Source of the DNA: Algibacter amylolyticus
GTDB taxonomy: Bacteria; Bacteroidota; Bacteroidia; Flavobacteriales; Flavobacteriaceae
Assembly (NCBI RefSeq): GCF_014202225.1
Contig: NZ_JACHGE010000005.1
Coordinates: 1-64,000 of the forward strand
DNA length: 64,000 nt
Reading direction: 5' to 3'
Made by a program: the position numbers and the translations under genes
Shown here: piece by piece, positions 1-64,000 of the stretch
How positions within the stretch are numbered: the stretch's first letter is position 1
How the letters are laid out: every line of letters starts with the position of its first letter
The notes under the pieces: generated by a model
Told to the model about the DNA's origin: nothing
The model's database searches: none
What the model saw: the letters and a program-made list of their open reading frames with translations, nothing else

Positions 1-673
1 CTTTTTTATCGACTATAGATTGGATACCAAAAGTTGGCACAATATCTGGCACTAAGGCCTCATTAATACCGTAATGCTCTAACAAAAAATTAGCGGCAGT
101 ATCGTTTTTGAAATCCCAAAACATCCCTTCGGATAATCCTGAAATGGTAGTATTTATGGTATCTGAAAATTTATAGGCGATATAATCGCCTGGGAGCATG
201 AATTTATGAATCTTGCTATAAACATCGGGCTCATTATCCTTTACCCATTTTAATTTTGATGCTGTAAAATTTGCTGGAGAATTTAGAAGGTGGGCAGCAC
301 ATTTATCTTCGCCAATAGCCTTAAAGGCATCGTTACCAATATTAACCGCTCTACTGTCGCACCAAATGATGCTATTACGTAATGGATTTCCGCCTTTATC
401 GACCACTACCAATCCGTGCATTTGATACGAAATACCAATACCATCTATTTGAGTACTAGTTATATTAAATTGCTTTTTTAATGCCTGAATAGCATTGCAT
501 ATATGCAGCCACCAATCGTTTGGATCTTGTTCTGCCCATCCGTTTTTTACGGCTTGCATACTCATTTCCGTTTTAGGCTCTTGTACAACTCCTAAACTTT
601 TTCCTGTTTCCGAATCGACTAAAGCCGCTTTAATGGAAGAACTTCCTATATCTATTCCTAAATGATAACTCAT
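1..673 (-). CDS. xylB: Xylulokinase (FGGY family), N-terminal part, cut by window edge
   Basis: The reading frame starts at the ATG at 673 and stays open to base 1, giving about 224 residues of a roughly 490-residue kinase; the rest lies left of the window. The start MSYHLGIDIGSSSIKAALVD is the FGGY phosphate-binding loop. SYQMHGLVVVD and IIWCDSRAV are the segments typical of xylulokinase, which phosphorylates D-xylulose with ATP in the cytoplasm. There is no signal peptide, which sets it apart from nearly all its neighbours. It follows the AraC gene by 142 bp and ends a string of xylose-releasing enzymes (GH39, GH3), which fits a role in feeding released xylose into the pentose phosphate pathway. 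Other FGGY kinases (e.g. L-fuculokinase) are less likely from these motifs, but the C-terminal half is not available to check. Confidence 0.85.
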   Translation of the reverse strand, partial: MSYHLGIDIGSSSIKAALVDSETGKSLGVVQEPKTEMSMQAVKNGWAEQDPNDWWLHICNAIQALKKQFNITSTQIDGIGISYQMHGLVVVDKGGNPLRNSIIWCDSRAVNIGNDAFKAIGEDKCAAHLLNSPANFTASKLKWVKDNEPDVYSKIHKFMLPGDYIAYKFSDTINTTISGLSEGMFWDFKNDTAANFLLEHYGINEALVPDIVPTFGIQSIVDKK

Positions 674-815
674 TTTTTAGTCTCTATAATTAGTTTGGTT
701 GTTTGTTTTTTTTAATTTGTATACAATAATAAAAAAAATAATAGCACTTTTACACCTAAACAAAGCTTAAATTGATATTAATTTAATTATAAATGTAAAA
801 AAAACATTTATTAAA
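674..815. other. AT-rich spacer between the AraC regulator and xylB
   Basis: These 142 bases are very AT-rich and hold no open frame of note. A possible -7-like sequence for xylB (CAAAGCTT on the + strand at 761..768, one base off CAAAnnTA) is present, but no matching upstream element or copy of the 21-bp direct repeat was found. xylB may have its own weak promoter or be read through from the operon above. Confidence 0.3.
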
Positions 816-1679
816 TTAATTCTTGTACTCCTTTAAATATGCCGATGGCGTTTTTTTCATGATTAACTTAAACTGTCTATTAAAGTTAGAAATATTATGA
901 AACCCAGATTCGTAGCACACGGCCGCTATATTATACTTATTTTCTAGTAATAGCTTGCAGGCATAGCCTATTCTAATTTCGGCCAAATATCTTGAAAATG
1001 TTTTTCGGTTTACGCGTTTAAAAAAACGACTAAAAGCCGAGGTATTCATGTTGGCTACTTTAGCAACATCCTCTAAAGAAATAGACTTATTAAAATTATT
1101 AAAAATATAAGCGTGAATAGTATCTAAGGTTTTGTTTTCGCCATTTCGAAGCGTATTAACATAGCCTTGACTTGCCAATAGCTTATACTTTTTATGTTTA
1201 GCTAGCTTATTTAAAATATTTAGGAACGCCATGGTTTTATCGAACCCAAAACTTTCTGCCATAGCCTGAATATCTTGAATAAGTTTTTTATCGACGTTTA
1301 AAAACTTAATACCAAACCTTGCTCTATCAAAAAGTTCTGAAAGATGAATCATTTCTGGTGTTTCAAAAAAGGTAGCCCCTAAACATTTTCTATCAAAGTG
1401 AATTGCAATTGCTTTAGCTACTAGGTTGGCATTTTCTTGAAAATAAGCATCGTCATTTAACCACATATGTGGCAAATTTTTACCTATCAAAACAATTTCG
1501 TTTTCTTCAAATTTTTCGACACCATCGCCAACAAAACACGTTCCTTGACTTTTTAGTACTACAACAAGCTCTATTTCTGGATGGTAATGCCAAACCTTTA
1601 AAAAGTTAGGATACTCGTTAACTTTAGTACTAAAAGAACTATTATTTAAATTACTTCTATCTAAAAAATGCAGTTTCAT
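816..1679 (-). CDS. AraC-family transcriptional regulator with cupin sensor domain
   Basis: This 287-residue cytoplasmic protein has no signal peptide. The first 150 or so residues form a cupin-type sugar-sensing domain (WHYHPEIELVVVLKSQG, GKNLPHMWLNDD). Residues about 185-285 are a double helix-turn-helix of the AraC/XylS type, with SLEDVAKVANMNTSAFSRFF as the first HTH and AAVCYESGFHNISNFNRQFK as the second. It sits 39 bp after the GH3 gene and so is probably the last or second-last cistron of the 8206-816 operon, induced with the enzymes it may control. AraC proteins typically bind direct repeats one to two helical turns apart, and the window holds many 21-bp-spaced direct repeats upstream of its operons, so this is a candidate binder. 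A hybrid two-component regulator outside the window, which also has an AraC-type output domain, is an equal alternative. Confidence 0.9.
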   Translation of the reverse strand: MKLHFLDRSNLNNSSFSTKVNEYPNFLKVWHYHPEIELVVVLKSQGTCFVGDGVEKFEENEIVLIGKNLPHMWLNDDAYFQENANLVAKAIAIHFDRKCLGATFFETPEMIHLSELFDRARFGIKFLNVDKKLIQDIQAMAESFGFDKTMAFLNILNKLAKHKKYKLLASQGYVNTLRNGENKTLDTIHAYIFNNFNKSISLEDVAKVANMNTSAFSRFFKRVNRKTFSRYLAEIRIGYACKLLLENKYNIAAVCYESGFHNISNFNRQFKLIMKKTPSAYLKEYKN

Positions 1680-1718
1680 AAAAAGGTATCCAAAGCCCGT
1701 TTACAGTCTGCAAAAGCT

Positions 1719-4151
1719 TTAGTTGTAAACGTTTTCTATTTTAAATTGATCGCTAAGTTTAATATCTACTGAAGAACTGCCAACCAAAACTTTAAAATCG
1801 CCTGGTTCGACCGTCCAATTCATATTTTTGTCTAAAATAGCTAAATCATCTGGATGTAAGGTAAAATTAACAGTTTTGGTTTCGTTAGGTTTTAAGTGAA
1901 CACGCTCGAACCCACGTAAAACCGACTCGTATGTGGTTACACTACTCACCATATCTTTTAAATACATTTGCACCACCTCATCGCCAGCTCTTTTACCAGT
2001 ATTTTTAATTTTAAAAGACACATGAATATCGGCTTGTGGTTTTAAACTTTTTGGAGTTACAACCAAATCACTATACTCAAAAGTTGTATAACTTAACCCA
2101 TAACCAAATGGATATAAAGGCCCTAAAACCCTTGTATTGCCATAACCATTTGGTCCTGCCCCTGGTTGTCCTGCTTGCGATCCTGGTTTAAACGGAAAGT
2201 TTAATGGTATCTGCCCCACTGTTTTAGGAAATGTCACTGATAATTTCCCTCCAGGGTTATAGTCGCCAAATAACGTTTCAGCAATAACCTCGCCTGCTGC
2301 CGTACTAGGAAACCAAGCCTCTAGAATTGCAGGTAAAAATTTATTTTCCCAATTTATGGTTAAAGGCTGACCGTTAATAAGTACTAAAACTACAGGTTTC
2401 CCTGTTTTATATAAAGCTTGAACCAATTGAAATTGACGTCCCGGAAGCCCTAAACTCGTTCTTGATTTTGTTTCACCAACACGTTTTTCATCTTCGCCTA
2501 CAACGGCAATAATAATATCGGATTGTTTAGCTTTTTCGACTGCTGCATCAATATCTGCTTGCTCTTTTGCTGATAAATCTGTTGGAATAATTTCGCTCCC
2601 TGGCCAATCTGGATCTACAATATCACATCCTTTTACAAAACTAACATTAGCGTTATTACCTGCGTATTTTTTAACACCTTCGAATACAGAAACCGAAGGA
2701 TTAAAAGCAGGACCATATCGACTATAAGTAAAACTAACCTCGTTAGCCAACGGACCTGTAACCAAGATATTATCTAGGTCTTTAAGATCTAGTGGTAAAA
2801 GGTTATTTTCATTTTTAAGAAGCACTAAAGACTCTCTATTTATTTGTTTTGAAAATGCTTCATCTTCTGGAGTATGTACTAATTTATCGGCTTCTTCTGG
2901 ATGTTCTACATAAGGATTATCAAATAAACCCAACCTGAATTTAACGCGTAACACATCGGCAACTCTAGAATCGATTGTTTTCATTGAAATTTCACCATCA
3001 CGTATTAATTCTCGTAACGGCTCGATAAAAGATTCTGGTGTTCTAAAGGTTGTACGCACATTCAATCCTGCTTCAATTACTTGCCTTACAGCTTCTTTAT
3101 AATCTTTAGCAACATGGTGTTTTTCTGAAACATATTCTACAGCCTCACTATCTGATACTACATAGCCATTGAAACCAAATTTTTCGCGAAGTAAATCGGT
3201 TAAAAAATAACGACTTGCGGTAATAGGAACCCCATCATAATCATTATAACTACTCATAATTCCCATTGGAGCAGCCTCTTGTATAACCCGCTTAAAAGGG
3301 TATAAATGCAGTTGAAACATTTCGCGTGGTGCCACATGGGAATCTGTTCTGGCATCGCCATCGCGTGCGCCTTTAGGAATACTGTATACCGCAAAATGTT
3401 TTAAAGTTGAAGCCACACCTTGCGATTGAATACCTAAGGTCATTTGCTTTCCCATTTCGGCAATATGAAATGGTTCTTCGCCATAACACTCTAAAACACG
3501 TCCCCAACGTTGGTCGCGTGCTACATCTAAAATTGGCGCATACACGTTGGTGTAGCCTAATGCTTTGGCTTCTCGCCCTACAATTTCTCCAGCTTTTCTA
3601 ACCAAATCTTTATTCCATGTACTACCAATACCAATGGGCGCTGGTAATGGTGTTGCTTTTTCGTGGCACAAACCATGAACGCCTTCGTTAGTAAAATCTA
3701 CCGGAATACCTAGTCTTGTTTCTTCAACAAACCATTTTTGAACTATATTAATGGTTTCGGCATGTGTGCTATACGGATAAGCATATTTAGTATGCGTTTT
3801 CTCTTGATTCCAAATGGTATTTAAATGCTCGTCGATATTAGCAATACCATCTTTCCAGACTTTATCTTTCCATGCTTTAGTGGGTAACTCATCGGCTAAA
3901 ACCCTAGAATAACCATACAAAGTAGTAAGCTGGCAGGTTTTTTCATTAACATTCATTAATGACACTAAGTTTTTAACGCGGTCTTCTAGAAGCGCCGTTG
4001 GATCTTCAAAAACATCCTTAACATCGTTTTTATTAAAATCAATCCAATCTTTCTTATAAATATCTTTTTTATTTGAATTAAACCCTAACATTAATAGCGG
4101 TAAAATACCTAAAACAGATATTCGAATTATTTTATGAAATTTCATTTTCAT
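1719..4151 (-). CDS. GH3 beta-xylosidase/beta-glucosidase, secreted
   Basis: The 810-residue protein starts with a hydrophobic signal segment (residues 8-25). The GH3 TIM barrel follows, with RWGRVLECYGEEP (215-227), KHFAVY (251-256) and the nucleophile segment GYVVSDSEAVEYV, in which D334 is the expected catalytic aspartate. Then come the alpha/beta sandwich domain (about 440-660) and a C-terminal fibronectin type III-like domain (about 690-800), so the full GH3 architecture is present. The enzyme should remove beta-linked xylose or glucose from non-reducing ends in the periplasm. Neighbours GH39 and xylulokinase favour xylose. The gene lies 26 bp after the DUF6250 gene and 39 bp before the AraC gene, all one operon. 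The exact sugar specificity cannot be read from the sequence. Confidence 0.9.
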   Translation of the reverse strand: MKMKFHKIIRISVLGILPLLMLGFNSNKKDIYKKDWIDFNKNDVKDVFEDPTALLEDRVKNLVSLMNVNEKTCQLTTLYGYSRVLADELPTKAWKDKVWKDGIANIDEHLNTIWNQEKTHTKYAYPYSTHAETINIVQKWFVEETRLGIPVDFTNEGVHGLCHEKATPLPAPIGIGSTWNKDLVRKAGEIVGREAKALGYTNVYAPILDVARDQRWGRVLECYGEEPFHIAEMGKQMTLGIQSQGVASTLKHFAVYSIPKGARDGDARTDSHVAPREMFQLHLYPFKRVIQEAAPMGIMSSYNDYDGVPITASRYFLTDLLREKFGFNGYVVSDSEAVEYVSEKHHVAKDYKEAVRQVIEAGLNVRTTFRTPESFIEPLRELIRDGEISMKTIDSRVADVLRVKFRLGLFDNPYVEHPEEADKLVHTPEDEAFSKQINRESLVLLKNENNLLPLDLKDLDNILVTGPLANEVSFTYSRYGPAFNPSVSVFEGVKKYAGNNANVSFVKGCDIVDPDWPGSEIIPTDLSAKEQADIDAAVEKAKQSDIIIAVVGEDEKRVGETKSRTSLGLPGRQFQLVQALYKTGKPVVLVLINGQPLTINWENKFLPAILEAWFPSTAAGEVIAETLFGDYNPGGKLSVTFPKTVGQIPLNFPFKPGSQAGQPGAGPNGYGNTRVLGPLYPFGYGLSYTTFEYSDLVVTPKSLKPQADIHVSFKIKNTGKRAGDEVVQMYLKDMVSSVTTYESVLRGFERVHLKPNETKTVNFTLHPDDLAILDKNMNWTVEPGDFKVLVGSSSVDIKLSDQFKIENVYN

Positions 4152-4177
4152 TAATTTAAGTATGTAAATTGGTTGAT

Positions 4178-4924
4178 TTATTTTTCAATACTATAAACTT
4201 TAAAATTATCGACCGTCATATGATTTTTAACCGTTCTTAAACCAAAATACCCAGACGTATAAGGGTCTTTATCTACAAAATCTGCAAACAACACATTGTC
4301 TCTGTAATACTGAATTACGCCATTATTAGCTACAATTTTAATTTTATAGGTTTTATTGGCTTCAAGCATAAATTTAGGATCGCTTAAATCGTGATGCGGT
4401 AGCAACGGACGTTCTCCATTACCCACGTAACGACGAAAACGTGTTGTTTTATTAAAATTACCACCCACACCCATATAGTATAATTGTAAATCGTCGTAGT
4501 TTGAAAATTTACCACCTCGTTTTTCTGAATTAGCAAATAAATTATCTGGATTTTTAGGATCGGTAGCCATCCAAAAGCAGTTTAAATCGGATACTCTATC
4601 ATTTGCACCACCATCTTGAATAATAAAAACATCGTATTTTATAACAATAGGGCCTTCAAATTTTTCTTTTAACCACACAGTACAGCCTTTTACATCGTCA
4701 ATTTCAAGTTTACCTTTATTTATTTCGACAGTGCCACCTTCCATTTGCTCGACCTGCCAATTATCTAATCCGTTATCAAAATTCTCTTCAAAAATTAATT
4801 TACAATTAACAGATTGTCCTTTAATTTCGATAGCTCGAGCTTTATTGCATGACGTGCATACGAAAAGTGAAAAACAGGTAAATAAAACAAGAGATAAACT
4901 GAGGTAATGGTTACGATTTTTCAT
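4178..4924 (-). CDS. DUF6250-like secreted protein, jelly-roll fold
   Basis: I start this gene at the ATG at 4924 rather than an upstream ATG at 4969: the later start gives a 248-residue protein with a lipoprotein-like signal (LFTCFSLFVCTSC) and begins 11 bp after the GH39 stop, whereas the earlier one would overlap GH39 and bury the signal. The mature part looks like a concanavalin/jelly-roll domain: LIFEENFDNGLDNWQVE at the start, CFWMATDPKNPDNLF, a YYMGVGGNFNKTTRFRRY segment, and a terminal TSGYFGLRTVKNHMTVDNF strand pair. This matches my memory of DUF6250 proteins found beside rhamnogalacturonan and xylan enzymes. Function is unproven: a carbohydrate-binding or lyase-like role is possible. 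The strongly conserved aromatic and arginine residues (RFRRY) hint at sugar contact. Confidence 0.7.
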   Translation of the reverse strand: MKNRNHYLSLSLVLFTCFSLFVCTSCNKARAIEIKGQSVNCKLIFEENFDNGLDNWQVEQMEGGTVEINKGKLEIDDVKGCTVWLKEKFEGPIVIKYDVFIIQDGGANDRVSDLNCFWMATDPKNPDNLFANSEKRGGKFSNYDDLQLYYMGVGGNFNKTTRFRRYVGNGERPLLPHHDLSDPKFMLEANKTYKIKIVANNGVIQYYRDNVLFADFVDKDPYTSGYFGLRTVKNHMTVDNFKVYSIEK

Positions 4925-4935
4925 AGTTATATGTT

Positions 4936-6570
4936 TTAATTTACTTGTTTGATTAAGACTAAACTCCATGGTGTAATTTCATGCTTAATGGTTAAACTTC
5001 CATTTACATCAGCTTTAACATGTTCCGTTTTCATGGTGTTTGCATAGGTTTTCATCACTTTTATTTCTTCTCTTGTTGGTGGTTCTGGTTTCCCCATAGA
5101 TTCCCAAAAATTATGAATGTTTCCGTGATCTTTATCTAATATTTCTATTTCAAATAAAGTTCCTGCTTTTAATCCTGTGACGGTAAAATCTAAATTCTTA
5201 GAAGTACCATTTTCACGCTTATCACTACCAAATGGCACTGCATTTTCGTATTCTTCAGGGTAATTATAAGCTAAAGCCGAAATTTTTCCGGTAGTTTCTT
5301 CTTTACTAACAAAAAGGTAATCGTCTTTATATAATTTTTGATTTCCTAATTCATGTAACATTCTATAGGCGTGATATGAAGGCTTTACCAAACCTTGATA
5401 ATTTATCATACCAAAACCACCATGAAATATGCTTGAAGCACCACCTTTTTCTTCAAAAATATCTGTAAATGTCCAAAAGGCTAAAGAGTTTGTTAAACCA
5501 ATACAATCTAAATTTGACTTAACTATATAAGCCGCTGCGGGTAAACGATCATGCATAGCATCTCTACTACTTGGGCTTGTATTCCACTCGGTTAAATGGA
5601 TTTCTACATCTGGAAATGCACTTTTTGCAATGGTTTTATTTAGCCATTCTAAATCTAATTTTAAAGATTTAGCAAAACGTGTTAACCCCTTGCCTTTTCC
5701 CGTTTCTGGGTTAAAAGCATAATCTGTAGGATATGGGTGCGTGCTAATAAAATCTACCGGTAATTTTTCTTTTTTACAGTATTTTAGAAAATCTTCAATC
5801 CATACGCCATGCCATTCCAATGCATTGATATCCTCGGTATTAAAAACAGCATCAGACGCTTTATCGTTTGTAGTTTCTCCATCAAAACGGGTATCTGGCA
5901 CAAAGTTACTTGTTGAAGGACCTCCAATTTTTAAACGGCTATCCACAGACTTAACTGCTAAGGCTGATTGTTTATACAGCTCGAAATATTGAGATTTTGT
6001 ACCATCCCAAAATAAAGGATACAGATTAGGTTCGTTCCAAACCTCAAAATACCAGGTTAGCACTTCTTCCATTCCGTAACGATCAACACAATGTTGTGTA
6101 AACGCTTTCACTAAATCGTGCCATTTTTCAAAAGTATCATCGGCTGGAGTAATATTGGCTTTCCACCAAAACACGGTTTTAGAATTTTCGGCAGCCATAC
6201 TTGTTGGTAAAAAGGCTAATTCTATAAACGGCTTAACATTTAAGTCTAATAATCTATCAAAAACATCGTCGATATATTGCCAATTATAAACGGTTTTTCC
6301 GCGTTCTATAATAACCGGAAACATATCATCATGAAACAAACCATGGAACCGCACATACTCAAACCCACAATTTTCTTGTACTTGTTGCATTTGTTCTAAC
6401 CATCCGGCACGTAAAGCCTCGTTAGCACGACCAGCTCCTACCATTTTACTCCAATAATGATCAAAATTTTCTCCTTTTTGAGTGGCATCAATTTTAATGT
6501 TTTTTTGCGCTGAAAGGCCTAATGCACTTCCAAAAATGATTAAGACTATTATTTTTTTTATGATTTTCAT
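4936..6570 (-). CDS. GH39 beta-xylosidase-like glycoside hydrolase
   Basis: The 544-residue protein has a signal peptide ending near ALGLSAQ (about residue 22). The rest is a clan GH-A TIM barrel with the GH39 acid/base motif FEVWNEPNLYP (E180) and the nucleophile motif IHLTEWNTSP (E328), plus a C-terminal beta-sandwich (about 430-540) typical of GH39. Family members are mainly beta-xylosidases and alpha-L-iduronidases; xylulokinase and GH3 downstream favour xylose. It is 31 bp after the esterase and 11 bp before the DUF6250 gene. Both catalytic glutamates are present and the length is normal, so it should be active in the periplasm. Confidence 0.9.
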   Translation of the reverse strand: MKIIKKIIVLIIFGSALGLSAQKNIKIDATQKGENFDHYWSKMVGAGRANEALRAGWLEQMQQVQENCGFEYVRFHGLFHDDMFPVIIERGKTVYNWQYIDDVFDRLLDLNVKPFIELAFLPTSMAAENSKTVFWWKANITPADDTFEKWHDLVKAFTQHCVDRYGMEEVLTWYFEVWNEPNLYPLFWDGTKSQYFELYKQSALAVKSVDSRLKIGGPSTSNFVPDTRFDGETTNDKASDAVFNTEDINALEWHGVWIEDFLKYCKKEKLPVDFISTHPYPTDYAFNPETGKGKGLTRFAKSLKLDLEWLNKTIAKSAFPDVEIHLTEWNTSPSSRDAMHDRLPAAAYIVKSNLDCIGLTNSLAFWTFTDIFEEKGGASSIFHGGFGMINYQGLVKPSYHAYRMLHELGNQKLYKDDYLFVSKEETTGKISALAYNYPEEYENAVPFGSDKRENGTSKNLDFTVTGLKAGTLFEIEILDKDHGNIHNFWESMGKPEPPTREEIKVMKTYANTMKTEHVKADVNGSLTIKHEITPWSLVLIKQVN

Positions 6571-6601
6571 TAATTGAAGAATTACTTATATTAAGAATTA
6601 A

Positions 6602-8206
6602 TTAATTTTCTGTTGTAAAAACGGCTGCAGGCAATCCTGCCTTATTATAAAGATTTGCATTTACCGGTGTCCCTGTCCAAGCGTAACGTACGTTAACAGG
6701 CTTACTAACAGTATCGCTCCAAACCTCTATAGAATTTCCGTTGGTAATTTTAGCTGTTGCAGGTTTCCAGTCTCCGTTTATATCTTGAATTTCGAAAGCA
6801 CCTATAGGTTGGTTAACCATTACCGCATCGTCTAACAAGTGTTTATTTGCTACCATTAATCCTGACTCTGCTTCAGAAAACGTTACTATTATTTTATTTC
6901 CGTTTATGGAATACGCTTTATATAATGGACCGCTAACAGCATCGATATTAATATTATAATCGTTTTTTAATGCCCAAAATGCTAAACGTTTTCCGGCATC
7001 CATTTTATTATGCGGATGAATGTCTTTAGCCTCACCAATATCATGTAGTACCGCCATTCCCGTATTTGGTACTTTTAATGTACGACGTAGGTGATCGTTA
7101 ACCACTGCCCAACCTGCATCAGCCTCCTCGTTAGCTCTCTTGCAAGACGCTAATTGTGCATAATAAAAAGGGAAATTACCTTGTTGCCAATCGGCTCTCC
7201 AATTATTTATCATGGCCGTTAAATAGTATTCGTATTCTTCTGGATTAAAAACGGCATTACTTTCGCCTTGATACCAAATAGCACCTTTAATTCTATAAGG
7301 CAAAATACTTGAAATCATTCCGTTATGAAGCGTTGCTGGTAACTGCATATCTTGAGTTGGGTGTTTTTCCGGTTTTGGTTTTTTCCCCTTTTGTCCTTTT
7401 TTGTTCCATTTAGCTAAGGCTTTTTCATAAGCTTTATCTACATAGCCTTCGGCATCCATTATATCTATTTTAGCCTTGGTTTCTGAACGACTAGCCTCAA
7501 AATAATCCTTTAAGTTCTTATCAACTAAATAAGCCTCTTCCGAAATCCATGGCTGCACGCGCGTTCCTCCCCAAGAACACTCCAACAAACCAATTGGCAC
7601 ATTTACATGTTTACGCAATTCTTTAGCAAAAAAGTAACCTGTTGCTGTTATTTTTCCAATATCTTCTGGATTAACGGAACGCCAAGTGTCTTCAAAATTT
7701 AGTTGTTTTTTAAAAAGCGATGTAGTTTGTGGTACTTCTATATGGCGAATCCAATCATCTTTTGCTGTAGCTACTTCATTTCGAATATATTCTACTAATG
7801 GCTGATATTGTGCTTCTCTGGCATTATTTACAAACTTAGACATGGCAAAATCCATATTAGACTGTCCTGTACATAACCAAACATCGCCAGATAACACATT
7901 ATTTATTACAATTTTGTTTTTTGAACGCACCGTGATTTGATGCGGACCACCAGCTTCCGGTGTTTTAATATCGGCGCGCCAATTCCCTTCTAGGTTAGTA
8001 ATTACTTTTGCCGATGCACCCCAACTTGTTTCTATAGTAATTATCTCGTTAGAATCTGCCCAACCCCAAATAGGTACTACAGCATCTCGCTGAATAACCA
8101 TACCATCTGTAAATAATGCATTTACTGATACGTTAGCAAAAATTAGTAATGGTAAAATAGCTGTTATTAAAAACGCTAAAATTGTTTTTACTTTGATTGA
8201 TTTCAT
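6602..8206 (-). CDS. Sialate O-acetylesterase-like carbohydrate esterase (SASA family)
   Basis: This 534-residue secreted protein has a signal peptide (residues 1-25), a short beta-sandwich typical of the family (SVNALFTDGMVIQRD), and an SGNH-type esterase domain. The serine block is LCTGQSNMDFA with S116 as nucleophile, GYFFAKELRKH and GTRVQPWISEEAY follow, and the late block DIGEAKDIHPHNKMDAGKRLA supplies the Asp/His pair. Family members remove O-acetyl groups from sugars (sialate, xylan, xyloglucan). A KKGQKGKKPKPEKHP stretch near residue 270 is an unusually basic insertion. As first gene of the 8206-816 operon it would deacetylate xylose-containing oligosaccharides before GH39 and GH3 act. 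Confidence 0.88.
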   Translation of the reverse strand: MKSIKVKTILAFLITAILPLLIFANVSVNALFTDGMVIQRDAVVPIWGWADSNEIITIETSWGASAKVITNLEGNWRADIKTPEAGGPHQITVRSKNKIVINNVLSGDVWLCTGQSNMDFAMSKFVNNAREAQYQPLVEYIRNEVATAKDDWIRHIEVPQTTSLFKKQLNFEDTWRSVNPEDIGKITATGYFFAKELRKHVNVPIGLLECSWGGTRVQPWISEEAYLVDKNLKDYFEASRSETKAKIDIMDAEGYVDKAYEKALAKWNKKGQKGKKPKPEKHPTQDMQLPATLHNGMISSILPYRIKGAIWYQGESNAVFNPEEYEYYLTAMINNWRADWQQGNFPFYYAQLASCKRANEEADAGWAVVNDHLRRTLKVPNTGMAVLHDIGEAKDIHPHNKMDAGKRLAFWALKNDYNINIDAVSGPLYKAYSINGNKIIVTFSEAESGLMVANKHLLDDAVMVNQPIGAFEIQDINGDWKPATAKITNGNSIEVWSDTVSKPVNVRYAWTGTPVNANLYNKAGLPAAVFTTEN

Positions 8207-8558
8207 AAATACCTGAAATATGTTATGTTTAAATTTAAAAAGGAATTATTTACTTAATGCAAGTTGATAAAAATTATAGTTTTTACTTATAACTAATTAT
8301 CCATTGTGTATAAATAATGGTTCATTTAAGTGAATTTTGGGCTTATAAGCTGTTGTTTTTACAATTTATGTACAACCATACTACGGAAGACTATTTTAAA
8401 TTAGAACCTTTTTTAAAATATCCTGAAGCTATATTAAGTTTCATTTTATAACGCCCCAATAAAATCTTTTTAATGCATTTATTCTATTCGAATTAAATAT
8501 TTTTTAAAGATTGTATTTGCATTTACCGAAAACTAGAAGCACTAATTATAAGCTCCTT
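8207..8558. other. 352-bp intergenic region upstream of the acetylesterase operon
   Basis: No open frame with support. It must hold the promoter of the operon that starts at 8206. A degenerate copy of the locus-wide direct repeat lies at 8268..8299. At the far end a weak hairpin (AAAACTAGAAG with CTTTTAGTTTT, about 8529..8567) overlaps the stop of the DUF1080 gene but lacks a good T-tract. The rest is AT-rich with nothing recognisable. Confidence 0.4.
8268..8299 (-). promoter_or_regulatory. Degenerate copy of the 21-bp direct-repeat operator
   Basis: On the + strand TAAAAATTATAG (8268) is followed 20 bp later by TATAACTAATTA (8288), 62 bp upstream of the acetylesterase start. The spacing is 20 rather than 21 and no -7-like box sits at the usual distance, so this is the weakest member of the set. 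Confidence 0.3.
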
Positions 8559-9398
8559 TTAGTTTTTTAAAAACTCCTCTATTGGTAAACTCTCACTAAA
8601 CTCTTTAATTTTAATATTCTTATAATATATTTCGGCTGTTTCAGATTGAAAACCAATAATACCTTCGCTTGGATTTAAATTAAAGGCCACATTAACCACC
8701 TCGCCATTTAGCTTATGAATGGTGTATTTATCGCCCATTACTATAATTTCGCATTGGTTCCATTTATTATTTAAAGCATTATAATTTTTAGTAGGTGATG
8801 CAAAATGCAACCAATTTTTACTTTCATCTAGCTTTCCGCCTTCGTTTGGATGTAAATACGTATCCCCTTCTGGAACGGCATACCAATCGTATTCCACATC
8901 TTTAGGGCGAATTAAATCGCCGGTATGGTTACGGTTTTTAGTATGGTCGTAACGCACTTGATATTCAATACCTGTAGGCCATATTTTATCGTCCACTATA
9001 TGATAATAAACGCCTGCATCATATTGCCACCGTTTAAAGTTATTGGCTATTTTCTTGCCCCATTTATACTGAAATTTTAAAATATACTTACTGTATTTTT
9101 TATTGGTATAGAAAAGGCCGTGAGTCCCATTTTCACCTGTTTCTAAATCTAGACTATCGGGAAAATTTTTATAGACATGCACTTTTTTATTGTGAATAGC
9201 ATATACTTTTTTGGCCATAGCCTCATCGCCATTTCGTAACTTAAGATGCCATCCATCCCAATTTTTTCCATTAAAAATTTTTACAAAGCCCTTATTGCCT
9301 GTCTTCTTATTTTGCGATTGCGCAATACTTGACAGTAAACTAAACACAACAACAAAAACTGTTAATAGATTGAATTTAAGATATTTCATTTTGTACAT
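8559..9398 (-). CDS. Secreted DUF1080 (3-keto-disaccharide hydrolase-like) protein
   Basis: The 279-residue protein has a signal peptide (MKYLKFNLLTVFVVVFSLLS) and one DUF1080 domain. A FNGKNWDGW opening, a WPTGIEYQV strand, and the closing FNLNPSEGIIGFQSETAEIYYKNIKIKEF are the standard markers of this concanavalin-like fold. Some DUF1080 proteins cleave 3-keto-glycosides, and others are only known as sugar-binding. Two starts are possible, 9398 (MYKMKYLK) and 9389 (MKYLK); the second gives a cleaner signal peptide. It lies just past a terminator at 9433..9468, so it depends on read-through or a promoter I could not see. No keto-forming dehydrogenase is in the window. Confidence 0.8.
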   Translation of the reverse strand: MYKMKYLKFNLLTVFVVVFSLLSSIAQSQNKKTGNKGFVKIFNGKNWDGWHLKLRNGDEAMAKKVYAIHNKKVHVYKNFPDSLDLETGENGTHGLFYTNKKYSKYILKFQYKWGKKIANNFKRWQYDAGVYYHIVDDKIWPTGIEYQVRYDHTKNRNHTGDLIRPKDVEYDWYAVPEGDTYLHPNEGGKLDESKNWLHFASPTKNYNALNNKWNQCEIIVMGDKYTIHKLNGEVVNVAFNLNPSEGIIGFQSETAEIYYKNIKIKEFSESLPIEEFLKN

Positions 9399-9432
9399 TA
9401 TGAATTTAAAATTACTACGATTTATTATTTAA

Positions 9433-9468
9433 AAAAAAACAGCACCAAAATAATATTGGCACTGTTTC
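9433..9468 (-). terminator. Rho-independent terminator after the 9496-10620 LRR gene
   Basis: On the + strand AAACAG-CA-CCAA pairs with TTGG-CA-CTGTTT around a short AT loop, with two internal mismatches. Read on the minus strand it ends in a run of nine or more T. It lies 28 bp beyond the stop of the LRR gene. Confidence 0.8.
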
Positions 9469-9495
9469 TTCTAATTTTATAAAGTCTTAAAGCGA

Positions 9496-10620
9496 TTATT
9501 GCTTAACTATACGCTGTGTAAACTGACCTGCATCTGTTTTTACTTTAAACAAATACATACCTGCACTTAAGTTAGAAATATTAATTTCTGATAAATTAGT
9601 ATTTACATTTCTGTTTAAAAGCGATCTACCGTTTAAATCGAAAACAGAAACCTCAGCATTCACAGCTTGTACATTTTTAATAGACACTACTCCACTTGTT
9701 GGGTTTGGGTAAACAGAAAAACCTAAAGCTTTAGCATCAACTGTTTTTACGCTTAATGCTGGCATTGTACCTTCAATAATGTTAGCAGAAGGAAATTTAC
9801 CCCATGAAGGATGTGTTTCGTAAGCAGATTTTGAACCTACTGGCACATATATTTTAACTGTAGTATCATTAAAATCATCACCTTCCACACCATTTGGAAG
9901 CCATTCCATTCTAAAAAATTTAGAATCGTTAGCAAAAGTAACATTTGCAAGTTGTGTAGCATCCCAATTAAGTTGTACTTGCTCTAAAATATTTGCACCG
10001 CCAGTATCCCCTAAAAATAATGTACCTACACTCACAACTGAACTAGGAACATTAAATTCCTTAACACCATCCATATTATAAAGCCCACCGTTTCCAATAG
10101 TTTCAACAACAGGAATATTTAAACCTGTAATACCAGGACAATCAAAAAACGCATAATTATCAAGATCGGTACAAGCAGATAAATCGATAACACCCGTTAA
10201 ACCTTTACATAACACAAAAGCATTACTTCCCATATCTACAATGTTCTCCAAATTAATTGTAGTTAAATTAGGGTTATCTCTAAAGACGTGTGCATCTAAT
10301 TTTGTCACTGAAGCTGGTAAACTTACCGTTTCTACGGCGGCATTATCTTCATTTCCCGCTCCTTTATTATTAGCTGTATTTACACTAAAAGCACCTACTC
10401 CAATACCTGTAACAGTATAAGGAATAAAACCATCCATAGTAGATCCTGGTATTACTACATTTGTTTCTGGAACTATCATTGAATGCAGATCTACATAACC
10501 ATTAGTTGCATCTGTAATGGTATAATTAAAGGTTCCATCATTAAAATCAATTGCCGGTTTTTGTGCGCTAATGGTTGCTGTTACCATTAAGGCGAATAAA
10601 AATTGTAATGTTTTTTTCAT
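9496..10620 (-). CDS. BspA-type leucine-rich-repeat surface protein with T9SS tail
   Basis: The 374-residue protein has a signal peptide (to about residue 19, TISAQ). BspA/LRR_5-type repeats follow (VSLPASVTKLDAHVFRDN, INLENIVDMGSNAFVLCKG, INIPVVETIGNGGLYNM-like units; about residues 25-280). The C-terminal type IX sorting domain (about 300-374) opens with FSVYPNPTSGVVSIKN and ends FTQRIVKQ. Expected location is the outer surface. BspA repeats usually mediate binding, and no catalytic motif is visible. It is a single-gene unit with its own direct-repeat operator (10687) and terminator (9433), and it resembles the LRR gene at 10932 and the LRR part of the fusion at 12322, so it probably arose by local duplication. 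Confidence 0.88.
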   Translation of the reverse strand: MKKTLQFLFALMVTATISAQKPAIDFNDGTFNYTITDATNGYVDLHSMIVPETNVVIPGSTMDGFIPYTVTGIGVGAFSVNTANNKGAGNEDNAAVETVSLPASVTKLDAHVFRDNPNLTTINLENIVDMGSNAFVLCKGLTGVIDLSACTDLDNYAFFDCPGITGLNIPVVETIGNGGLYNMDGVKEFNVPSSVVSVGTLFLGDTGGANILEQVQLNWDATQLANVTFANDSKFFRMEWLPNGVEGDDFNDTTVKIYVPVGSKSAYETHPSWGKFPSANIIEGTMPALSVKTVDAKALGFSVYPNPTSGVVSIKNVQAVNAEVSVFDLNGRSLLNRNVNTNLSEINISNLSAGMYLFKVKTDAGQFTQRIVKQ

Positions 10621-10686
10621 AATAAAAAATATTTTAGTTATTTATATTTAGTTACTGCTAAATTGTTAAAATATTCACAATTAACT

Positions 10687-10719
10687 TTTAAATTAATACC
10701 CAATTGATATAACAATATG
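10687..10719 (-). promoter_or_regulatory. 21-bp direct-repeat operator upstream of the 9496-10620 gene
   Basis: + strand half-sites TTTAAATTAATA (10687) and TATAACAATATG (10708) start exactly 21 bp apart. A -7-like box (CTAAATTG on the + strand) lies at 10658..10665, leaving the 21-nt gap seen at other copies. The second half-site is the weaker one. Confidence 0.55.
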
Positions 10720-10871
10720 CCCAATTCCACCTAAATTAATGACTTACAATACATGAACCACATGATTATGAGAGCTTTAACTTACTTATTTAGACTTAAA
10801 TAATTCTCTCTAGAATAATAGATTAAGCAATTATTAGACGTGTAAACCTTCAGTAATTTAAATTTTAAAGC

Positions 10872-10913
10872 AAAAAAAAAAAGCCGTTTCAATTTAAATT
10901 GAAACGGCTTTTA
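10872..10913 (-). terminator. Rho-independent terminator after the 10932-12017 LRR gene
   Basis: A perfect inverted repeat, AAGCCGTTTCAATTT and its complement, is followed on the minus strand by about eleven T. Its arms are nearly the same as those of the terminator at 12252..12292. Confidence 0.92.
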
Positions 10914-10931
10914 ATAGCGATTAAAATCTCA

Positions 10932-12017
10932 TTAATTTTTTAACACCCGTTTTACTAATTGCCCATTACTAGTTTCAACTTTAAAAACATATACACCTGC
11001 AGCGTAGTTTGAAATATCTATGCGTGAATTAGCCGTTTTTAATAAAGACCTACCGTTAATATCGTAAACTGTAACTTTTAGGTTTGTATTATTATTTTTA
11101 ATATTAACTATTCCGCTAGTTGGATTTGGATATAGTTTTAAACTTAAGGCTTGCTCTAGCTTGTTTGTGCTTAAAGTTACTGTTCCATCAGTTATTGTAC
11201 CAAAATCTTCCCATATGGCTGCTGCTGCATAGTCCCCTGTTTTCCCAGCTGGAACGATTAATGTTGCATCCCCTAAAACAACTCCAGTAAAAGCATTTGC
11301 ACCTACAGTAGCTGGGACTGGATTATTAACTTGAACACTATTTAACGCTCCACAGTTTATAAATGCACTAGCACCGATTGAAGTTACACTACTCTGTATA
11401 ACTACAGAATTAAGTAAAGAACAATCTCTAAAAGTTTGAGATGGTAATTCTGTTATTGATGTAGATGCAGATAAATCTGCTGTTAATATACCTGAGTTTC
11501 TAAATACACTTGTTCCTAAAGTAGTTAATGTACTGGGCGTAGTTACTGCTGTAATATTTGCACTACCGTTAAACCCACCATTCCCTATTGATTCTGCAGA
11601 ACTTATAATGCTAGTTATATCTCCTGAAATATTACTTAAAATAAAACCTCTATTGTCAATAGTTATAATACCATTAGTGGTTGTAAAGGTAACGGTTTCC
11701 ACTACACTATTCCTAAATGGTGAGTTACCAATAGATGTAACAGTACTAGGTAATTCAAGAGATGTTAAGGTAGTATTAGGATTAAAAGCTTCATCTCCAA
11801 CTCTTGTAACTGAACATGGAGTACTTCCTATTGGTTCATTTACAGAACTAGGTACAATTGCAGTTACTAAAGAACTTCCTATAACCTCCACCTCAAAAGG
11901 GGAATCATTTGTTATTTTATAATCAATGTCTGAGTCTGTAAACGTGTCCCCAATTCCTTGCGCACCTGCTAAAGTTACAGTTAAAAATGTAATAAATAAT
12001 AGTAATGATTTTTTCAT
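10932..12017 (-). CDS. BspA-type leucine-rich-repeat surface protein with T9SS tail
   Basis: This 361-residue protein has a signal peptide ending near TLAGAQ. LRR_5 repeats fill about residues 60-260 (LELPSTVTSIGNSPFRNS, TPSTLTTLGTSVFRNSG, VVIQSSVTSIGASAFINCG). The type IX sorting domain starts at LKLYPNPTSGIVNIKN (about 290) and ends LVKRVLKN. It is probably a surface binding protein. It has its own operator at 12084 and terminator at 10872, the same unit design as the genes on both sides. There are no catalytic residues to point to. Confidence 0.88.
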   Translation of the reverse strand: MKKSLLLFITFLTVTLAGAQGIGDTFTDSDIDYKITNDSPFEVEVIGSSLVTAIVPSSVNEPIGSTPCSVTRVGDEAFNPNTTLTSLELPSTVTSIGNSPFRNSVVETVTFTTTNGIITIDNRGFILSNISGDITSIISSAESIGNGGFNGSANITAVTTPSTLTTLGTSVFRNSGILTADLSASTSITELPSQTFRDCSLLNSVVIQSSVTSIGASAFINCGALNSVQVNNPVPATVGANAFTGVVLGDATLIVPAGKTGDYAAAAIWEDFGTITDGTVTLSTNKLEQALSLKLYPNPTSGIVNIKNNNTNLKVTVYDINGRSLLKTANSRIDISNYAAGVYVFKVETSNGQLVKRVLKN

Positions 12018-12083
12018 AATAAAGAATATTTTAGTTATTAATATTTAGTTAGCTCTAAGTTGTTAAAATTTTAACAATTAACC

Positions 12084-12116
12084 TTTAAATTATAGCCCAA
12101 ATGCTATAAATTTAAG
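12084..12116 (-). promoter_or_regulatory. 21-bp direct-repeat operator upstream of the 10932-12017 gene
   Basis: + strand half-sites TTTAAATTATAG (12084) and TATAAATTTAAG (12105) are 21 bp apart, 67 bp upstream of the start codon. The -7-like box at 12055..12062 (CTAAGTTG) is a poor match to CAAAnnTA but sits at the usual 21-nt gap. Confidence 0.65.
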
Positions 12117-12251
12117 CACACCATGCTTTAATAAGCTGTAAATCACAGTGCTTTGTAGGTGTTAATTTACGGATTACACCTTAAAAAACTTAATTGCCGT
12201 GGTTAGACATGAAAGCTATAATCTTAAATTATTAGCATGAATTAGAACTTT

Positions 12252-12292
12252 AAAAAGCCGTTTCATTTAAAAATGAAACGGCTTTTTTTTTA
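12252..12292 (-). terminator. Rho-independent terminator after the 12322-14757 fusion gene
   Basis: AAAAAGCCGTTTCATTT pairs with AAATGAAACGGCTTTTT, a long perfect stem with a tiny loop. The minus-strand side ends in a T-tract. The stem is T-tailed on both strands. Confidence 0.92.
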
Positions 12293-12321
12293 AGTATAAG
12301 AAACTTATATTTTATAATAAA

Positions 12322-14757
12322 CTATTGCTTGACAATACGTTTTACAAATTGGCTATTTTCAACTTGGATTTTAAATAGATAGACGCCCGAAGCTAGGTTA
12401 GACAAATTAATTTCAGACAAGGTATTGTTTAAAGACTTACTTAATAATGCTCTACCATTTAAATCGTAAACGGTAACAGCAGCCTCCATAACTTGGCTAT
12501 TATTAATTGAAACCGTACTACTTGTTGGATTAGGAAAAACACTAAAGCCTAATTCTTTTTCTAGGCTATTCACACTTAAAGTACCTTCTTGTATATTAAA
12601 ATCGGTCCAAACAGCGGCTGCTTCGTAATAATTGGCAGTACCTGTTGGCACTAATAAGTTTATATCGCTTAACGTTAAACCACTAAACAAATTACCTACG
12701 GTAGCATCTGCAATATCTCCCGGTGTTCCCCAGTTTACCTGCATATCTGTTATGCCTGTGCACCCTCTAAAAGCGGCAACGCCCATAGTGGTTATGGTAC
12801 TAGGAATATTAATAGTGGTTATTGATTTACAATCTCTTAGCATTTGGCCTGGTATTACTGTCCATTCAATAGGAATAGTAAATTCTGTTAACCCTGTACC
12901 TCTAAGCGATCCAAGACCTAAAGTTAAACTTCCTGGAACAATTACCGACGTAATTGAACTACAGTTAATAAACGTATAACTACCTGTACTAACCGTATTT
13001 GTAAAATCTAATGGTGCTAATGCTAATGAAGAACAACTATTAAAACTATGGTCTCCGTAAGTTATTATATTATCAAGATTTATAGTTGTTAACCCCGTAC
13101 AGCTATGAAAAGCATTGTTTCCTATAGCTACTACTGTACTAGGAAGCGTTACATTTGTAATTCCGGTTTCATCTTGAAAAGCACCAGCACCAACAGCCAC
13201 AACACTAAATGACATTGAACCATTATCAGCTTGCTCTGGAATTACAGCATTTGCTGTTTCTTGCCCTGAAACAAATCCTGTAACTTCACATTCATTAGGG
13301 CTAGTACCTAATACGCTATATGTATACGTACCATCATCAAAAGTTAAATCTTCTACACCTACACACGAATCAGTGATAACCGTATTTCCTGAACCATTAT
13401 CCGTAACTGGCCCTGTGGTATTAATAATACTTGAACTTGTTAACGAATTTATTTCAATTGGCATTTCTGTACAATTATTTAAAGTAATACCAGATGTAGA
13501 CGTTGTTCCTAACGGAGAGAAAGGATTAGCTCCAGACGGTCTAGTAGTACCAACTAAAATAGAATGAACTTGCGGTCTAACAACATCATCAAATTTTGTG
13601 AGTGTCACATTATGGTTATTTCCTCCAATAGTAGCAATGGCATGTAATGTTGTTGTAGCCACGTTAGGTATTAAAGCTAACTCTACGTTAGATGCTCCAC
13701 CATTAAGATACAGTAATGGACCGTTAACAGCATCACCTCTACTGTTCTCAATAGTTACTTCTTCAACTTGATAACCAGCTTCACAGCCTGTAGCCTCACA
13801 ATTTTGCATCAATACATCGCCGCCATATCTTGTAAAAGCAAAGCCGGAACGGGTATTTTTAGCAACGCAATTTATTAAGGTAATTGCACCAGTGGTATGA
13901 CCATCAACACCACCAGCACCGTATGAACGATAACCAACTTCACTTAACGATTTGGTATACCCAGGAGTAATTACCTTATCTCCATTATAATTAGCATAAA
14001 CTGCAGCAAAATCTCTATCAAAAGCAGGACCTGAAGTTTCTGCTAGCATATCATTGGTTGTTCTTGTTACAGCTTCTGCATGACAATCTTGAAAAAGTAC
14101 ATTTCTTCCGCCTTGAATAAAAAATAAATGCCCAAATGCTTGAGAATATATCGAACAACGAATAATATTAATATTTAGCCCTTCAACTAACAACCCACTA
14201 TGCTTACGTAGGTTCACTAAATTACCATCGCCTTTACCAAGAAGATCGCCATAGCCATAAGGATAAGATCCGTTTACATTTAAAGTAACATCCTCCATGG
14301 TATTATTTTCTCCAGCAATTGTTACAGATTGCATTCCTGGACTAGAAGGTGCAGAGTTTCCAATATCGGTAACTGTTAAACCTTTTATATTAACAAAGTT
14401 TCCTGTTACATAAAACTCGATAATACGAGTACCATAATCATTTAATAACTCTGAATTTATTTCAATAGTTACTCCTGTTAAATCGAAAGTGTTATTACTT
14501 CCACTAAATTCAATCATCGCATGCCTATTATTTGCATCGGGTGTGGTAGCTGCAATCACAGCTGGTGTTAAGTAATCTTCCATTTGATAAACACCAGGTG
14601 TCATAACTACCGATTGATTTGATAGAGCTGCAAAACTTGCTAACTCCGCTACACTTGAAATTGTTACTTGTGCCGACACCCTAAAAAGAAATAAAAGTGA
14701 AAATGCACAAAATAAAAAACAGTGTTTCCTTTTTAAAAATTGTTGTTTTACTACCAT
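12322..14757 (-). CDS. Beta-helix protein fused to BspA-type LRR domain, T9SS tail
   Basis: This 811-residue protein has three parts behind a signal peptide (to about residue 30). Residues about 35-450 are a right-handed parallel beta-helix of the family seen seven times in this window, with the shared motifs GSYPYGYGDLLGKG, LRKHSGLLVEG, AFGHLFFIQGG and a DMLAETSGPAFD segment. Residues about 470-720 are BspA/LRR_5 repeats like those of the two genes downstream (LPSTVVAIGNNAFHSC, IPSTITTMGVAAFRGC). The last 80 residues are a type IX sorting domain (FSVFPNPTSSTVSINN to FVKRIVKQ). The beta-helix is probably a lyase or other backbone-cleaving domain (inference), and the LRRs an adhesive module. 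It forms a single-gene unit with operator 14879 and terminator 12252. Confidence 0.85.
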   Translation of the reverse strand: MVVKQQFLKRKHCFLFCAFSLLFLFRVSAQVTISSVAELASFAALSNQSVVMTPGVYQMEDYLTPAVIAATTPDANNRHAMIEFSGSNNTFDLTGVTIEINSELLNDYGTRIIEFYVTGNFVNIKGLTVTDIGNSAPSSPGMQSVTIAGENNTMEDVTLNVNGSYPYGYGDLLGKGDGNLVNLRKHSGLLVEGLNINIIRCSIYSQAFGHLFFIQGGRNVLFQDCHAEAVTRTTNDMLAETSGPAFDRDFAAVYANYNGDKVITPGYTKSLSEVGYRSYGAGGVDGHTTGAITLINCVAKNTRSGFAFTRYGGDVLMQNCEATGCEAGYQVEEVTIENSRGDAVNGPLLYLNGGASNVELALIPNVATTTLHAIATIGGNNHNVTLTKFDDVVRPQVHSILVGTTRPSGANPFSPLGTTSTSGITLNNCTEMPIEINSLTSSSIINTTGPVTDNGSGNTVITDSCVGVEDLTFDDGTYTYSVLGTSPNECEVTGFVSGQETANAVIPEQADNGSMSFSVVAVGAGAFQDETGITNVTLPSTVVAIGNNAFHSCTGLTTINLDNIITYGDHSFNSCSSLALAPLDFTNTVSTGSYTFINCSSITSVIVPGSLTLGLGSLRGTGLTEFTIPIEWTVIPGQMLRDCKSITTINIPSTITTMGVAAFRGCTGITDMQVNWGTPGDIADATVGNLFSGLTLSDINLLVPTGTANYYEAAAVWTDFNIQEGTLSVNSLEKELGFSVFPNPTSSTVSINNSQVMEAAVTVYDLNGRALLSKSLNNTLSEINLSNLASGVYLFKIQVENSQFVKRIVKQ

Positions 14758-14878
14758 ATACTTAGAGTTTAATTTTTTTTGATTTTTTTTATTAGTTATA
14801 GTTCTATTTCGATATTATTTAGCAGAATAAATCTTGATGTCATTTTATGTAAAATTAATACACTAAACCAACAAACCT

Positions 14879-14911
14879 TATAAATTATAGGCCTATGTTT
14901 TTAAATTATAG
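14879..14911 (-). promoter_or_regulatory. 21-bp direct-repeat operator upstream of the beta-helix/LRR fusion
   Basis: + strand half-sites TATAAATTATAG (14879) and TTTAAATTATAG (14900) are 21 bp apart and nearly identical. A -7-like TAAAATTA lies at 14850..14857, again 21 nt away. This is one of the clearest copies. Confidence 0.75.
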
Positions 14912-14950
14912 ACCTTTTGATTATTGAAAGTACACCGGCCCTTTTCGTTA

Positions 14951-14981
14951 AACAAAAAAAACAGCACCAAGAATTTTCTTG
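14951..14981 (-). terminator. Rho-independent terminator after the CBM6 gene
   Basis: AACAG-CAC-CAAGAA pairs with TTCTTG-ATA-CTGTT on the + strand, with a short mismatched bulge. The minus-strand side runs into eight T. The arms resemble the terminator at 9433. Confidence 0.8.
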
Positions 14982-15040
14982 ATACTGTTAATTTAATTAC
15001 TGTATTTTTAGCTTGTAAAGCTATAATAATAAGGCTTTTA

Positions 15041-15778
15041 TTATTCTTTAATAAACTTAAAAGTTGAGTTTTTAGTTCCTTCTAAATTCATTAAGTACAC
15101 CCCTTTAGATAAATCACTTACATTAAGCTCTACTTTTCTTACGCCAGATTGTATAACTTCTTTTTTAATTACTTTTCCAGTAACATCTAAAATGGTGTAT
15201 TGCCTGTAATCTGCAGTAGGCATTGCAATGGTAAGTGCTTCATTTACCGGATTAGGATAATAACCAATTTTACCTTCTTTAATTTTATCAGCAACAGATA
15301 AGGATGCTGCGTCTTTTAAAGTAAACAGGTCTATGTTAAATTGGCCTCCGAACGTAAATACAAAATACACGGTTTGACTTCCTGTTACCGATTGACTTAA
15401 CATTCCATTTTCAGTTTCAACATAATTCTGCCATCCTGTTTTTCCATTAGCCGTAACACTAGCTATTGCTGTTCCTGGCACCCCTGTACCGTTTACGCCA
15501 TCATCTAAGTGCATTGTAACTGTTTGATCACCTGTTTTGTTACTAGCTAAATGAGCAGAAAAAGCAACAATATTTGTTAAATCTACATTATCATACCTAG
15601 CCCAATCCCCACTTGCTATAAAGCCTATATTTTTTGCTTCATTATCTTCTATTGTTATATTAGCTCCATGAAGCTCACTATTGTCTTCTGATTGAAGAAT
15701 AATTGATTGTGCGAATGCACCAGAGAATAATGCTGTTGTTGAAAGAACAGCTGTAAAAAGTAAAGTTTTAATTTTCAT
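15041..15778 (-). CDS. CBM6-only surface protein with T9SS tail
   Basis: The 245-residue protein has a signal peptide ending SGAFAQ (residue 24). One CBM6-type module follows (about 28-155): ILQSEDNSELHGANI, GFIASGDWARYDNVDLTNI and GSQTVYFVFTFGGQFNIDLFTLK are the usual strands. The type IX sorting domain (about 170-245) opens GYYPNPVNEALTIAMP and ends STFKFIKE. No catalytic domain exists, so it is probably a surface glycan-binding protein. It forms a single-gene unit with operator 15998 and terminator 14951. The ligand is unknown; the CBM6 modules of nearby enzymes are likely relatives. Confidence 0.88.
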   Translation of the reverse strand: MKIKTLLFTAVLSTTALFSGAFAQSIILQSEDNSELHGANITIEDNEAKNIGFIASGDWARYDNVDLTNIVAFSAHLASNKTGDQTVTMHLDDGVNGTGVPGTAIASVTANGKTGWQNYVETENGMLSQSVTGSQTVYFVFTFGGQFNIDLFTLKDAASLSVADKIKEGKIGYYPNPVNEALTIAMPTADYRQYTILDVTGKVIKKEVIQSGVRKVELNVSDLSKGVYLMNLEGTKNSTFKFIKE

Positions 15779-15997
15779 TTTTATTGGATTTTAGTTAATA
15801 ATTAATATTTATAATAAAACACTAAGTCTATTACATGTTGTTATTTTGTGTAGTTTTATGCTAATAGTTTTTAAAAAGCATTCGTTTCTTTATTAAAGCT
15901 TAACAAATTGATATTGTGAACTAACTATAAATTAATTCTTATTAAAATCAATTATATTAAAGACCTTTGCAAATTAGTTTATACAAAGAATACATTT

Positions 15998-16030
15998 TAT
16001 AAATTATAGTTCTTTTCTTATAAAATATAA
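15998..16030 (-). promoter_or_regulatory. 21-bp direct-repeat operator upstream of the CBM6 gene
   Basis: + strand half-sites TATAAATTATAG (15998) and TATAAAATATAA (16019) are 21 bp apart. The pair abuts the stop codon of the gene at 16033, so the promoter starts right at the end of the upstream operon. A -7-like GCAAATTA lies at 15969..15976, giving a leader of about 190 nt. Confidence 0.7.
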
Positions 16031-16032
16031 TC

Positions 16033-18336
16033 CTATTCCTTTACCAACTTAAACGTTTTAGTTATTTGATTACCTTTTAATGTAATTAGATAAAGACCTT
16101 TTGAAAAATGGCTTAAATCAATATTCAGTTTTTGCATATCATTTGTAATAATGCCTTGCTTATTAACCCGTCCACTAATATCAAAAATGGTATATTGACT
16201 GAATTTCGAAATTGGCATAAGCACCGTTAAATTATTTGATACAGGATTTGGGTAAAGTTGTATCTCATTATTTTTATTAAACGATTCTTGAGAAAGTGAC
16301 TCAACCTCTTTTAATACTAATTGGATCCAGTTAATATTCCACCCGCCAGAAAGCGCATTTAAACGAATAGTATGACTTCCTGATGACAAGGACAACGTGG
16401 TACTTAATGTAGTATACGCTTGCCATCCTCCAGTTGGAGAAATACCAGTTGTACCTTGAGTTTCACCATCAACTAGAACCTCTACAGAACCGCCTCCATT
16501 TTTGCTTGCCACACGATAATTTAAAGTAAAGATGCCAGAATTAGCAATATCAACTTGATATTCCATCCAATCTCCTGGATCGATATACCCAACATTTAAA
16601 CCGCCATCTACATCACCTGTGGTTTCAGTTCTTATTCCATTCATTGCAGTATAATCTTCAGCCTGAATTAAATTAGTCTCTTCGGGGTCTGCTTTTACTA
16701 GTGAAACTGTAAAATTGTTTAGTTTGAAAGCATCGTCTTCACCATTAAATAGAACCTTTAAAACTTGTACTCCTTTAGATAGTCTAACACCGCTTATAAC
16801 ATTAAAATCTTGCCAATCTGTTAGTCCTGTAGAATTTGGAGCACCAAAAGGAACTGATACATTTGATGTAAGATCTTCACCATCTAAATTAAACTTTATA
16901 GCTCCATTACTATTATCAGCAGCATAATTTATATCTATACTATATATACCATTTGTTGATACATTAACCGTATATAATAACCATTCTCCATTTTTTATAC
17001 TTGTAATGTTATAGTCGCCTCCGGTTAAGGATTCAATATCTACGTTTTCATCAGTACGATATTGACCACCTTCATTAAAATTTGTATGGTCATTGTATGT
17101 TTTATCTTGACCATTTAAAACCAAATAATCGAAATTCTCTGCTTCTATAGTCATAGGTAATTCATTCATATTATACGTAGGTAAACCATTGGAATCAAAT
17201 CCACTTATAGGATCGCCTGGGTTTTCATCTATAACAAAGGCCATTGTTCCCATACCAGGGTGCGAAGTGTTTGTGAATTCTGGCGCATAACCAGATGATG
17301 CCACTACTTCTGCTGTATAAGGGTGATCTTTTCCTGTTAATTTAAAAAGCTTAGCAGCCATATAATAAATGGGTGAAAAATCGCCTCTACCATCATCACT
17401 AATACCGTTAGTCCATGCATTATTGTTACACGGATTTGGTATATTTGATGTCCAAGAAACATCATAATCAAGGTTATATTTAGCGGTATACTCCATTCCC
17501 GCAACAATTCTGTCATTTGAATAACTGACCAAATCTACACCTTGATTCCAAGCAATTAGAGCTGGTTCTACCAAATGAGCAATACCTCCTTGAGTATGAA
17601 CCTGATCTCTTCCACTTTCATAACATTGCCCATCTTCATTTATAATATATTGTGTAACTCCTGCACATCCATCGTTGGTATCTGTAAAACCAAACTTATA
17701 GGCATCAATGGCATCATTAAACATGGTGGTATTATCACAAAAAATTGCTAATGACATATTCCCCGAAACACACGAAGTACCCCAATTTAATGAACGATTT
17801 GGCCCTGTACTAGTAATTGGATAGACTATATTTTGGAACCAATCTTGTGCGTTTTTAATATTTATTGCCGACCAATTTGCTTCTCCATTAAATCCCCATG
17901 CAAGAATTTCTGCTGCATTTGCCATATGACCAGAAGCCACACTAAGCGTTAAGGTTTCGCTCTCCACGTTAAAATTTTGAACAGTATTTACCCAATCATC
18001 AATAATAGCTTTTGCTGTATTTGCATACGCTATATCACCGGATGCCACCCATTTCATAGTCAATACATACGCTGCATGTCCTTGTTTAGATAAAGCTGTT
18101 TTATCAGTTATGGTAGGAGATACAGTTGCTGTATAATCTACACCAGCATGAATATCCTTAATTGCATTCCAACCAGATATCCATGGTTCTTCACCCGCAG
18201 CGACTTTAGTTCTAATAAGCTTTAAATCTTCATCTAAAAACCAACCTCCTGGATGCGTTAATTGCGCAAAAGAATTAGTTACATTAAGAAGTAAGACAAG
18301 TATAAAAACAAGTCTGATTTTAATAATTTTTGTCAT
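16033..18336 (-). CDS. Alginate-lyase-fold polysaccharide lyase with two CBM6-type modules and T9SS tail
   Basis: The 767-residue protein has a signal peptide (to NSFAQ, residue 25). Residues about 27-360 are an (alpha/alpha) toroid of the Pfam Alginate_lyase type, with GGWFLDEDLKLIRTKV at the start, a CVSGNMSLAIFCDN segment, and GQCYESGRDQVHTQGGIAHL, where N, R and H are likely catalytic. Two carbohydrate-binding segments of CBM6 type follow (about 395-550 and 555-680; GDWMEYQVDIANSG in the second). The sorting domain (about 690-767) ends TKTFKLVKE. Families with this fold (PL5, PL38 and others) cut uronic-acid polymers. Its toroid resembles that of the 26530 gene. It is 22 bp after the GH-A gene, and its tail is nearly identical to that gene's tail. 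Confidence 0.8.
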   Translation of the reverse strand: MTKIIKIRLVFILVLLLNVTNSFAQLTHPGGWFLDEDLKLIRTKVAAGEEPWISGWNAIKDIHAGVDYTATVSPTITDKTALSKQGHAAYVLTMKWVASGDIAYANTAKAIIDDWVNTVQNFNVESETLTLSVASGHMANAAEILAWGFNGEANWSAINIKNAQDWFQNIVYPITSTGPNRSLNWGTSCVSGNMSLAIFCDNTTMFNDAIDAYKFGFTDTNDGCAGVTQYIINEDGQCYESGRDQVHTQGGIAHLVEPALIAWNQGVDLVSYSNDRIVAGMEYTAKYNLDYDVSWTSNIPNPCNNNAWTNGISDDGRGDFSPIYYMAAKLFKLTGKDHPYTAEVVASSGYAPEFTNTSHPGMGTMAFVIDENPGDPISGFDSNGLPTYNMNELPMTIEAENFDYLVLNGQDKTYNDHTNFNEGGQYRTDENVDIESLTGGDYNITSIKNGEWLLYTVNVSTNGIYSIDINYAADNSNGAIKFNLDGEDLTSNVSVPFGAPNSTGLTDWQDFNVISGVRLSKGVQVLKVLFNGEDDAFKLNNFTVSLVKADPEETNLIQAEDYTAMNGIRTETTGDVDGGLNVGYIDPGDWMEYQVDIANSGIFTLNYRVASKNGGGSVEVLVDGETQGTTGISPTGGWQAYTTLSTTLSLSSGSHTIRLNALSGGWNINWIQLVLKEVESLSQESFNKNNEIQLYPNPVSNNLTVLMPISKFSQYTIFDISGRVNKQGIITNDMQKLNIDLSHFSKGLYLITLKGNQITKTFKLVKE

Positions 18337-18358
18337 TATTTATATTCTTTTTTAATTG

Positions 18359-21079
18359 TTAATTTTTAACCAACTTTAAAGTTCTACTGTCTAGTCCTTT
18401 TAAATAAATTAAGTACATTCCTTTAGATAAATCACGTAAATCTATATTGAGTTTTTGTATATCATTTGTAATAACACCTTGTTTATTTACTCGTCCACTA
18501 ATATCAAAAATGGTGTATTGACTGAATTTCGAATTTGGCATAAGCACCGTTAAATTGTTAGATACAGGGTTTGGGTAAACTTCAACATTTAATTTTTCAA
18601 AGTTTGTGTTTGAAAGTGAAGCATCTTCGCCATAAACCTCAACTTCGGCCAAGGTAATGCCATTATCGGAGGTTTTTGAAATTTTTACCACACGTCCAAT
18701 GACTCCCCCAGTTTCTATTGTTAATAATGGGTTTGGGTAATCTGTGTATAATCGACTAAATTTTACGTCTCCATTAGCATCCTTCACTTCAACGGTGAAA
18801 TTATTTAGTCTTTCACCATAATTGCTTCCTGTTCTATTATAGATATTAATAGTTTCTATGTTATAATTAGCCTGCAAATCTACTTGCCACCATTTAAGTG
18901 TATTTGAGCCAGCAGTTCCATTTTCGGTATGTGAAACAGATCCGTTTCCAAAAGTTCCATCTGTGTTACCATCTATTGCCAATTCTGGAGGTCCGTTATA
19001 GGCCGTCGATGACTGTGTAGCAATACTTCCGTTTGAAGCCAACGCTAGATTGGGAATTGAGGGTTTAGCTTCAACTGTATTAGATTTTATTAGGTTTGAA
19101 GACGCATCGATTAATTCAATCCAGTAAAAATAGGTTTCTCCATTATTTACCGAAGTATCCGAATACGTTGTACCTGTAACATTTTCGGCTATTAGGGTTT
19201 TTCCTGTCTCACTAAAATAAGCGTTTCTGTAAATATTTTGAGTTACAGGCTCCATGTTTTGTGCAGTCCAAGTTAAATCTACCGTTTTGTTGGATGTTTC
19301 AGCATGAAGCGCTACTGATGGCGTTGCAGCTTGAAGCTGAAACCAATTGACATTAAATAAAGTGCCAGATGCTCCAGAAAAAACGACATATAAATCTTGG
19401 GTACCCGAAAGTTCTGAAATATTTGCAGTTACGGTTTCCCAATTTTGTAAACCGCCAGTATTTGTAATTGCTAAGGTTCCTATTAAAGTTCCTGTTTCAC
19501 TTCCTGTTCTAAGTTCTATATTGCCACCAACTGTATTTGTAGATACTCGCGCACTAAACTGAGTTACGGCTTCACTTAAATCTACAGATTCAAATTTAAG
19601 CCAATCGCCATTTTCAATACTCGTTACATTATCTGTACCTTCTGTACTTGTCTCGGTTGTTACACCTTCCATAGCGCTATAGCATTCTGCTTCAATTATT
19701 GATGTTTGAGGTAAGTTACAAACATCGACAGCATCTTCAGTTACATTAAAAATGAAACAACTCATACTTTCTTCACCTATGGTAGATATAAAGGTATTTC
19801 CTGATGCCGTGTATGATGTCGTTAACCCTTCAATTGGCGTATTGTTTGTCCAATAATGCGAACTTACTTCACTTGTTATAGTGGATTGATCTAATTTTAT
19901 AGGCAAGGTGTATTCGGTATTGCTTTCATTAATTACCCACAACACCATTTTATCATCTTTTCTAAAAGTAATAGTATATAATTTAGAAGCATCATTTACC
20001 GACGATGTTACATAAGTATGGTTTAAGATATTATTAGAAAATTGTTTCATCATATAATACCCTCTAAGTCTTCTACCTTCTCCTGAAGACGGAAAATAAA
20101 TAGACCTAGTTTCCTTATTGATTCCGCGAGACCAAATCTCAAAATAAACCTCTCCGCTTAACCCCGCCTTGTATCTTTCCGCTTTTTTAATGTACTCATC
20201 AATTTGCTTAAACATAGCTCTTTCTTCTCCATATGTTGGCGAGCCACTTCCTGTACTGGTTTCATCATCATACATAGGCTTCCCCAATGCTACTGCTTTT
20301 TCAGTAATTTCCACCCACTTTTCTGGCCCTAGATTAGAATAGTTGTGACTACAAAAACCAGTGTACATATCTTTTGTTCCTAGCGATTCCACATCTTTTA
20401 GGTACGTTAACCCTGCGGTTATGCTCCAGAATCCTTGATCGATAATTACAGGTTTTTCAATTCCTCGTTCATCTAACTCCGCGTATAGTGTATTAATAAT
20501 ATCTTTGGCTTCGGCTGCTCTTACATGCCACATCCATTCTTTTGCTGTAGATAAAATTGAAATTGCCACACCTTGCTGGCTCATATACTCGCAGTAATCT
20601 GCTAAAAACACCCCATACTTTTCAACATTTGTTGCTTTAGAACTATAAGTGTGAATCCAATCTGGCATATTATTATCGTCGCCATAACCATCATAATCAG
20701 ATCGCATGGTAGCAAAAAACTTAATATCAGGATTAATGGCCTTAATAGCCTGCATAGTGCCAACTTGCTTATTGTAAAACGACCAGTTTTTATTGCCTTC
20801 TGTTAATTCTTGATTTTTGTCGTATTGAACTCTACAAACATTAAAATTAATATCCCCAAAACTCCACTGAAGAATATCGTCTTTATTCTGAGCACTTTGA
20901 ATGGCCGAAGCGCTACGTTCCATATCGCCTCCAATCATATCGATAGTTTGCTTATAATTGGTAGAATTAACTTCAATAGATTGGCCATAAGCCGTTACGC
21001 TTACCATAAACAGGGCTAGGGAACAAACCAATGAATTAATGAAGTGAATTGAATCTTTACCTTTAAATATATGTTTCAT
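18359..21079 (-). CDS. Clan GH-A (GH30-like) glycoside hydrolase with CBM6, Fn3-like and F5/8-type lectin modules, T9SS tail
   Basis: The 906-residue protein has a signal peptide (to TAYGQ, residue 33). Residues about 36-455 look like a GH-A TIM barrel plus small beta domain: IDMIGGDMERSASAI near the start, ISILSTAKEWMWHV (candidate acid/base E) and GKPMYDDETSTGSG (candidate nucleophile E). This is most like GH30 but the usual NEP motif is absent, so the family is unsure. A CBM6 (about 460-590), an Fn3-like segment (592-680), an F5/8 or F-type-lectin-like domain (about 682-828; IATQSSTAYNGPPELAIDGN, YNRTGSNYGERLNNF) and a sorting domain follow. F-type lectins often bind fucose. Its ATG overlaps the stop of the previous gene (TAATG), suggesting coupled translation. 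Confidence 0.75.
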   Translation of the reverse strand: MKHIFKGKDSIHFINSLVCSLALFMVSVTAYGQSIEVNSTNYKQTIDMIGGDMERSASAIQSAQNKDDILQWSFGDINFNVCRVQYDKNQELTEGNKNWSFYNKQVGTMQAIKAINPDIKFFATMRSDYDGYGDDNNMPDWIHTYSSKATNVEKYGVFLADYCEYMSQQGVAISILSTAKEWMWHVRAAEAKDIINTLYAELDERGIEKPVIIDQGFWSITAGLTYLKDVESLGTKDMYTGFCSHNYSNLGPEKWVEITEKAVALGKPMYDDETSTGSGSPTYGEERAMFKQIDEYIKKAERYKAGLSGEVYFEIWSRGINKETRSIYFPSSGEGRRLRGYYMMKQFSNNILNHTYVTSSVNDASKLYTITFRKDDKMVLWVINESNTEYTLPIKLDQSTITSEVSSHYWTNNTPIEGLTTSYTASGNTFISTIGEESMSCFIFNVTEDAVDVCNLPQTSIIEAECYSAMEGVTTETSTEGTDNVTSIENGDWLKFESVDLSEAVTQFSARVSTNTVGGNIELRTGSETGTLIGTLAITNTGGLQNWETVTANISELSGTQDLYVVFSGASGTLFNVNWFQLQAATPSVALHAETSNKTVDLTWTAQNMEPVTQNIYRNAYFSETGKTLIAENVTGTTYSDTSVNNGETYFYWIELIDASSNLIKSNTVEAKPSIPNLALASNGSIATQSSTAYNGPPELAIDGNTDGTFGNGSVSHTENGTAGSNTLKWWQVDLQANYNIETINIYNRTGSNYGERLNNFTVEVKDANGDVKFSRLYTDYPNPLLTIETGGVIGRVVKISKTSDNGITLAEVEVYGEDASLSNTNFEKLNVEVYPNPVSNNLTVLMPNSKFSQYTIFDISGRVNKQGVITNDIQKLNIDLRDLSKGMYLIYLKGLDSRTLKLVKN

Positions 21080-22851
21080 TATTTCTTAATTAGTTTTTTT
21101 GTAATAGCACGACCTTCTTTTAAGATTTTTATGAAATAAACCCCATTATTTAAATGACTAATATTTAGTAATTGGCTATTTTGATTCACAGCTGCAGTTA
21201 AAACTTCTGTGCCTATAACATTGTAAATGGTCACTTTTGATCCAACAGCGTTAACCAAATTAACCTCATTATTTGCAGGGTTAGGAAAAACTTTTACCTG
21301 TTGCGTATTTCTAGTTCTACTTTCAATTGATAAACTTCCATCAGGCGAAGCTTCTGCTGCATTTGAATTATAATTGGTTGAATTTTCGTCTGTTACCTTT
21401 ATCCAATACCAATATGTAGTTCCATTAAGTGCGGTATTATCGGTATATGTTGATCCCGTTACACGGTTGGCAAGCAACTGCCTGCCTCCAGGGTCCGAAT
21501 CGGTATCTCTAAAAACGCCTTGAATCCCAGAACTCCCAAGAGTTATTCCCTCTACCAACCAATTTAATGTAACTTTATTACTTCCTGCTACCGCAGTTAA
21601 AGTTACTTTTGGGTCTGGGTCTGGTGCTACCATTGCGGCATCCGAATTTACAGTAATGGTTTGACCTTGTACTTTAATCCAATACCAATACGTGGTTTCA
21701 GGTGACACCGAAGTATCGGTAAAACTTGTACCACTTACATTACTTGCTATTAACTGTCTGCCACTAGGGTCTGAGTCTGTATCTCTAAATACATCTTGTT
21801 TTACTGGTGTTATATTGTTATTACCCCAATCTAGTACTACTGTATCATTTTGAAATCTAGCAGTTAGACTAACACTTGGAGCATCACTATACGTACAAAC
21901 AACCGAATTGTCTGAAATATTTAATGCCGATTCTACACCTGATGGCAGATCGTAATCTGCACCACTTACGGAACCATTTCCGTAAGAATTATTATCAATA
22001 ACAGACCCCGTAGCATTGTTCAATGCTCTAATTCCGTCCTTTCCGTTATTCGAAACACAATTACGTCTAATATCTATATTAGTTGTAACCACACCTACCT
22101 CAGCATTAGCAAAAATGCCTACATCTCCATTATCTTTAACTACGCAATCGTGAACCAAATACCCATCGGTAACAGCAGCTCTTATACCTCTAAAGTAATT
22201 TCCTGACATTTCACAATTGTATACTTTAATATCCGAACTGTAAGAGATATTCATTCCATTAGCCGAAGTGGAATTCAAAAATTTACTATCTCTAACCTCG
22301 GCGCCATATACTCTTCGCAAATACATGTTATGCGCAAAACCTTCTTGTCCTGCCGTACCATTTTCTTCGAACAGACAATCTTTAACTAGTAAATTGGTTG
22401 TTCCCTTAATATGAACACCCCAACCCGTTTTATAACAATGAACATTTAAAATTTGAACATTATCATGCTCAACATTATCATTGGCCGTAATTTCTATTCC
22501 TCCACCATTTGATGCATTTGTGCCTTCTATAGCAAGGTTCTGAATTACTAGATTTACTAACCCTTCAGAATTATGAATAATCATTTTCATGTTAACTGTA
22601 GTTTTAAGCAAACTTGACCAATTACCTTCGCCTTGAAGGGTTATGTTACTTTTCATTCTTACAGGGGTAGAAATATTGTGAGTACCTGCTGCAAGAGTTA
22701 CCGTTCCACCTCCACTTGCGGCAACGTTGTTAATAGCTGTTTGGATGTTTTCTCCTGGCTGAACTGTTTCATCTAGCGCCCATATTGATGCTGATAAAAA
22801 ACAAAGTAGCCACGTTAACCTAAAAGGTTTTAAGTAATAATTTTGTTTCAT
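21079..22851 (-). CDS. Right-handed beta-helix protein with two Fn3-like repeats and T9SS tail
   Basis: I place the start at 22851 (MKQNYYLKPF) and not at 22938, because only the later one puts the signal peptide (to SIWALDE) at the N-terminus and leaves the operator at 22905 outside the gene. The 590-residue product has a parallel beta-helix of the Beta_helix/NosD type (about 30-330; VKDCLFEENGTAGQEGF, VYNCEMSGNYFRGI, NIDIRRNCVSNNGKDGI). It is distinct from the GHxx[FY]xQ family elsewhere in the window. Two near-identical Fn3-like repeats follow, each with FRDTDSDP and TTYWYWIKV, then the sorting domain ending RAITKKLIKK. Enzymatic activity is possible but no catalytic residues can be named. 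It opens the 22851-16033 operon. Confidence 0.8.
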   Translation of the reverse strand: MKQNYYLKPFRLTWLLCFLSASIWALDETVQPGENIQTAINNVAASGGGTVTLAAGTHNISTPVRMKSNITLQGEGNWSSLLKTTVNMKMIIHNSEGLVNLVIQNLAIEGTNASNGGGIEITANDNVEHDNVQILNVHCYKTGWGVHIKGTTNLLVKDCLFEENGTAGQEGFAHNMYLRRVYGAEVRDSKFLNSTSANGMNISYSSDIKVYNCEMSGNYFRGIRAAVTDGYLVHDCVVKDNGDVGIFANAEVGVVTTNIDIRRNCVSNNGKDGIRALNNATGSVIDNNSYGNGSVSGADYDLPSGVESALNISDNSVVCTYSDAPSVSLTARFQNDTVVLDWGNNNITPVKQDVFRDTDSDPSGRQLIASNVSGTSFTDTSVSPETTYWYWIKVQGQTITVNSDAAMVAPDPDPKVTLTAVAGSNKVTLNWLVEGITLGSSGIQGVFRDTDSDPGGRQLLANRVTGSTYTDNTALNGTTYWYWIKVTDENSTNYNSNAAEASPDGSLSIESRTRNTQQVKVFPNPANNEVNLVNAVGSKVTIYNVIGTEVLTAAVNQNSQLLNISHLNNGVYFIKILKEGRAITKKLIKK

Positions 22852-22904
22852 ATTTATAGTTTGTTTAGTTGTAGCTAAAACTATCAATCTATTAAAGATT
22901 TGTC

Positions 22905-22937
22905 TGTAAATTATGATGCTTTGTTTTAAAATTATCA
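22905..22937 (-). promoter_or_regulatory. 21-bp direct-repeat operator upstream of the 21079-22851 gene
   Basis: + strand half-sites TGTAAATTATGA (22905) and TTAAAATTATCA (22926) are 21 bp apart. A -7-like TAAAACTA sits at 22876..22883, leaving the usual 21-nt gap. This site also argues for the shorter start of the gene. Confidence 0.65.
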
Positions 22938-22974
22938 CTCATATTTACTTTAAACTATAAAAATCATAGAAATA

Positions 22975-23007
22975 AAAAGTGCTGTATCCCGAAGAACACA
23001 GCACTTT
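22975..23007 (-). terminator. Rho-independent terminator after the sulfatase at 23031
   Basis: AAAAGTGCTGT pairs with ACAGCACTTTT around a 12-base loop. The minus-strand copy ends in TTTTTATTT. It closes the 29487-23031 operon. Confidence 0.88.
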
Positions 23008-23030
23008 TCACTTTTAAAAATAGTACGTAT

Positions 23031-24527
23031 TTAATTAATCTGCGGTTGATTCCATAAACGATATGGATCATTATAAGTTTGCATTTGCTCTAACAATAAC
23101 GCTTCCATTTCAGCTAGCTTATCGGCATATTTTGGATTGGTAGCTAAATTGGTTTCCATCTCATTAGTTTTACCATGCTCTGGTAAATACTCATTAGGAT
23201 TTTTAGCTAAATTAAATAACTGCGTTTCTCTTACAGCGCCATCAAGCACATCGTATTTTATAAGTTTCCAATCGCCTTTTTTAACCGTACGCATCCCTGG
23301 TTTAGTTCCTCCGGCATATACACCATACATAACATCTCTCATGGTTTCTTTTTCTCCTTTTAAAACAGGAACAAAGCTTTTACCTTCTACTGTTTTTGGT
23401 GCTTCAATACCAGCTAAATCGCATAATGTTGGTAATACATCTAATAAATAAACATTACCATCAACACGTTTACCAGCAGGTAAATTAGGTCCTTTTACTA
23501 TAAAAGGCACGCGCCATGTATGTTCGTAAAGATTTTGTTTTCCTTGTAATCCATGACGACCAATTGCCATTCCATGATCGGCAGTATAAATAATGTATGT
23601 ATTATCTAATTCGCCCATAGCTTCGAGTTTAGCTAACACCTTTTCTAATTGAATATCGATATTTTCTGAACATGCAAATTCCCTTCCTAATTCATTTCTA
23701 ATCGTATTTTCATCCCTATTTTTCCACACACCACTAACTCTTTCTTCATCCCTTAATTCTGGATGACCATGATGAAAAGGATGTTTCTCCAAATAATTTG
23801 GTGGTAATTGTGGCTGTTTTTCATTTAATGGAGGTAATGCGTTTTTATCCTTATGGTTTATAGCTCCATATTTATCTAAAAGTTCCGGAGTACCATTACG
23901 TGTATCGTGCGGATGAGAAAAACCGAAATATATAAAGAAAGGATCTTCTTCTTTTCCTTCAACCCTATCATCTAAATAACTTAATACTTGTTTAGCATGC
24001 CACGCGCTACCCGTTTCTTCGGTTCCGCCACGCTTTGTTGCATCCTTAACTACTGTAAATTGTCTGTTAGCTCCTGGATAAGAATTTCCTTTTTTACACG
24101 TACGCATCGTTTTATAACCCGCTCTATTAAATACAGCTCCTATAGTCTGCTCATCGATTTCATGCGGATCTGTTTGCTTTTGAAACTCTGCACTTGGTGG
24201 CAAATGCCATAAGGTGCGGCCACTCATAATCATGTGGCGAGATGGCGTACATACTGCACCATTCATAGACCCCATATGTCTTGCTTGTTCAATAACAACA
24301 CCTTGACTTGCTAGCTTACTTATTGTTGGTGTTTCTAGAATTGAATTGGGATCGTAGGTTTGTAAATCGAATGGTGATTGATCGTCCACAAGCACAAACA
24401 AAAAATTTGGTCGCTTAGTTTCTTTTTGCGATTCCGCTTTGGCATCTGCTTTTTCCTTACAACTTGTAATTACAAGTAATAGTAAACCAACTGCAAAAAA
24501 TAGTTTTGAATTTTTATAGTATTTCAT
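23031..24527 (-). CDS. Sulfatase (family S1), lipoprotein
   Basis: The 498-residue protein starts with a lipoprotein signal (LLLLVITSCKEK). NFLFVLVDDQSPFDL provides the metal-binding DD. The S1 signature GAVCTPSRHMIMSGR contains C93, which is expected to be converted to formylglycine. IYTADHGMAIGRHGLQGKQNLYEH gives the second metal-binding DH and the substrate-binding lysine region. The enzyme should remove sulfate esters from sugar in the periplasm or at the membrane. It is 23 bp after the sulfatase at 24551 and followed by a terminator. The S1 subfamily, and hence which sulfate position it cuts, cannot be told from this reading. No maturase gene is in the window. Confidence 0.93.
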   Translation of the reverse strand: MKYYKNSKLFFAVGLLLLVITSCKEKADAKAESQKETKRPNFLFVLVDDQSPFDLQTYDPNSILETPTISKLASQGVVIEQARHMGSMNGAVCTPSRHMIMSGRTLWHLPPSAEFQKQTDPHEIDEQTIGAVFNRAGYKTMRTCKKGNSYPGANRQFTVVKDATKRGGTEETGSAWHAKQVLSYLDDRVEGKEEDPFFIYFGFSHPHDTRNGTPELLDKYGAINHKDKNALPPLNEKQPQLPPNYLEKHPFHHGHPELRDEERVSGVWKNRDENTIRNELGREFACSENIDIQLEKVLAKLEAMGELDNTYIIYTADHGMAIGRHGLQGKQNLYEHTWRVPFIVKGPNLPAGKRVDGNVYLLDVLPTLCDLAGIEAPKTVEGKSFVPVLKGEKETMRDVMYGVYAGGTKPGMRTVKKGDWKLIKYDVLDGAVRETQLFNLAKNPNEYLPEHGKTNEMETNLATNPKYADKLAEMEALLLEQMQTYNDPYRLWNQPQIN

Positions 24528-24550
24528 TTATTTAAATTTATAAATTAAGG

Positions 24551-26404
24551 TTAGTTAAGTTTTTCGATTGTAGCATAATAAGCGCCAATTTCCACACCAT
24601 CGTCTAAGGTAAACCATGTTTTAAAATGCGTTTCACCTTGTTCTAACTCTACCGTATACTTTACATATTCAGATTGAAGATCGACCGGTTTAGACATTTT
24701 TATATCTTGAATTTCAATTCTTGAATTTTTAATATTTAAAGCCTTGCTTTTTTTGCTGGACGTAACACTTGTACCTTCCAATGCCGGACGTACAGGAGCT
24801 TTTGCTCCTAATGCCAAATGCGTTTCTACTGGCCAGCGACGTAATTTTAAAGTATATGTTCCTGTTTCTTCAACTTTTACACGCCAAAACCCGTTGTTTA
24901 CTTGCCCTTGTCTTATATGATCTTGTTTCCAAGGTGTAAAGGTTTCGCTATGCCAATCATGACAAAATAAGGTTGTTGGGTTTTCTGCTTCATTACCAAC
25001 AATAAAATATGGCTTTTCTACAAAAGTTGGCGATATTTCGGCCCACCACTTATCATAAGCTGCTTTATAAGTTTCTACTTTTTCAGGATATTGATCTGCT
25101 ATATTTGTACGTTGTTCTGGGTCGGTATCTAAATTATATAATTCGGTTCCTTCAACCAATCTCCAGTTTTTATGCATTAATGCTGTTCTTTTCCATGGCA
25201 CAGGATCTGTTGAAAACTGTGTGTTTACATATACTATTCTATCTTCAAATTTAGAATCATCACCCGCCATTAAAGGAACTAAACTAGAACCATCGAACTT
25301 TAAATCTTCTTTAAGCTCTAGCTTACATAAATCTACTAAAGTTGGAAGGATATCATAATGAGCTGTTAATGCGTTAATATCTTTACCTACATTTATGCCT
25401 CCATTTTTCCAATGAATATAGAATGGCACACGATGCCCACCTTCGTACATACTTGCTTTAACACCTCGCATACCGGCATTATTACCTTTAGCAATAAAAC
25501 CATCTAATCTATCTTGTCCTTCGCCCATTTTATTTCCTGCTGCCGAACCATTATCTACAGTAAAAATAAGAATGGTATTATCCATTAAATCTATGGCCTT
25601 TAAATAATCGACTAGTTTACCAAGGTTTTCATCAATATTCGCAATCATACCATAAAAGGCAGCATTAGGAATATTTTCATTGTCTTTATAAGGATCTGAA
25701 TATTTATCGTCTACCCAATATGGCGAGTGTGCTGCATTAGTGGATAGGTAACAAAAGAAAGGCTTATCTTTCTGTTTCCCTATATATTGTTTGGCCTCTT
25801 CGAACCATACATCTGTACAGTAACCTTCAAATTTTTCTAGTTTACCATTATGCATGTAGGTATCATCAAAATAATCATTATTCCAATAATCCATGGTTTG
25901 CCCTATGCCACCGCCATTATTCATAAGAACCTCATCAAACCCTTTATCTTGAGGACGAAATGGATAATTATCACCTAAATGCCATTTCCCAAACATAGCT
26001 GTATTGTATCCGTTTTCCTTAAATATCTGAGCCATTGTTTTTTCTTTTTCAAGAATAAGCGACCTTCCTTTAATAGTGAAAAACACCCCTGTTCTGTAAT
26101 TATGGTGCCCAGTCATGAACGCTGCACGAGTAGGTGCACAAGTTGGACTTACATGATAATCTGTTAAACGTGTACTTTCGTTATATAATTTATCGATGTT
26201 TGGCGTTTTAATCCACTCATTTCCATGAGCTGCAATGTCTCCATAACCAACATCGTCCACCATTATTAAAACAACATTTGGTTTTTGATTTGTAGTTTCA
26301 TTAGCGGCTACCTCTTCCTTTTTATCGCCTTTACAACTTGATAATAGCAGTAGACATACACAAGTAAGATATAGATTAATCGTGTTTTTTAAATTGAATT
26401 TCAT
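24551..26404 (-). CDS. Sulfatase (family S1) with C-terminal beta domain, lipoprotein
   Basis: The start at 26404 (MKFNLKN) is preferred over 26437: it puts the lipoprotein signal (CVCLLLLSSCKGD) at the N-terminus. The product has about 617 residues. NVVLIMVDDVGYGDIAAHG holds the metal-binding DD and SPTCAPTRAAFMTGH the signature with C89 (Thr in place of the more common Ser in CxPSR). IFTVDNGSAAG and GVKASMYEGGHRVPF are the later conserved blocks. A C-terminal beta-sandwich of about 120 residues (TYTLKLRRWPVETHLALGAK) extends it beyond the usual 480-500 and may shape specificity. The gene lies 23 bp before the next sulfatase and 125 bp after the big lyase gene. Confidence 0.92.
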   Translation of the reverse strand: MKFNLKNTINLYLTCVCLLLLSSCKGDKKEEVAANETTNQKPNVVLIMVDDVGYGDIAAHGNEWIKTPNIDKLYNESTRLTDYHVSPTCAPTRAAFMTGHHNYRTGVFFTIKGRSLILEKEKTMAQIFKENGYNTAMFGKWHLGDNYPFRPQDKGFDEVLMNNGGGIGQTMDYWNNDYFDDTYMHNGKLEKFEGYCTDVWFEEAKQYIGKQKDKPFFCYLSTNAAHSPYWVDDKYSDPYKDNENIPNAAFYGMIANIDENLGKLVDYLKAIDLMDNTILIFTVDNGSAAGNKMGEGQDRLDGFIAKGNNAGMRGVKASMYEGGHRVPFYIHWKNGGINVGKDINALTAHYDILPTLVDLCKLELKEDLKFDGSSLVPLMAGDDSKFEDRIVYVNTQFSTDPVPWKRTALMHKNWRLVEGTELYNLDTDPEQRTNIADQYPEKVETYKAAYDKWWAEISPTFVEKPYFIVGNEAENPTTLFCHDWHSETFTPWKQDHIRQGQVNNGFWRVKVEETGTYTLKLRRWPVETHLALGAKAPVRPALEGTSVTSSKKSKALNIKNSRIEIQDIKMSKPVDLQSEYVKYTVELEQGETHFKTWFTLDDGVEIGAYYATIEKLN

Positions 26405-26529
26405 GTGTTTATTTTTATTTTTTTTCAATGGGCACATGTAGCTTCCTTATAATCATTCACTTGGGTATCGAATTCTTGTTACGGAAGTTTCATGAAGTTA
26501 AATTGAGTTTATAATCTTTTCTATTTAAA

Positions 26530-29487
26530 TTAAAGTTTTACTATTTTTTTTGAAGTGACATTTGAGCCATTTTTAACCATTAAAACATAAATGCCTGTAT
26601 TCAGTTTTGAAACATCTAGGTTTACTTCTCCACTTTTAGGATTTACTTCCATTAATTTTTGACCTTGTAAACTATAAAGCGACACCTGTGTTTTAGTGTC
26701 ATTAAAGTTAATTGATTTTAATAAAGAAACCTTTAACTGATTTGTAACTGGGTTTGGGTATAGTTCTATGCCTTGCGACATATCATTTACACTTAAAGAC
26801 TCGCTAGAATATTCAACTACCAACACCGGTGCGACACTACCTGAATCAAATTCTTTAGAGCGGAAATCAATTCCTTTTGCACTAGCTTCAGGATCTATCG
26901 GATCTTTAACAACTACAGTTATTAACTTATCATTACTATATTCTTGAGCTACGTATGAAGAAATATCCCATTCATTCCAAGCTGAATTGGTTGTTATACG
27001 AGCGCGTTCATTTTCAAATGATGGCCTATTATTAAATGTGATTACATCTTCTTCCCAACTATCATCTGCTACATCATAAATACTTCTAGAAAACTTAAAC
27101 GTTGTTCTTTGGTATATTCTAAGTTTAGCAGATATTATCGTTCCAGGAACAGCGCTTAAATCGAACTTTAAATACCCATAACGACCAGATGCCACTGTTA
27201 CTATATTGTCATCGGATCCATAATTATTATTAGCATTTCCTGCATCTCTTACATAGGTATCGGCCAAAACATCCAAAGTTATTGTGCCTTCAATGGCAGC
27301 AACCACTCGTAAGTCTTGCGATGCACTAGGTGCTGCATTAAATAAAGCATCTCCAGATTGATTAGCTGTTATAGTAGCTGTACCAACACCAACAACATGC
27401 ACTTTCCCGTCTACAATAGTGGCAACCGCAGGATTTGAACTGCTATAACTTACTGGTAATCCTGAGCTTGCAGTTGCTCCTGGATCGAAATCTGCAGTAC
27501 CTAAAACTTTATCTGATAGTGTAAAAAACTGAATTGTTTGATCGCTTTTAGCAATACCTGTTTTGGCAATTGAAAAACTATCCAAATTAAAAGCTTCGGA
27601 AGTTCCATTAAACATAATTTTAAAACTTTGAACACCTGCTTCCAAAAGAATATCTTCAGCAATAGTATATATTTTCCAGTCTGTATCACTTGTTGAATTT
27701 GGTGCTCCAAAAGGTACTTCTAAATCTCCCGTTTTTTCTTCGCCACCAAAACTAAATTTCATGGTTCCTCCGGCTTGTGACGCTGCATAATTAACATCGA
27801 TACTATACATTGCTCTTTCTGCCACCGAAATAGTATATGTAAGCCATTCGCCCGATTCTATTGTGGTAATATGGTAACCTCCTCCAGCAGTATTTTCAAT
27901 ATCTACAGCATCAAAAGTTCTATAAGCTCCGCCAGTATTGGATGCACTTAAATCATGATACACACGACCTTCACCATTTTGAATAGGATCATAATCAAAA
28001 TTTTCAGCTTCAATGGTCGTTTCAGAAAAATTCATATCATAAACGGGTAAAGCATTGGCATCGAACCCAGAAATAGGATCGCCATAACAGTACACAGGAC
28101 GACGTGCAGTAAGTGCGCCCCATCCAATAGCATCGTTAGTCCAACCTGCTGCTTCATATCCTGAAGTCTGAATAGCTTTATCGCGAGCACGTTTGGTCCA
28201 AAGTAAATCTGCTTCAGCCTTTAAACCTCTACCAACATAATGTGCTACTGGCATTTCAAACACTGGTCTAATGCCAGGAAAATCCCCTCTACCGTCAGGA
28301 CTTATGGCTTTAGAAAACCATCGACCTGTTCTATCCATGCGTTCTATAAACTCTCCCGATTCAACGGTTGGAACCCACGGTGCTGGTTGATCGTTATAAG
28401 TTTCAATAGCCGAAACGTTGTATTTCATGTTATACTCCAAACCTAGTAATAGCCTATCATTGGTATGACCATACAAATCCTCACCTTGATTCCATGCCAT
28501 TTCTGCCATAGACGTTAATAAACCTATACCAAAAGCAGTATGCTGCTGGTCCCTAGAGCTTTCTTGACATTGGCCATTTTCCCAGATATAATTGGTCATA
28601 ACCTCATTATAGCCATAATCTTCTTGCGAATAACCTCTTGTAATACTAAAAGTATCAGCAAACTCGGTAGACTCTGTCATACTATCACTAGTATTTGGTC
28701 CTGCAGGATAAGGTAAATCATCTGCTCTATGTGGAAGGCCTTTAATGTAACGTAAAGCGCGATCGTACATTATTTCGTTATCCAGAAATATGCCCATAGC
28801 CATTACCGTTCTCCATCCAGATAACCCTTGATTTCCATGACGAATAGGATCGCCTAAATAAGATTGCCAATAAAAAGACCCATAAGTTCTAGACACACCC
28901 GATGGCACTTCGGTGTTTGAATAATATGGAAAAACCAACATGTCTTCAAACTTGTTTCTATCGGCTTCCGTCCAGCCTGTATAGGTGTGTTTTATAATTT
29001 CGGCAGCTTCAATCATAATATATGCTACACCTCCACTTAAAGCGGTAGTTCCATTACTTGTTACCGCTTCAAGGTTTACCCAAGCATTAAAAATTTCAAT
29101 GGCTTTATCGGCATGACGCGAATCGCCTTCAACATACCATCGTATAGCATTGTAATAGGCGGCTCTAATATCACTATTCCAAGCACCATAATTGACTTTA
29201 TTATCTCGACCTAATTCTGTAAATGAAGGATCGCCTTGAACCACATAACTATAGTTTGACTTAGAATCGGAAACCATTTCTTGATATGATGAATACCAAG
29301 GATCCATTTGCGCTTCGACCATTGCTTTAACACGATCTAAATCTGATTTTTTATGAGTGATTCCTGGATGAACGAATTGTGCATTTACAAACGTGATTGT
29401 TGCAAAAAACAAAAACACACTTAGAGTCAATTTTTGTTTTACTAGTTGCGAAATCTTAGGTAAACGATAGGTAATTTCTAGTTTCAT
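26530..29487 (-). CDS. Multidomain alginate-lyase-fold lyase: CBM6, Ig-like, DNRLRE/CBM96-like and T9SS tail
   Basis: The 985-residue protein has a long signal region (to TFVNAQ, about residue 36). The (alpha/alpha) toroid (about 37-480) carries RHGNQGLSGWRTVMAMGIF and GQCQESSRDQQHTAFGIGLL, the same R-D-x-x-H block as the gene at 16033. Next come a CBM6-type module (about 490-640), a bacterial Ig-like domain (about 645-725; VSYSSSNPAVATI), and a DNRLRE-type domain (about 730-895; DTYVRDAGNANNNYGSDDNI), which in some alginate enzymes is called CBM96. The sorting domain (about 905-985) ends TSKKIVKL. It should be an outer-surface endo-lyase for uronic-acid glycans. It is first in an operon with two sulfatases and has its own operator at 29550. 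Confidence 0.82.
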   Translation of the reverse strand: MKLEITYRLPKISQLVKQKLTLSVFLFFATITFVNAQFVHPGITHKKSDLDRVKAMVEAQMDPWYSSYQEMVSDSKSNYSYVVQGDPSFTELGRDNKVNYGAWNSDIRAAYYNAIRWYVEGDSRHADKAIEIFNAWVNLEAVTSNGTTALSGGVAYIMIEAAEIIKHTYTGWTEADRNKFEDMLVFPYYSNTEVPSGVSRTYGSFYWQSYLGDPIRHGNQGLSGWRTVMAMGIFLDNEIMYDRALRYIKGLPHRADDLPYPAGPNTSDSMTESTEFADTFSITRGYSQEDYGYNEVMTNYIWENGQCQESSRDQQHTAFGIGLLTSMAEMAWNQGEDLYGHTNDRLLLGLEYNMKYNVSAIETYNDQPAPWVPTVESGEFIERMDRTGRWFSKAISPDGRGDFPGIRPVFEMPVAHYVGRGLKAEADLLWTKRARDKAIQTSGYEAAGWTNDAIGWGALTARRPVYCYGDPISGFDANALPVYDMNFSETTIEAENFDYDPIQNGEGRVYHDLSASNTGGAYRTFDAVDIENTAGGGYHITTIESGEWLTYTISVAERAMYSIDVNYAASQAGGTMKFSFGGEEKTGDLEVPFGAPNSTSDTDWKIYTIAEDILLEAGVQSFKIMFNGTSEAFNLDSFSIAKTGIAKSDQTIQFFTLSDKVLGTADFDPGATASSGLPVSYSSSNPAVATIVDGKVHVVGVGTATITANQSGDALFNAAPSASQDLRVVAAIEGTITLDVLADTYVRDAGNANNNYGSDDNIVTVASGRYGYLKFDLSAVPGTIISAKLRIYQRTTFKFSRSIYDVADDSWEEDVITFNNRPSFENERARITTNSAWNEWDISSYVAQEYSNDKLITVVVKDPIDPEASAKGIDFRSKEFDSGSVAPVLVVEYSSESLSVNDMSQGIELYPNPVTNQLKVSLLKSINFNDTKTQVSLYSLQGQKLMEVNPKSGEVNLDVSKLNTGIYVLMVKNGSNVTSKKIVKL

Positions 29488-29549
29488 ATTAGCTTAATTA
29501 GTTAGTCCTATATTTTCAAATAAAAATACATCGAAGCTAAAAAATGACA

Positions 29550-29582
29550 TATAAATTATGATTCGTTTTCTATCAATTATAG
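29550..29582 (-). promoter_or_regulatory. 21-bp direct-repeat operator upstream of the 26530-29487 gene
   Basis: + strand half-sites TATAAATTATGA (29550) and TATCAATTATAG (29571) are 21 bp apart. TAAAAATA at 29521..29528 sits where the -7 box is expected, 21 nt from the proximal half-site. The start codon is 62 bp further on. Confidence 0.75.
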
Positions 29583-29748
29583 CCTATAATTAAATCTAAC
29601 AGGCATAAGCTGTAACTGAAACCATATCATTAAAGCAAATTACTCCTAAAAGTAATAAAAAAGCATTATTACAATTAAGAGTATATTTTAGCTCTACTTC
29701 TTTGTTGAAACACTATTAGAAGTTTAAAAAAGTTGGTTTAAATTACCG

Positions 29749-31797
29749 CTAAAGCTTGACTACTTTTTTGGTAATAACACTAAAATTATCACTCACTTGT
29801 AGAAAATAAACACCACTTTTAATATGAGATACATCTAGCGTTATTTTTTTACTATTTTGAGGTTTTACAGCCAACACTTCCTGACCTGTTATATTGTATA
29901 AAATGATTTTAGCCTGACTAATTTCTAACCCCGTATTATTTAGTGAAACCGTAATTTCTTTATCTGATGGATTAGGAAATATACTAAGATTATTCAATAG
30001 AGCATTCGAACTAACGGATAACGATTCTTCAGAAAAACTAAACCAATTTATGTTAAAAATAGAGCCCGATCTTGCACTTTTAAATACGAAATAAACATCG
30101 TAAACACCTTCTGTAAAACTCGGAATATCTACAGAATCTGTTCCCCAAGATTGCCATCCACCTCTATTACTCACCGGTATTGTCGCAATTAACGTTCCTG
30201 CAACATCACCTAAGCGCACCTCAATAGTTCCGCCGTCATATTTACCTGCTGTTCTTGCATGTACTGATTTAGCACCATTTAAATCGATGCCTTCAAACCT
30301 CACCCAATTATCATTATTAATATAACCTATATTTAAACCGCCTTCAGCACATGTTTCTGTTTGAACTCCAGACATACTATCGTAACATTCAGCTTCCATT
30401 AATGCAGCTGTTTTAGGGCAGACATTATCGATATCCTCGCAATTATCGAAGGTAGTTACCGTATTATTGGTTCCATTATCCGTTACCATGCCGCCTCCAC
30501 AACTGTATATAACATTTCCGCTTGTACCCGCTTCAAGAACAATATTGTATTCTGTTTCGTTTATAATGATTGAATTATTACCGGTTATTACAATGGCGCG
30601 TTCTTCTGCATCAATAGGACCGTCTGTACGATGAAAAACTATGTTGTGGCCACTTCCTTGAACATCTGCCAAATTATGAGGTCCCGTAGCATGAGGCGAA
30701 GGAATTATGGTCCATTCTATATCCATATTATTTCTTCCTAGCCTAAAATCGGACAATGGTGCATACGCGAAATTCCCGCTAGAACTAGTAATTGTACCGC
30801 CAGAAGGCATATTAAAGTTGGTGCTCCCACAATCGATAGCCGTTGAGTTTGTTACAGAACAATTATTACCTAAATACAAACGTATACCACCACGCATTTT
30901 CTTTACTGTACAATTCTCTACAGTAACACTTCCTGTTCCTGTGTACGATCTAATACCATCTTCACTTAGCGAAAATACTTGATCAGTAGGAATTGGCTCC
31001 ACATCTTCACTAAAAGGCATATCATATTCTGTATTTGATGTTCCTGGTAATTTATAGTCTGATCTAAACGGAAAAGAATTTGGATCGGTCTCGCTATACA
31101 AGTCTGCGTAAGCGCGCACTCGACCTTCTACTAGGCTGTTTTTTATTACTGTTTCATCTGCTTCACCTTGCATAAAAATACCATGACCAAAAGCTCTCAT
31201 TTGCACTTCAACATGGTCTAAGGTATTTCTTGGACCATTAATCAATAATCCACAACGTTTATTCATGCCAAATGTATTGTATTGATTAATACCATACATG
31301 CTTCCATAACCATAAAGATGAGAACCGCGTACCGTTAATTTAAGACCATCTACTAAATTATCTGTTCCAGAAACCGTCATAACTGCTGCTCCTTTAAGAC
31401 CGTATGCCAAATTAGCGGAATCTTGGTGGTATGCTACGAAATCGGTTATTTCGGTTAAACCATTTCTATAGGTATCTTCAATCTCGCCACCATTAATTAT
31501 GTTATTATTACCAGTTACTAGAATATAAGATTCACGAATGCTTCCAACAGGAACTTCTATGTGAACATTGGTTAAAGTAATAGTATTGTTTGAGCCAGAG
31601 AATGTAATAACTCGTGATCCACTTGCTAAATCTTCAAGGTTATAATTTCCAGCTTGTAAAGTAATATCTTGATTGCTATTAGCTATAGCTGTTTTAAATG
31701 CGTCCAAAGAGCTAACCACCGTTTGCGCATTACTATTTTGATACATGGATAATAAAAAGACTACCATTACTATATTAAGTAATTTTATTTTTTTCAT
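29749..31797 (-). CDS. Beta-helix protein of the GHxx[FY]xQ family with CBM6 and T9SS tail
   Basis: The 682-residue protein has a signal peptide ending NSNAQ (residue 25). The beta-helix (about 27-455) shows GSHLYGYGSMYGI, NKRCGLLINGPRN, AFGHGIFMQGEADETVI and SLSEDGIRSYTG, shared with six other proteins in this window. A CBM6-type module (about 460-590; GYINNDNWVRFEGIDLNGAK) and the sorting domain (about 600-682; LSIFPNPSDKEITVSL, ending ITKKVVKL) follow. The helix is related in shape to chondroitinase B-like lyases, but the family is not assigned here. It is a single-gene unit between operator 31916 and operator 29550. A lyase or epimerase role is inference. Confidence 0.82.
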   Translation of the reverse strand: MKKIKLLNIVMVVFLLSMYQNSNAQTVVSSLDAFKTAIANSNQDITLQAGNYNLEDLASGSRVITFSGSNNTITLTNVHIEVPVGSIRESYILVTGNNNIINGGEIEDTYRNGLTEITDFVAYHQDSANLAYGLKGAAVMTVSGTDNLVDGLKLTVRGSHLYGYGSMYGINQYNTFGMNKRCGLLINGPRNTLDHVEVQMRAFGHGIFMQGEADETVIKNSLVEGRVRAYADLYSETDPNSFPFRSDYKLPGTSNTEYDMPFSEDVEPIPTDQVFSLSEDGIRSYTGTGSVTVENCTVKKMRGGIRLYLGNNCSVTNSTAIDCGSTNFNMPSGGTITSSSGNFAYAPLSDFRLGRNNMDIEWTIIPSPHATGPHNLADVQGSGHNIVFHRTDGPIDAEERAIVITGNNSIIINETEYNIVLEAGTSGNVIYSCGGGMVTDNGTNNTVTTFDNCEDIDNVCPKTAALMEAECYDSMSGVQTETCAEGGLNIGYINNDNWVRFEGIDLNGAKSVHARTAGKYDGGTIEVRLGDVAGTLIATIPVSNRGGWQSWGTDSVDIPSFTEGVYDVYFVFKSARSGSIFNINWFSFSEESLSVSSNALLNNLSIFPNPSDKEITVSLNNTGLEISQAKIILYNITGQEVLAVKPQNSKKITLDVSHIKSGVYFLQVSDNFSVITKKVVKL

Positions 31798-31915
31798 AAT
31801 TCTAGTTTAGTTAATTAAGGGTTATTTAGTTTAAATAAATTAAAATAATGAGGAGTCATGTAATACTCGTAATTATTCAACTTCCACAAATATAAATTTT
31901 GAAGAAAGCCGTTTA

Positions 31916-31948
31916 TATAAACTAATGCTCTTTAACTATAACTTATGT
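31916..31948 (-). promoter_or_regulatory. 21-bp direct-repeat operator upstream of the 29749-31797 gene
   Basis: + strand half-sites TATAAACTAATG (31916) and TATAACTTATGT (31937) are 21 bp apart. A good -7 box, CAAATATA (TATATTTG on the coding strand), lies at 31887..31894, again after 21 nt. Confidence 0.72.
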
Positions 31949-31996
31949 CTTATAACACTTGTAGTTCAGCTATATACACAAACACGATGAAGATTA

Positions 31997-33355
31997 TTAA
32001 TTCAATTTAAGCCTAACACTTTCTAAGCTATCAATTAATTCTTGTGCTTTATCAGGATATTGTTCCATTAAGTTTTTAGATTCTTCTTTATCTGTTGAAA
32101 GATTGAAAAGTTGTTCAGAATCTTTGTCTTTCACATATTTCCAATCTCCAATTCGAATACCATCGCCGCGATATAAAAAATAAGGTCTATCCAATTTTGT
32201 ATAAGTATTTCCTTTAAAAACCTCAGTGATATTTAACCCATCTATAGTTCGATCTTTGGGAACCGATGCTCCTGCAATATTTGCAATTGTAGGTAATATA
32301 TCGAGTGTTGATGTTTGCTCATTTGAAACCGCTCCACTAGGCACCGTACCCGGTTGCCAAACTATACATGGCACGCGACTTCCGCCTTCGTAAGACGAAA
32401 ATTTACCATCCCTAAACACACCTGCAGAACCTGCATTAGGCCGTTTTTTAACCCAAGGTCCATTATCTGACGTGAAAATGACCATGGTATTTTTATCTAA
32501 ACCTTGAGCTTTTAAGGTTTTTAAAATTTCGCCAACAGACCAATCTATTTCTTGAATAACATCGCCAAATAAGCCACGTTTTGTTTTTCCGGCAAAGTCT
32601 TTTGAAGCATAAAGCGGTATATGCGGCATACTATGCGCCATGTACAAAAAGAATGGTTCCTCCTTATTTTCAAGTATAAATTGCTTCGCTTTATCTGTGT
32701 ATTTACGGGTAAGCACAGATTGATCTACAGGCCACTTAACAACCTTATTTCCTAACATTAAAGGTACTTTGCTTTTTAATTTGTTTTTTTGAATTGAACT
32801 CTTATAATCCTTAACCGTAAAACCTTCGTTAAAAACTACATCTTCTGCTAAGGGCATTTCAGGGTCCCGCCACATATCGTTACTATAAGGAATACCATAA
32901 TACATGTTGAAGCCTTGAGCTGTTGGCAAGAATTCTGGTTGGTGACCTAAATGCCACTTACCTACCATTCCTGTTTTATAACCTTTTTCTTTTAGCATTT
33001 CGGCAATAGTAATTTCTGATGCTGGCATACCATCTTTACTATGGGGCCAAAACACACCGTTATCATGATTCCAGCGCTGTGCATAGCGTCCTGTTAATAG
33101 TCCTGCTCTTGATGGTGTGCAAATTGAACTTGAAACTGAAAAATCGGTAAATCGCATGCCGTCGTTTGCCATGGCATCTAAATATGGGGTTTCATATCCT
33201 TCTGCACCATAAACACCTACATCTCCATACCCCAAATCATCGGTAAAAATCACAATGAAATTAGTTACTTCTGATGGTTCTGTGTTAGCAGATTTACAAC
33301 CAACTAAAACTCCAAACACCGCTAAACATACTAATACTAATTTCTTCATGCTCAT
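31997..33355 (-). CDS. Sulfatase (family S1), lipoprotein
   Basis: The 452-residue protein has a lipoprotein signal (CLAVFGVLVGCKS). NFIVIFTDDLGYGDVGVYG carries the metal-binding DD. SSSICTPSRAGLLTGRYAQRW is the S1 signature with C79 for formylglycine. VIFTSDNGPWVKKRPNAG and KFSSYEGGSRVPCIVW are the later conserved blocks. The length is normal for an exo-sulfatase. It is the last gene of the long 47145-31997 operon, 23 bp after a beta-helix gene. An internal start two codons later (33349) would also fit. Confidence 0.93.
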   Translation of the reverse strand: MSMKKLVLVCLAVFGVLVGCKSANTEPSEVTNFIVIFTDDLGYGDVGVYGAEGYETPYLDAMANDGMRFTDFSVSSSICTPSRAGLLTGRYAQRWNHDNGVFWPHSKDGMPASEITIAEMLKEKGYKTGMVGKWHLGHQPEFLPTAQGFNMYYGIPYSNDMWRDPEMPLAEDVVFNEGFTVKDYKSSIQKNKLKSKVPLMLGNKVVKWPVDQSVLTRKYTDKAKQFILENKEEPFFLYMAHSMPHIPLYASKDFAGKTKRGLFGDVIQEIDWSVGEILKTLKAQGLDKNTMVIFTSDNGPWVKKRPNAGSAGVFRDGKFSSYEGGSRVPCIVWQPGTVPSGAVSNEQTSTLDILPTIANIAGASVPKDRTIDGLNITEVFKGNTYTKLDRPYFLYRGDGIRIGDWKYVKDKDSEQLFNLSTDKEESKNLMEQYPDKAQELIDSLESVRLKLN

Positions 33356-33378
33356 TTTTCAGCTCCTGTTATTTGTTT

Positions 33379-34833
33379 TTAATTCTTTCTTAATATTTTT
33401 TCAATAGTATTATTTTCTCCAAGATTGGTAATGTTCCCAAAGCTTTCAATGCTATTATTTTTCGACATATCTCCAATAATAACAGGATATTCGGTTTCAT
33501 TTCTAATAGAAATATTTGAGGCTTGATATGTTTTGTCTCCAAAATACTCATTGAAATTTCCCCCATAACCTTCTGGAACTCCCGGATAACTAGTGGTTAG
33601 AAACTCAAAACGCGCCTTATAACCAACTACTATTGGCCTTAGTGTATTATCAATTTGACCTTTATAATTTGCTCGCTTTAGCGTTATATTATGACCACGC
33701 CCTTTTATTGCAGCAAATACATGATTACCAACCGCATGTGGCGCTGGCAACACTGTAAGATCTATTTTTTGATTTGACACTTTATCGAAATGCATATAAA
33801 GCAATGGACCATATGCCGCATTACCTTTACAGTTAATTAACTCGCCGCCATTATTTAAGGAATACCCTTCTACAACACAATCTAAAACAGTACTGTTACT
33901 CACTTTAACATCTCCTTTTGCCATATAAAGTTTTATACCGCCTCGGCATTTAACAACTTTACAATTTTCTACCGTTACCGAACCAGGAATATTATAGGCA
34001 CGTATGCCATCTTCCGTGAGGTTAAACATAACATCTCGCGGAATAGGAAGCCCTTTCATTTGCCCTAAAGGCATTTTGTAATCGAATCGTTTTGGTAAAT
34101 CGCCATCATTAGTTTCTTTGTAGGTATCGTTACTTGGGCGCACCGCACCTTCAATATATGAGTTTTTAATTAGGGTTTTATCGGCATTTTTCTGCATATA
34201 AATAACATGACCAAATGCGCGATGTTGAAACTCGCAGTTATCCACTGTGTTGCCAACACCTGTAATTAATAAAGCACAGCGTTTATCTAAACCTGTAGCA
34301 TTACCTCTACCAATACCATACATATTGCCATAACCATAGGGAAAGGAGCCTCTTACGGTTAACTTCACACCTTCAATGGTGTTTCCGTTACCCGAAACTC
34401 TAATATTAGCACCACCTTTAAGACCTTTTGCTAAGGTTTTTCTGTTTTGATTGTAGCTACCAAAATCGGTAACTTTGGTCATACCATTTTGATAAGTATC
34501 TTCAAAAACGCCTCCTGAAAGTTTATTGTTAGATCCAGTAAAATTAAAGTGAGCATCTTTACAAGTGCCCACAGGAAAATTAATATATACATCTTTAAGA
34601 TTAATAGTATTATTAGAACCCGAACACACAATACTTCTTTCATCCTCTGGCAATTCGGTAATGATATAATTGCCAGGTTTCATTAAAATATTTTGATTAC
34701 CACTTTTAACAGCATCTTTAAGTTCTGCAAGATTAGACACCTGTATCTCTACCCGCTTCATTTGATAGATATCTTGAAACGAAACAAACAGTAACGCGGG
34801 CAAAACTATTATAAAAAGTATTGTAGACTTCAT
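33379..34833 (-). CDS. Secreted beta-helix protein of the GHxx[FY]xQ family
   Basis: The 484-residue protein has a short signal peptide (ILFIIVLPALLFVSFQ) and consists of one beta-helix domain with no extra module or sorting tail, so it is probably periplasmic. It shows GSFPYGYGNMYGIGRGN, LDKRCALLITGVGN, AFGHVIYMQKNADKTLI and NLTEDGIRAYNIPG. It is closest by eye to the 29749 protein (same NKRC/DKRC and ITDF/VTDF features), and weaker to the others. It lies 19 bp after the nucleoside-hydrolase-like gene and 23 bp before a sulfatase. Substrate and reaction are unknown; context suggests an oligosaccharide lyase. Confidence 0.8.
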   Translation of the reverse strand: MKSTILFIIVLPALLFVSFQDIYQMKRVEIQVSNLAELKDAVKSGNQNILMKPGNYIITELPEDERSIVCSGSNNTINLKDVYINFPVGTCKDAHFNFTGSNNKLSGGVFEDTYQNGMTKVTDFGSYNQNRKTLAKGLKGGANIRVSGNGNTIEGVKLTVRGSFPYGYGNMYGIGRGNATGLDKRCALLITGVGNTVDNCEFQHRAFGHVIYMQKNADKTLIKNSYIEGAVRPSNDTYKETNDGDLPKRFDYKMPLGQMKGLPIPRDVMFNLTEDGIRAYNIPGSVTVENCKVVKCRGGIKLYMAKGDVKVSNSTVLDCVVEGYSLNNGGELINCKGNAAYGPLLYMHFDKVSNQKIDLTVLPAPHAVGNHVFAAIKGRGHNITLKRANYKGQIDNTLRPIVVGYKARFEFLTTSYPGVPEGYGGNFNEYFGDKTYQASNISIRNETEYPVIIGDMSKNNSIESFGNITNLGENNTIEKILRKN

Positions 34834-34852
34834 TATTTGTGTATACCTTAAT

Positions 34853-35767
34853 TTATTTAAAAACCGGATTTTCCATAATTTCTTTAGCTAACTCGGGGTT
34901 TGTTTTTTCAATACCGGTGAATAAATACACCACCATTCCTGCATCAGAAGGATCGAAATCACCTTTTTTAACACAAGTTTCTAATCTCGTATAAAGCCAT
35001 TCCCAAGCGCCCTTTTTGTATGCTTTATTGTTTTGCGCCTCTGACGTTTTTATCCAATCGAATTTTTCTTTTGGAGCTCTTAATCCTTCATAATCATCAC
35101 GTCCATTTTGATCTGTAATATGAATACATTTTAAACGCCCGCCTTCTTCACCCGAAAAAGCAGCCTTAATTTCTTTAAACGTCCAACCCGAATGGGTATC
35201 CCAATACTGTTTATGTGGTTTATCACTATGATTATCGTTCCAACCAGAATGCGAAATAAGGCTTACATATTGTCGTTTAGACACATCAGCACGATTAATA
35301 GCTTCGCCAACCACCTGCATTGGTCCTGCAGCAATAATAACTAAAGGGTTTTCTTCTGAAGATTTATTGATTTCATCTCGCAAAGCGTTGTAAGCAACCT
35401 CGGCATTATCGACAGCACAAATAAAGTTTGTATTATTAAAACCAAACCACTCGCCACATTTCAAAGCGCTTTCACGCATATGTTGATATGAATTTAAACC
35501 AGATTTTGAAGTTGGATGATCTTGATTACTTCCCCAAACGTGATCGCTATACGTATAAAGCACCAAATTATCTTGAAGACCTTTTGCTGCTACTAAAGCC
35601 AAACTTAAGGGCGTTGCAGCCCAATCGTCATGGTCATGCTCATTCCCATCAGAACTGATGGCAATTCTTCCTTTTCCTTGCCAAATAGGTGTTTGTGCAA
35701 AAACATTCCCCATATTAAACATGGAAATAATTAATCCGCAAGTAATAACAAACCGTCTATTTTTCAT
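34853..35767 (-). CDS. Secreted protein of unknown function, nucleoside-hydrolase-like N-terminus
   Basis: I do not recognise this gene with confidence. The 304-residue product has a signal peptide (to NVFAQ, residue 25). The mature start, RIAISSDGNEHDHDDWAATP, resembles the Asp-rich metal site of nucleoside hydrolase-like proteins (D40, D45, D47, D48). Later PLVIIAAGPMQVVGEAI and YVSLISHSGWNDNHSD look like the conserved strand-loop segments of the same alpha/beta fold. GRLKCIHITDQNGRDDYEG follows. The gene is tightly embedded, 2 bp from the beta-helix gene upstream and 19 bp from the next, so it very probably acts on the same substrate. An N- or C-glycoside or sugar-phosphate-independent hydrolase is possible, but this is inference. 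Confidence 0.6.
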   Translation of the reverse strand: MKNRRFVITCGLIISMFNMGNVFAQTPIWQGKGRIAISSDGNEHDHDDWAATPLSLALVAAKGLQDNLVLYTYSDHVWGSNQDHPTSKSGLNSYQHMRESALKCGEWFGFNNTNFICAVDNAEVAYNALRDEINKSSEENPLVIIAAGPMQVVGEAINRADVSKRQYVSLISHSGWNDNHSDKPHKQYWDTHSGWTFKEIKAAFSGEEGGRLKCIHITDQNGRDDYEGLRAPKEKFDWIKTSEAQNNKAYKKGAWEWLYTRLETCVKKGDFDPSDAGMVVYLFTGIEKTNPELAKEIMENPVFK

Positions 35768-35769
35768 GC

Positions 35770-37203
35770 CTATTTAATTTGTTTAATTTTATTATTAGTT
35801 CCTAAATCTGAAACCTCACCCATAGATTTACCCTTGACATTACTACTCTTTGCTGATAAAAATATTGGATAATTAGTTAGATTATTTATCTTAAAGCTTC
35901 CGCCTTTAAAATCGTTTTGATGCGGAAAATTTCCATTTTTTAAACGAATATTTCCTTTATCGCCACCAACTTTAATACGCAATCCTTCTTGCACTGCTTC
36001 ATCTGAACCACGCAATGTAATTTCATGACCACTTCCGCCTATATAAGCTACACTACCTGAACCATTGTAATACGGGTCTGTTGCCGGAATAATTGTAATA
36101 TCGGCATTGTAATTTTTATCGTTCTCATAGGTAGAGGAATACACTGGTCCGAAAGCACAATCTGCCTTACAATCTACCACTGTTCCAGATCCTAATGAAT
36201 AACCATTTTCGCAACCAATAATGGTACAACCTTTAACATATTTCTTTCCTATGGCATGCGACAATGTAACGCCTGTACGCATATATTTTATAGTACAATT
36301 TAATACCGTTGGGTTGGATGTGCCTCTTTTATAAACCTTACCATCAATTATAGTTTCGCCAGCATTATACGCTCTAATTCCTGCTTCACCGGTGCTTAAC
36401 ATATAGCCTTTTGGTAATTTATAGCCCCACACGGTCATAAAATTAACATCGAATGCTGGACCAGAAGTTTCTGCCAACATATCGTCGGTTTTACGAACTT
36501 CTCCTTCAACAACACAACCTTCAATAATAGGATTGCTAGCTGCTTGTGTAAAAATACAATGCCCGTAACTTCTGTGAATAAATGTAGAATTCTTAAGTTG
36601 ATTAGATTCGCCACGAATTAAGCACGCACTGTGTTTTCTATGTTTTATTACCACTTTACCACCTTTACCAAAAGCATCGCCATAACCATAAGGAAAAGAT
36701 CCTTTTGTGGTTACATGAAAGCCTTCAATTCTGTTGTGAGAACCATCCATTACAATGTTAGTGGCACGCCTTGTTGGAGCATCATGAACCGAACCATTAT
36801 CTACCATGGTTAAGTTTTTAAGCACGTTATTATTACCAATAATTTGAAGTTCATTAACCTGATTCTTACCAAAGGACTGAAGTACTTTAGTATCAATACT
36901 TATTGTTACATCGGTAAAATCATAAGTACTATTATTACCTTCAAAAAGGAGTAATACGCTACTGGTGTTTTTCAACTTCATTTCCTTTTTATACAATCCT
37001 TTCTTTACATCGGCTGCTGTTATGGTATAATCGCCTGGTGCTAACGTAACCTCGACATTATCCTTTTCTAAATAAGGCATTAATTCACTTAATGAATTTA
37101 CTATGGTTTGGGCATTTACATTAGTTAAACCTAACACCAAAATCAGCAGTAAAAATATCTTAGCCACTTTATAATTATAGTTAAACACGCTTTTAATCTT
37201 CAT
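35770..37203 (-). CDS. Secreted beta-helix protein of the GHxx[FY]xQ family
   Basis: The 477-residue protein has a signal peptide ending TNVNAQ (residue 32) and a single beta-helix domain without a sorting tail. It shows GSFPYGYGDAFGKGGKVV, KHRKHSACLIRGESN, SYGHCIFTQAASNPIIEG and TGEAGIRAYNAG. It is strikingly like the helix of the 55228 protein (EGFHVTTKGSFPYGYGDAFG against EGFHISSRGSYPYGYGDAFG), so the two probably share a substrate, one in the periplasm and one on the surface. It ends 2 bp before the nucleoside-hydrolase-like gene. The lyase role is inferred from fold and context. Confidence 0.82.
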   Translation of the reverse strand: MKIKSVFNYNYKVAKIFLLLILVLGLTNVNAQTIVNSLSELMPYLEKDNVEVTLAPGDYTITAADVKKGLYKKEMKLKNTSSVLLLFEGNNSTYDFTDVTISIDTKVLQSFGKNQVNELQIIGNNNVLKNLTMVDNGSVHDAPTRRATNIVMDGSHNRIEGFHVTTKGSFPYGYGDAFGKGGKVVIKHRKHSACLIRGESNQLKNSTFIHRSYGHCIFTQAASNPIIEGCVVEGEVRKTDDMLAETSGPAFDVNFMTVWGYKLPKGYMLSTGEAGIRAYNAGETIIDGKVYKRGTSNPTVLNCTIKYMRTGVTLSHAIGKKYVKGCTIIGCENGYSLGSGTVVDCKADCAFGPVYSSTYENDKNYNADITIIPATDPYYNGSGSVAYIGGSGHEITLRGSDEAVQEGLRIKVGGDKGNIRLKNGNFPHQNDFKGGSFKINNLTNYPIFLSAKSSNVKGKSMGEVSDLGTNNKIKQIK

Positions 37204-37234
37204 ATCTACTCTTTTTTATTATTTATTTTTAAAC

Positions 37235-38608
37235 CTAAAGTTCCTTAATTTTTATTTTTCTATAAATTACTTCTGCATATTCAGCTTGCAAAGCAATAAA
37301 TCCAGATGTAAGAGATAAACCGCCATAGGTAGCATTTTTAATTTCATTTATTAAAACGCCATTTAAATAATACTTAGCCGAATTTCCTCGAACTTTAAGC
37401 AAAACCTTATTCCAGCCTGGTTTTTCTTCATCGCTCCATTTTTTTGAGCTACTATAATCTCTTCTTTTTATTTTTATAATTTCTCCATTTTTTAAAACAT
37501 CGCAATGCGCCCCCATAATATTCCATAAATCGCCACAATCTCCTTCCTGTATTTGATATTCTAAACTTGGTGGCCACGCATAAGTCCCTATTGGACAATG
37601 GTACAAAAGACCTGCATCGCGGATTTTTTCTAAACGAGGTTCAAAGCGGCGTTCGCCCCATTTAAATTCGAATTTTAAATCGTAGTCTTTATAAGCCTTT
37701 TTTGTAACAGCTATTCCATAAGGCGCTGCTGTTTTCGGCCACTTGTACATGGCCTTAAGCTTTTTTCCGGTAAACTCGAACATGGCGTTTGCTTCCTCTT
37801 TTGTAGCATTACCATGCACTATAAAATCGTAATTAGGACCTGCTTCATTGGTGTTTTCAAAAAGATCAATCCATTTATTTGGTTTAGATGATCTTATATG
37901 ATTCAAGTCTCTTACTCTAATATTTTTAAAAGCCACTGGCCCGTGTCCACCTTGTAAACGAAACGGTGCACTTGCAATTTCGGTTTCGGATAGGGCGCCT
38001 TTTGTTGGTCCGGACAATTCAATATTTTCATGAATAACGACTCCGTTAAGAATGACTTTATCGAATCTTGCATTTTTTACCTTTTCGCCTAAATCATTAA
38101 ATTTTGCAGCCTTAAAAATCACATCCAATTCCTGCCATTCACCAGGTGCTTTACTAGCATTTGTTCTTGGAGCAAAACCACCATAACCTCTTTCTGCCTC
38201 TGGCTTAGTTTGATCCCAACGTTGTTGAATGCCTCCACAATCGTAAAAGGTAAGTCCTGTGACTCCCCAACTATCAAACAATTGAATTTCATATCTGCTT
38301 TGTATATAAATACCCGAATTAGAACCTTTAGGTAGCATAAATTCTAAATGAATTTCGACATCTTGATATTCCTTTTTTGAAACCAAGTACTTTGCCTTAC
38401 CGTTTTCGCCATTTACAAAAATCCCCTCGCCAGAAGAAAAACTGAATTTTTGAGTATTTAATGAATCTAGCTGAATCGTTTCTGCTTCAACCCACTCGCC
38501 ATTAGATGGTTTAAATTCATTTAAAGACTTCAGGCTAATTTGCGAAAAAACGAAATTATTAAAACTAATTACTAAAATTAACAGGCATATTTTCAGATAA
38601 AACTTCAT
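37235..38608 (-). CDS. Secreted protein with two DUF1080 domains
   Basis: The 457-residue protein has a signal peptide (to NFVFSQ, residue 23) and two DUF1080-type concanavalin-like domains. The first (about 30-235) has EYQDVEIHLEFMLPKGSNSG, YEIQLFDSWG and PFRLQGGHGPVAFKNIRVRD. The second (about 240-457) has KWIDLFENTNEAG, KDYDLKFEFKWGERRF and SGFIALQAEYAEVIYRKIKIKEL. Family members include 3-keto-glycoside hydrolases and sugar binders. It is 2 bp after the sulfatase at 38611 and 31 bp before the beta-helix gene. Having two different domains suggests one may bind and one cut, which is inference. Confidence 0.82.
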   Translation of the reverse strand: MKFYLKICLLILVISFNNFVFSQISLKSLNEFKPSNGEWVEAETIQLDSLNTQKFSFSSGEGIFVNGENGKAKYLVSKKEYQDVEIHLEFMLPKGSNSGIYIQSRYEIQLFDSWGVTGLTFYDCGGIQQRWDQTKPEAERGYGGFAPRTNASKAPGEWQELDVIFKAAKFNDLGEKVKNARFDKVILNGVVIHENIELSGPTKGALSETEIASAPFRLQGGHGPVAFKNIRVRDLNHIRSSKPNKWIDLFENTNEAGPNYDFIVHGNATKEEANAMFEFTGKKLKAMYKWPKTAAPYGIAVTKKAYKDYDLKFEFKWGERRFEPRLEKIRDAGLLYHCPIGTYAWPPSLEYQIQEGDCGDLWNIMGAHCDVLKNGEIIKIKRRDYSSSKKWSDEEKPGWNKVLLKVRGNSAKYYLNGVLINEIKNATYGGLSLTSGFIALQAEYAEVIYRKIKIKEL

Positions 38609-38610
38609 TT

Positions 38611-40140
38611 TTATTTGATTGCTTTTTGATACAAATATTCGGTTTGTTTTCGGAATTTTTTAAGTTCCTTCTTATATTCTGGGTTTGTAGCCAGATTATT
38701 TTGCTCCAACGGATCGTTTTCTACATCGTATAGCTCTTCAATTTTTGGATTATGCTCATAATACACGAAATATTTCCATTTTTTAGTACGAACACCACGA
38801 GCTCTGTATGACTTGTTTTCGCTTACTAACTTCTCATTAATGGCATCGGCATTAGGATTTGCTCTAGCTTTAAACATGTCGACTAAAAACAAATCTTCCA
38901 TAAATACAGTATCCCGCCATTGACTCATGTCCTGAGTTTGATTTAAAACGCCTGTAATATCCTTTCCTTGCATACTTTCAGTAGGCTTTAAACCTGCTAA
39001 GGACACTATAGTTGATGCCATATCAACTGAAGATATAAGTGCATTTTCTCTGCGTTTTTGCTTTGTCGCATCCATACGACCATCATAAATAATGAGTGGT
39101 GCTTTTACAGCTTCATCATAAAGCAAGCATTTATCGAATAAGCCGTGGGTTCCTTGAAAGCGTCCGTTATCACTAGTATAAATTATAATTGTATTTTCTA
39201 GTAAGCCTTTTGTTTTTAATTTTTCTATTAAAAGCCCAACTTGATCATCGACCGAGTAACCCTGAGTTGCAAACCGTCGCACCAAACGTTGGTATTGTTC
39301 TTGCTTTGCAGTGCGCTGGCGGTGTAAATACACACCTCTGGCATTTTCTTTTACAACTTTTGGTAATTTTTCATTTTCGCCTTCTACATAGTTATTTGGC
39401 ACCGAGAAATCGACATCTTTAAATTGCTCAAAATCTGGCATATACATATCTTTATTAGCATCATGTTTTACCGCATAAAAGCTTACCGATAAACAAAACG
39501 GCTTATCTTTAGGTTGTGTATCTATAAAACGCTGCATAGCCTCGCCTGTTCGCAATGTTCTACCTGAGTTTTCGCGCCCGGGTTTATAAATATCTTGTAA
39601 TTGTGTATCGTTTTCTGGCCAAAAAACAAAGCCTTTATCATCGCGAGTTTCACTACCCGCAAAAAAATCGAAAGTAGTCCCCATGTTTTCCTTGTAAAAA
39701 TGTTTTTTGGGTGTACTTGGTCGGGTAGTTTCTTGGGTAACAGTAAAACCAACTTTACCAATAAACCCTGTTCTATAACCTGCTTTTTTTAGCATAGCGG
39801 GATAACTTTTAGAAAAATCCGCTTGCGATAAAGTGTAATCATCTGGAGCTACGAACCCAACACGGTGGTTGGAGTTATAACGGCCCGTCATCATGGTAAC
39901 ACGACTTGGCATACAAATAGCAACAGCGTAATAAGCATTATCGAATACTACGCCTTCGCTAGCTAGCTTATCTATATTTGGTGTATAAAACTCTGGTCGG
40001 CCATAACACCCCATATTATCCCAACGCTGATCGTCGGTCATTAAAAAAATAATATTAGGCTGTTTATTTTGGGCTAAACTTTTAAACAGCATTCCAAAAT
40101 TGGATAACAAACAGACTAATACAAATAAACTTTTATTCAT
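38611..40140 (-). CDS. Sulfatase (family S1), secreted
   Basis: The 509-residue protein has a signal peptide ending FKSLAQ (residue 24). NIIFLMTDDQRWDNMGCYG holds the DD metal ligands and YAVAICMPSRVTMMTGRYNS the signature with C76 for formylglycine. IIYTSDNGRFQGTHGLFDKC provides the second metal site and a lysine. This is the iduronate-2-sulfatase/choline-sulfatase-like branch by general look, but I cannot assign a subfamily. It sits 3 bp after GH31 and 2 bp before the double-DUF1080 gene, which implies tight co-expression. Confidence 0.93.
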   Translation of the reverse strand: MNKSLFVLVCLLSNFGMLFKSLAQNKQPNIIFLMTDDQRWDNMGCYGRPEFYTPNIDKLASEGVVFDNAYYAVAICMPSRVTMMTGRYNSNHRVGFVAPDDYTLSQADFSKSYPAMLKKAGYRTGFIGKVGFTVTQETTRPSTPKKHFYKENMGTTFDFFAGSETRDDKGFVFWPENDTQLQDIYKPGRENSGRTLRTGEAMQRFIDTQPKDKPFCLSVSFYAVKHDANKDMYMPDFEQFKDVDFSVPNNYVEGENEKLPKVVKENARGVYLHRQRTAKQEQYQRLVRRFATQGYSVDDQVGLLIEKLKTKGLLENTIIIYTSDNGRFQGTHGLFDKCLLYDEAVKAPLIIYDGRMDATKQKRRENALISSVDMASTIVSLAGLKPTESMQGKDITGVLNQTQDMSQWRDTVFMEDLFLVDMFKARANPNADAINEKLVSENKSYRARGVRTKKWKYFVYYEHNPKIEELYDVENDPLEQNNLATNPEYKKELKKFRKQTEYLYQKAIK

Positions 40141-40143
40141 TTT

Positions 40144-42783
40144 TTAAAATTGAATGGTTAATTCTTCACCCGTGAAAAACTGTTGGTCTCCACTTCGTTT
40201 ACCTATCATTTGAAAAGTGAATTCTAAAGGCGTCTCTTCAAAATCATAATAGACACCATCTCCTTGTTTAACGGTTAAGGTTTTATTTTCTTCTGAATAC
40301 ATAAATTCAATTTCAGAATACGTGCCTTGTTCATAATTATAAGATTCACCATCATCTAAATACAAAGTATATTCGGCATCTTCTCCTGGATAAATTAAAA
40401 TGCTAGTGGGTTTCTTTGTTCTTTCATTTGCATATTGCACCTTTGGTCCTATAGGTAAAATACTTCCTGCTTTTACAAGCAAAGGCATTTCATCAAATGG
40501 TGTATTTACCGTTATTGCCGCATTACCTTCTACTTTTTCATTATTCCAATAATTATACCAAGTGCCTTTTGGTAAATACATCTGTTTAGTGCGTTGTTGG
40601 TATTCTGTAACGACACCAACCATTATAGACTCACCAAACATGAATTGGTCTTTGATACCCCAAGTGCTTTTATCATTTGGATATTGATAGACTAAAGGGG
40701 CCATTAGCAGCTTGCCTTCTATTGTAACTTTCCAAGCTTCAGAATAGATGTAAGGCATTAATTGATATCGAATATCTATAAATTTGCGAGCCATATCTTC
40801 AAATTCTTGTCCGTATCTCCAAATTTCAGTTTCAGATTTATACCCGTGAATTCTAAAAACAGGACTAAACGCACCAAACTGAAACCAACGTGTAAGCAAC
40901 TCGATAAACTCTGGGTTGGTATACTGATTATCGTATTGCGGATTTATAGATTTTGAATCTCTAAAAAAGCCACCAATATCGTGTGTCCAGTAAGGAACAC
41001 CTGCCATTGTAAAGTTAAGACCCGCCGAAATTTGTTCTTCTAATTGCTCCCAAGACGCTTCCACATCACCAGACCAAGACGTCGCACCGTAACGTTGTTG
41101 TCCTGCATAAGCGGATCGTGTTAAGTTAAAGACACGTTGATTAGGAAACTCTTTTCTCCGGCCTTCGTACATAGCTCGTGTAACCTCTAATGAATATGGG
41201 TTTTGTACCTCTTCAAAACGACCAACCGCCGTCATTTGTGTAGCATCTGTAACTCCTTCTGGTTCAGTGCCATCTAACCAAATAGAACTTACACCGTTGT
41301 GAAACATGGAGTCGCTAATCATGCGGTAAAAGCGCTCGCTTACACCAGCATCATAAACATCGATATAATTACTACTTTTAATTTTTTTAAGCTCGTATTT
41401 TTCCTCTAGTGCTGCGTTTTTAACTTCGGGCCAAACAGAAACCATAAGTTTTAAATTCATTTTGGTAATTTCATCTACCATAGCTTTTGGATCTGGGTAT
41501 TTTGCACGATCCCACTCTGGACCTTTTGTGCCTTTTGGCCAATAAAACCAATCTTGCACTATATTATCGAATGGAATTTCGCGAGCTCTCATTTCGTTTG
41601 CATTTTCTAACAGCTCCTCTTGGTTGTGGTAACGCTCTCTACATTGCCAAAATCCGTAGGCACTTTTTGCAAACATAGGCGCCTTACCAGTTAAATTTTG
41701 ATATTCTGAAATTATAGCTTCTGGATTTTCACCTTGTACCAAGTAGTAATCAATAGCATTACCTTGTGTACTGCTAAAAACGGTTTTATTAAAATCGGGT
41801 TCGTTATAAAATAGTTTACCAGGTATTTTTGCTCCAGTATTTTGAAACACCACTTTGTAAGTTTTACCAGCTTTTAAATGTTTTTTACCTGAATATCGAC
41901 GTGGCATCCAAATGGTAGAATAGTTTATTACGGGATCGCCATCAATACTAACCTTAATTTCCCCGCGCATTCTGCCATGGTTATCGCTTAATGCTAAAAA
42001 GGTATATTCTCCTGTTTTTGTTGGCGTAAATGTGGTTTCGCGAATGTTTTTCTCTACATTTTCTTTTGAAATATGAGCAGCGACATCTTCTTTTTCGCCT
42101 TCAACTTCAACTTTTTTAGTATTATTTTCTTGAGAAACACTTCCCGCTGAAGCAAATTCAATTTCATTTTCAGGTTTATTAAAATCAGTTAGACTGTAGT
42201 TATGCCAATAAATCCCGTATCCCTTAGTAGATACTAAAAACGGAACCGCAATTTCTTGATTGTATTGTTGCAAACGAATAGGTACATTTTTCCAGTTCAT
42301 TATTCCACTCTGAAACTGTCCTAAGCCATATAAAGCTTCGTCTCCTGCAACAAAAGCTTGCGAGACTTTATTTTCTGCTTTTGGGGTTGCGGTAATGTAT
42401 GTTAACTCGTTAGTTTCAGTAACCAAATTTTGATTATCCTTGTTTTGATATTCAATAACACCGTTAGCATGTACAAATACATTTAGCGCGCTAGTACTAA
42501 TGGTTAAAGCATCTTCTGCATCTACTAATTCCCAATCTACATTTTGAGGTTCTAAAACGGTTACATAATCTGGTAGACTTGTATGCTCGCTACCTACTTT
42601 TATTTTATTAACATGAATTATAGCCGCATTAACCACTTCTATTGAAATAACAATGCTATCCTGATTAATAGTTACACCATTTTCTGTTTTTTCAAACTTG
42701 TGCTTAAACTTTGGTTGGCAACTTGCCAGTAATACCACTAAAACTATGAGATTAATGACATTGAATTTCTTTATGCTTTTCAT
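40144..42783 (-). CDS. GH31 alpha-xylosidase-like enzyme with PA14 insert, lipoprotein
   Basis: The 879-residue protein has a lipoprotein signal (VVLLASCQPK, Cys22). The N-terminal beta-sandwich is interrupted by a PA14-like domain (about residues 245-345; TFTPTKTGEYTFLALSDNHG), an arrangement known from alpha-xylosidases active on xyloglucan oligosaccharides. The catalytic barrel has IWLDGTEPEGV with D504 as nucleophile and ATSWSGDVEASWEQ with D573 as acid/base. The C-terminal beta domains (MPLLVKAGSILPIGP) are complete. It probably releases alpha-linked xylose (or glucose) from oligosaccharides in the periplasm. It is 32 bp after GH172. Confidence 0.9.
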   Translation of the reverse strand: MKSIKKFNVINLIVLVVLLASCQPKFKHKFEKTENGVTINQDSIVISIEVVNAAIIHVNKIKVGSEHTSLPDYVTVLEPQNVDWELVDAEDALTISTSALNVFVHANGVIEYQNKDNQNLVTETNELTYITATPKAENKVSQAFVAGDEALYGLGQFQSGIMNWKNVPIRLQQYNQEIAVPFLVSTKGYGIYWHNYSLTDFNKPENEIEFASAGSVSQENNTKKVEVEGEKEDVAAHISKENVEKNIRETTFTPTKTGEYTFLALSDNHGRMRGEIKVSIDGDPVINYSTIWMPRRYSGKKHLKAGKTYKVVFQNTGAKIPGKLFYNEPDFNKTVFSSTQGNAIDYYLVQGENPEAIISEYQNLTGKAPMFAKSAYGFWQCRERYHNQEELLENANEMRAREIPFDNIVQDWFYWPKGTKGPEWDRAKYPDPKAMVDEITKMNLKLMVSVWPEVKNAALEEKYELKKIKSSNYIDVYDAGVSERFYRMISDSMFHNGVSSIWLDGTEPEGVTDATQMTAVGRFEEVQNPYSLEVTRAMYEGRRKEFPNQRVFNLTRSAYAGQQRYGATSWSGDVEASWEQLEEQISAGLNFTMAGVPYWTHDIGGFFRDSKSINPQYDNQYTNPEFIELLTRWFQFGAFSPVFRIHGYKSETEIWRYGQEFEDMARKFIDIRYQLMPYIYSEAWKVTIEGKLLMAPLVYQYPNDKSTWGIKDQFMFGESIMVGVVTEYQQRTKQMYLPKGTWYNYWNNEKVEGNAAITVNTPFDEMPLLVKAGSILPIGPKVQYANERTKKPTSILIYPGEDAEYTLYLDDGESYNYEQGTYSEIEFMYSEENKTLTVKQGDGVYYDFEETPLEFTFQMIGKRSGDQQFFTGEELTIQF

Positions 42784-42815
42784 GTAATATAAAGTTAGTT
42801 TGGTTGTTTGTTGTT

Positions 42816-44471
42816 TTATTTTTTATTGTTTGGAAAGTCTTTAGGCAGCGGCGGCACATTTAAAACCTCTTTTTCTTTATTTACTCTGTTTGACGTTGTT
42901 TCTCTATCTCCATACCAATATACACCAACACCATAGCCCATTTCGCAATCTGTCCAACTCCATACTTCCATATCCAATTGCAAAGCACTACTAAATGGCA
43001 TAACATCTAAAGCACGAGTTCTTGTTTCTGTGCTGTAGCCAGAAGTATTTTTCCCTTTGGTTCCTTGCGGTTTTCTATTTAACTTATTGTACACATTGCA
43101 TTTTGGTTGTGCGTGAAATGGATGCTCGTAAAAATCAGTACTTTTCCCGCCCCATGAATATGCGTAATAATCTTCGGTGCCTGTGCCGAATATTGATGGA
43201 AAGTCTTCACCGTCCACCCAAATCTTTTCGTCGCCTTCTCCCCACCATCTTTTTACAGGATTCATAACCGTTAAAGCATCACCAACATAAACACCACGAC
43301 CTTTTAGGGTTACATAATTCCAATCTGAAAATGGACGCGTAGCAACGGGATATTGCCCATTCCAAGCCGCATTAAAATACATGCTATCGTCATCCCATTC
43401 CCAAGCGCCTACTGTTGCTTTCAAATCTACTTTTATAGATTTCTTTCCTAAATTAATTACCGAAATTTTTCCTGATTTTTGATAAGGCATTACCCATCTA
43501 GACGTCATGGTTCCATCTCCGGAAACCGAAGTGTACCATCCATTAACGGGGTTTAAACCAATTCCTGAACCAAAAAAATCGCCTATAGGACACCATACTG
43601 TTTGCTGACCATCGAACTCTATTTTTAAAACTACAGTTCGTGTTATTTCCGGATTTTTATAATCATCTAACTTTAGGGTAAGTTCCTTTATAGCCGCATG
43701 ACCTTCTGGTAATATTATCGATTTTTCTTTTTTAGTAGCCACTTTTCCTGATAGTGAAATGGTTTCTCCAATAGTTGTGCTTCTAGGATTTAACAATAAG
43801 TCCCCAACCTCTTTAGTTAAAGGCAAAGCTTTATCGAAATCTGCTTTAGTAAATGTTTTTATTGGTGTTAAATCATCATACGCTCTATAAGTGAATTGAT
43901 AGAAGAATGGTTTTTTACTGGTTGTAATTTTGCAACCTTTAGCATAAGGAATTGGAAAAAACGATACAGCAGAGCGCAAAGATTGATGTGCTAAGGGATA
44001 AGGAATTAATCCTGTTCCATCTAACAATCCCAACATATTGCCCTCCAAAACAGGCTTGTCACTTCCATCTAAATACACTTTAATTATAATATCTGTATTT
44101 GGTTCCTGAGCACTTAAAAAAGGCATCCATGTACGCACAATGGCTCCAGGACCTACATGATCCATTAGCACCCATTCTTTTTGTCCATTTTTTTCTTCGG
44201 TTCTAATAAAATTATGGTCTTCGGGTTTTTCTTCTTTATTATAATCATGGTTATTAAACCAGCCTTCTGGTTCCGAAGGTGTTTTTGAAGCTCTGTTATA
44301 ACTACTTTCTTGTTTTAGCTTAAAGTTGGCTTCCGGAAAACGGGCTACAGCATCTCTATCTACCATATCTGTTAGAAGCGATTCAATAGAAATTTGTTGC
44401 TTGTTTTGGGCTGAAAAAGTTAGCGTAATCATTAAAAAAGCAATACCTAATACAATTTTTGACGCTCTCAT
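42816..44471 (-). CDS. GH172 (DUF2961) glycoside hydrolase
   Basis: The 551-residue protein has a signal peptide ending LTFSAQ (residue 22). The DUF2961 core holds VKRWWGEGDEKIWVDGE (E412) and SIFGTGTEDYYAYSWGG (E433). As I recall, these two glutamates, 21 residues apart, match the catalytic pair of the characterised GH172 difructose-anhydride synthase/alpha-fructofuranosidase. Other family members act on alpha-D-arabinofuranosides. The furanoside released here is unknown. It lies 130 bp after GH95 and 32 bp before GH31. No lipobox is present, so it should be periplasmic. Confidence 0.88.
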   Translation of the reverse strand: MRASKIVLGIAFLMITLTFSAQNKQQISIESLLTDMVDRDAVARFPEANFKLKQESSYNRASKTPSEPEGWFNNHDYNKEEKPEDHNFIRTEEKNGQKEWVLMDHVGPGAIVRTWMPFLSAQEPNTDIIIKVYLDGSDKPVLEGNMLGLLDGTGLIPYPLAHQSLRSAVSFFPIPYAKGCKITTSKKPFFYQFTYRAYDDLTPIKTFTKADFDKALPLTKEVGDLLLNPRSTTIGETISLSGKVATKKEKSIILPEGHAAIKELTLKLDDYKNPEITRTVVLKIEFDGQQTVWCPIGDFFGSGIGLNPVNGWYTSVSGDGTMTSRWVMPYQKSGKISVINLGKKSIKVDLKATVGAWEWDDDSMYFNAAWNGQYPVATRPFSDWNYVTLKGRGVYVGDALTVMNPVKRWWGEGDEKIWVDGEDFPSIFGTGTEDYYAYSWGGKSTDFYEHPFHAQPKCNVYNKLNRKPQGTKGKNTSGYSTETRTRALDVMPFSSALQLDMEVWSWTDCEMGYGVGVYWYGDRETTSNRVNKEKEVLNVPPLPKDFPNNKK

Positions 44472-44601
44472 TTTTAATATTTATTTATACTGTTTTTAAG
44501 TTTTCCATTACATGATGAAGATGGTTTTAAAAACTAATTTTTAGATGCTAACTCACTTAGAAAAAAACCTCTTAATAGCTATAAAAAACATTTCTCGTTA
44601 C

Positions 44602-47145
44602 TTATTTTTGAACTAAAATTATACGTTGTCCTGGTTCAGTTAACACATCATACTCAAATACAGATGGAACATTAAACTCACTTAAATTAGCCTTATTAGA
44701 AATTAATGGTTGTTTAATTTGAGGTATTTCATAGAATGCATTCTCGTTTTTTCCCTGGGCTATTTTCATGGCGTGATTGCTTTCAACTTTCAATTCCGAG
44801 TAGCTTCTAATTCTACAATTTCCACCAAGTTTCGATTTTATAATCGCTTTAACTACCGCTCCGTTTTTCCATTCTAACGAAACGATTTCAAAACCTCCTC
44901 TTGCTCTTAATCCTTTGGTATGGCCATTTTTCCAAACATCTGGTAAGGCTGGTATTAAATGAATAGCACCATCGTGACTCTGAACCAACATTTCGGTTAA
45001 ACCCGAAGTAAACCCAAAATTTCCGTCAATTTGAAATGGCGGATGCGCATCTAGCATGTTTGCATAAGTTCCACCTCCTTTTGGAGAATCTGGTCGCCCA
45101 ACTAATTTAATCTGTTCGCCCATTAATTTGTAGGCATGATTACCATCTAACAAACGCGCCCATAAATTAATTTTCCAGTTCATGGACCATCCTGTTGATG
45201 GGTCGCCTCTTTGAATTAAGGTGTTTTCTGCGCCTTGAAACAACTCTGGGTTTCGGTATGGTGAAATTAAATTTGAAGGATACAAGCCATATAAATGCGA
45301 CACATGGCGGTGTTTATCCTCTGGATCGTCTAAATCCTGCATCCACTCTTGTAGCTGGTTGTGCTGTCCCACTTGCATTGGTGGTAATTTTAAAAGTGCC
45401 GCTTGCATGTTTTTAACTAAATCGGCATCAACATCCAACAATTTAGCTGCTGCAATAGTTTTGGTTAACATATCGAAAACCAATTGATTATCCATAGTGG
45501 TTCCTGCTTCAATATGCACATTTTTAGAGCGGATACTAGGACCGTGTTCTGGCGAAATGGTTGGCGAAATTATTAACCATCCATTTTCAGGCTCTTCAAT
45601 TAAAAAGCTTAAACAGAATTGTGATGCTCCTTTCATGGCAGGATACACCGATTTTAAATACTCCAAATCGCCATTAAACATAAATTTATCCCATAAATGC
45701 TGACTTAACCATGTGCCTCCCGTTGGCCACATGCCCCAAGTAGCTCCATCTACAGGACCTGCAATTCGCCATAAATCGGTATTATGGTGGGTTACCCAAC
45801 CATCGGCGCCATACATAACTTCTGCTGTTTCTTGTCCTGCAACCGATAAATCTTTTACTAACTCAATTAAAGGATCGTGCATTTCTGTAAGGTTGGTAAC
45901 CTCTGCTGGCCAATAATTCATTTGAGTATTAATATTAACCGTATATGCACTTTTCCAAGGTGGTGTTAAATCTTTGTTCCAAATACCTTGTAAATTTGCG
46001 GCTTGCCCTCCTGGTTGCGATGAGGAAATTAATAAATACCTTCCAAATTGAAAATATAAGGCTGCCAACGAAGGGTCGAAACTGGAACTAAACTCTTTTA
46101 TTCTTACATCTGTTAGTTTTTTAGATGCTTCAGAAGTTCCTAAATCTAGCGACACTCTATTAAAATAATGTTGATAATAATTTGTATGATCTTTTACTAA
46201 CTGCTCGTAGTTTTTCTTTTCAGCTTCAGCTATAAATTTAGCAGCTTTTTTATGCGGATCTGCACTAATATCCTGATAGTTTATAAAGTTTGTAGCTATT
46301 GAAATGTAAAGCGTTACGCTATTAGCATTCCATACTTCTAATTGGTTATTGCTTGCCCTTACTTTTCCTCCAACAGGTACTATTTTTACTCTAGAATCAA
46401 ATTCTACCTGCCCTTTAATGGCCGGCGAACTTTTTGGTAAACGTTTATTTTTATTATCGCTACAATAGCCCGTCATTACTAAAACATTATTATTTTCGGT
46501 AAAACATGAAACTTTTGCAGGCTCAGGGCGATCCATACTAGCAGCAAAACTGATTTTTCCGTTTTCGCTAGCTGTTAATTTCATTACGATTACTTGATCT
46601 GAAAAAGAGGTGAAAATTTCTCGTTTGTAAGTAACCCCATCAATAGTATAAAACGTATTATTAACTGCGTTTTCAATATCTAAAGTTCTCTTGTAATTGG
46701 TAACGTTTTTATGTCCTGAAAAATTTAAACGTAAGTTACCTACAGTTTCATAGGGCATTCCTGCCGAAGTTTCAGAAATAAATTTATTGTTCGCTAATTT
46801 ATGAGCTTCATCATACTTACCGGCAAACAATAGTGCTCTAATTTCAGATAGTGCGGCCTTAGCATTCGGGTTATCGTTTCTATGTGGTCCTCCAGCCCAA
46901 AGCGTGCTTTCGTTTAATTGAATGTTTTCGTGTTCTGGATTGCCATAAACCATTGCACCTAACCGTCCATTTCCTAAAGGAAGTGCTTCATTCCAATTGG
47001 CTGCAGGGGCATCGTACCAAAGTACTAAACCGTCAGTTTTAGTTTGCTTTTCTTGTTCTAGGGTTTTACAGCTTAATAAAAGAGCTAAAACAGATAGTCC
47101 TAATACTATTTTGAATGGGTTCTTTTTTCCTGATTTAAATGCCAT
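44602..47145 (-). CDS. GH95 alpha-L-fucosidase / alpha-L-galactosidase, lipoprotein
   Basis: The 847-residue protein has a lipoprotein signal (LSVLALLLSCKT, Cys26). The N-terminal beta-sandwich begins LVLWYDAPAANWNEALPLGN, the family hallmark. In the (alpha/alpha)6 barrel, SAYTVNINTQMNYWPAE gives the catalytic-water asparagines N404 and N406, ISPTISPEHGPS gives the acid E533 and FQIDGNFGFTSG gives D707. It inverts alpha-L-fucosides or alpha-L-galactosides; which of the two cannot be told. It is the first gene of a nine-gene operon and has a strong operator at 47211. It is the main evidence that the substrate carries L-fucose or L-galactose side groups. Confidence 0.93.
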   Translation of the reverse strand: MAFKSGKKNPFKIVLGLSVLALLLSCKTLEQEKQTKTDGLVLWYDAPAANWNEALPLGNGRLGAMVYGNPEHENIQLNESTLWAGGPHRNDNPNAKAALSEIRALLFAGKYDEAHKLANNKFISETSAGMPYETVGNLRLNFSGHKNVTNYKRTLDIENAVNNTFYTIDGVTYKREIFTSFSDQVIVMKLTASENGKISFAASMDRPEPAKVSCFTENNNVLVMTGYCSDNKNKRLPKSSPAIKGQVEFDSRVKIVPVGGKVRASNNQLEVWNANSVTLYISIATNFINYQDISADPHKKAAKFIAEAEKKNYEQLVKDHTNYYQHYFNRVSLDLGTSEASKKLTDVRIKEFSSSFDPSLAALYFQFGRYLLISSSQPGGQAANLQGIWNKDLTPPWKSAYTVNINTQMNYWPAEVTNLTEMHDPLIELVKDLSVAGQETAEVMYGADGWVTHHNTDLWRIAGPVDGATWGMWPTGGTWLSQHLWDKFMFNGDLEYLKSVYPAMKGASQFCLSFLIEEPENGWLIISPTISPEHGPSIRSKNVHIEAGTTMDNQLVFDMLTKTIAAAKLLDVDADLVKNMQAALLKLPPMQVGQHNQLQEWMQDLDDPEDKHRHVSHLYGLYPSNLISPYRNPELFQGAENTLIQRGDPSTGWSMNWKINLWARLLDGNHAYKLMGEQIKLVGRPDSPKGGGTYANMLDAHPPFQIDGNFGFTSGLTEMLVQSHDGAIHLIPALPDVWKNGHTKGLRARGGFEIVSLEWKNGAVVKAIIKSKLGGNCRIRSYSELKVESNHAMKIAQGKNENAFYEIPQIKQPLISNKANLSEFNVPSVFEYDVLTEPGQRIILVQK

Positions 47146-47160
47146 GTATGTATCCTTATT

Positions 47161-47180
47161 ATCAATATTTTAATATTGAT
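47161..47180. repeat. 20-bp inverted repeat at the predicted transcription start of the GH95 operon
   Basis: ATCAATATT is followed by TT and its exact complement AATATTGAT. It lies between the -7-like box (47183..47190) and the GH95 start codon, about where transcription should begin. It could be a repressor operator or only an AT-rich coincidence. Confidence 0.35.
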
Positions 47181-47210
47181 ATCAAAATTAACATATAGTA
47201 GAATTTTAAA

Positions 47211-47243
47211 TATAAATTATAGTCCATTTCATATAAACTATTA
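47211..47243 (-). promoter_or_regulatory. 21-bp direct-repeat operator upstream of GH95
   Basis: + strand half-sites TATAAATTATAG (47211) and TATAAACTATTA (47232) are 21 bp apart. A good -7 box, CAAAATTA (TAATTTTG on the coding strand), lies at 47183..47190, 20 nt from the proximal half-site. Confidence 0.78.
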
Positions 47244-47348
47244 CTTATAAAGGTTATGAATAGCCTATTTAGCATAAACGAGAAGTGTTGCTAACTCGTT
47301 TTATATTTTCAGGTTGAAATAATTTAAATTCATTAAAAAAAGCGATCA

Positions 47349-48275
47349 TTATTTAATATGCGAAAGAATAAATTTAGTAGCGTAATCATTAAGTTCCTCT
47401 ATTGAAGGTGAAATGTTTTTCCCATTAAAACTATGGCCTGCATTTTTAATGGTTAGCAACTCGACATCGGCTTTTTTCTGTTTTGCAACCTCCATCATAT
47501 AGGTGGAATTGACTATTGGTAAGGTTGTGTCTTTATCGCCGTGTATTAATAGTATTGGAAGACTATTTTTTTTTAATAGTTCTGTTGGACTAAGCAATCT
47601 TGCCAATTCTGGTTTCTCGCTTAAAGGTGCACCTAAAAGCCTAACAAAAAGTTCTCCATCTTCAAAAATAGAATTGGGTCTAATATCTGGATAAACACAC
47701 GATGTAAATGGAAAATAAGACACTATACATTTAAACTTAGGATTACAACGCGATAAATCTGAATCGCCTTTAAAATCGGAGTTTTTACCCAAAGCCGTAA
47801 CTAAACTAAGGTGCCCACCGGCTGAACCTCCCCAAATACCATAGTTTTTTTTATCTAACTTATATTGTTTTGCATTTTCTAGAAGAAACCTAGCGGCATC
47901 TTTAGCATCTACCGCAGAATCGTAGGCGTTAGAGTTACCACGAGCCAATCGGTACTGTATGGTAGCACAAACAACACCATTTTCTAGAAGAGATTTTAAA
48001 GTTCCTAAAAAAGCTTTTTTTAGCACTTTATACTTACTTCCACCAGCCCATCCACCGCCATGAACATGCATCATCCATGGGTTTTTCGCCTTCATTTTAG
48101 CTGCATCTGGATAGAAAATAATCATGTCCAACTCTTGTCCATCTACTGTTTTATAAACTACCGTTTTTTGGTTAGAAAACGTTTTTAAAATTTCTTTTTC
48201 TTCAGGTGTTTGTGCATACATTAAAGATTGCAACCCCAAAGAAGCTATGATAACTATTAAGCTTTGTCTTAACAT
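47349..48275 (-). CDS. Secreted alpha/beta-hydrolase esterase (BD-FAE/CE10-like)
   Basis: The 308-residue protein has a signal peptide ending SLMYAQ (residue 22). The oxyanion-hole motif is MMHVHGGGWAGGSKYK (HGGGW), the nucleophile elbow GIWGGSAGGHLSLV (S151), the acid lies in LLIHGDKDTTLP (D247 or D249) and the base in NAGHSFNG (H281). The full triad is therefore present. Similar proteins remove acetyl or feruloyl groups from plant and algal glycans. It is the last gene of the 54930-47349 operon, 60 bp after the heparinase-like lyase, and no terminator was found before the next operator. Confidence 0.88.
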   Translation of the reverse strand: MLRQSLIVIIASLGLQSLMYAQTPEEKEILKTFSNQKTVVYKTVDGQELDMIIFYPDAAKMKAKNPWMMHVHGGGWAGGSKYKVLKKAFLGTLKSLLENGVVCATIQYRLARGNSNAYDSAVDAKDAARFLLENAKQYKLDKKNYGIWGGSAGGHLSLVTALGKNSDFKGDSDLSRCNPKFKCIVSYFPFTSCVYPDIRPNSIFEDGELFVRLLGAPLSEKPELARLLSPTELLKKNSLPILLIHGDKDTTLPIVNSTYMMEVAKQKKADVELLTIKNAGHSFNGKNISPSIEELNDYATKFILSHIK

Positions 48276-48335
48276 GTTTCTTTATATATTTTAATTACGG
48301 TTTAAAAATTTTTAAATTCAAAAAAGCTATTTCTT

Positions 48336-51080
48336 CTAAAAATTAATTATTCTGAAATCGCCTACCTTAAACTCTCTTTCTTTTTTATTGTGTTTTATTA
48401 TAACGGGAACCTCGTTATTTAACCACAGTTTGCCATTTTTCACTTCTAAAACCACATTTCCCATTTGTTTCGTGGTTATTTTAAAGTCACTATTTTCTAA
48501 TAAATTGCCATTAGCCATAAACAAAATAGTATTTCCTTTATTTTCTTTACCAACTAAAGCATAATGGGCATTTGTTGATATCCCTTTATATTTAGCCATT
48601 TTTTGATTTTTTGAAGAGAACACTAAATCTTCTCTACCCGATTTATTTGTAATTTTTAAGCCAACAAACTCTTTTCCGTTGTTTTCATCTTCAAAACAAT
48701 GTATTGCTGTTATACTTTTACCTTCGGTTGAAGTAAAGGGCTCGAAAACCGAAACAAATGGACGTTCCCAAGCTTCGCCATATTGACGGGCAGCAAAAGT
48801 TAAATACGGTTTTTTATCGACCTCGTAAGGTATAACATGATTTCCTTTAAAAGCTTTGTTTGGTGGTGATTTTAAAGAAAATATTTCTCTATTTTCTGAT
48901 CCCATCATCCATAGATTCATAAACACATCTTCTTCGCCATCTGGTCTATCAATTTTCCATTGCACTTGATAATCCTTATTGGTTTTAATTGATTTTTTAT
49001 CCCATTGATAATCGAAAGCATACAAGTAACCACCTGCAAAAGCCATTTCATCTGTAGGCTCTAAGTTTAAAGGTTTTCCTGAAGCATCTAAAACGTCCAT
49101 GGTTTGCCCTAAATTATGATAAAAATAATCATGAAATTTATCGCCTTTACGTTGTTTTCTAGAACGGAAAATATCAATATAATACCCTGTAGTTTCACCC
49201 GTTTTTATGGTACTAACAATTCTGCTTTGATCGCTACGTGTTTCTGGTTCTAGAAAATAAACATCGGAATAGGTTATGTTTGAATAATAGCCCGTTTTCT
49301 TTTCGGCCTTTGGATATTCACCCATTAAATCGAATGCATGATTGCTAAACATTTCGGTATATGATGAAACACCATCTACCATTACCGTATTATGTGCCGG
49401 AAACTGCGAGTAGAACTCTAAATAAATAGGTTGTAAATAGCCAGCGCCTTTTCCTGGATCGGCTCCTTGTACAAAGCCTTTTCCGTACAGTTCTAAATTA
49501 ATACCATTAGCATGCATGTGGTTACCAAGAGAGGCATTTAAAGAGGCCATTAAACCATGTTTTCCTGTTCCCATACGTTGAACATGCCAGCTAACATTAG
49601 GTGCGTAAAAGGTTTGAGTGATATAATCTTTAATATCTCCGGCTTTGTAATTTACATTAAACTCTAAAGGTTTACTTGCAAAGAATGATGATATACTAGC
49701 TTTGGGTTTTCTAGATTTTTTACTGGAATTTTCATCTATTTCGGTGAATAAACGGTACATGCCCGTAAATTCCTTTTCTAGAGCCGTATTACCATTACTT
49801 TGCGCCACTCGAATTAGGTTTGTCATAGCCTCTGTACCAATACCTGTATAGTTAGAATCGCCAAAAGCCACTGCTTGTCCATTAGGAAAAAGGTACTGCG
49901 GCAACATTTTAACTGCCTTTTCCATAACAGGCATATATGGCAAAATATTATGATTAAAGGTATTATCGAAATCTTTAATAAAGGCTGTTAAATCTTTAGT
50001 TACACCTTGCGAATACCCTGGACATTCTGCCCAAACCCCATTAGTTTTATCGTAACCAAAATCTAAAAATTTATTTAAGGACCATTGGCGCGTAGAGGTT
50101 TTGTTTAAGATATAATCGATATAGTATTCGCGACCTTTTTTATCTTCATAATTTTCATTATTCTGAAGTACCATAGCTGCTTTTAAGATAATTTTAGCTT
50201 GGTGTAAATTCCAGTTATTTTGTGGTACGCCGTTTTTTATAATTTGGTCGGTCCAGCGTTTAATAGTCGTTTCATACATTGCCATATTTCCGGAATGCTT
50301 GTCTTCAACATAGCCATGTAAAAAATCGTAAAGTTCGGCAACATCAATAAGTACGTGTTCGTGTATAACTTGAAAGTTTGTAAAACCCACTAAGGTTTGT
50401 ATATGGCCATTAAGCAAATCGATTGGTTCGCTTCTATACGACATGCCTTCTAAATACGTGTGAACAATATCGTAAGCAAATTTAGCATAGCGTTCATCCT
50501 TTTCTAGCCAATAAATAAAAGCAGCATCTCTAGCTAAACCTAAAATATTAGCATTAATAGAATAAATAATTCTTCCGGTTTTAGACGGATGCACCCACTC
50601 GAAAGGATGACCTTCTTTACTTTTATTAGGATAATACAAACCACGAGGATCGTCCATGTATGGCAACACATCTTCCAACTTAGGTGTTCCGTAAGGTGTT
50701 GTATAATCTCTAGACCCTACAAAACGAACCGTTGGCACGGGCGCTTCACCATCGGCATGTGAGTAATTTATGCCATTAACATAAATATTAGTCGCCTTGG
50801 TTTTCCAATGCATTTGCAAACGAGACACCATCCATTCTGGATCATTAACATGTTGTTCCACATAAGCATCAATACGATTATGAATGCCTTTTAAAACATC
50901 TTGAGCCCAAGATTCATTTTTAATTGTTTTTTCTAAATCTTTTTTACCACTTTCTGTAATATACAAACGCGGGTAACCTTCCTCTAGATTAGTTGGAAGT
51001 GGAATAGTTGAATTGACCTGAGCATTTGCCAAAGGCATTGCACAAATAAGAATTGTTAGGGTGATAAATTGCTTTAACAT
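48336..51080 (-). CDS. Heparinase II/III-like polysaccharide lyase, large secreted form
   Basis: The 914-residue protein has a signal peptide ending PLANAQ (residue 21). The N-terminal (alpha/alpha) toroid (about 25-460) includes NNWNLHQAKIILKAAM, where Asn/His are candidates for catalysis. The heparinase II/III beta-sandwich follows (about 480-900) with ASLGNHMHANGINLELYGKG and SQFPAHNTVMVDG. The architecture is that of uronate-cutting lyases, and the length is above average because of an extended C-terminus. It cannot be placed in a numbered PL family by eye. It sits 48 bp after GH92 and 60 bp before the esterase. There is no sorting tail, so it is probably periplasmic. Confidence 0.82.
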   Translation of the reverse strand: MLKQFITLTILICAMPLANAQVNSTIPLPTNLEEGYPRLYITESGKKDLEKTIKNESWAQDVLKGIHNRIDAYVEQHVNDPEWMVSRLQMHWKTKATNIYVNGINYSHADGEAPVPTVRFVGSRDYTTPYGTPKLEDVLPYMDDPRGLYYPNKSKEGHPFEWVHPSKTGRIIYSINANILGLARDAAFIYWLEKDERYAKFAYDIVHTYLEGMSYRSEPIDLLNGHIQTLVGFTNFQVIHEHVLIDVAELYDFLHGYVEDKHSGNMAMYETTIKRWTDQIIKNGVPQNNWNLHQAKIILKAAMVLQNNENYEDKKGREYYIDYILNKTSTRQWSLNKFLDFGYDKTNGVWAECPGYSQGVTKDLTAFIKDFDNTFNHNILPYMPVMEKAVKMLPQYLFPNGQAVAFGDSNYTGIGTEAMTNLIRVAQSNGNTALEKEFTGMYRLFTEIDENSSKKSRKPKASISSFFASKPLEFNVNYKAGDIKDYITQTFYAPNVSWHVQRMGTGKHGLMASLNASLGNHMHANGINLELYGKGFVQGADPGKGAGYLQPIYLEFYSQFPAHNTVMVDGVSSYTEMFSNHAFDLMGEYPKAEKKTGYYSNITYSDVYFLEPETRSDQSRIVSTIKTGETTGYYIDIFRSRKQRKGDKFHDYFYHNLGQTMDVLDASGKPLNLEPTDEMAFAGGYLYAFDYQWDKKSIKTNKDYQVQWKIDRPDGEEDVFMNLWMMGSENREIFSLKSPPNKAFKGNHVIPYEVDKKPYLTFAARQYGEAWERPFVSVFEPFTSTEGKSITAIHCFEDENNGKEFVGLKITNKSGREDLVFSSKNQKMAKYKGISTNAHYALVGKENKGNTILFMANGNLLENSDFKITTKQMGNVVLEVKNGKLWLNNEVPVIIKHNKKEREFKVGDFRIINF

Positions 51081-51128
51081 TTTTTAAATTTTACTATTTA
51101 GAATTTAAAATGGTTTAAACTCTAGTTA

Positions 51129-53480
51129 TTAGTTATTGTTTTGACTGAATGATGGCGGTGGCACTTTTACACCCCAATTTTTACTAGGTTGCTGCCCCAA
51201 TTCTACTTCTAAAACGCCTCCTTTTGCGAAGTCGTCGTGATAAAACCAACAATTATTTAACGTATTGTTATTTAATGCTGCGCCTTGAATATAGATGTTT
51301 TCTGGTGTGTTATTGGTGGTTTTAATTACAAATTTATCGCCTTGATAATAATCATTATTAAGATGAATGGTTACCTCATCAAAAATCGGGCTTGTAATCT
51401 CATAATATGGCTTTACAGATGCACCACCATCCAATTGAAAAAGCCCCATAGCCATTAAAGTTCCTAAAGCGCCCATTTGACCTTGATCTTCATCTCCTTT
51501 ATAACCACCGTAAGGTGTGATATCTCCATAGACTTCTTTTACTTTTCGCACCCATTTTTGGGTTAACCACGGTGCACCCGAATAATTAAAAATATGAGCC
51601 ATTCCGGTTCCTGGTTGGTTTCCATAATCGACCCAGCTGGCCGCGTGGTTTTTATTGGCACCAACAAAATCTAGCTTTTCACCTTTATGAAAGGATTCGT
51701 CTAAAAACTTAGTATAGGTTTCTGCACCACCAAATAAATTTATTAAACCCTCCATATCTTGAGGTACATAGTGTGTATAAATAGCCGAATTACTTTCGCA
51801 AAACCCTCGAGAATTAAAACTTTTTGAAACCGGCTGAAAATCTTTTATCCAACTACCATCCATTTCTTTTGGATGAATCATTTTTGTTTCAGGATTCCAA
51901 AGGTTCTTATAATTTTGAGACCGTTTCATAAAAACATTATAATCGTCTTCTTTATGTAAAGCTTTTGATAGTTGCGCCAAACACCAATCTTGATACGCAT
52001 ACTCCAGCGTCATAGACGCACCATCTTTATGGCCGCCTTTAGCTTCAATACCTTCTGGCACCCAACCTTGATCGATATAATATTGCATACCACCTCCAAA
52101 AGCAGGAGATTCCTGCTCGTAACCCGCATGATCTCTAGAACCACCTACAAAGGCATTTTTACGTAAGCCTTGGTAGGCCTTTTCTATATCGTAATTTCTA
52201 ATACCCTTATTATAGGCTGTGGCGAAAAATGAAACCGATGGATCTCCAATCATTACAAACGTGTAATTTCCTCCCGAAGGTCCACGAGGAATAAGTCCGC
52301 CATTATCATACATATCGACCATAGTATTACAAAAACCATCCATAAGTTCTGGATACACCATGGACCATAAAATATTTAAAGACCAATGGCTGCCCCACCA
52401 AGCATCAAAATTATAATGCGGAAATAAAGGTTTTCCGTTATCATCTAACCTTACCGCTCTTGTAACTGGCTTATCACCTGTCATATCGGTATACTTACCA
52501 TCCACATCGCTAATAATTCGGCGTCCTAATAAGGCATGCCATAAATCTGTATAAAACTTAACTTGTTGTTTATGCGTGCCGCCTTTTATTTCAATTCTAC
52601 TTAGCCAATCGTTCCAAGTTTCTAAAGATTCATTATGTACTTTATCAAAATCCCAATGGTTAATTTCGATTTCTAAATTTTTTCGAGCTTGTTCTACGCT
52701 TACATAAGAAATCCCTACTTTCATGAGTACTTCAGCAGCCTTCTTTTTATTAAAAACTAGCCCAACGCCAGCGTTTTCACCTTGAATGGTGTCTGTCTCT
52801 TTTTCAAGTAATTCATTATTCACCCAACCTTTAAAACTTGTAAAAGGCGTATTTAATTTTGCTACAAAATATACAGGAGTATCTTTAGGGCGACGACCTG
52901 TGCCTTTAAGAACCTGAACGCCCGCTATTTCGGTATTGCTTACTTTCCAAACTTTAGAAAACGTTGTTGGCCCATGTGCTAATCGAGCTCCTGTATCAAA
53001 AATGATAGTCTTTTCCTTGTGTTTAGGGAATTTGTATTTATGAAATCCAACTCGAGTGGTTGATGTTAATTCGACTTCAATATCATAATCCTTTAAAAAG
53101 ACTTTATGATACCCTGGTTTTGCAATTTCGTTATCGTGACTAAAAGCCGATTGATAATTATCCATACCCAAATGCCCTTTAAAAGCTCCTGTTGTAGGCA
53201 TAACAGCAATTCCTGCCAATTGCCATGCATGTATATGGCTAAACGAGCGAATGTACTTACTATCGTATAAATAGCCAGAACTCCACGTTTTAGCGGTATC
53301 GGTATCTGGACTTAGGTTTACCATACCAAACGGGCGACTTGCCGAATTAAAATAGAACCATCGAGAATTTACGGTATCCACGAATGGGTTTACTAAATCG
53401 ACAGGTTTTTGTTGGGCAAATACTTGTGAAAACAAGATTAAAGAACTTACGCAAATTAGTTGTTTTATGATATCTTTCAT
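51129..53480 (-). CDS. GH92 alpha-mannosidase-like enzyme, secreted
   Basis: The 783-residue protein has a signal peptide ending SQVFAQ (residue 23). It starts with DLVNPFVDTVNSRWFYFNSASRPFGMVNLSPDT, a clear GH92 beginning (here shortened in description to the PFGMVNLSPD motif). GPSGGNYTFVMIGDPSVSF lies in the toroid, and GDEDQGQMGALGTLMAMGLF corresponds to the family's conserved acidic-DxGQ block with the calcium and general-base residues. GH92 enzymes are calcium-dependent exo-alpha-mannosidases. It is 52 bp after a sulfatase, in the same operon. In this setting alpha-mannose side chains or another alpha-linked sugar are possible targets. Confidence 0.9.
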   Translation of the reverse strand: MKDIIKQLICVSSLILFSQVFAQQKPVDLVNPFVDTVNSRWFYFNSASRPFGMVNLSPDTDTAKTWSSGYLYDSKYIRSFSHIHAWQLAGIAVMPTTGAFKGHLGMDNYQSAFSHDNEIAKPGYHKVFLKDYDIEVELTSTTRVGFHKYKFPKHKEKTIIFDTGARLAHGPTTFSKVWKVSNTEIAGVQVLKGTGRRPKDTPVYFVAKLNTPFTSFKGWVNNELLEKETDTIQGENAGVGLVFNKKKAAEVLMKVGISYVSVEQARKNLEIEINHWDFDKVHNESLETWNDWLSRIEIKGGTHKQQVKFYTDLWHALLGRRIISDVDGKYTDMTGDKPVTRAVRLDDNGKPLFPHYNFDAWWGSHWSLNILWSMVYPELMDGFCNTMVDMYDNGGLIPRGPSGGNYTFVMIGDPSVSFFATAYNKGIRNYDIEKAYQGLRKNAFVGGSRDHAGYEQESPAFGGGMQYYIDQGWVPEGIEAKGGHKDGASMTLEYAYQDWCLAQLSKALHKEDDYNVFMKRSQNYKNLWNPETKMIHPKEMDGSWIKDFQPVSKSFNSRGFCESNSAIYTHYVPQDMEGLINLFGGAETYTKFLDESFHKGEKLDFVGANKNHAASWVDYGNQPGTGMAHIFNYSGAPWLTQKWVRKVKEVYGDITPYGGYKGDEDQGQMGALGTLMAMGLFQLDGGASVKPYYEITSPIFDEVTIHLNNDYYQGDKFVIKTTNNTPENIYIQGAALNNNTLNNCWFYHDDFAKGGVLEVELGQQPSKNWGVKVPPPSFSQNNN

Positions 53481-53532
53481 TTGCCTCTCTATTTTTACAG
53501 ATTAAAAGAATTATTTAAGAATTAAAATGTAC

Positions 53533-54930
53533 TTATTTTGCCACTGAAACCACACCTTTTCTAACCTCACTTTCCCAATTTTCTAGTTGCGACAGCATGT
53601 TTTTAACACGTTCTGGCTCGTTGGCCGAAAGATCTTGTTTTTCAGATAAATCATTTTTTAAATTGAAAAGCTCGATAGATTGTTTACCTTCATTTTCTAT
53701 GGTTACAAGCTTCCAATCTCCATTTCTTACAGCTTTTTTGCTTCCAAAAACCCAATACAGATTTCTATCTTCAAGCTCCGTTTCATTAATCAAATGTGAT
53801 TTAAAGTTAATGCCATCTATATTTTTAACCGAAGGCTTACCTCCAGCAAAATCGACTAAGGTTGGTAAAAAATCCATAGTCATAACCGTGGCATTACTAA
53901 CAGAATTCGCCTTAATTTGATTAGGGTAACTAATTATAAGTGGCACACGATGTCCGCCCTCATAAACCGATGCTTTTGAGTCTCTAAGTCCGCCGTTATC
54001 GCCTCGTTTTCCTGCCGCACCATTATCTGAACAAAAGATAATCATGGTGTTTTCATTTAAATCTTCAGCATTTACGGTTTTCATGATTTCACCAATACCT
54101 TCGTCCATAGTTTCAATCATTTCAGTGTAAATTAATTGAACACTATCCTTGGCAACCTTTCTTATATATTTTTTATTCCCTTCTTCTCTAACGGGTTTAT
54201 CGTGTCGACCTTGAATTGGATAATGTGGAGATTCTTGAGACAAGTATAAGAAAAATGGTTTTCCTGTTTTTTTAGGGTTATTATTCTTGATATAATTAAT
54301 GCCGTAACGTGTTATCAAATCTGTAGTATATCCTTTTTCATTATCAATAACATTACCTTTCCACCAATCTAAATAGCCTTCTTGATCTATGTGTGAATGG
54401 TAATCAATATTCCCGCCAACAAACCCCGTAAATGTTTCGAAACCTTGATATGTAGGATTAAATTCTTCGGCATAACCTAAATGCCACTTACCAAACATAG
54501 CCGTAGCATATCCCAAATTTTGCAATTCTTCTGCCAAGGTTAACTCTTTTAAATTCAAGCCTACTTCTCTATGATTTGCGGCCGTAATTACGCCTTCTAC
54601 ACCTGTACGTTGTTGGTATTTCCCGGTCATTAAAGCTGCTCGTGTTGGACTGCATACTGGTCCGTTTGAATGGAAATCTAAAAACTTTACACCTTGAGCG
54701 GCTAGCTTATCAATATTTGGTGTGTTTATTTTTGTACTACCGTAACTTGATAATTCACCATAACCCAAATCGTCTGCCATAATTAAAATAATATTAGGCT
54801 GAATAGATTTATTACTTGCTTCTTGTGGTTGCTTTTCTTGTTTTTTACAAGACAATATTACCACAGTAATACCTAAAATTAATTTAACGGCATGCTTGAA
54901 ATACATAGACTTTTTCTTTTTTGTTTTCAT
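53533..54930 (-). CDS. Sulfatase (family S1), lipoprotein
   Basis: I take the start at 54930 (MKTKKKKSMYF) rather than 54954; 54906 (MYFKHAV) is a third option. The product has about 465 residues with a lipoprotein signal (LGITVVILSCKK). NIILIMADDLGYGELSSYG gives the metal-binding DD, and SNGPVCSPTRAALMTGKY the signature with C93 (Thr at the Ser position). MIIFCSDNGAAGKRGDNGGL and KASVYEGGHRVPLII are the later blocks. It resembles the 24551 enzyme in the signature and in the EGGHRVP block but lacks that protein's extra C-terminal domain. It opens the operon controlled by the operator at 55056. Confidence 0.93.
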   Translation of the reverse strand: MKTKKKKSMYFKHAVKLILGITVVILSCKKQEKQPQEASNKSIQPNIILIMADDLGYGELSSYGSTKINTPNIDKLAAQGVKFLDFHSNGPVCSPTRAALMTGKYQQRTGVEGVITAANHREVGLNLKELTLAEELQNLGYATAMFGKWHLGYAEEFNPTYQGFETFTGFVGGNIDYHSHIDQEGYLDWWKGNVIDNEKGYTTDLITRYGINYIKNNNPKKTGKPFFLYLSQESPHYPIQGRHDKPVREEGNKKYIRKVAKDSVQLIYTEMIETMDEGIGEIMKTVNAEDLNENTMIIFCSDNGAAGKRGDNGGLRDSKASVYEGGHRVPLIISYPNQIKANSVSNATVMTMDFLPTLVDFAGGKPSVKNIDGINFKSHLINETELEDRNLYWVFGSKKAVRNGDWKLVTIENEGKQSIELFNLKNDLSEKQDLSANEPERVKNMLSQLENWESEVRKGVVSVAK

Positions 54931-55055
54931 TTTTAAGAAATAATTTTCATGCAACTGAGGTACGTTTATTTATGGCTTTTAAACTGTTTAACAAAAACCA
55001 AAAACTACCCCTGATACAATAGGTATGCAATCTAATTTTTTAACGAAAACTTTTA

Positions 55056-55088
55056 TATAAATTATAACCCACAGATTATAAATTATAG
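55056..55088 (-). promoter_or_regulatory. 21-bp direct-repeat operator upstream of the 53533 sulfatase
   Basis: + strand half-sites TATAAATTATAA (55056) and TATAAATTATAG (55077) are 21 bp apart and nearly identical; this is the best copy in the window. A -7-like CAATCTAA starts at 55028, leaving about the usual gap. Confidence 0.82.
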
Positions 55089-55161
55089 TTGTTTTTATAT
55101 TGTAGCGCATTAGACTTTGCTTTTTTCTTGTTAAATGAGGCAAAATCGATTTTAAAAACAA

Positions 55162-55193
55162 AAAAGCTAGAAGTTTTAAACTCCTAGCTTTTG
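55162..55193 (-). terminator. Rho-independent terminator after the 55228-57321 gene
   Basis: AAAAGCTAG-A-AGTTT pairs with AAACT-C-CTAGCTTTT, a long stem with one mismatch and a one-base loop. The minus-strand side runs into TTTTTTG. Confidence 0.9.
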
Positions 55194-55227
55194 TATGTTG
55201 TACGTAATTAATATTTTTAAAAGCACC

Positions 55228-57321
55228 TTATAATTTTACTACCTTTTTTGTTACTTTATTGTTATTATCGCTAACCGTTAAAAGATATAATCCACTTTTA
55301 AGATTTGACAAATCTAAATTAACTTCTTTTAAATTTTCTGGTTGAGTTTCTAAAACTATTTGTCCATTAATACTATATAAAGCAATTTTAGTTTGAGCTC
55401 TATTTAGGTTTGTATTAGCCAATGAAAGTTTAAGATTATTTGAAACTGGATTAGGATATAAGCTGATTGAATTGGCAAAATCATTAACTGATAATGAGGA
55501 CTCAAACACTTGTACCTCTGCTAAAGATAATGCTACCGAATCATCTAATTGCACAATTTTAATCGTCTCCCCAATAGCACCACCAGCATCGATAGTTGCT
55601 AAAGGGTTTGGAGCATCGTTGGTGAAGGTTTTCGCGAACGTTTCAATTCCATCTGCATTATAAACGTAGACTGCAAAATTAGCTAGCCTATCGATATAGC
55701 TTTGTTTACCTGTTCTGTTATACACAATGATATCTCCTATGGCATACTCTGATGCCAAACGTACTTTCCACCATGCGCCAACATCAGAAGGATCCGTATG
55801 TGTTACCGAATTATTATTAAAATTACCATCAGTATTACCATCATTAGCTCTACTAGGAGCACCTCCGTATGCCGTTGATGACTGGCTTGCCGTACCTACC
55901 AATGCTAAATTATCTGAATCGCAATTTAAAGCGGTTACCGTATTATTTGTTCCGTTATCTGTAATGTTATCTGTATCGCAGGCTATAACCGTTACATTAT
56001 CGCTATCCGTATGCATTATTACCGGGAAATTCGTGAAATTTTTAACTACTATATCATCAGACGAAAAATTATTCTGGGAAGCATTACTACCATTTAGTAC
56101 TCTAAGACCTTGTAAATCGCCAGATACCATAATTTTAAGATTACTTGGTATTTCATCTGCTGGAATATCACTTCTAAACGTTAAATCATGATTTTCACCT
56201 CCTATATAGGCCATAGCATCATGCCCATTGTAATAAGCGTCACTTGGTGGTAATACAGTAATATCTGCGATGTAACCATTATCACTACCATAGGTATTTT
56301 TAAAAACTGGGCCGTAAATAGCATCTGCTCCACTATCTACAACGGTACCACTTCCTATTGAATAGCCATTTTCGCATCCAATTACCGTACAACCTTCAAC
56401 ATATTTTGTACCCGTAGCATGAGCTAGTGTAACTCCTGTTCGAGTGTTTTTTATGGTACAATTTAATACGGTAGGGTTATCTGTTCCTCTTTGAATCTCA
56501 ACACCATCAATATACGTCGTTCCTCCATTGTAAGCACGAATTCCTGCTTCTTGTAAACTCATCATATAACCAGCTGGTAACTTATAGCCCCAAGTTGTCA
56601 TGAAATCTACATCGAAGGCTGGTCCCGAAGTTTCTGCTAACATATCATCTGTAGTACGCACTTCGCCTTCAACATAACACCCTTCAATAACCGGGTAACT
56701 TGCAGCCTGCATAAAAATACAGTGTCCGTAGGTACGTGAAATGATATCGCAATCTTTAACATGGTTACGTAAACCTCTTACTAATAAAACACTATGCTTA
56801 TAGTGCTTTATTACGGTATTTGTACCGCCTTTACCAAAGGCATCGCCGTAACCATAAGGATAAGAACCTCTAGATGAAATATGAAAACCTTCAATTCTAT
56901 TATCTCTTCCATCCATAACAATGTTTTGTGCCGATTTAGAAGGTCTTGTATTACCAACATCGACCATTGTTAGATTTTTAAGCACATTATTATTACCTAA
57001 TATTTGTAATTCATTTACAGATACATTGCCAAATTTAGTAAAGACAAAAGTGGCTATATTTAAAGTTACTCCTGTAAAATCGTAAGTACTATCAGACCCT
57101 TCAAAAAGTAATAAAGGATTTGAAAATGTTCCGTTTGTAATATCAGAACCATTAATTGAATAATCGCCGGGTGCTAGTTTTACATCTACATTATCTTGTT
57201 TTAGATAAGGCAGTAATTCTTGAAGCGAATTTACAGTAACTGTTTGTGCTTTTATTTGCAACACAAACAATAATAAAAGTAAGGTAAAACCAGATTTTAG
57301 TAATGTGTAGTTTTTTGTCAT
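55228..57321 (-). CDS. Beta-helix protein of the GHxx[FY]xQ family with F-type-lectin-like module and T9SS tail
   Basis: The 697-residue protein has a signal peptide ending LQIKAQ (residue 26). The beta-helix (about 28-465) shows GSYPYGYGDAFGKGGTN, KHYKHSVLLVRG, TYGHCIFMQAASYPVIEG and SLQEAGIRAYNG. An F5/8-fold module (about 470-610) follows, with TASQSSTAYGGAPSRANDGN and YNRTGKQSYIDRLANFAVYV, which look like F-type (fucose-binding) lectins. The sorting domain (about 618-697) opens ISLYPNPVSNNLKLSL and ends VTKKVVKL. It is a single-gene unit between operator 57373 and terminator 55162. The lectin part closely resembles that of the GH-A enzyme at 18359. A surface enzyme that docks on fucose-rich glycan is a reasonable reading. 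Confidence 0.84.
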   Translation of the reverse strand: MTKNYTLLKSGFTLLLLLFVLQIKAQTVTVNSLQELLPYLKQDNVDVKLAPGDYSINGSDITNGTFSNPLLLFEGSDSTYDFTGVTLNIATFVFTKFGNVSVNELQILGNNNVLKNLTMVDVGNTRPSKSAQNIVMDGRDNRIEGFHISSRGSYPYGYGDAFGKGGTNTVIKHYKHSVLLVRGLRNHVKDCDIISRTYGHCIFMQAASYPVIEGCYVEGEVRTTDDMLAETSGPAFDVDFMTTWGYKLPAGYMMSLQEAGIRAYNGGTTYIDGVEIQRGTDNPTVLNCTIKNTRTGVTLAHATGTKYVEGCTVIGCENGYSIGSGTVVDSGADAIYGPVFKNTYGSDNGYIADITVLPPSDAYYNGHDAMAYIGGENHDLTFRSDIPADEIPSNLKIMVSGDLQGLRVLNGSNASQNNFSSDDIVVKNFTNFPVIMHTDSDNVTVIACDTDNITDNGTNNTVTALNCDSDNLALVGTASQSSTAYGGAPSRANDGNTDGNFNNNSVTHTDPSDVGAWWKVRLASEYAIGDIIVYNRTGKQSYIDRLANFAVYVYNADGIETFAKTFTNDAPNPLATIDAGGAIGETIKIVQLDDSVALSLAEVQVFESSLSVNDFANSISLYPNPVSNNLKLSLANTNLNRAQTKIALYSINGQIVLETQPENLKEVNLDLSNLKSGLYLLTVSDNNNKVTKKVVKL

Positions 57322-57372
57322 AGCTATTGTAGTTTAGTATTTCCAAAATTAAACTATATCAACCCTAGACCT

Positions 57373-57405
57373 TATAAACTATGTTGCAGACTTAATAAAT
57401 TAAAG
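57373..57405 (-). promoter_or_regulatory. 21-bp direct-repeat operator upstream of the 55228-57321 gene
   Basis: + strand half-sites TATAAACTATGT (57373) and AATAAATTAAAG (57394) are 21 bp apart. The -7 box CAAAATTA (TAATTTTG on the coding strand) lies at 57344..57351, 21 nt from the proximal half-site. Confidence 0.7.
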
Positions 57406-57450
57406 CTCAATTTCAAGTAAATAGCTATCTACAATTAATTTTTCTTACAG

Positions 57451-59394
57451 CTACTGGAATATAGGTGTATAGACCACGGTTATACTTCCTTTTTTAACAG
57501 GATTTAAAAAATCTACTCCAATTCTTATAGCGTCCTTACCATTACGAAGGGCTTTAACAGGAACAGGTTCTGGAGTAATTTTAATAGAACCACCTTCACT
57601 TATAACATCCACCTTTAGCTTCTGATTTTTATTTGTTAAGATTAATGTGTTACTATCTAGAATTTCGTACTTGGAAAACGTCATGATTGCTGTACCAAAT
57701 GTTACATTTTCTGAAGCTTCAAAATCATCTGTAATACGCATGGTGCCCGCTCCATTTTTATCATTTACCATGGTACGTTTCAATACTTTTAAAGCAGGAA
57801 TTTCATAGGCTGGTTTTAGGTCCATGACCACCTCATCTCTATTCTTTTTAAAATTAGTTTTTAAAACTTCGCCTATAAACTGCTTACCATTTGATTGTAA
57901 TGTATTGTTAATTCTAGGAACCGGATGCCCCCAAGAACTGCGTGCTTTATTGGTTTTAGAAAAAGCGCCTGCGGTATAAGATGGCGCTCCAATATCGCCG
58001 GTTATGTAGTCTTTTCCAAAAAGCACAGTATATGTACCCACATCACTATGGTTATGGTTTTCTGCGTTGTGCCCCGCTTTTATAGCTATAGAAAAAGGAA
58101 CTTGCTGTTTACCGCGAGATATAACCATACCCGATGTATCGAAATAGGTAACATCTGGCAACACTTTATTGTTGCTTGTATCTGGGTTTGAAAAAATCTC
58201 TTCATGATTCCAAGCTGTTAACTGCTCGGTAGCTTCCTCAAACTTAAAATGGTCGGGTTTAAGCGCATTATAATAATAAGCAGATAGTGCATATGGAAAG
58301 TTTCCTTTTTGATTTGCGGCTACAATATTTCCATCGGCAAATGGTGCATAGTTTAAGTTTTGAATTTCAAAATTCTCGGGAAAGTTACCTACGTTTTTTA
58401 ATTGTTCTGGATTATTAAACTTAAACAAATCTATTTTACCATGAGTATAATCAAATAAAGTTTGCGCAATGTACAAATAATGACCAAAACCGTAACTCCA
58501 ATACCCTATACCTTCAGAGCAATACCCATCGTTACCAAAACCACTTAAATAATATTTACTGCTATTTATTGCCGATCCTATGGCAACCAAGCGCTCTTGA
58601 GGATTACTAGAATTTGCTATGGTAGAAAATATGGTACCGCTATTACAAACCGAATTCCAATTGCTTGTACTTCTAATCCACCTGTTTAATTTGTTTTCGC
58701 CTTTGCAACTTGCTAGATAAGAATCGGTAATTCGCTTTTGAACTAAAGCTGAAGCTTCGTTTTTAAGATTAGTATCTAGTTTATCGTCTAAAAGAACTAC
58801 TGCCAAAGTTAAATCGGTTCCGAATTTACGAGCCCCCAAATCGATAGTGATGCTTTTTCCTTCTAGATTACTGTTTTCATTATCGTCATGATTAGGATGT
58901 AACCAAGACTTCATATCCATAATAGCCCGCATATACACTTCAATTTGTGGTAAAAACTGTCCTTTATTTTCTATGCACTCCGCTAAAATAAAACGTTCTA
59001 AATTATCCATGGTGCGGTAATAACGTGGTTTATAAATACCACGATTACCTTCTTTGTTGGCTCTTTTATATATTTCATCTGAAATAGGAACCTCTGGTGC
59101 TTTATATAACACTGAATGAGCTGTAAGCAAATACTCTTTACCCGACTTAGATGCCGCAATTTTATCCCAAAATGCTCTATTAGATATATTTGGTGCTGGC
59201 TGATACGCTTCGTTAGGAATAAAATCTTTAAGCATTTCTATTTGCTTATCCGAAGGGTAAATTTTATTAGTATCGGCTAATGCTAAATACGAATTTATAT
59301 CTAAAGTTGATTCTTGTGCCTTGTTTTTACAACTGAAAACTATGGTTATAAGAGCACATAAGAAATAGGGTTTAACAATTTTTATAAGTTTCAT
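57451..59394 (-). CDS. Heparinase II/III-like polysaccharide lyase, lipoprotein
   Basis: The start at 59394 (MKLIKIVKPYF) is preferred to 59448, as it leads with the lipoprotein signal (ALITIVFSCKNK). The product has about 647 residues. The (alpha/alpha) toroid (about 40-370) holds IRSTSNWNSVCNSGTIF (candidate Asn) and GYCSEGIGYWSYGFGHYLY (candidate Tyr). The heparinase II/III beta-sandwich begins near GHNAENHNHSDVGTYTVLFG, the conserved HNHxDxG block that includes a catalytic His and metal ligands in the family. It should cut uronic-acid oligosaccharides at the periplasmic membrane. It is 103 bp after a beta-helix gene, probably co-transcribed. Confidence 0.87.
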   Translation of the reverse strand: MKLIKIVKPYFLCALITIVFSCKNKAQESTLDINSYLALADTNKIYPSDKQIEMLKDFIPNEAYQPAPNISNRAFWDKIAASKSGKEYLLTAHSVLYKAPEVPISDEIYKRANKEGNRGIYKPRYYRTMDNLERFILAECIENKGQFLPQIEVYMRAIMDMKSWLHPNHDDNENSNLEGKSITIDLGARKFGTDLTLAVVLLDDKLDTNLKNEASALVQKRITDSYLASCKGENKLNRWIRSTSNWNSVCNSGTIFSTIANSSNPQERLVAIGSAINSSKYYLSGFGNDGYCSEGIGYWSYGFGHYLYIAQTLFDYTHGKIDLFKFNNPEQLKNVGNFPENFEIQNLNYAPFADGNIVAANQKGNFPYALSAYYYNALKPDHFKFEEATEQLTAWNHEEIFSNPDTSNNKVLPDVTYFDTSGMVISRGKQQVPFSIAIKAGHNAENHNHSDVGTYTVLFGKDYITGDIGAPSYTAGAFSKTNKARSSWGHPVPRINNTLQSNGKQFIGEVLKTNFKKNRDEVVMDLKPAYEIPALKVLKRTMVNDKNGAGTMRITDDFEASENVTFGTAIMTFSKYEILDSNTLILTNKNQKLKVDVISEGGSIKITPEPVPVKALRNGKDAIRIGVDFLNPVKKGSITVVYTPIFQ

Positions 59395-59497
59395 ATGTGA
59401 TACTTGATTTATATTTTTTTGAAAAAGCATGAACTTAATAAACGCCAAACATAATATGATTACATATGGTATTTATAAATACTTTACATGAAGGCTT

Positions 59498-60910
59498 TTA
59501 AGACTTAACTTCTATAACTTGACCTTTACTTTCTACCTCTAAATTTTGGGTGCCTGAATGTTTTAAAACTTGTGTTTGTGTTTTATTTTCAAGCTTAATA
59601 TTGGTAGCATGCATGGTCGCTTTTGAATTGTAATTACCGTAGCCTTCCCAAACTGAAAGTTTAATAGCCATGTCTTTAGGTATAAAATCGTCGTTACCAG
59701 TTTTTATAACAATATGATGCCCTGTTCCATTAATTTTAGCTAACATATTATTAGCCATTCCATTGCGACTGTCTAAAATATTAATATTTACGGCAGCATT
59801 TTTGGCATTAGTATAAGGCACTCCAAAGGCTTCTCCATATTTTGCATCGGCACTACAATTAATCACAACATCTTCGTTACCTACATTAAACCCTGTTGTA
59901 ACGCAGTCGCGCACTACACAATTAATAACTTTATCGCCAAATTTATTTAAACCTACACAAATCCCTCTTCGCATTTGAAAAACAGAGCAATCTTTTACGG
60001 TTGTATTTTTAGTAGGGTGTCCCTGATATTCAGGGTATAAACGAATGCCATCTTCGCTAAGCGATACTATTTCTCCTGGTAAAATCTTTCCATCAAGTCC
60101 AATTACAGTACCTTCTACATAGCCGTTTTTATGAGCATGTTTTGGTTTTAAAGCATAAAAATCCCTATCGAATCCATAGCCCGAAGTTTCAGCTAAAATA
60201 GCATCTGTAGTACGTAATAAGCCATCGACATGGCAATCTTCAATCAATGTGTTTTCTGCGCCTTGTAAAAATATAGCATGCCCCATGGCGCGCATATGCA
60301 CTTTACAACCTATAAGGGAAACATTTTTTGCAGGATAGCCTACACGAATGCCATTCATTTTTCTAACATCGCCACCGCCTAAACCGTATAAATAGCCATA
60401 ACCCCAAGGGTTTGATCCAGAAGTACGCACCTCAACGTTTTTAAGTACTATACCTTCTCCAACAACATTAAATATTTTGTTTTTACTCTGTAGGCCAGAT
60501 GCATCGCCGTAGGTTTCAATATATAAACCCTCAAAAACAGTATTGTTTCCTGAAATCTCAATAGCACAATACATGCTATTACCATCGTCGCTTTTAGCCA
60601 AATCTTTACGACTAAAGAGCTTGGTATCTACCATAAACCGCACACCAGTTAAATCGTAATGTGAATTGTTTCCTGTAACTGCTATAAATCGGATACTTTT
60701 AGCTTGGTCTATTTGGTAATTTCCAGGGGCAAGTTTTATTTTAACATCATCTTTATCGATATACTTTTTAAAATCGGAAAGTGAATTTACTGTTATAATT
60801 TCTTTTTGAATACTTACAACTTCATCTTTAGCTTTAGCTCTAGCATCTTGACAAGACACAAACAAAATTAGAAATGACAAGCTTAAAAAACACAATTTAG
60901 TTAATCTCAT
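59498..60910 (-). CDS. Beta-helix lipoprotein, divergent member of the GHxx[FY]xQ family
   Basis: The start at 60910 (MRLTKLCFLS) is chosen over 60970 because it leads into the lipoprotein signal (LSFLILFVSCQD) and leaves the operator at 60961 in the promoter. The product has about 470 residues. It shows GSNPWGYGYLYGLGGGD, AMGHAIFLQGAENTLIED, DAILAETSGYGFDRDFYAL and SLSEDGIRLYPEY. Unlike the other six relatives it has no K-[HR]-[SC] segment after the glycine-rich loop (here MNGIRVGYPAKN), which may mean another substrate or no activity. It precedes a heparinase-like lyase. Confidence 0.82.
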   Translation of the reverse strand: MRLTKLCFLSLSFLILFVSCQDARAKAKDEVVSIQKEIITVNSLSDFKKYIDKDDVKIKLAPGNYQIDQAKSIRFIAVTGNNSHYDLTGVRFMVDTKLFSRKDLAKSDDGNSMYCAIEISGNNTVFEGLYIETYGDASGLQSKNKIFNVVGEGIVLKNVEVRTSGSNPWGYGYLYGLGGGDVRKMNGIRVGYPAKNVSLIGCKVHMRAMGHAIFLQGAENTLIEDCHVDGLLRTTDAILAETSGYGFDRDFYALKPKHAHKNGYVEGTVIGLDGKILPGEIVSLSEDGIRLYPEYQGHPTKNTTVKDCSVFQMRRGICVGLNKFGDKVINCVVRDCVTTGFNVGNEDVVINCSADAKYGEAFGVPYTNAKNAAVNINILDSRNGMANNMLAKINGTGHHIVIKTGNDDFIPKDMAIKLSVWEGYGNYNSKATMHATNIKLENKTQTQVLKHSGTQNLEVESKGQVIEVKS

Positions 60911-60960
60911 AGGTTTAAATTTTGATACACATAAAATTAAGTCCGATTTAGTTTTTCTTG

Positions 60961-60993
60961 CATAAATCAACGTTCATTTTGTATAAACTATGA
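60961..60993 (-). promoter_or_regulatory. 21-bp direct-repeat operator upstream of the 59498-60910 gene
   Basis: + strand half-sites CATAAATCAACG (60961, weak) and TATAAACTATGA (60982, strong) are 21 bp apart. A -7-like TAAAATTA lies at 60932..60939, 21 nt from the proximal half-site, which supports the pairing. Confidence 0.6.
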
Positions 60994-61108
60994 ACTTTTT
61001 TAGGGGATTTCATTAAACAATAGTCTTACTGGTGTAAAAAAATGATTAAAAACTATAATTTCTAGAGGAATTAAAACTAACCACATTATTCCTTTAAAAG
61101 CACTCCGA

Positions 61109-63115
61109 TTACTGCTGGATTAATGTATTGAGATAAGTAGGATAATTGGCTCCTTGCCCTCCTCCTCTAGTAATAGAATCGCCAAAACAAATTATGTTTT
61201 GATTGGGTTTTAAAAGTTTATTATGGGTTAAAAAATCATATACATGATGCGCTATAAATCGATAGCCCAAAGCTGTCGGGTGCACACCATCTTCCTTTCC
61301 ACTATTTTTCATATTTCTAATAAGAATATCTTGATTGTGCACTGGTAAGTTTAATGCTTTAAACTCGGCGTTTAAATCGTAAAAATACACCTGATTTTCT
61401 CGGGCTAAGTTTTTTATAATTTCGCCAACGTTATCTATTTTTTGGTTTGGGGTTTCTTTAAACAAAGCTCTGTTATGTCTAGTAAAGAGAAAAGTACTAT
61501 CTACAGGAATAGGACTCATTAATACCAACTCACTGCCACTAGACTTAATTTTTTTAATTAAAGTTTCTAGGTTAGTGGTGTATGTTTTATAATCCATCAT
61601 TTTCTTGGAATTCAACATATCGTTTGTACCAACCATCATGATTACTAAATCTGGTTGCTTTGCAACAACATCTTTATCTACTCGTGCTAATAAATTATTT
61701 GTAGAATTACCACCAACCCCTGCATTAATAACATGTTTCTTTTCTTCAAGGTTGGTTACGGTGCAATTAATAGACAAATCATTCAGCTTTACAGGCATGC
61801 CTGTATAATTAAATAACTGGATGTTTTTAGCTCCGGCAAAAGCACCGTGTTTAGCATCTGGTTTTCTGTAACGGTGCACATCATCCCAAAAAGATTCACC
61901 AAAAACAATAGGAGATTCAATGCTTCGCTTTTTATTTTGGTAATTACGAATGGTAATATGATGACCCGAACCATTAATTTCTGCTAAGCGCGATACGTTA
62001 TACGCACTTACGGCATCGGTTAACTCTAAATCGACTTTACAGTTTTTTACATTGTTTCCCACAAACGTGATTAACGGACCGTATAAGGCATCACCTTTAG
62101 AGTTTTCAATAACACCATCTGTACCAATAGAAAACCCTTTTTCTTGACAACCAACAGCGGTAGAGCCCACGATTTTAGTTGGTGGTAAATTAGAGCTTAA
62201 ATCGAACCCAGAACGCATATTTTTAACCGTACAATTAATTACGGTAACACCTTGTGTTCGTCTTCCGCTTAAACCTCCAGAAGGGTAGGTTCTAATACCA
62301 TCTTCAGATAATGATTTGATTTCGTTAGGTTGAATTTTACCTGGCGGATAATCACTTTTAAATCCAACATTAAAAGCTAATCCAGAAGTTTCGGCCAGCA
62401 TATCGTTAGTTGGTCTCATTTTACCTTCTACATAACAATCTTTAAAAAGTGTGTTTACAGCGCCTTGCATAAAAATGCCATGACCAAAGGCATGCGTTAC
62501 CACCTTACATCCAAAAAATTTAGTATTGGTGCCTTCTACCAACAAAACCGAATGCTTATGCAAAGGAACAAGCGCTCCTCCGCCTTTACCTAACAAATGT
62601 CCGTAACCGTATGGTGTAGAGCCATGAACAAATAAATCGGCATTTTTTATGGTGTTATCATCTCCCATAACGCGCAACATTTGCACGCGATGCGCAGGAA
62701 CGTGACTACCAATATCTTTTCCTTTTAATCCTTCTATATAATTATTGTTGCCGCTTACCAAAAACTCACTAAACTCACTTTTAGGATAGTTTTTATGTAG
62801 TTTTCCATCAATATTTAAAGTTACTCCCGTTAAAAAATACTGACTATTATTACCAGAAAAATGAATAAGAGAACCTATACGAAAATCGCCTTCCTTCTTA
62901 TTATTTTCACCATATTTAAAAATACTTAAGGCTCCAATTTTAATAGAATTTACATGGTATTCACCAGGTTTCATTTTAACCAAAACATTGCTCTTTTTAG
63001 CGTATTTGGCTAACTTTTCTACAGAATTTATAAAAATAGTATCGCGTGAAGTATTTGTGGCTTTTACCGAAAACACTACTGTTAATAGTAAAATTGAGCT
63101 TATTATATTTTTCAT
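61109..63115 (-). CDS. Beta-helix protein fused to a circularly permuted SGNH/GDSL esterase
   Basis: The 668-residue protein has a signal peptide (to FSVKA, residue 19). The beta-helix (about 22-455) shows GSTPYGYGHLLGKGGG, LHKHSVLLVEG, AFGHGIFMQGAVNTLF (H212, Q217) and SLSEDGIRTYPSG. Residues 461-668 are an SGNH hydrolase in an unusual order: HVINAGVGGNST (block II), MMVGTNDM (block III, 494-500), GKEDGVHPTALGYR (block V, D609 and H612), and only then IICFGDSITRGGGQ (block I, nucleophile S647) at the very end. In ordinary SGNH proteins block I comes first. All catalytic parts are present, so a permuted active esterase is likely. It lies 19 bp after a lyase gene, in an operon that starts outside the window. 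Confidence 0.85.
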   Translation of the reverse strand: MKNIISSILLLTVVFSVKATNTSRDTIFINSVEKLAKYAKKSNVLVKMKPGEYHVNSIKIGALSIFKYGENNKKEGDFRIGSLIHFSGNNSQYFLTGVTLNIDGKLHKNYPKSEFSEFLVSGNNNYIEGLKGKDIGSHVPAHRVQMLRVMGDDNTIKNADLFVHGSTPYGYGHLLGKGGGALVPLHKHSVLLVEGTNTKFFGCKVVTHAFGHGIFMQGAVNTLFKDCYVEGKMRPTNDMLAETSGLAFNVGFKSDYPPGKIQPNEIKSLSEDGIRTYPSGGLSGRRTQGVTVINCTVKNMRSGFDLSSNLPPTKIVGSTAVGCQEKGFSIGTDGVIENSKGDALYGPLITFVGNNVKNCKVDLELTDAVSAYNVSRLAEINGSGHHITIRNYQNKKRSIESPIVFGESFWDDVHRYRKPDAKHGAFAGAKNIQLFNYTGMPVKLNDLSINCTVTNLEEKKHVINAGVGGNSTNNLLARVDKDVVAKQPDLVIMMVGTNDMLNSKKMMDYKTYTTNLETLIKKIKSSGSELVLMSPIPVDSTFLFTRHNRALFKETPNQKIDNVGEIIKNLARENQVYFYDLNAEFKALNLPVHNQDILIRNMKNSGKEDGVHPTALGYRFIAHHVYDFLTHNKLLKPNQNIICFGDSITRGGGQGANYPTYLNTLIQQ

Positions 63116-63134
63116 TTGAAATATTGAAAGTTTA

Positions 63135-64000
63135 TTAATTCTGAATCGTAGTTTCGGTATGTAGTAGCTTACCGTTTACATAGTCTTCTATCTTGATTTT
63201 AATATCATTTTGTTTGAAATTGGTAACTGTAATAACTTGTTTTCTGCCACCGCTTAAATAAACTACTACTTCATTTGCATTATTTGATTCTATTTTTTCG
63301 ATTGAAGACTTTCCTTTGTAAGGTTCTAGCACCGTTAAAAACTGTGTTTCTTCACTTTTAACCCGAACACCATAAGTCGCTCTATCCGGATTATTTCTTA
63401 TCCCTCTTGGTGCACCGCCATTAGGATAAGTTGCAGTAAACACTTCTGCTTTTTTTGGCCAGAGTGTGTGAACATCTAACTTCATATCTTTTTCTTGAAA
63501 CATCACTTTGGTTCCTTTTTTTGTTTGGTACCATTGTGCGTTTGTAAAGTATTTGTATTGAGAATTTAAATCTTCACTTAGTTTTGGCATTAGAGTTCCT
63601 TTGGCTTTTACGCCATTGATAGACTGCAATCCTATTGGGTGTAACATCCAATCGTAAGTATGTTTTTGTGGCGCTTTCATATAATCGGCTATCACGACGT
63701 AATCATTTGTGACTACCGATAATCGGCGTTGTAAAACAGGTTTAAAATCTGGATCGAAATCAAAATCATTCCATGGCGGAAATAATTCTTTGTTAAATAT
63801 TGGAATTCTGCGCCATCTAGCTTCCGTTTGTACAACAGTCGCTTGCATGATATCGCCCTTAAAAAACAATGTTTGGATTGATGGTAAGGCTTCTTGTTGC
63901 AACGCATCGACCACAACCATATTATGTGTTGCAGATGCTTGTACACTTTCCTTATACCCCGGATCACCATAGCCAAACCACACCATTTCGGTTCCAAAAT
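63135..64000 (-). CDS. Heparinase II/III-like lyase, C-terminal part, cut by window edge
   Basis: The frame is open to base 64000 (FGTE precedes the first internal Met at 63986), so the gene starts beyond the right edge. About 288 residues are visible. They look like the beta-sandwich of a heparinase II/III-type lyase: VWFGYGDPGYKESVQASATHNMVVVD near the start matches the family pattern of a glycine-rich turn followed by the HNxVxVDG-like strand (quoted here as ATHNMVVVD), then FKPVLQRRLSVVTNDYVVIADY and HTYDWMLHPIG. The catalytic toroid is missing from view, so the assignment rests on the C-terminal half alone. It overlaps nothing and is 19 bp before the beta-helix/esterase gene. Confidence 0.75.
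   Translation of the reverse strand, partial: FGTEMVWFGYGDPGYKESVQASATHNMVVVDALQQEALPSIQTLFFKGDIMQATVVQTEARWRRIPIFNKELFPPWNDFDFDPDFKPVLQRRLSVVTNDYVVIADYMKAPQKHTYDWMLHPIGLQSINGVKAKGTLMPKLSEDLNSQYKYFTNAQWYQTKKGTKVMFQEKDMKLDVHTLWPKKAEVFTATYPNGGAPRGIRNNPDRATYGVRVKSEETQFLTVLEPYKGKSSIEKIESNNANEVVVYLSGGRKQVITVTNFKQNDIKIKIEDYVNGKLLHTETTIQN

Follow-up and report, generated by a model that had tools for sequence, protein, structure and literature searches.

A degenerate 21-bp direct repeat as the predicted operator of a hybrid two-component system in a fucoidan-type locus of Algibacter amylolyticus

When one and the same direct repeat stands before one operon after another in a large locus for glycan use, what does the repeat do, and which protein reads it? 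This question is raised by the window, the whole stretch of 64,000 nucleotides of Algibacter amylolyticus that was analysed (NZ_JACHGE010000005.1, positions 1 to 64,000). A sequence-only reading had described the repeat at eleven sites, with a poor copy at a twelfth, and taken it for the operator of an AraC-type activator that ends at the -33 region and defines a single regulon. Our analysis supports this reading, and we think it very likely that all the copies serve as operators of one hybrid two-component system (HTCS), whose gene lies 47 kb outside the window.

Results

The repeat and its promoter context

The repeat is real and exceeds chance, and its copies are degenerate, the half-sites of the first eleven sites matching from 6 to 12 of 12 positions. 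Because all genes called here lie on the minus strand, its functional orientation is the reverse complement of the plus-strand pattern by which the sites had been located; oriented with the genes, it reads GC.ATAATTTATA-N6-G..C.ATAATTTATA, with half-sites spaced by 21 bp. A blind EM motif search of 27 spacers gave it an LLR of 199.4, against 91.4-100.4 for six dinucleotide-shuffled sets. On the plus strand of the window, pairs of TATAAATTATAG that match at least 20 of 24 positions occur six times at spacing 21 and once or never at any other spacing from 12 to 44; with at least 19 matches there are nine pairs at spacing 21 and at most three at any other. If the requirement is relaxed to 18 or 17 matches, spacing 28 is on a par with spacing 21 (11 and 11 pairs; 21 and 20). 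The best-conserved base, which the sequence-only reading had left outside its pattern as part of the spacer, is the G at motif position 20, found in all 15 of the sites scored (15 of 18 rows; the column counts exclude 10688, 69887 and 116815). A -7 box of the form TAnnTTTG begins 22 nt past the motif end, where it matches at 5 or 6 of its 6 positions in 10 of 16 sites, and no rival offset between 0 and 61 does so in more than 2 of 16; the sequence-only reading had put the distance of the box from the nearer half-site at 20-21 nt.

Sites along the locus

The window contains 12 sites, two of them weak, all oriented on the minus strand, and the series continues beyond it with four more (C5:74088, 93313, 94985 and 111031). 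The alignment behind the scanning model excludes 8289, 10688, 69887 and 116815. Scored with this model, the two weak sites of the window reach 10.5 and 14.9 bits, with genome-wide E-values of 3.05 and 0.12. The first of these, at 8259..8321 with its -7 region (operator 8289-8321; EM score 18.2), precedes the unit from 8206 to 816, which encodes a SASA esterase, GH39, DUF6250, GH3 and an AraC-family protein; the poor copy originally placed at 8268 was out of register, and even the better register is weak. The second, at 10658..10720 (operator 10688-10720; EM score 13.1), had been counted among the eleven as 10687 and precedes an LRR/T9SS gene (9496-10620).

The other sites of the window, given here with their -7 regions, served to train the model. 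They lie at 12055..12117 (29.5 bits), before an LRR/T9SS gene at 10932-12017; at 14850..14912 (35.4 bits), before 12322-14757; at 15969..16031 (30.2 bits), before a CBM6/T9SS gene at 15041-15778; at 22876..22938 (20.4 bits), before 21079-22851 in a unit that extends to 16033; at 29521..29583 (33.2 bits), before 26530-29487, whose unit extends to 23031 and has two sulfatases; and at 31887..31949 (31.2 bits), before 29749-31797. Further along, the site at 47183..47244 (30.7 bits), with the -7 box TAATTTTG, precedes a GH95 gene (44602-47145), whose unit extends to 31997 and includes an FdlA-like gene (35770-37203); that at 55027..55089 (31.1 bits) precedes a sulfatase gene (53533-54930; unit to 47349); that at 57344..57406 (33.0 bits), again with the -7 box TAATTTTG, precedes an FdlA-like gene (55228-57321); and that at 60932..60994 (30.3 bits) precedes a distant FdlA relative (59498-60910). 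The site at 22876..22938 overlaps a longer, GTG-start reading of the open reading frame 21079-22851.

Between C5:8207 and 111348, every spacer of at least 150 bp has a site (15 of 15); among the seven spacers of 60-149 bp, one has a site (57322-57450), one a weak candidate (69887) and five none. Two candidates from the EM search, C5:69887 (score 10.8) and 116815 (9.3), are absent from the model matches at E<=10 and were not counted.

Predicted target genes

The genes preceded by the motif include three relatives of a fucoidan lyase, eight sulfatases and fucosidases. The lyase relatives, all on the minus strand, were identified by phmmer: the protein encoded at 35770..37203 matches 7xzf (E 2.1e-165), as does that at 55228..57321 (E 1.2e-231), which also has, by Pfam, a fucolectin-like module (E 2.8e-21 to the fucolectin-related 2j1r) and a T9SS tail, and a more distant FdlA relative lies at 59498..60970 (E 7.4e-36). 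Two SusC/SusD pairs at C5:95719-108507 accompany the carbohydrate enzymes, which makes this a polysaccharide utilization locus (PUL). In an NCBIfam search of ten proteins, sorting domains alone exceeded the cut-off.

Specificity in the genome

The model, whose E-values are rough and which was trained on sites of the same genome, finds 16 matches in the genome at E<=0.003: the 14 training sites and two unlinked others. The unlinked matches mark a SusC/SusD pair and a secreted protein whose function is unknown. A search of solved structures gave no relative (E<=0.001) for the protein at the unlinked C1 site. In the genome scan proposed earlier as a refuting test, strong matches are not spread over the genome, and in four genomes with an orthologue of the HTCS all 20 matches are intergenic and face a gene that begins 2-471 bp further on. 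Three matches of a loose pattern outside C5 were set aside: C4:210472 falls within a Cys/Met-metabolism gene and does not appear among the model matches at E<=10, and C2:339680 and C2:433958, which precede an SSF transporter gene and a gene for a PSD-domain protein, reach 12.6 and 12.5 bits (E about 0.7).

The HTCS and its orthologues

Two readers had been proposed, an HTCS outside the window and the AraC-family protein at 816-1679. An HTCS gene does lie outside the window, at C5:111349-115557, bordering the site at C5:111031. Its product of 1402 aa unites a sensor propeller (Reg_prop, Y_Y_Y), a histidine kinase (HisKA, HATPase_c), a receiver (Response_reg) and an AraC-type HTH (HTH_18) in one polypeptide, according to Pfam. 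Seven further HTCSs are encoded in the same genome.

Among 248 other genomes of the family, surveyed with stricter filters that lose weak matches, the motif occurs in 13 of 13 with an orthologue of this HTCS (54-71% identity) and in 5 of 235 without (Fisher 5e-18, a value that overstates independence because the 13 genomes are relatives with parts of the locus in common). Each of those five has one weak match; five such genomes exceed the roughly 0.7 expected at that cut-off, although the E-values are rough. A cultured carrier of the orthologue is Maribacter litoralis. The nearest match lies at most 10 kb from the orthologue in each of the 13 genomes, and the motif recurs before homologous genes in other genomes; in one locus (L067) it precedes the HTCS gene itself. 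Named orthologue loci have the motif in 5 of 5 cases and paralogue loci in 0 of 9 (14 of 80 loci). The second recognition helix, GFNS[TA]AYF, is found in 9 of 9 orthologues and in 0 of 20 other HTCSs. An FdlA-like gene (E<=1e-60) occurs in only 5 of the 13 genomes, so the substrate of the orthologue may differ between genomes.

Discussion

Which protein reads the repeat

That the repeat might be a mere by-product of AT-rich spacers is suggested by the abundance of single half-sites, by a loose pattern that matches the genome 29 times and, when reversed, 13 times, and by the parity of spacings 28 and 21 at loose cut-offs; yet the EM scores against shuffled sets, the fixed distance to the -7 box, the specificity across the genome and the conservation together with the HTCS contradict it so plainly that we give it next to no credence. 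The regulator is a finer question. The AraC-family protein (816..1679, minus strand; cupin-like and HTH_18 domains by Pfam) lies within the locus and has a relative in all but one of the 13 genomes that carry an HTCS orthologue (12 of 13); in one of them (G152) this relative is encoded beside the HTCS gene, divergently. However, it dissociates from the motif, which is found in none of the 30 genomes that have a relative of this protein but lack an HTCS orthologue. Conversely, genome G023 has ten motif matches (E<=0.02) without a close AraC relative, its best match (39%) not surpassing an unrelated paralogue encoded in the genome of the window. The araC gene, moreover, is the last of the unit behind the weak site at 8289, and we rejected its product as the reader, a role that it is very unlikely to have.

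Co-occurrence alone cannot name a protein, and with 24 HTH_18 proteins in the genome some other regulator inherited together with the locus could read the repeat; this is improbable, if slightly less so, given the proximity of a motif match to the HTCS gene in all 13 genomes, the published HTCS layout of the repeat, the recognition helix conserved only in the orthologues and the site before the HTCS gene in L067. The HTCS at C5:111349-115557 is favoured over the AraC protein because the motif follows its orthologues (present in all 13 genomes that have one and in 5 of the 235 that do not) and because its gene borders a site, and on these comparisons it is very probably the reader of the predicted operator. 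Since an AraC relative accompanies the HTCS in 12 of 13 genomes, the AraC protein may act on the locus too: a possible, though less likely, arrangement is that the HTCS reads the repeat while the AraC protein acts at other sites to adjust part of the locus, a monosaccharide being one conceivable signal, which their co-occurrence and their divergent neighbourhood in G152 would fit.

A proposed mechanism

If the HTCS is the reader, its propeller-type sensor would bind an oligosaccharide, probably from brown-algal fucoidan, and the signal would pass through the kinase and receiver domains to the AraC-type DNA-binding domain of the same polypeptide. Two copies would then occupy the two half-sites, on the same face of the helix and two turns apart, each touching one G..C element and one ATAATTTATA element. 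If TAnnTTTG occupies -12 to -5, the position it has in Flavobacterium psychrophilum, the promoter-proximal half-site would end at about -35, so that the bound protein would replace the -33 contact of RNA polymerase or reinforce it. Some 60 genes spread across 110 kb and served by about 16 promoters, as well as the two unlinked sites, would be turned on at the same time.

We consider it probable, with somewhat less confidence than in the HTCS as reader, that this one protein is the main switch of all these promoters, and that the operator travels with fucoidan genes where the locus is broken up elsewhere. In G023, the operator stands at esterase, lyase and GH43-like genes 1.4 Mb away from the HTCS gene. 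If the operator does travel, a 66-bp operator-promoter signature could find fucoidan genes far from any locus; already here, the motif flags unlinked candidates, a SusC/SusD pair and a secreted protein, that would escape gene-neighbourhood methods. The 14 strong sites of a single genome resolve a predicted HTCS operator well and show how far it lies from the flavobacterial -7 box. They also link a very large fucoidan-type locus to a single sensor, and co-induction is therefore directly testable.

Comparison with known systems

The kind of control is known, and its scale here, about 60 genes under one repeated switch, appears unusually large. Searches of open-licence papers brought up, by title or abstract, no HTCS operator in marine flavobacteria and no regulatory motif of a fucoidan locus. 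HTCS operators described in PMC3878776 consist of direct repeats with an average distance of 21 bp, and one of them combines 12-bp sites with a 9-bp spacer; according to results in PMC11253607, promoters that carry predicted sites of this kind are bound in EMSA by the response-regulator parts of HTCSs. The repeat has this layout, with tandem sites about 21 bp apart, and it stands before operons of a PUL near an HTCS gene with which it co-occurs. In Bacteroides thetaiotaomicron, the regulons HTCS_Rgu-1 and HTCS_Hep have a direct-repeat operator with, on average, 21 bp between tandem sites before PUL operons and a regulator that likewise has an AraC-type C-terminal domain (as presented in PMC3878776); here the half-site sequence and the host group differ, a fixed -7 distance has been worked out, and there are about 16 sites where three are described for HTCS_Hep. 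SusR-like regulons also control glycan operons through direct repeats, but in the account of PMC3878776 their tandem sites lie 67 or 77 bp apart, and we rejected a SusR-type operator on the 21-bp spacing. The fucoidan lyase FdlA of Flavobacterium sp. SA-0082 is known as an enzyme (described in PMC9410043), and three proteins of the window are its relatives. The carrageenan regulon of Zobellia galactanivorans, as outlined in PMC5698469, likewise involves a marine member of the Bacteroidota, a sulfated algal glycan and unlinked genes that include a distal susCD-like pair, but it differs in that its tested regulator is the AraC-family CgrA and that its main locus lacks a susCD pair.

Predicted operator and promoter layout

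The direct repeat claimed by the sequence-only reading is present in this 4.35-Mb genome: under strict cut-offs, 21 bp alone stands out among spacings of 12-44 in the window (C5:1-64000), and spacing 28 equals it once the cut-offs are loosened. A blind EM search of 27 spacers recovered the same element, with an LLR of 199.4 vs 91.4-100.4 in six shuffled sets. In gene orientation, the predicted operator reads GC.ATAATTTATA, six variable bases, and G..C.ATAATTTATA. The earlier reading needs correction at position 20 of the motif, which it had counted as spacer: this G is the best-conserved column, present in 15/15 sites scored. The loose pattern scan also turned up a 7-bp tandem array (TATTAAC) at G000:C2:322839-322896.

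Between 816 and 110854, gene calling (ORFs of at least 80 aa, overlaps removed) gave sixty genes, every one of them on the minus strand. Within the locus, every spacer of at least 150 bp has a site (15/15), as does one of the seven of 60-149 bp, plus one more weak candidate. Under a model built without them, the weak sites 8289 and 10688 score 10.5 and 14.9 bits. Downstream of sites 10658-10720 and 12055-12117, which precede two LRR/T9SS paralogues, the sequence is nearly identical, which suggests that promoter and gene may have been duplicated jointly. We scanned the whole genome with R1, a sequence model built on 14 sites, and obtained 16 matches at E<=0.003. Fourteen are the training sites, whose recovery follows from how the model was made; the other two are unlinked strong predicted operators, and the next match has E 0.03. 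The unlinked C1:818494 (L034:7495-7557) is followed after ~40 bp by the gene of a secreted 524-aa protein of T9SS type, which has no known PDB relative at E<=0.001, and C2:48032 (L035:7033-7091) lies ~50 bp before a SusC/SusD pair.

PMC9723704 places the sigma-A box of Flavobacterium psychrophilum, TAnnTTTG, at -12 to -5. Scoring this box downstream of 16 sites gave a single peak, 22 nt beyond the motif end, where 10/16 sites score 5 or 6 of 6; each of the remaining offsets between 0 and 61 has at most 2/16 such sites. With the F. psychrophilum numbering, the proximal half-site would end at about -35, at the -33 promoter element. The natural reading would be that an activator on the predicted operator replaces the -33 contact.

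Candidate regulators

The genome encodes 24 HTH_18 proteins, eight of which are hybrid two-component systems (HTCSs) with in-frame Reg_prop repeats. The favoured reader of the repeat is an HTCS, complete by Pfam, at C5:111349-115557, adjoining site C5:111031. Orthologues of this HTCS, R1 matches and relatives of the AraC protein encoded at window 816-1679 were each searched in 249 genomes of the family, the window's own included, which we take as the same sample. The HTCS has an orthologue in 13 of the 248 other genomes (54-71% identity; next best match 38%). Under stricter filters, R1 matches occur in 13/13 of these genomes vs 5/235 of those without an orthologue (Fisher 5e-18, kinship among genomes ignored), and in each of the 13 the closest match lies at most 10 kb from the HTCS gene. 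The five positive genomes without an orthologue (G030, G104, G180, G233 and G262) have one match each, at E 7.3e-4 to 2.0e-3; their number is somewhat above that expected. Of the 13 orthologue genomes, 12 also have a relative (E<=1e-80) of the AraC protein, as do 30 others that lack the orthologue, none of which (0/30) has an R1 match; genome G023 has ten motif matches (E<=0.02) and no close AraC relative.

A more sensitive search of ten genomes found matches in 4/4 with the orthologue, all four belonging to the 13, and in 0/6 without. Among named loci, the motif occurs in 5/5 HTCS-orthologue loci, from Maribacter and Flavobacterium, vs 0/9 paralogue loci, a count that covers 14 of 80 loci, some possibly from the same organisms as the sampled genomes. 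The second recognition helix is GFNS[TA]AYF in 9/9 HTCS orthologues and in 0/20 other HTCSs aligned, the nearest among the latter being GFNTASYF in locus L044. The same system may have a second regulator in the AraC protein. In several relatives the AraC gene shares a locus with the HTCS, and at G152:C1:1521770-1522630 it is divergent beside it.

Predicted operators in relatives and likely substrate

All 20 matches fetched from four orthologue genomes lie outside ORFs of at least 70 aa, which make up ~83% of the sequence. Each faces a gene 2-471 bp downstream, one sulfatase gene being faced by two. Within 1.5 kb downstream, 19/20 have a BLAST relative in the A. amylolyticus locus, with at least 44% identity in 14/20; these include sulfatases, GH88, FdlA-like lyases, GH31, an esterase and others, and the SusC matches reach only 27-28% identity. 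G152 carries eight sites spread over 94 kb next to its HTCS, and one further site that is remote. In G023, four sites lie at 2.28-2.31 Mb (C1:2278594-2309684) and one at 2.71 Mb (2714979), the HTCS being at 3.71 Mb; the genes downstream of them are related to those for the SASA esterase (70%) and for heparinase-like (59%), GH43-like (76%), GH3 (29%) and CBM6 (56%) proteins. A portion of that locus is 1.0-1.4 Mb away from the HTCS, with the predicted operator still present. In F. ajazii (L067), the HTCS gene itself has a predicted operator before it; the EM search found no site in the corresponding spacer of the window's genome.

The substrate is likely brown-algal fucoidan, because the window encodes three relatives of FdlA, the fucoidan lyase of Flavobacterium sp. 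SA-0082, and the locus has eight sulfatases, two GH29, GH95, GH92, two GH88 and other enzymes. According to PMC9410043, FdlA is deduced to cut the mannose-glucuronic acid linkage of sulfated fucoglucuronomannan. An FdlA-like gene (E<=1e-60) occurs in only 5/13 HTCS-orthologue genomes, and in one without the orthologue, which counts against one fixed substrate. Two large proteins that lack Pfam matches (window 48336-51080, E 2.4e-38; L030:16231-18903, E 8.1e-33) are related to Uly1040, a protein of solved structure, and three fasciclin-domain proteins adjoin the two SusC/SusD pairs (L031:16511-19760, L032:4530-6854). Past the HTCS, phosphomannose isomerase-like, short-chain dehydrogenase, GntR and chondroitinase B-family genes (L032:11676-17490) are perhaps a separate uronate cluster.

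Comparison with known HTCS operators

For B. thetaiotaomicron, Ravcheev et al. (2013; PMC3878776) predicted the operators of 16 HTCSs: every one is a direct repeat, the mean distance is 21 bp, and in one case sites of 12 bp flank a 9-bp spacer. PMC11253607 describes EMSA tests of two HTCS response-regulator fragments on promoters with such predicted sites. As a sequence pattern, the A. amylolyticus repeat fits an HTCS-type predicted operator of the same kind as those of B. thetaiotaomicron; relative to the operators described there, its sequence, host group, number of sites and fixed distance to the -7 box are new.
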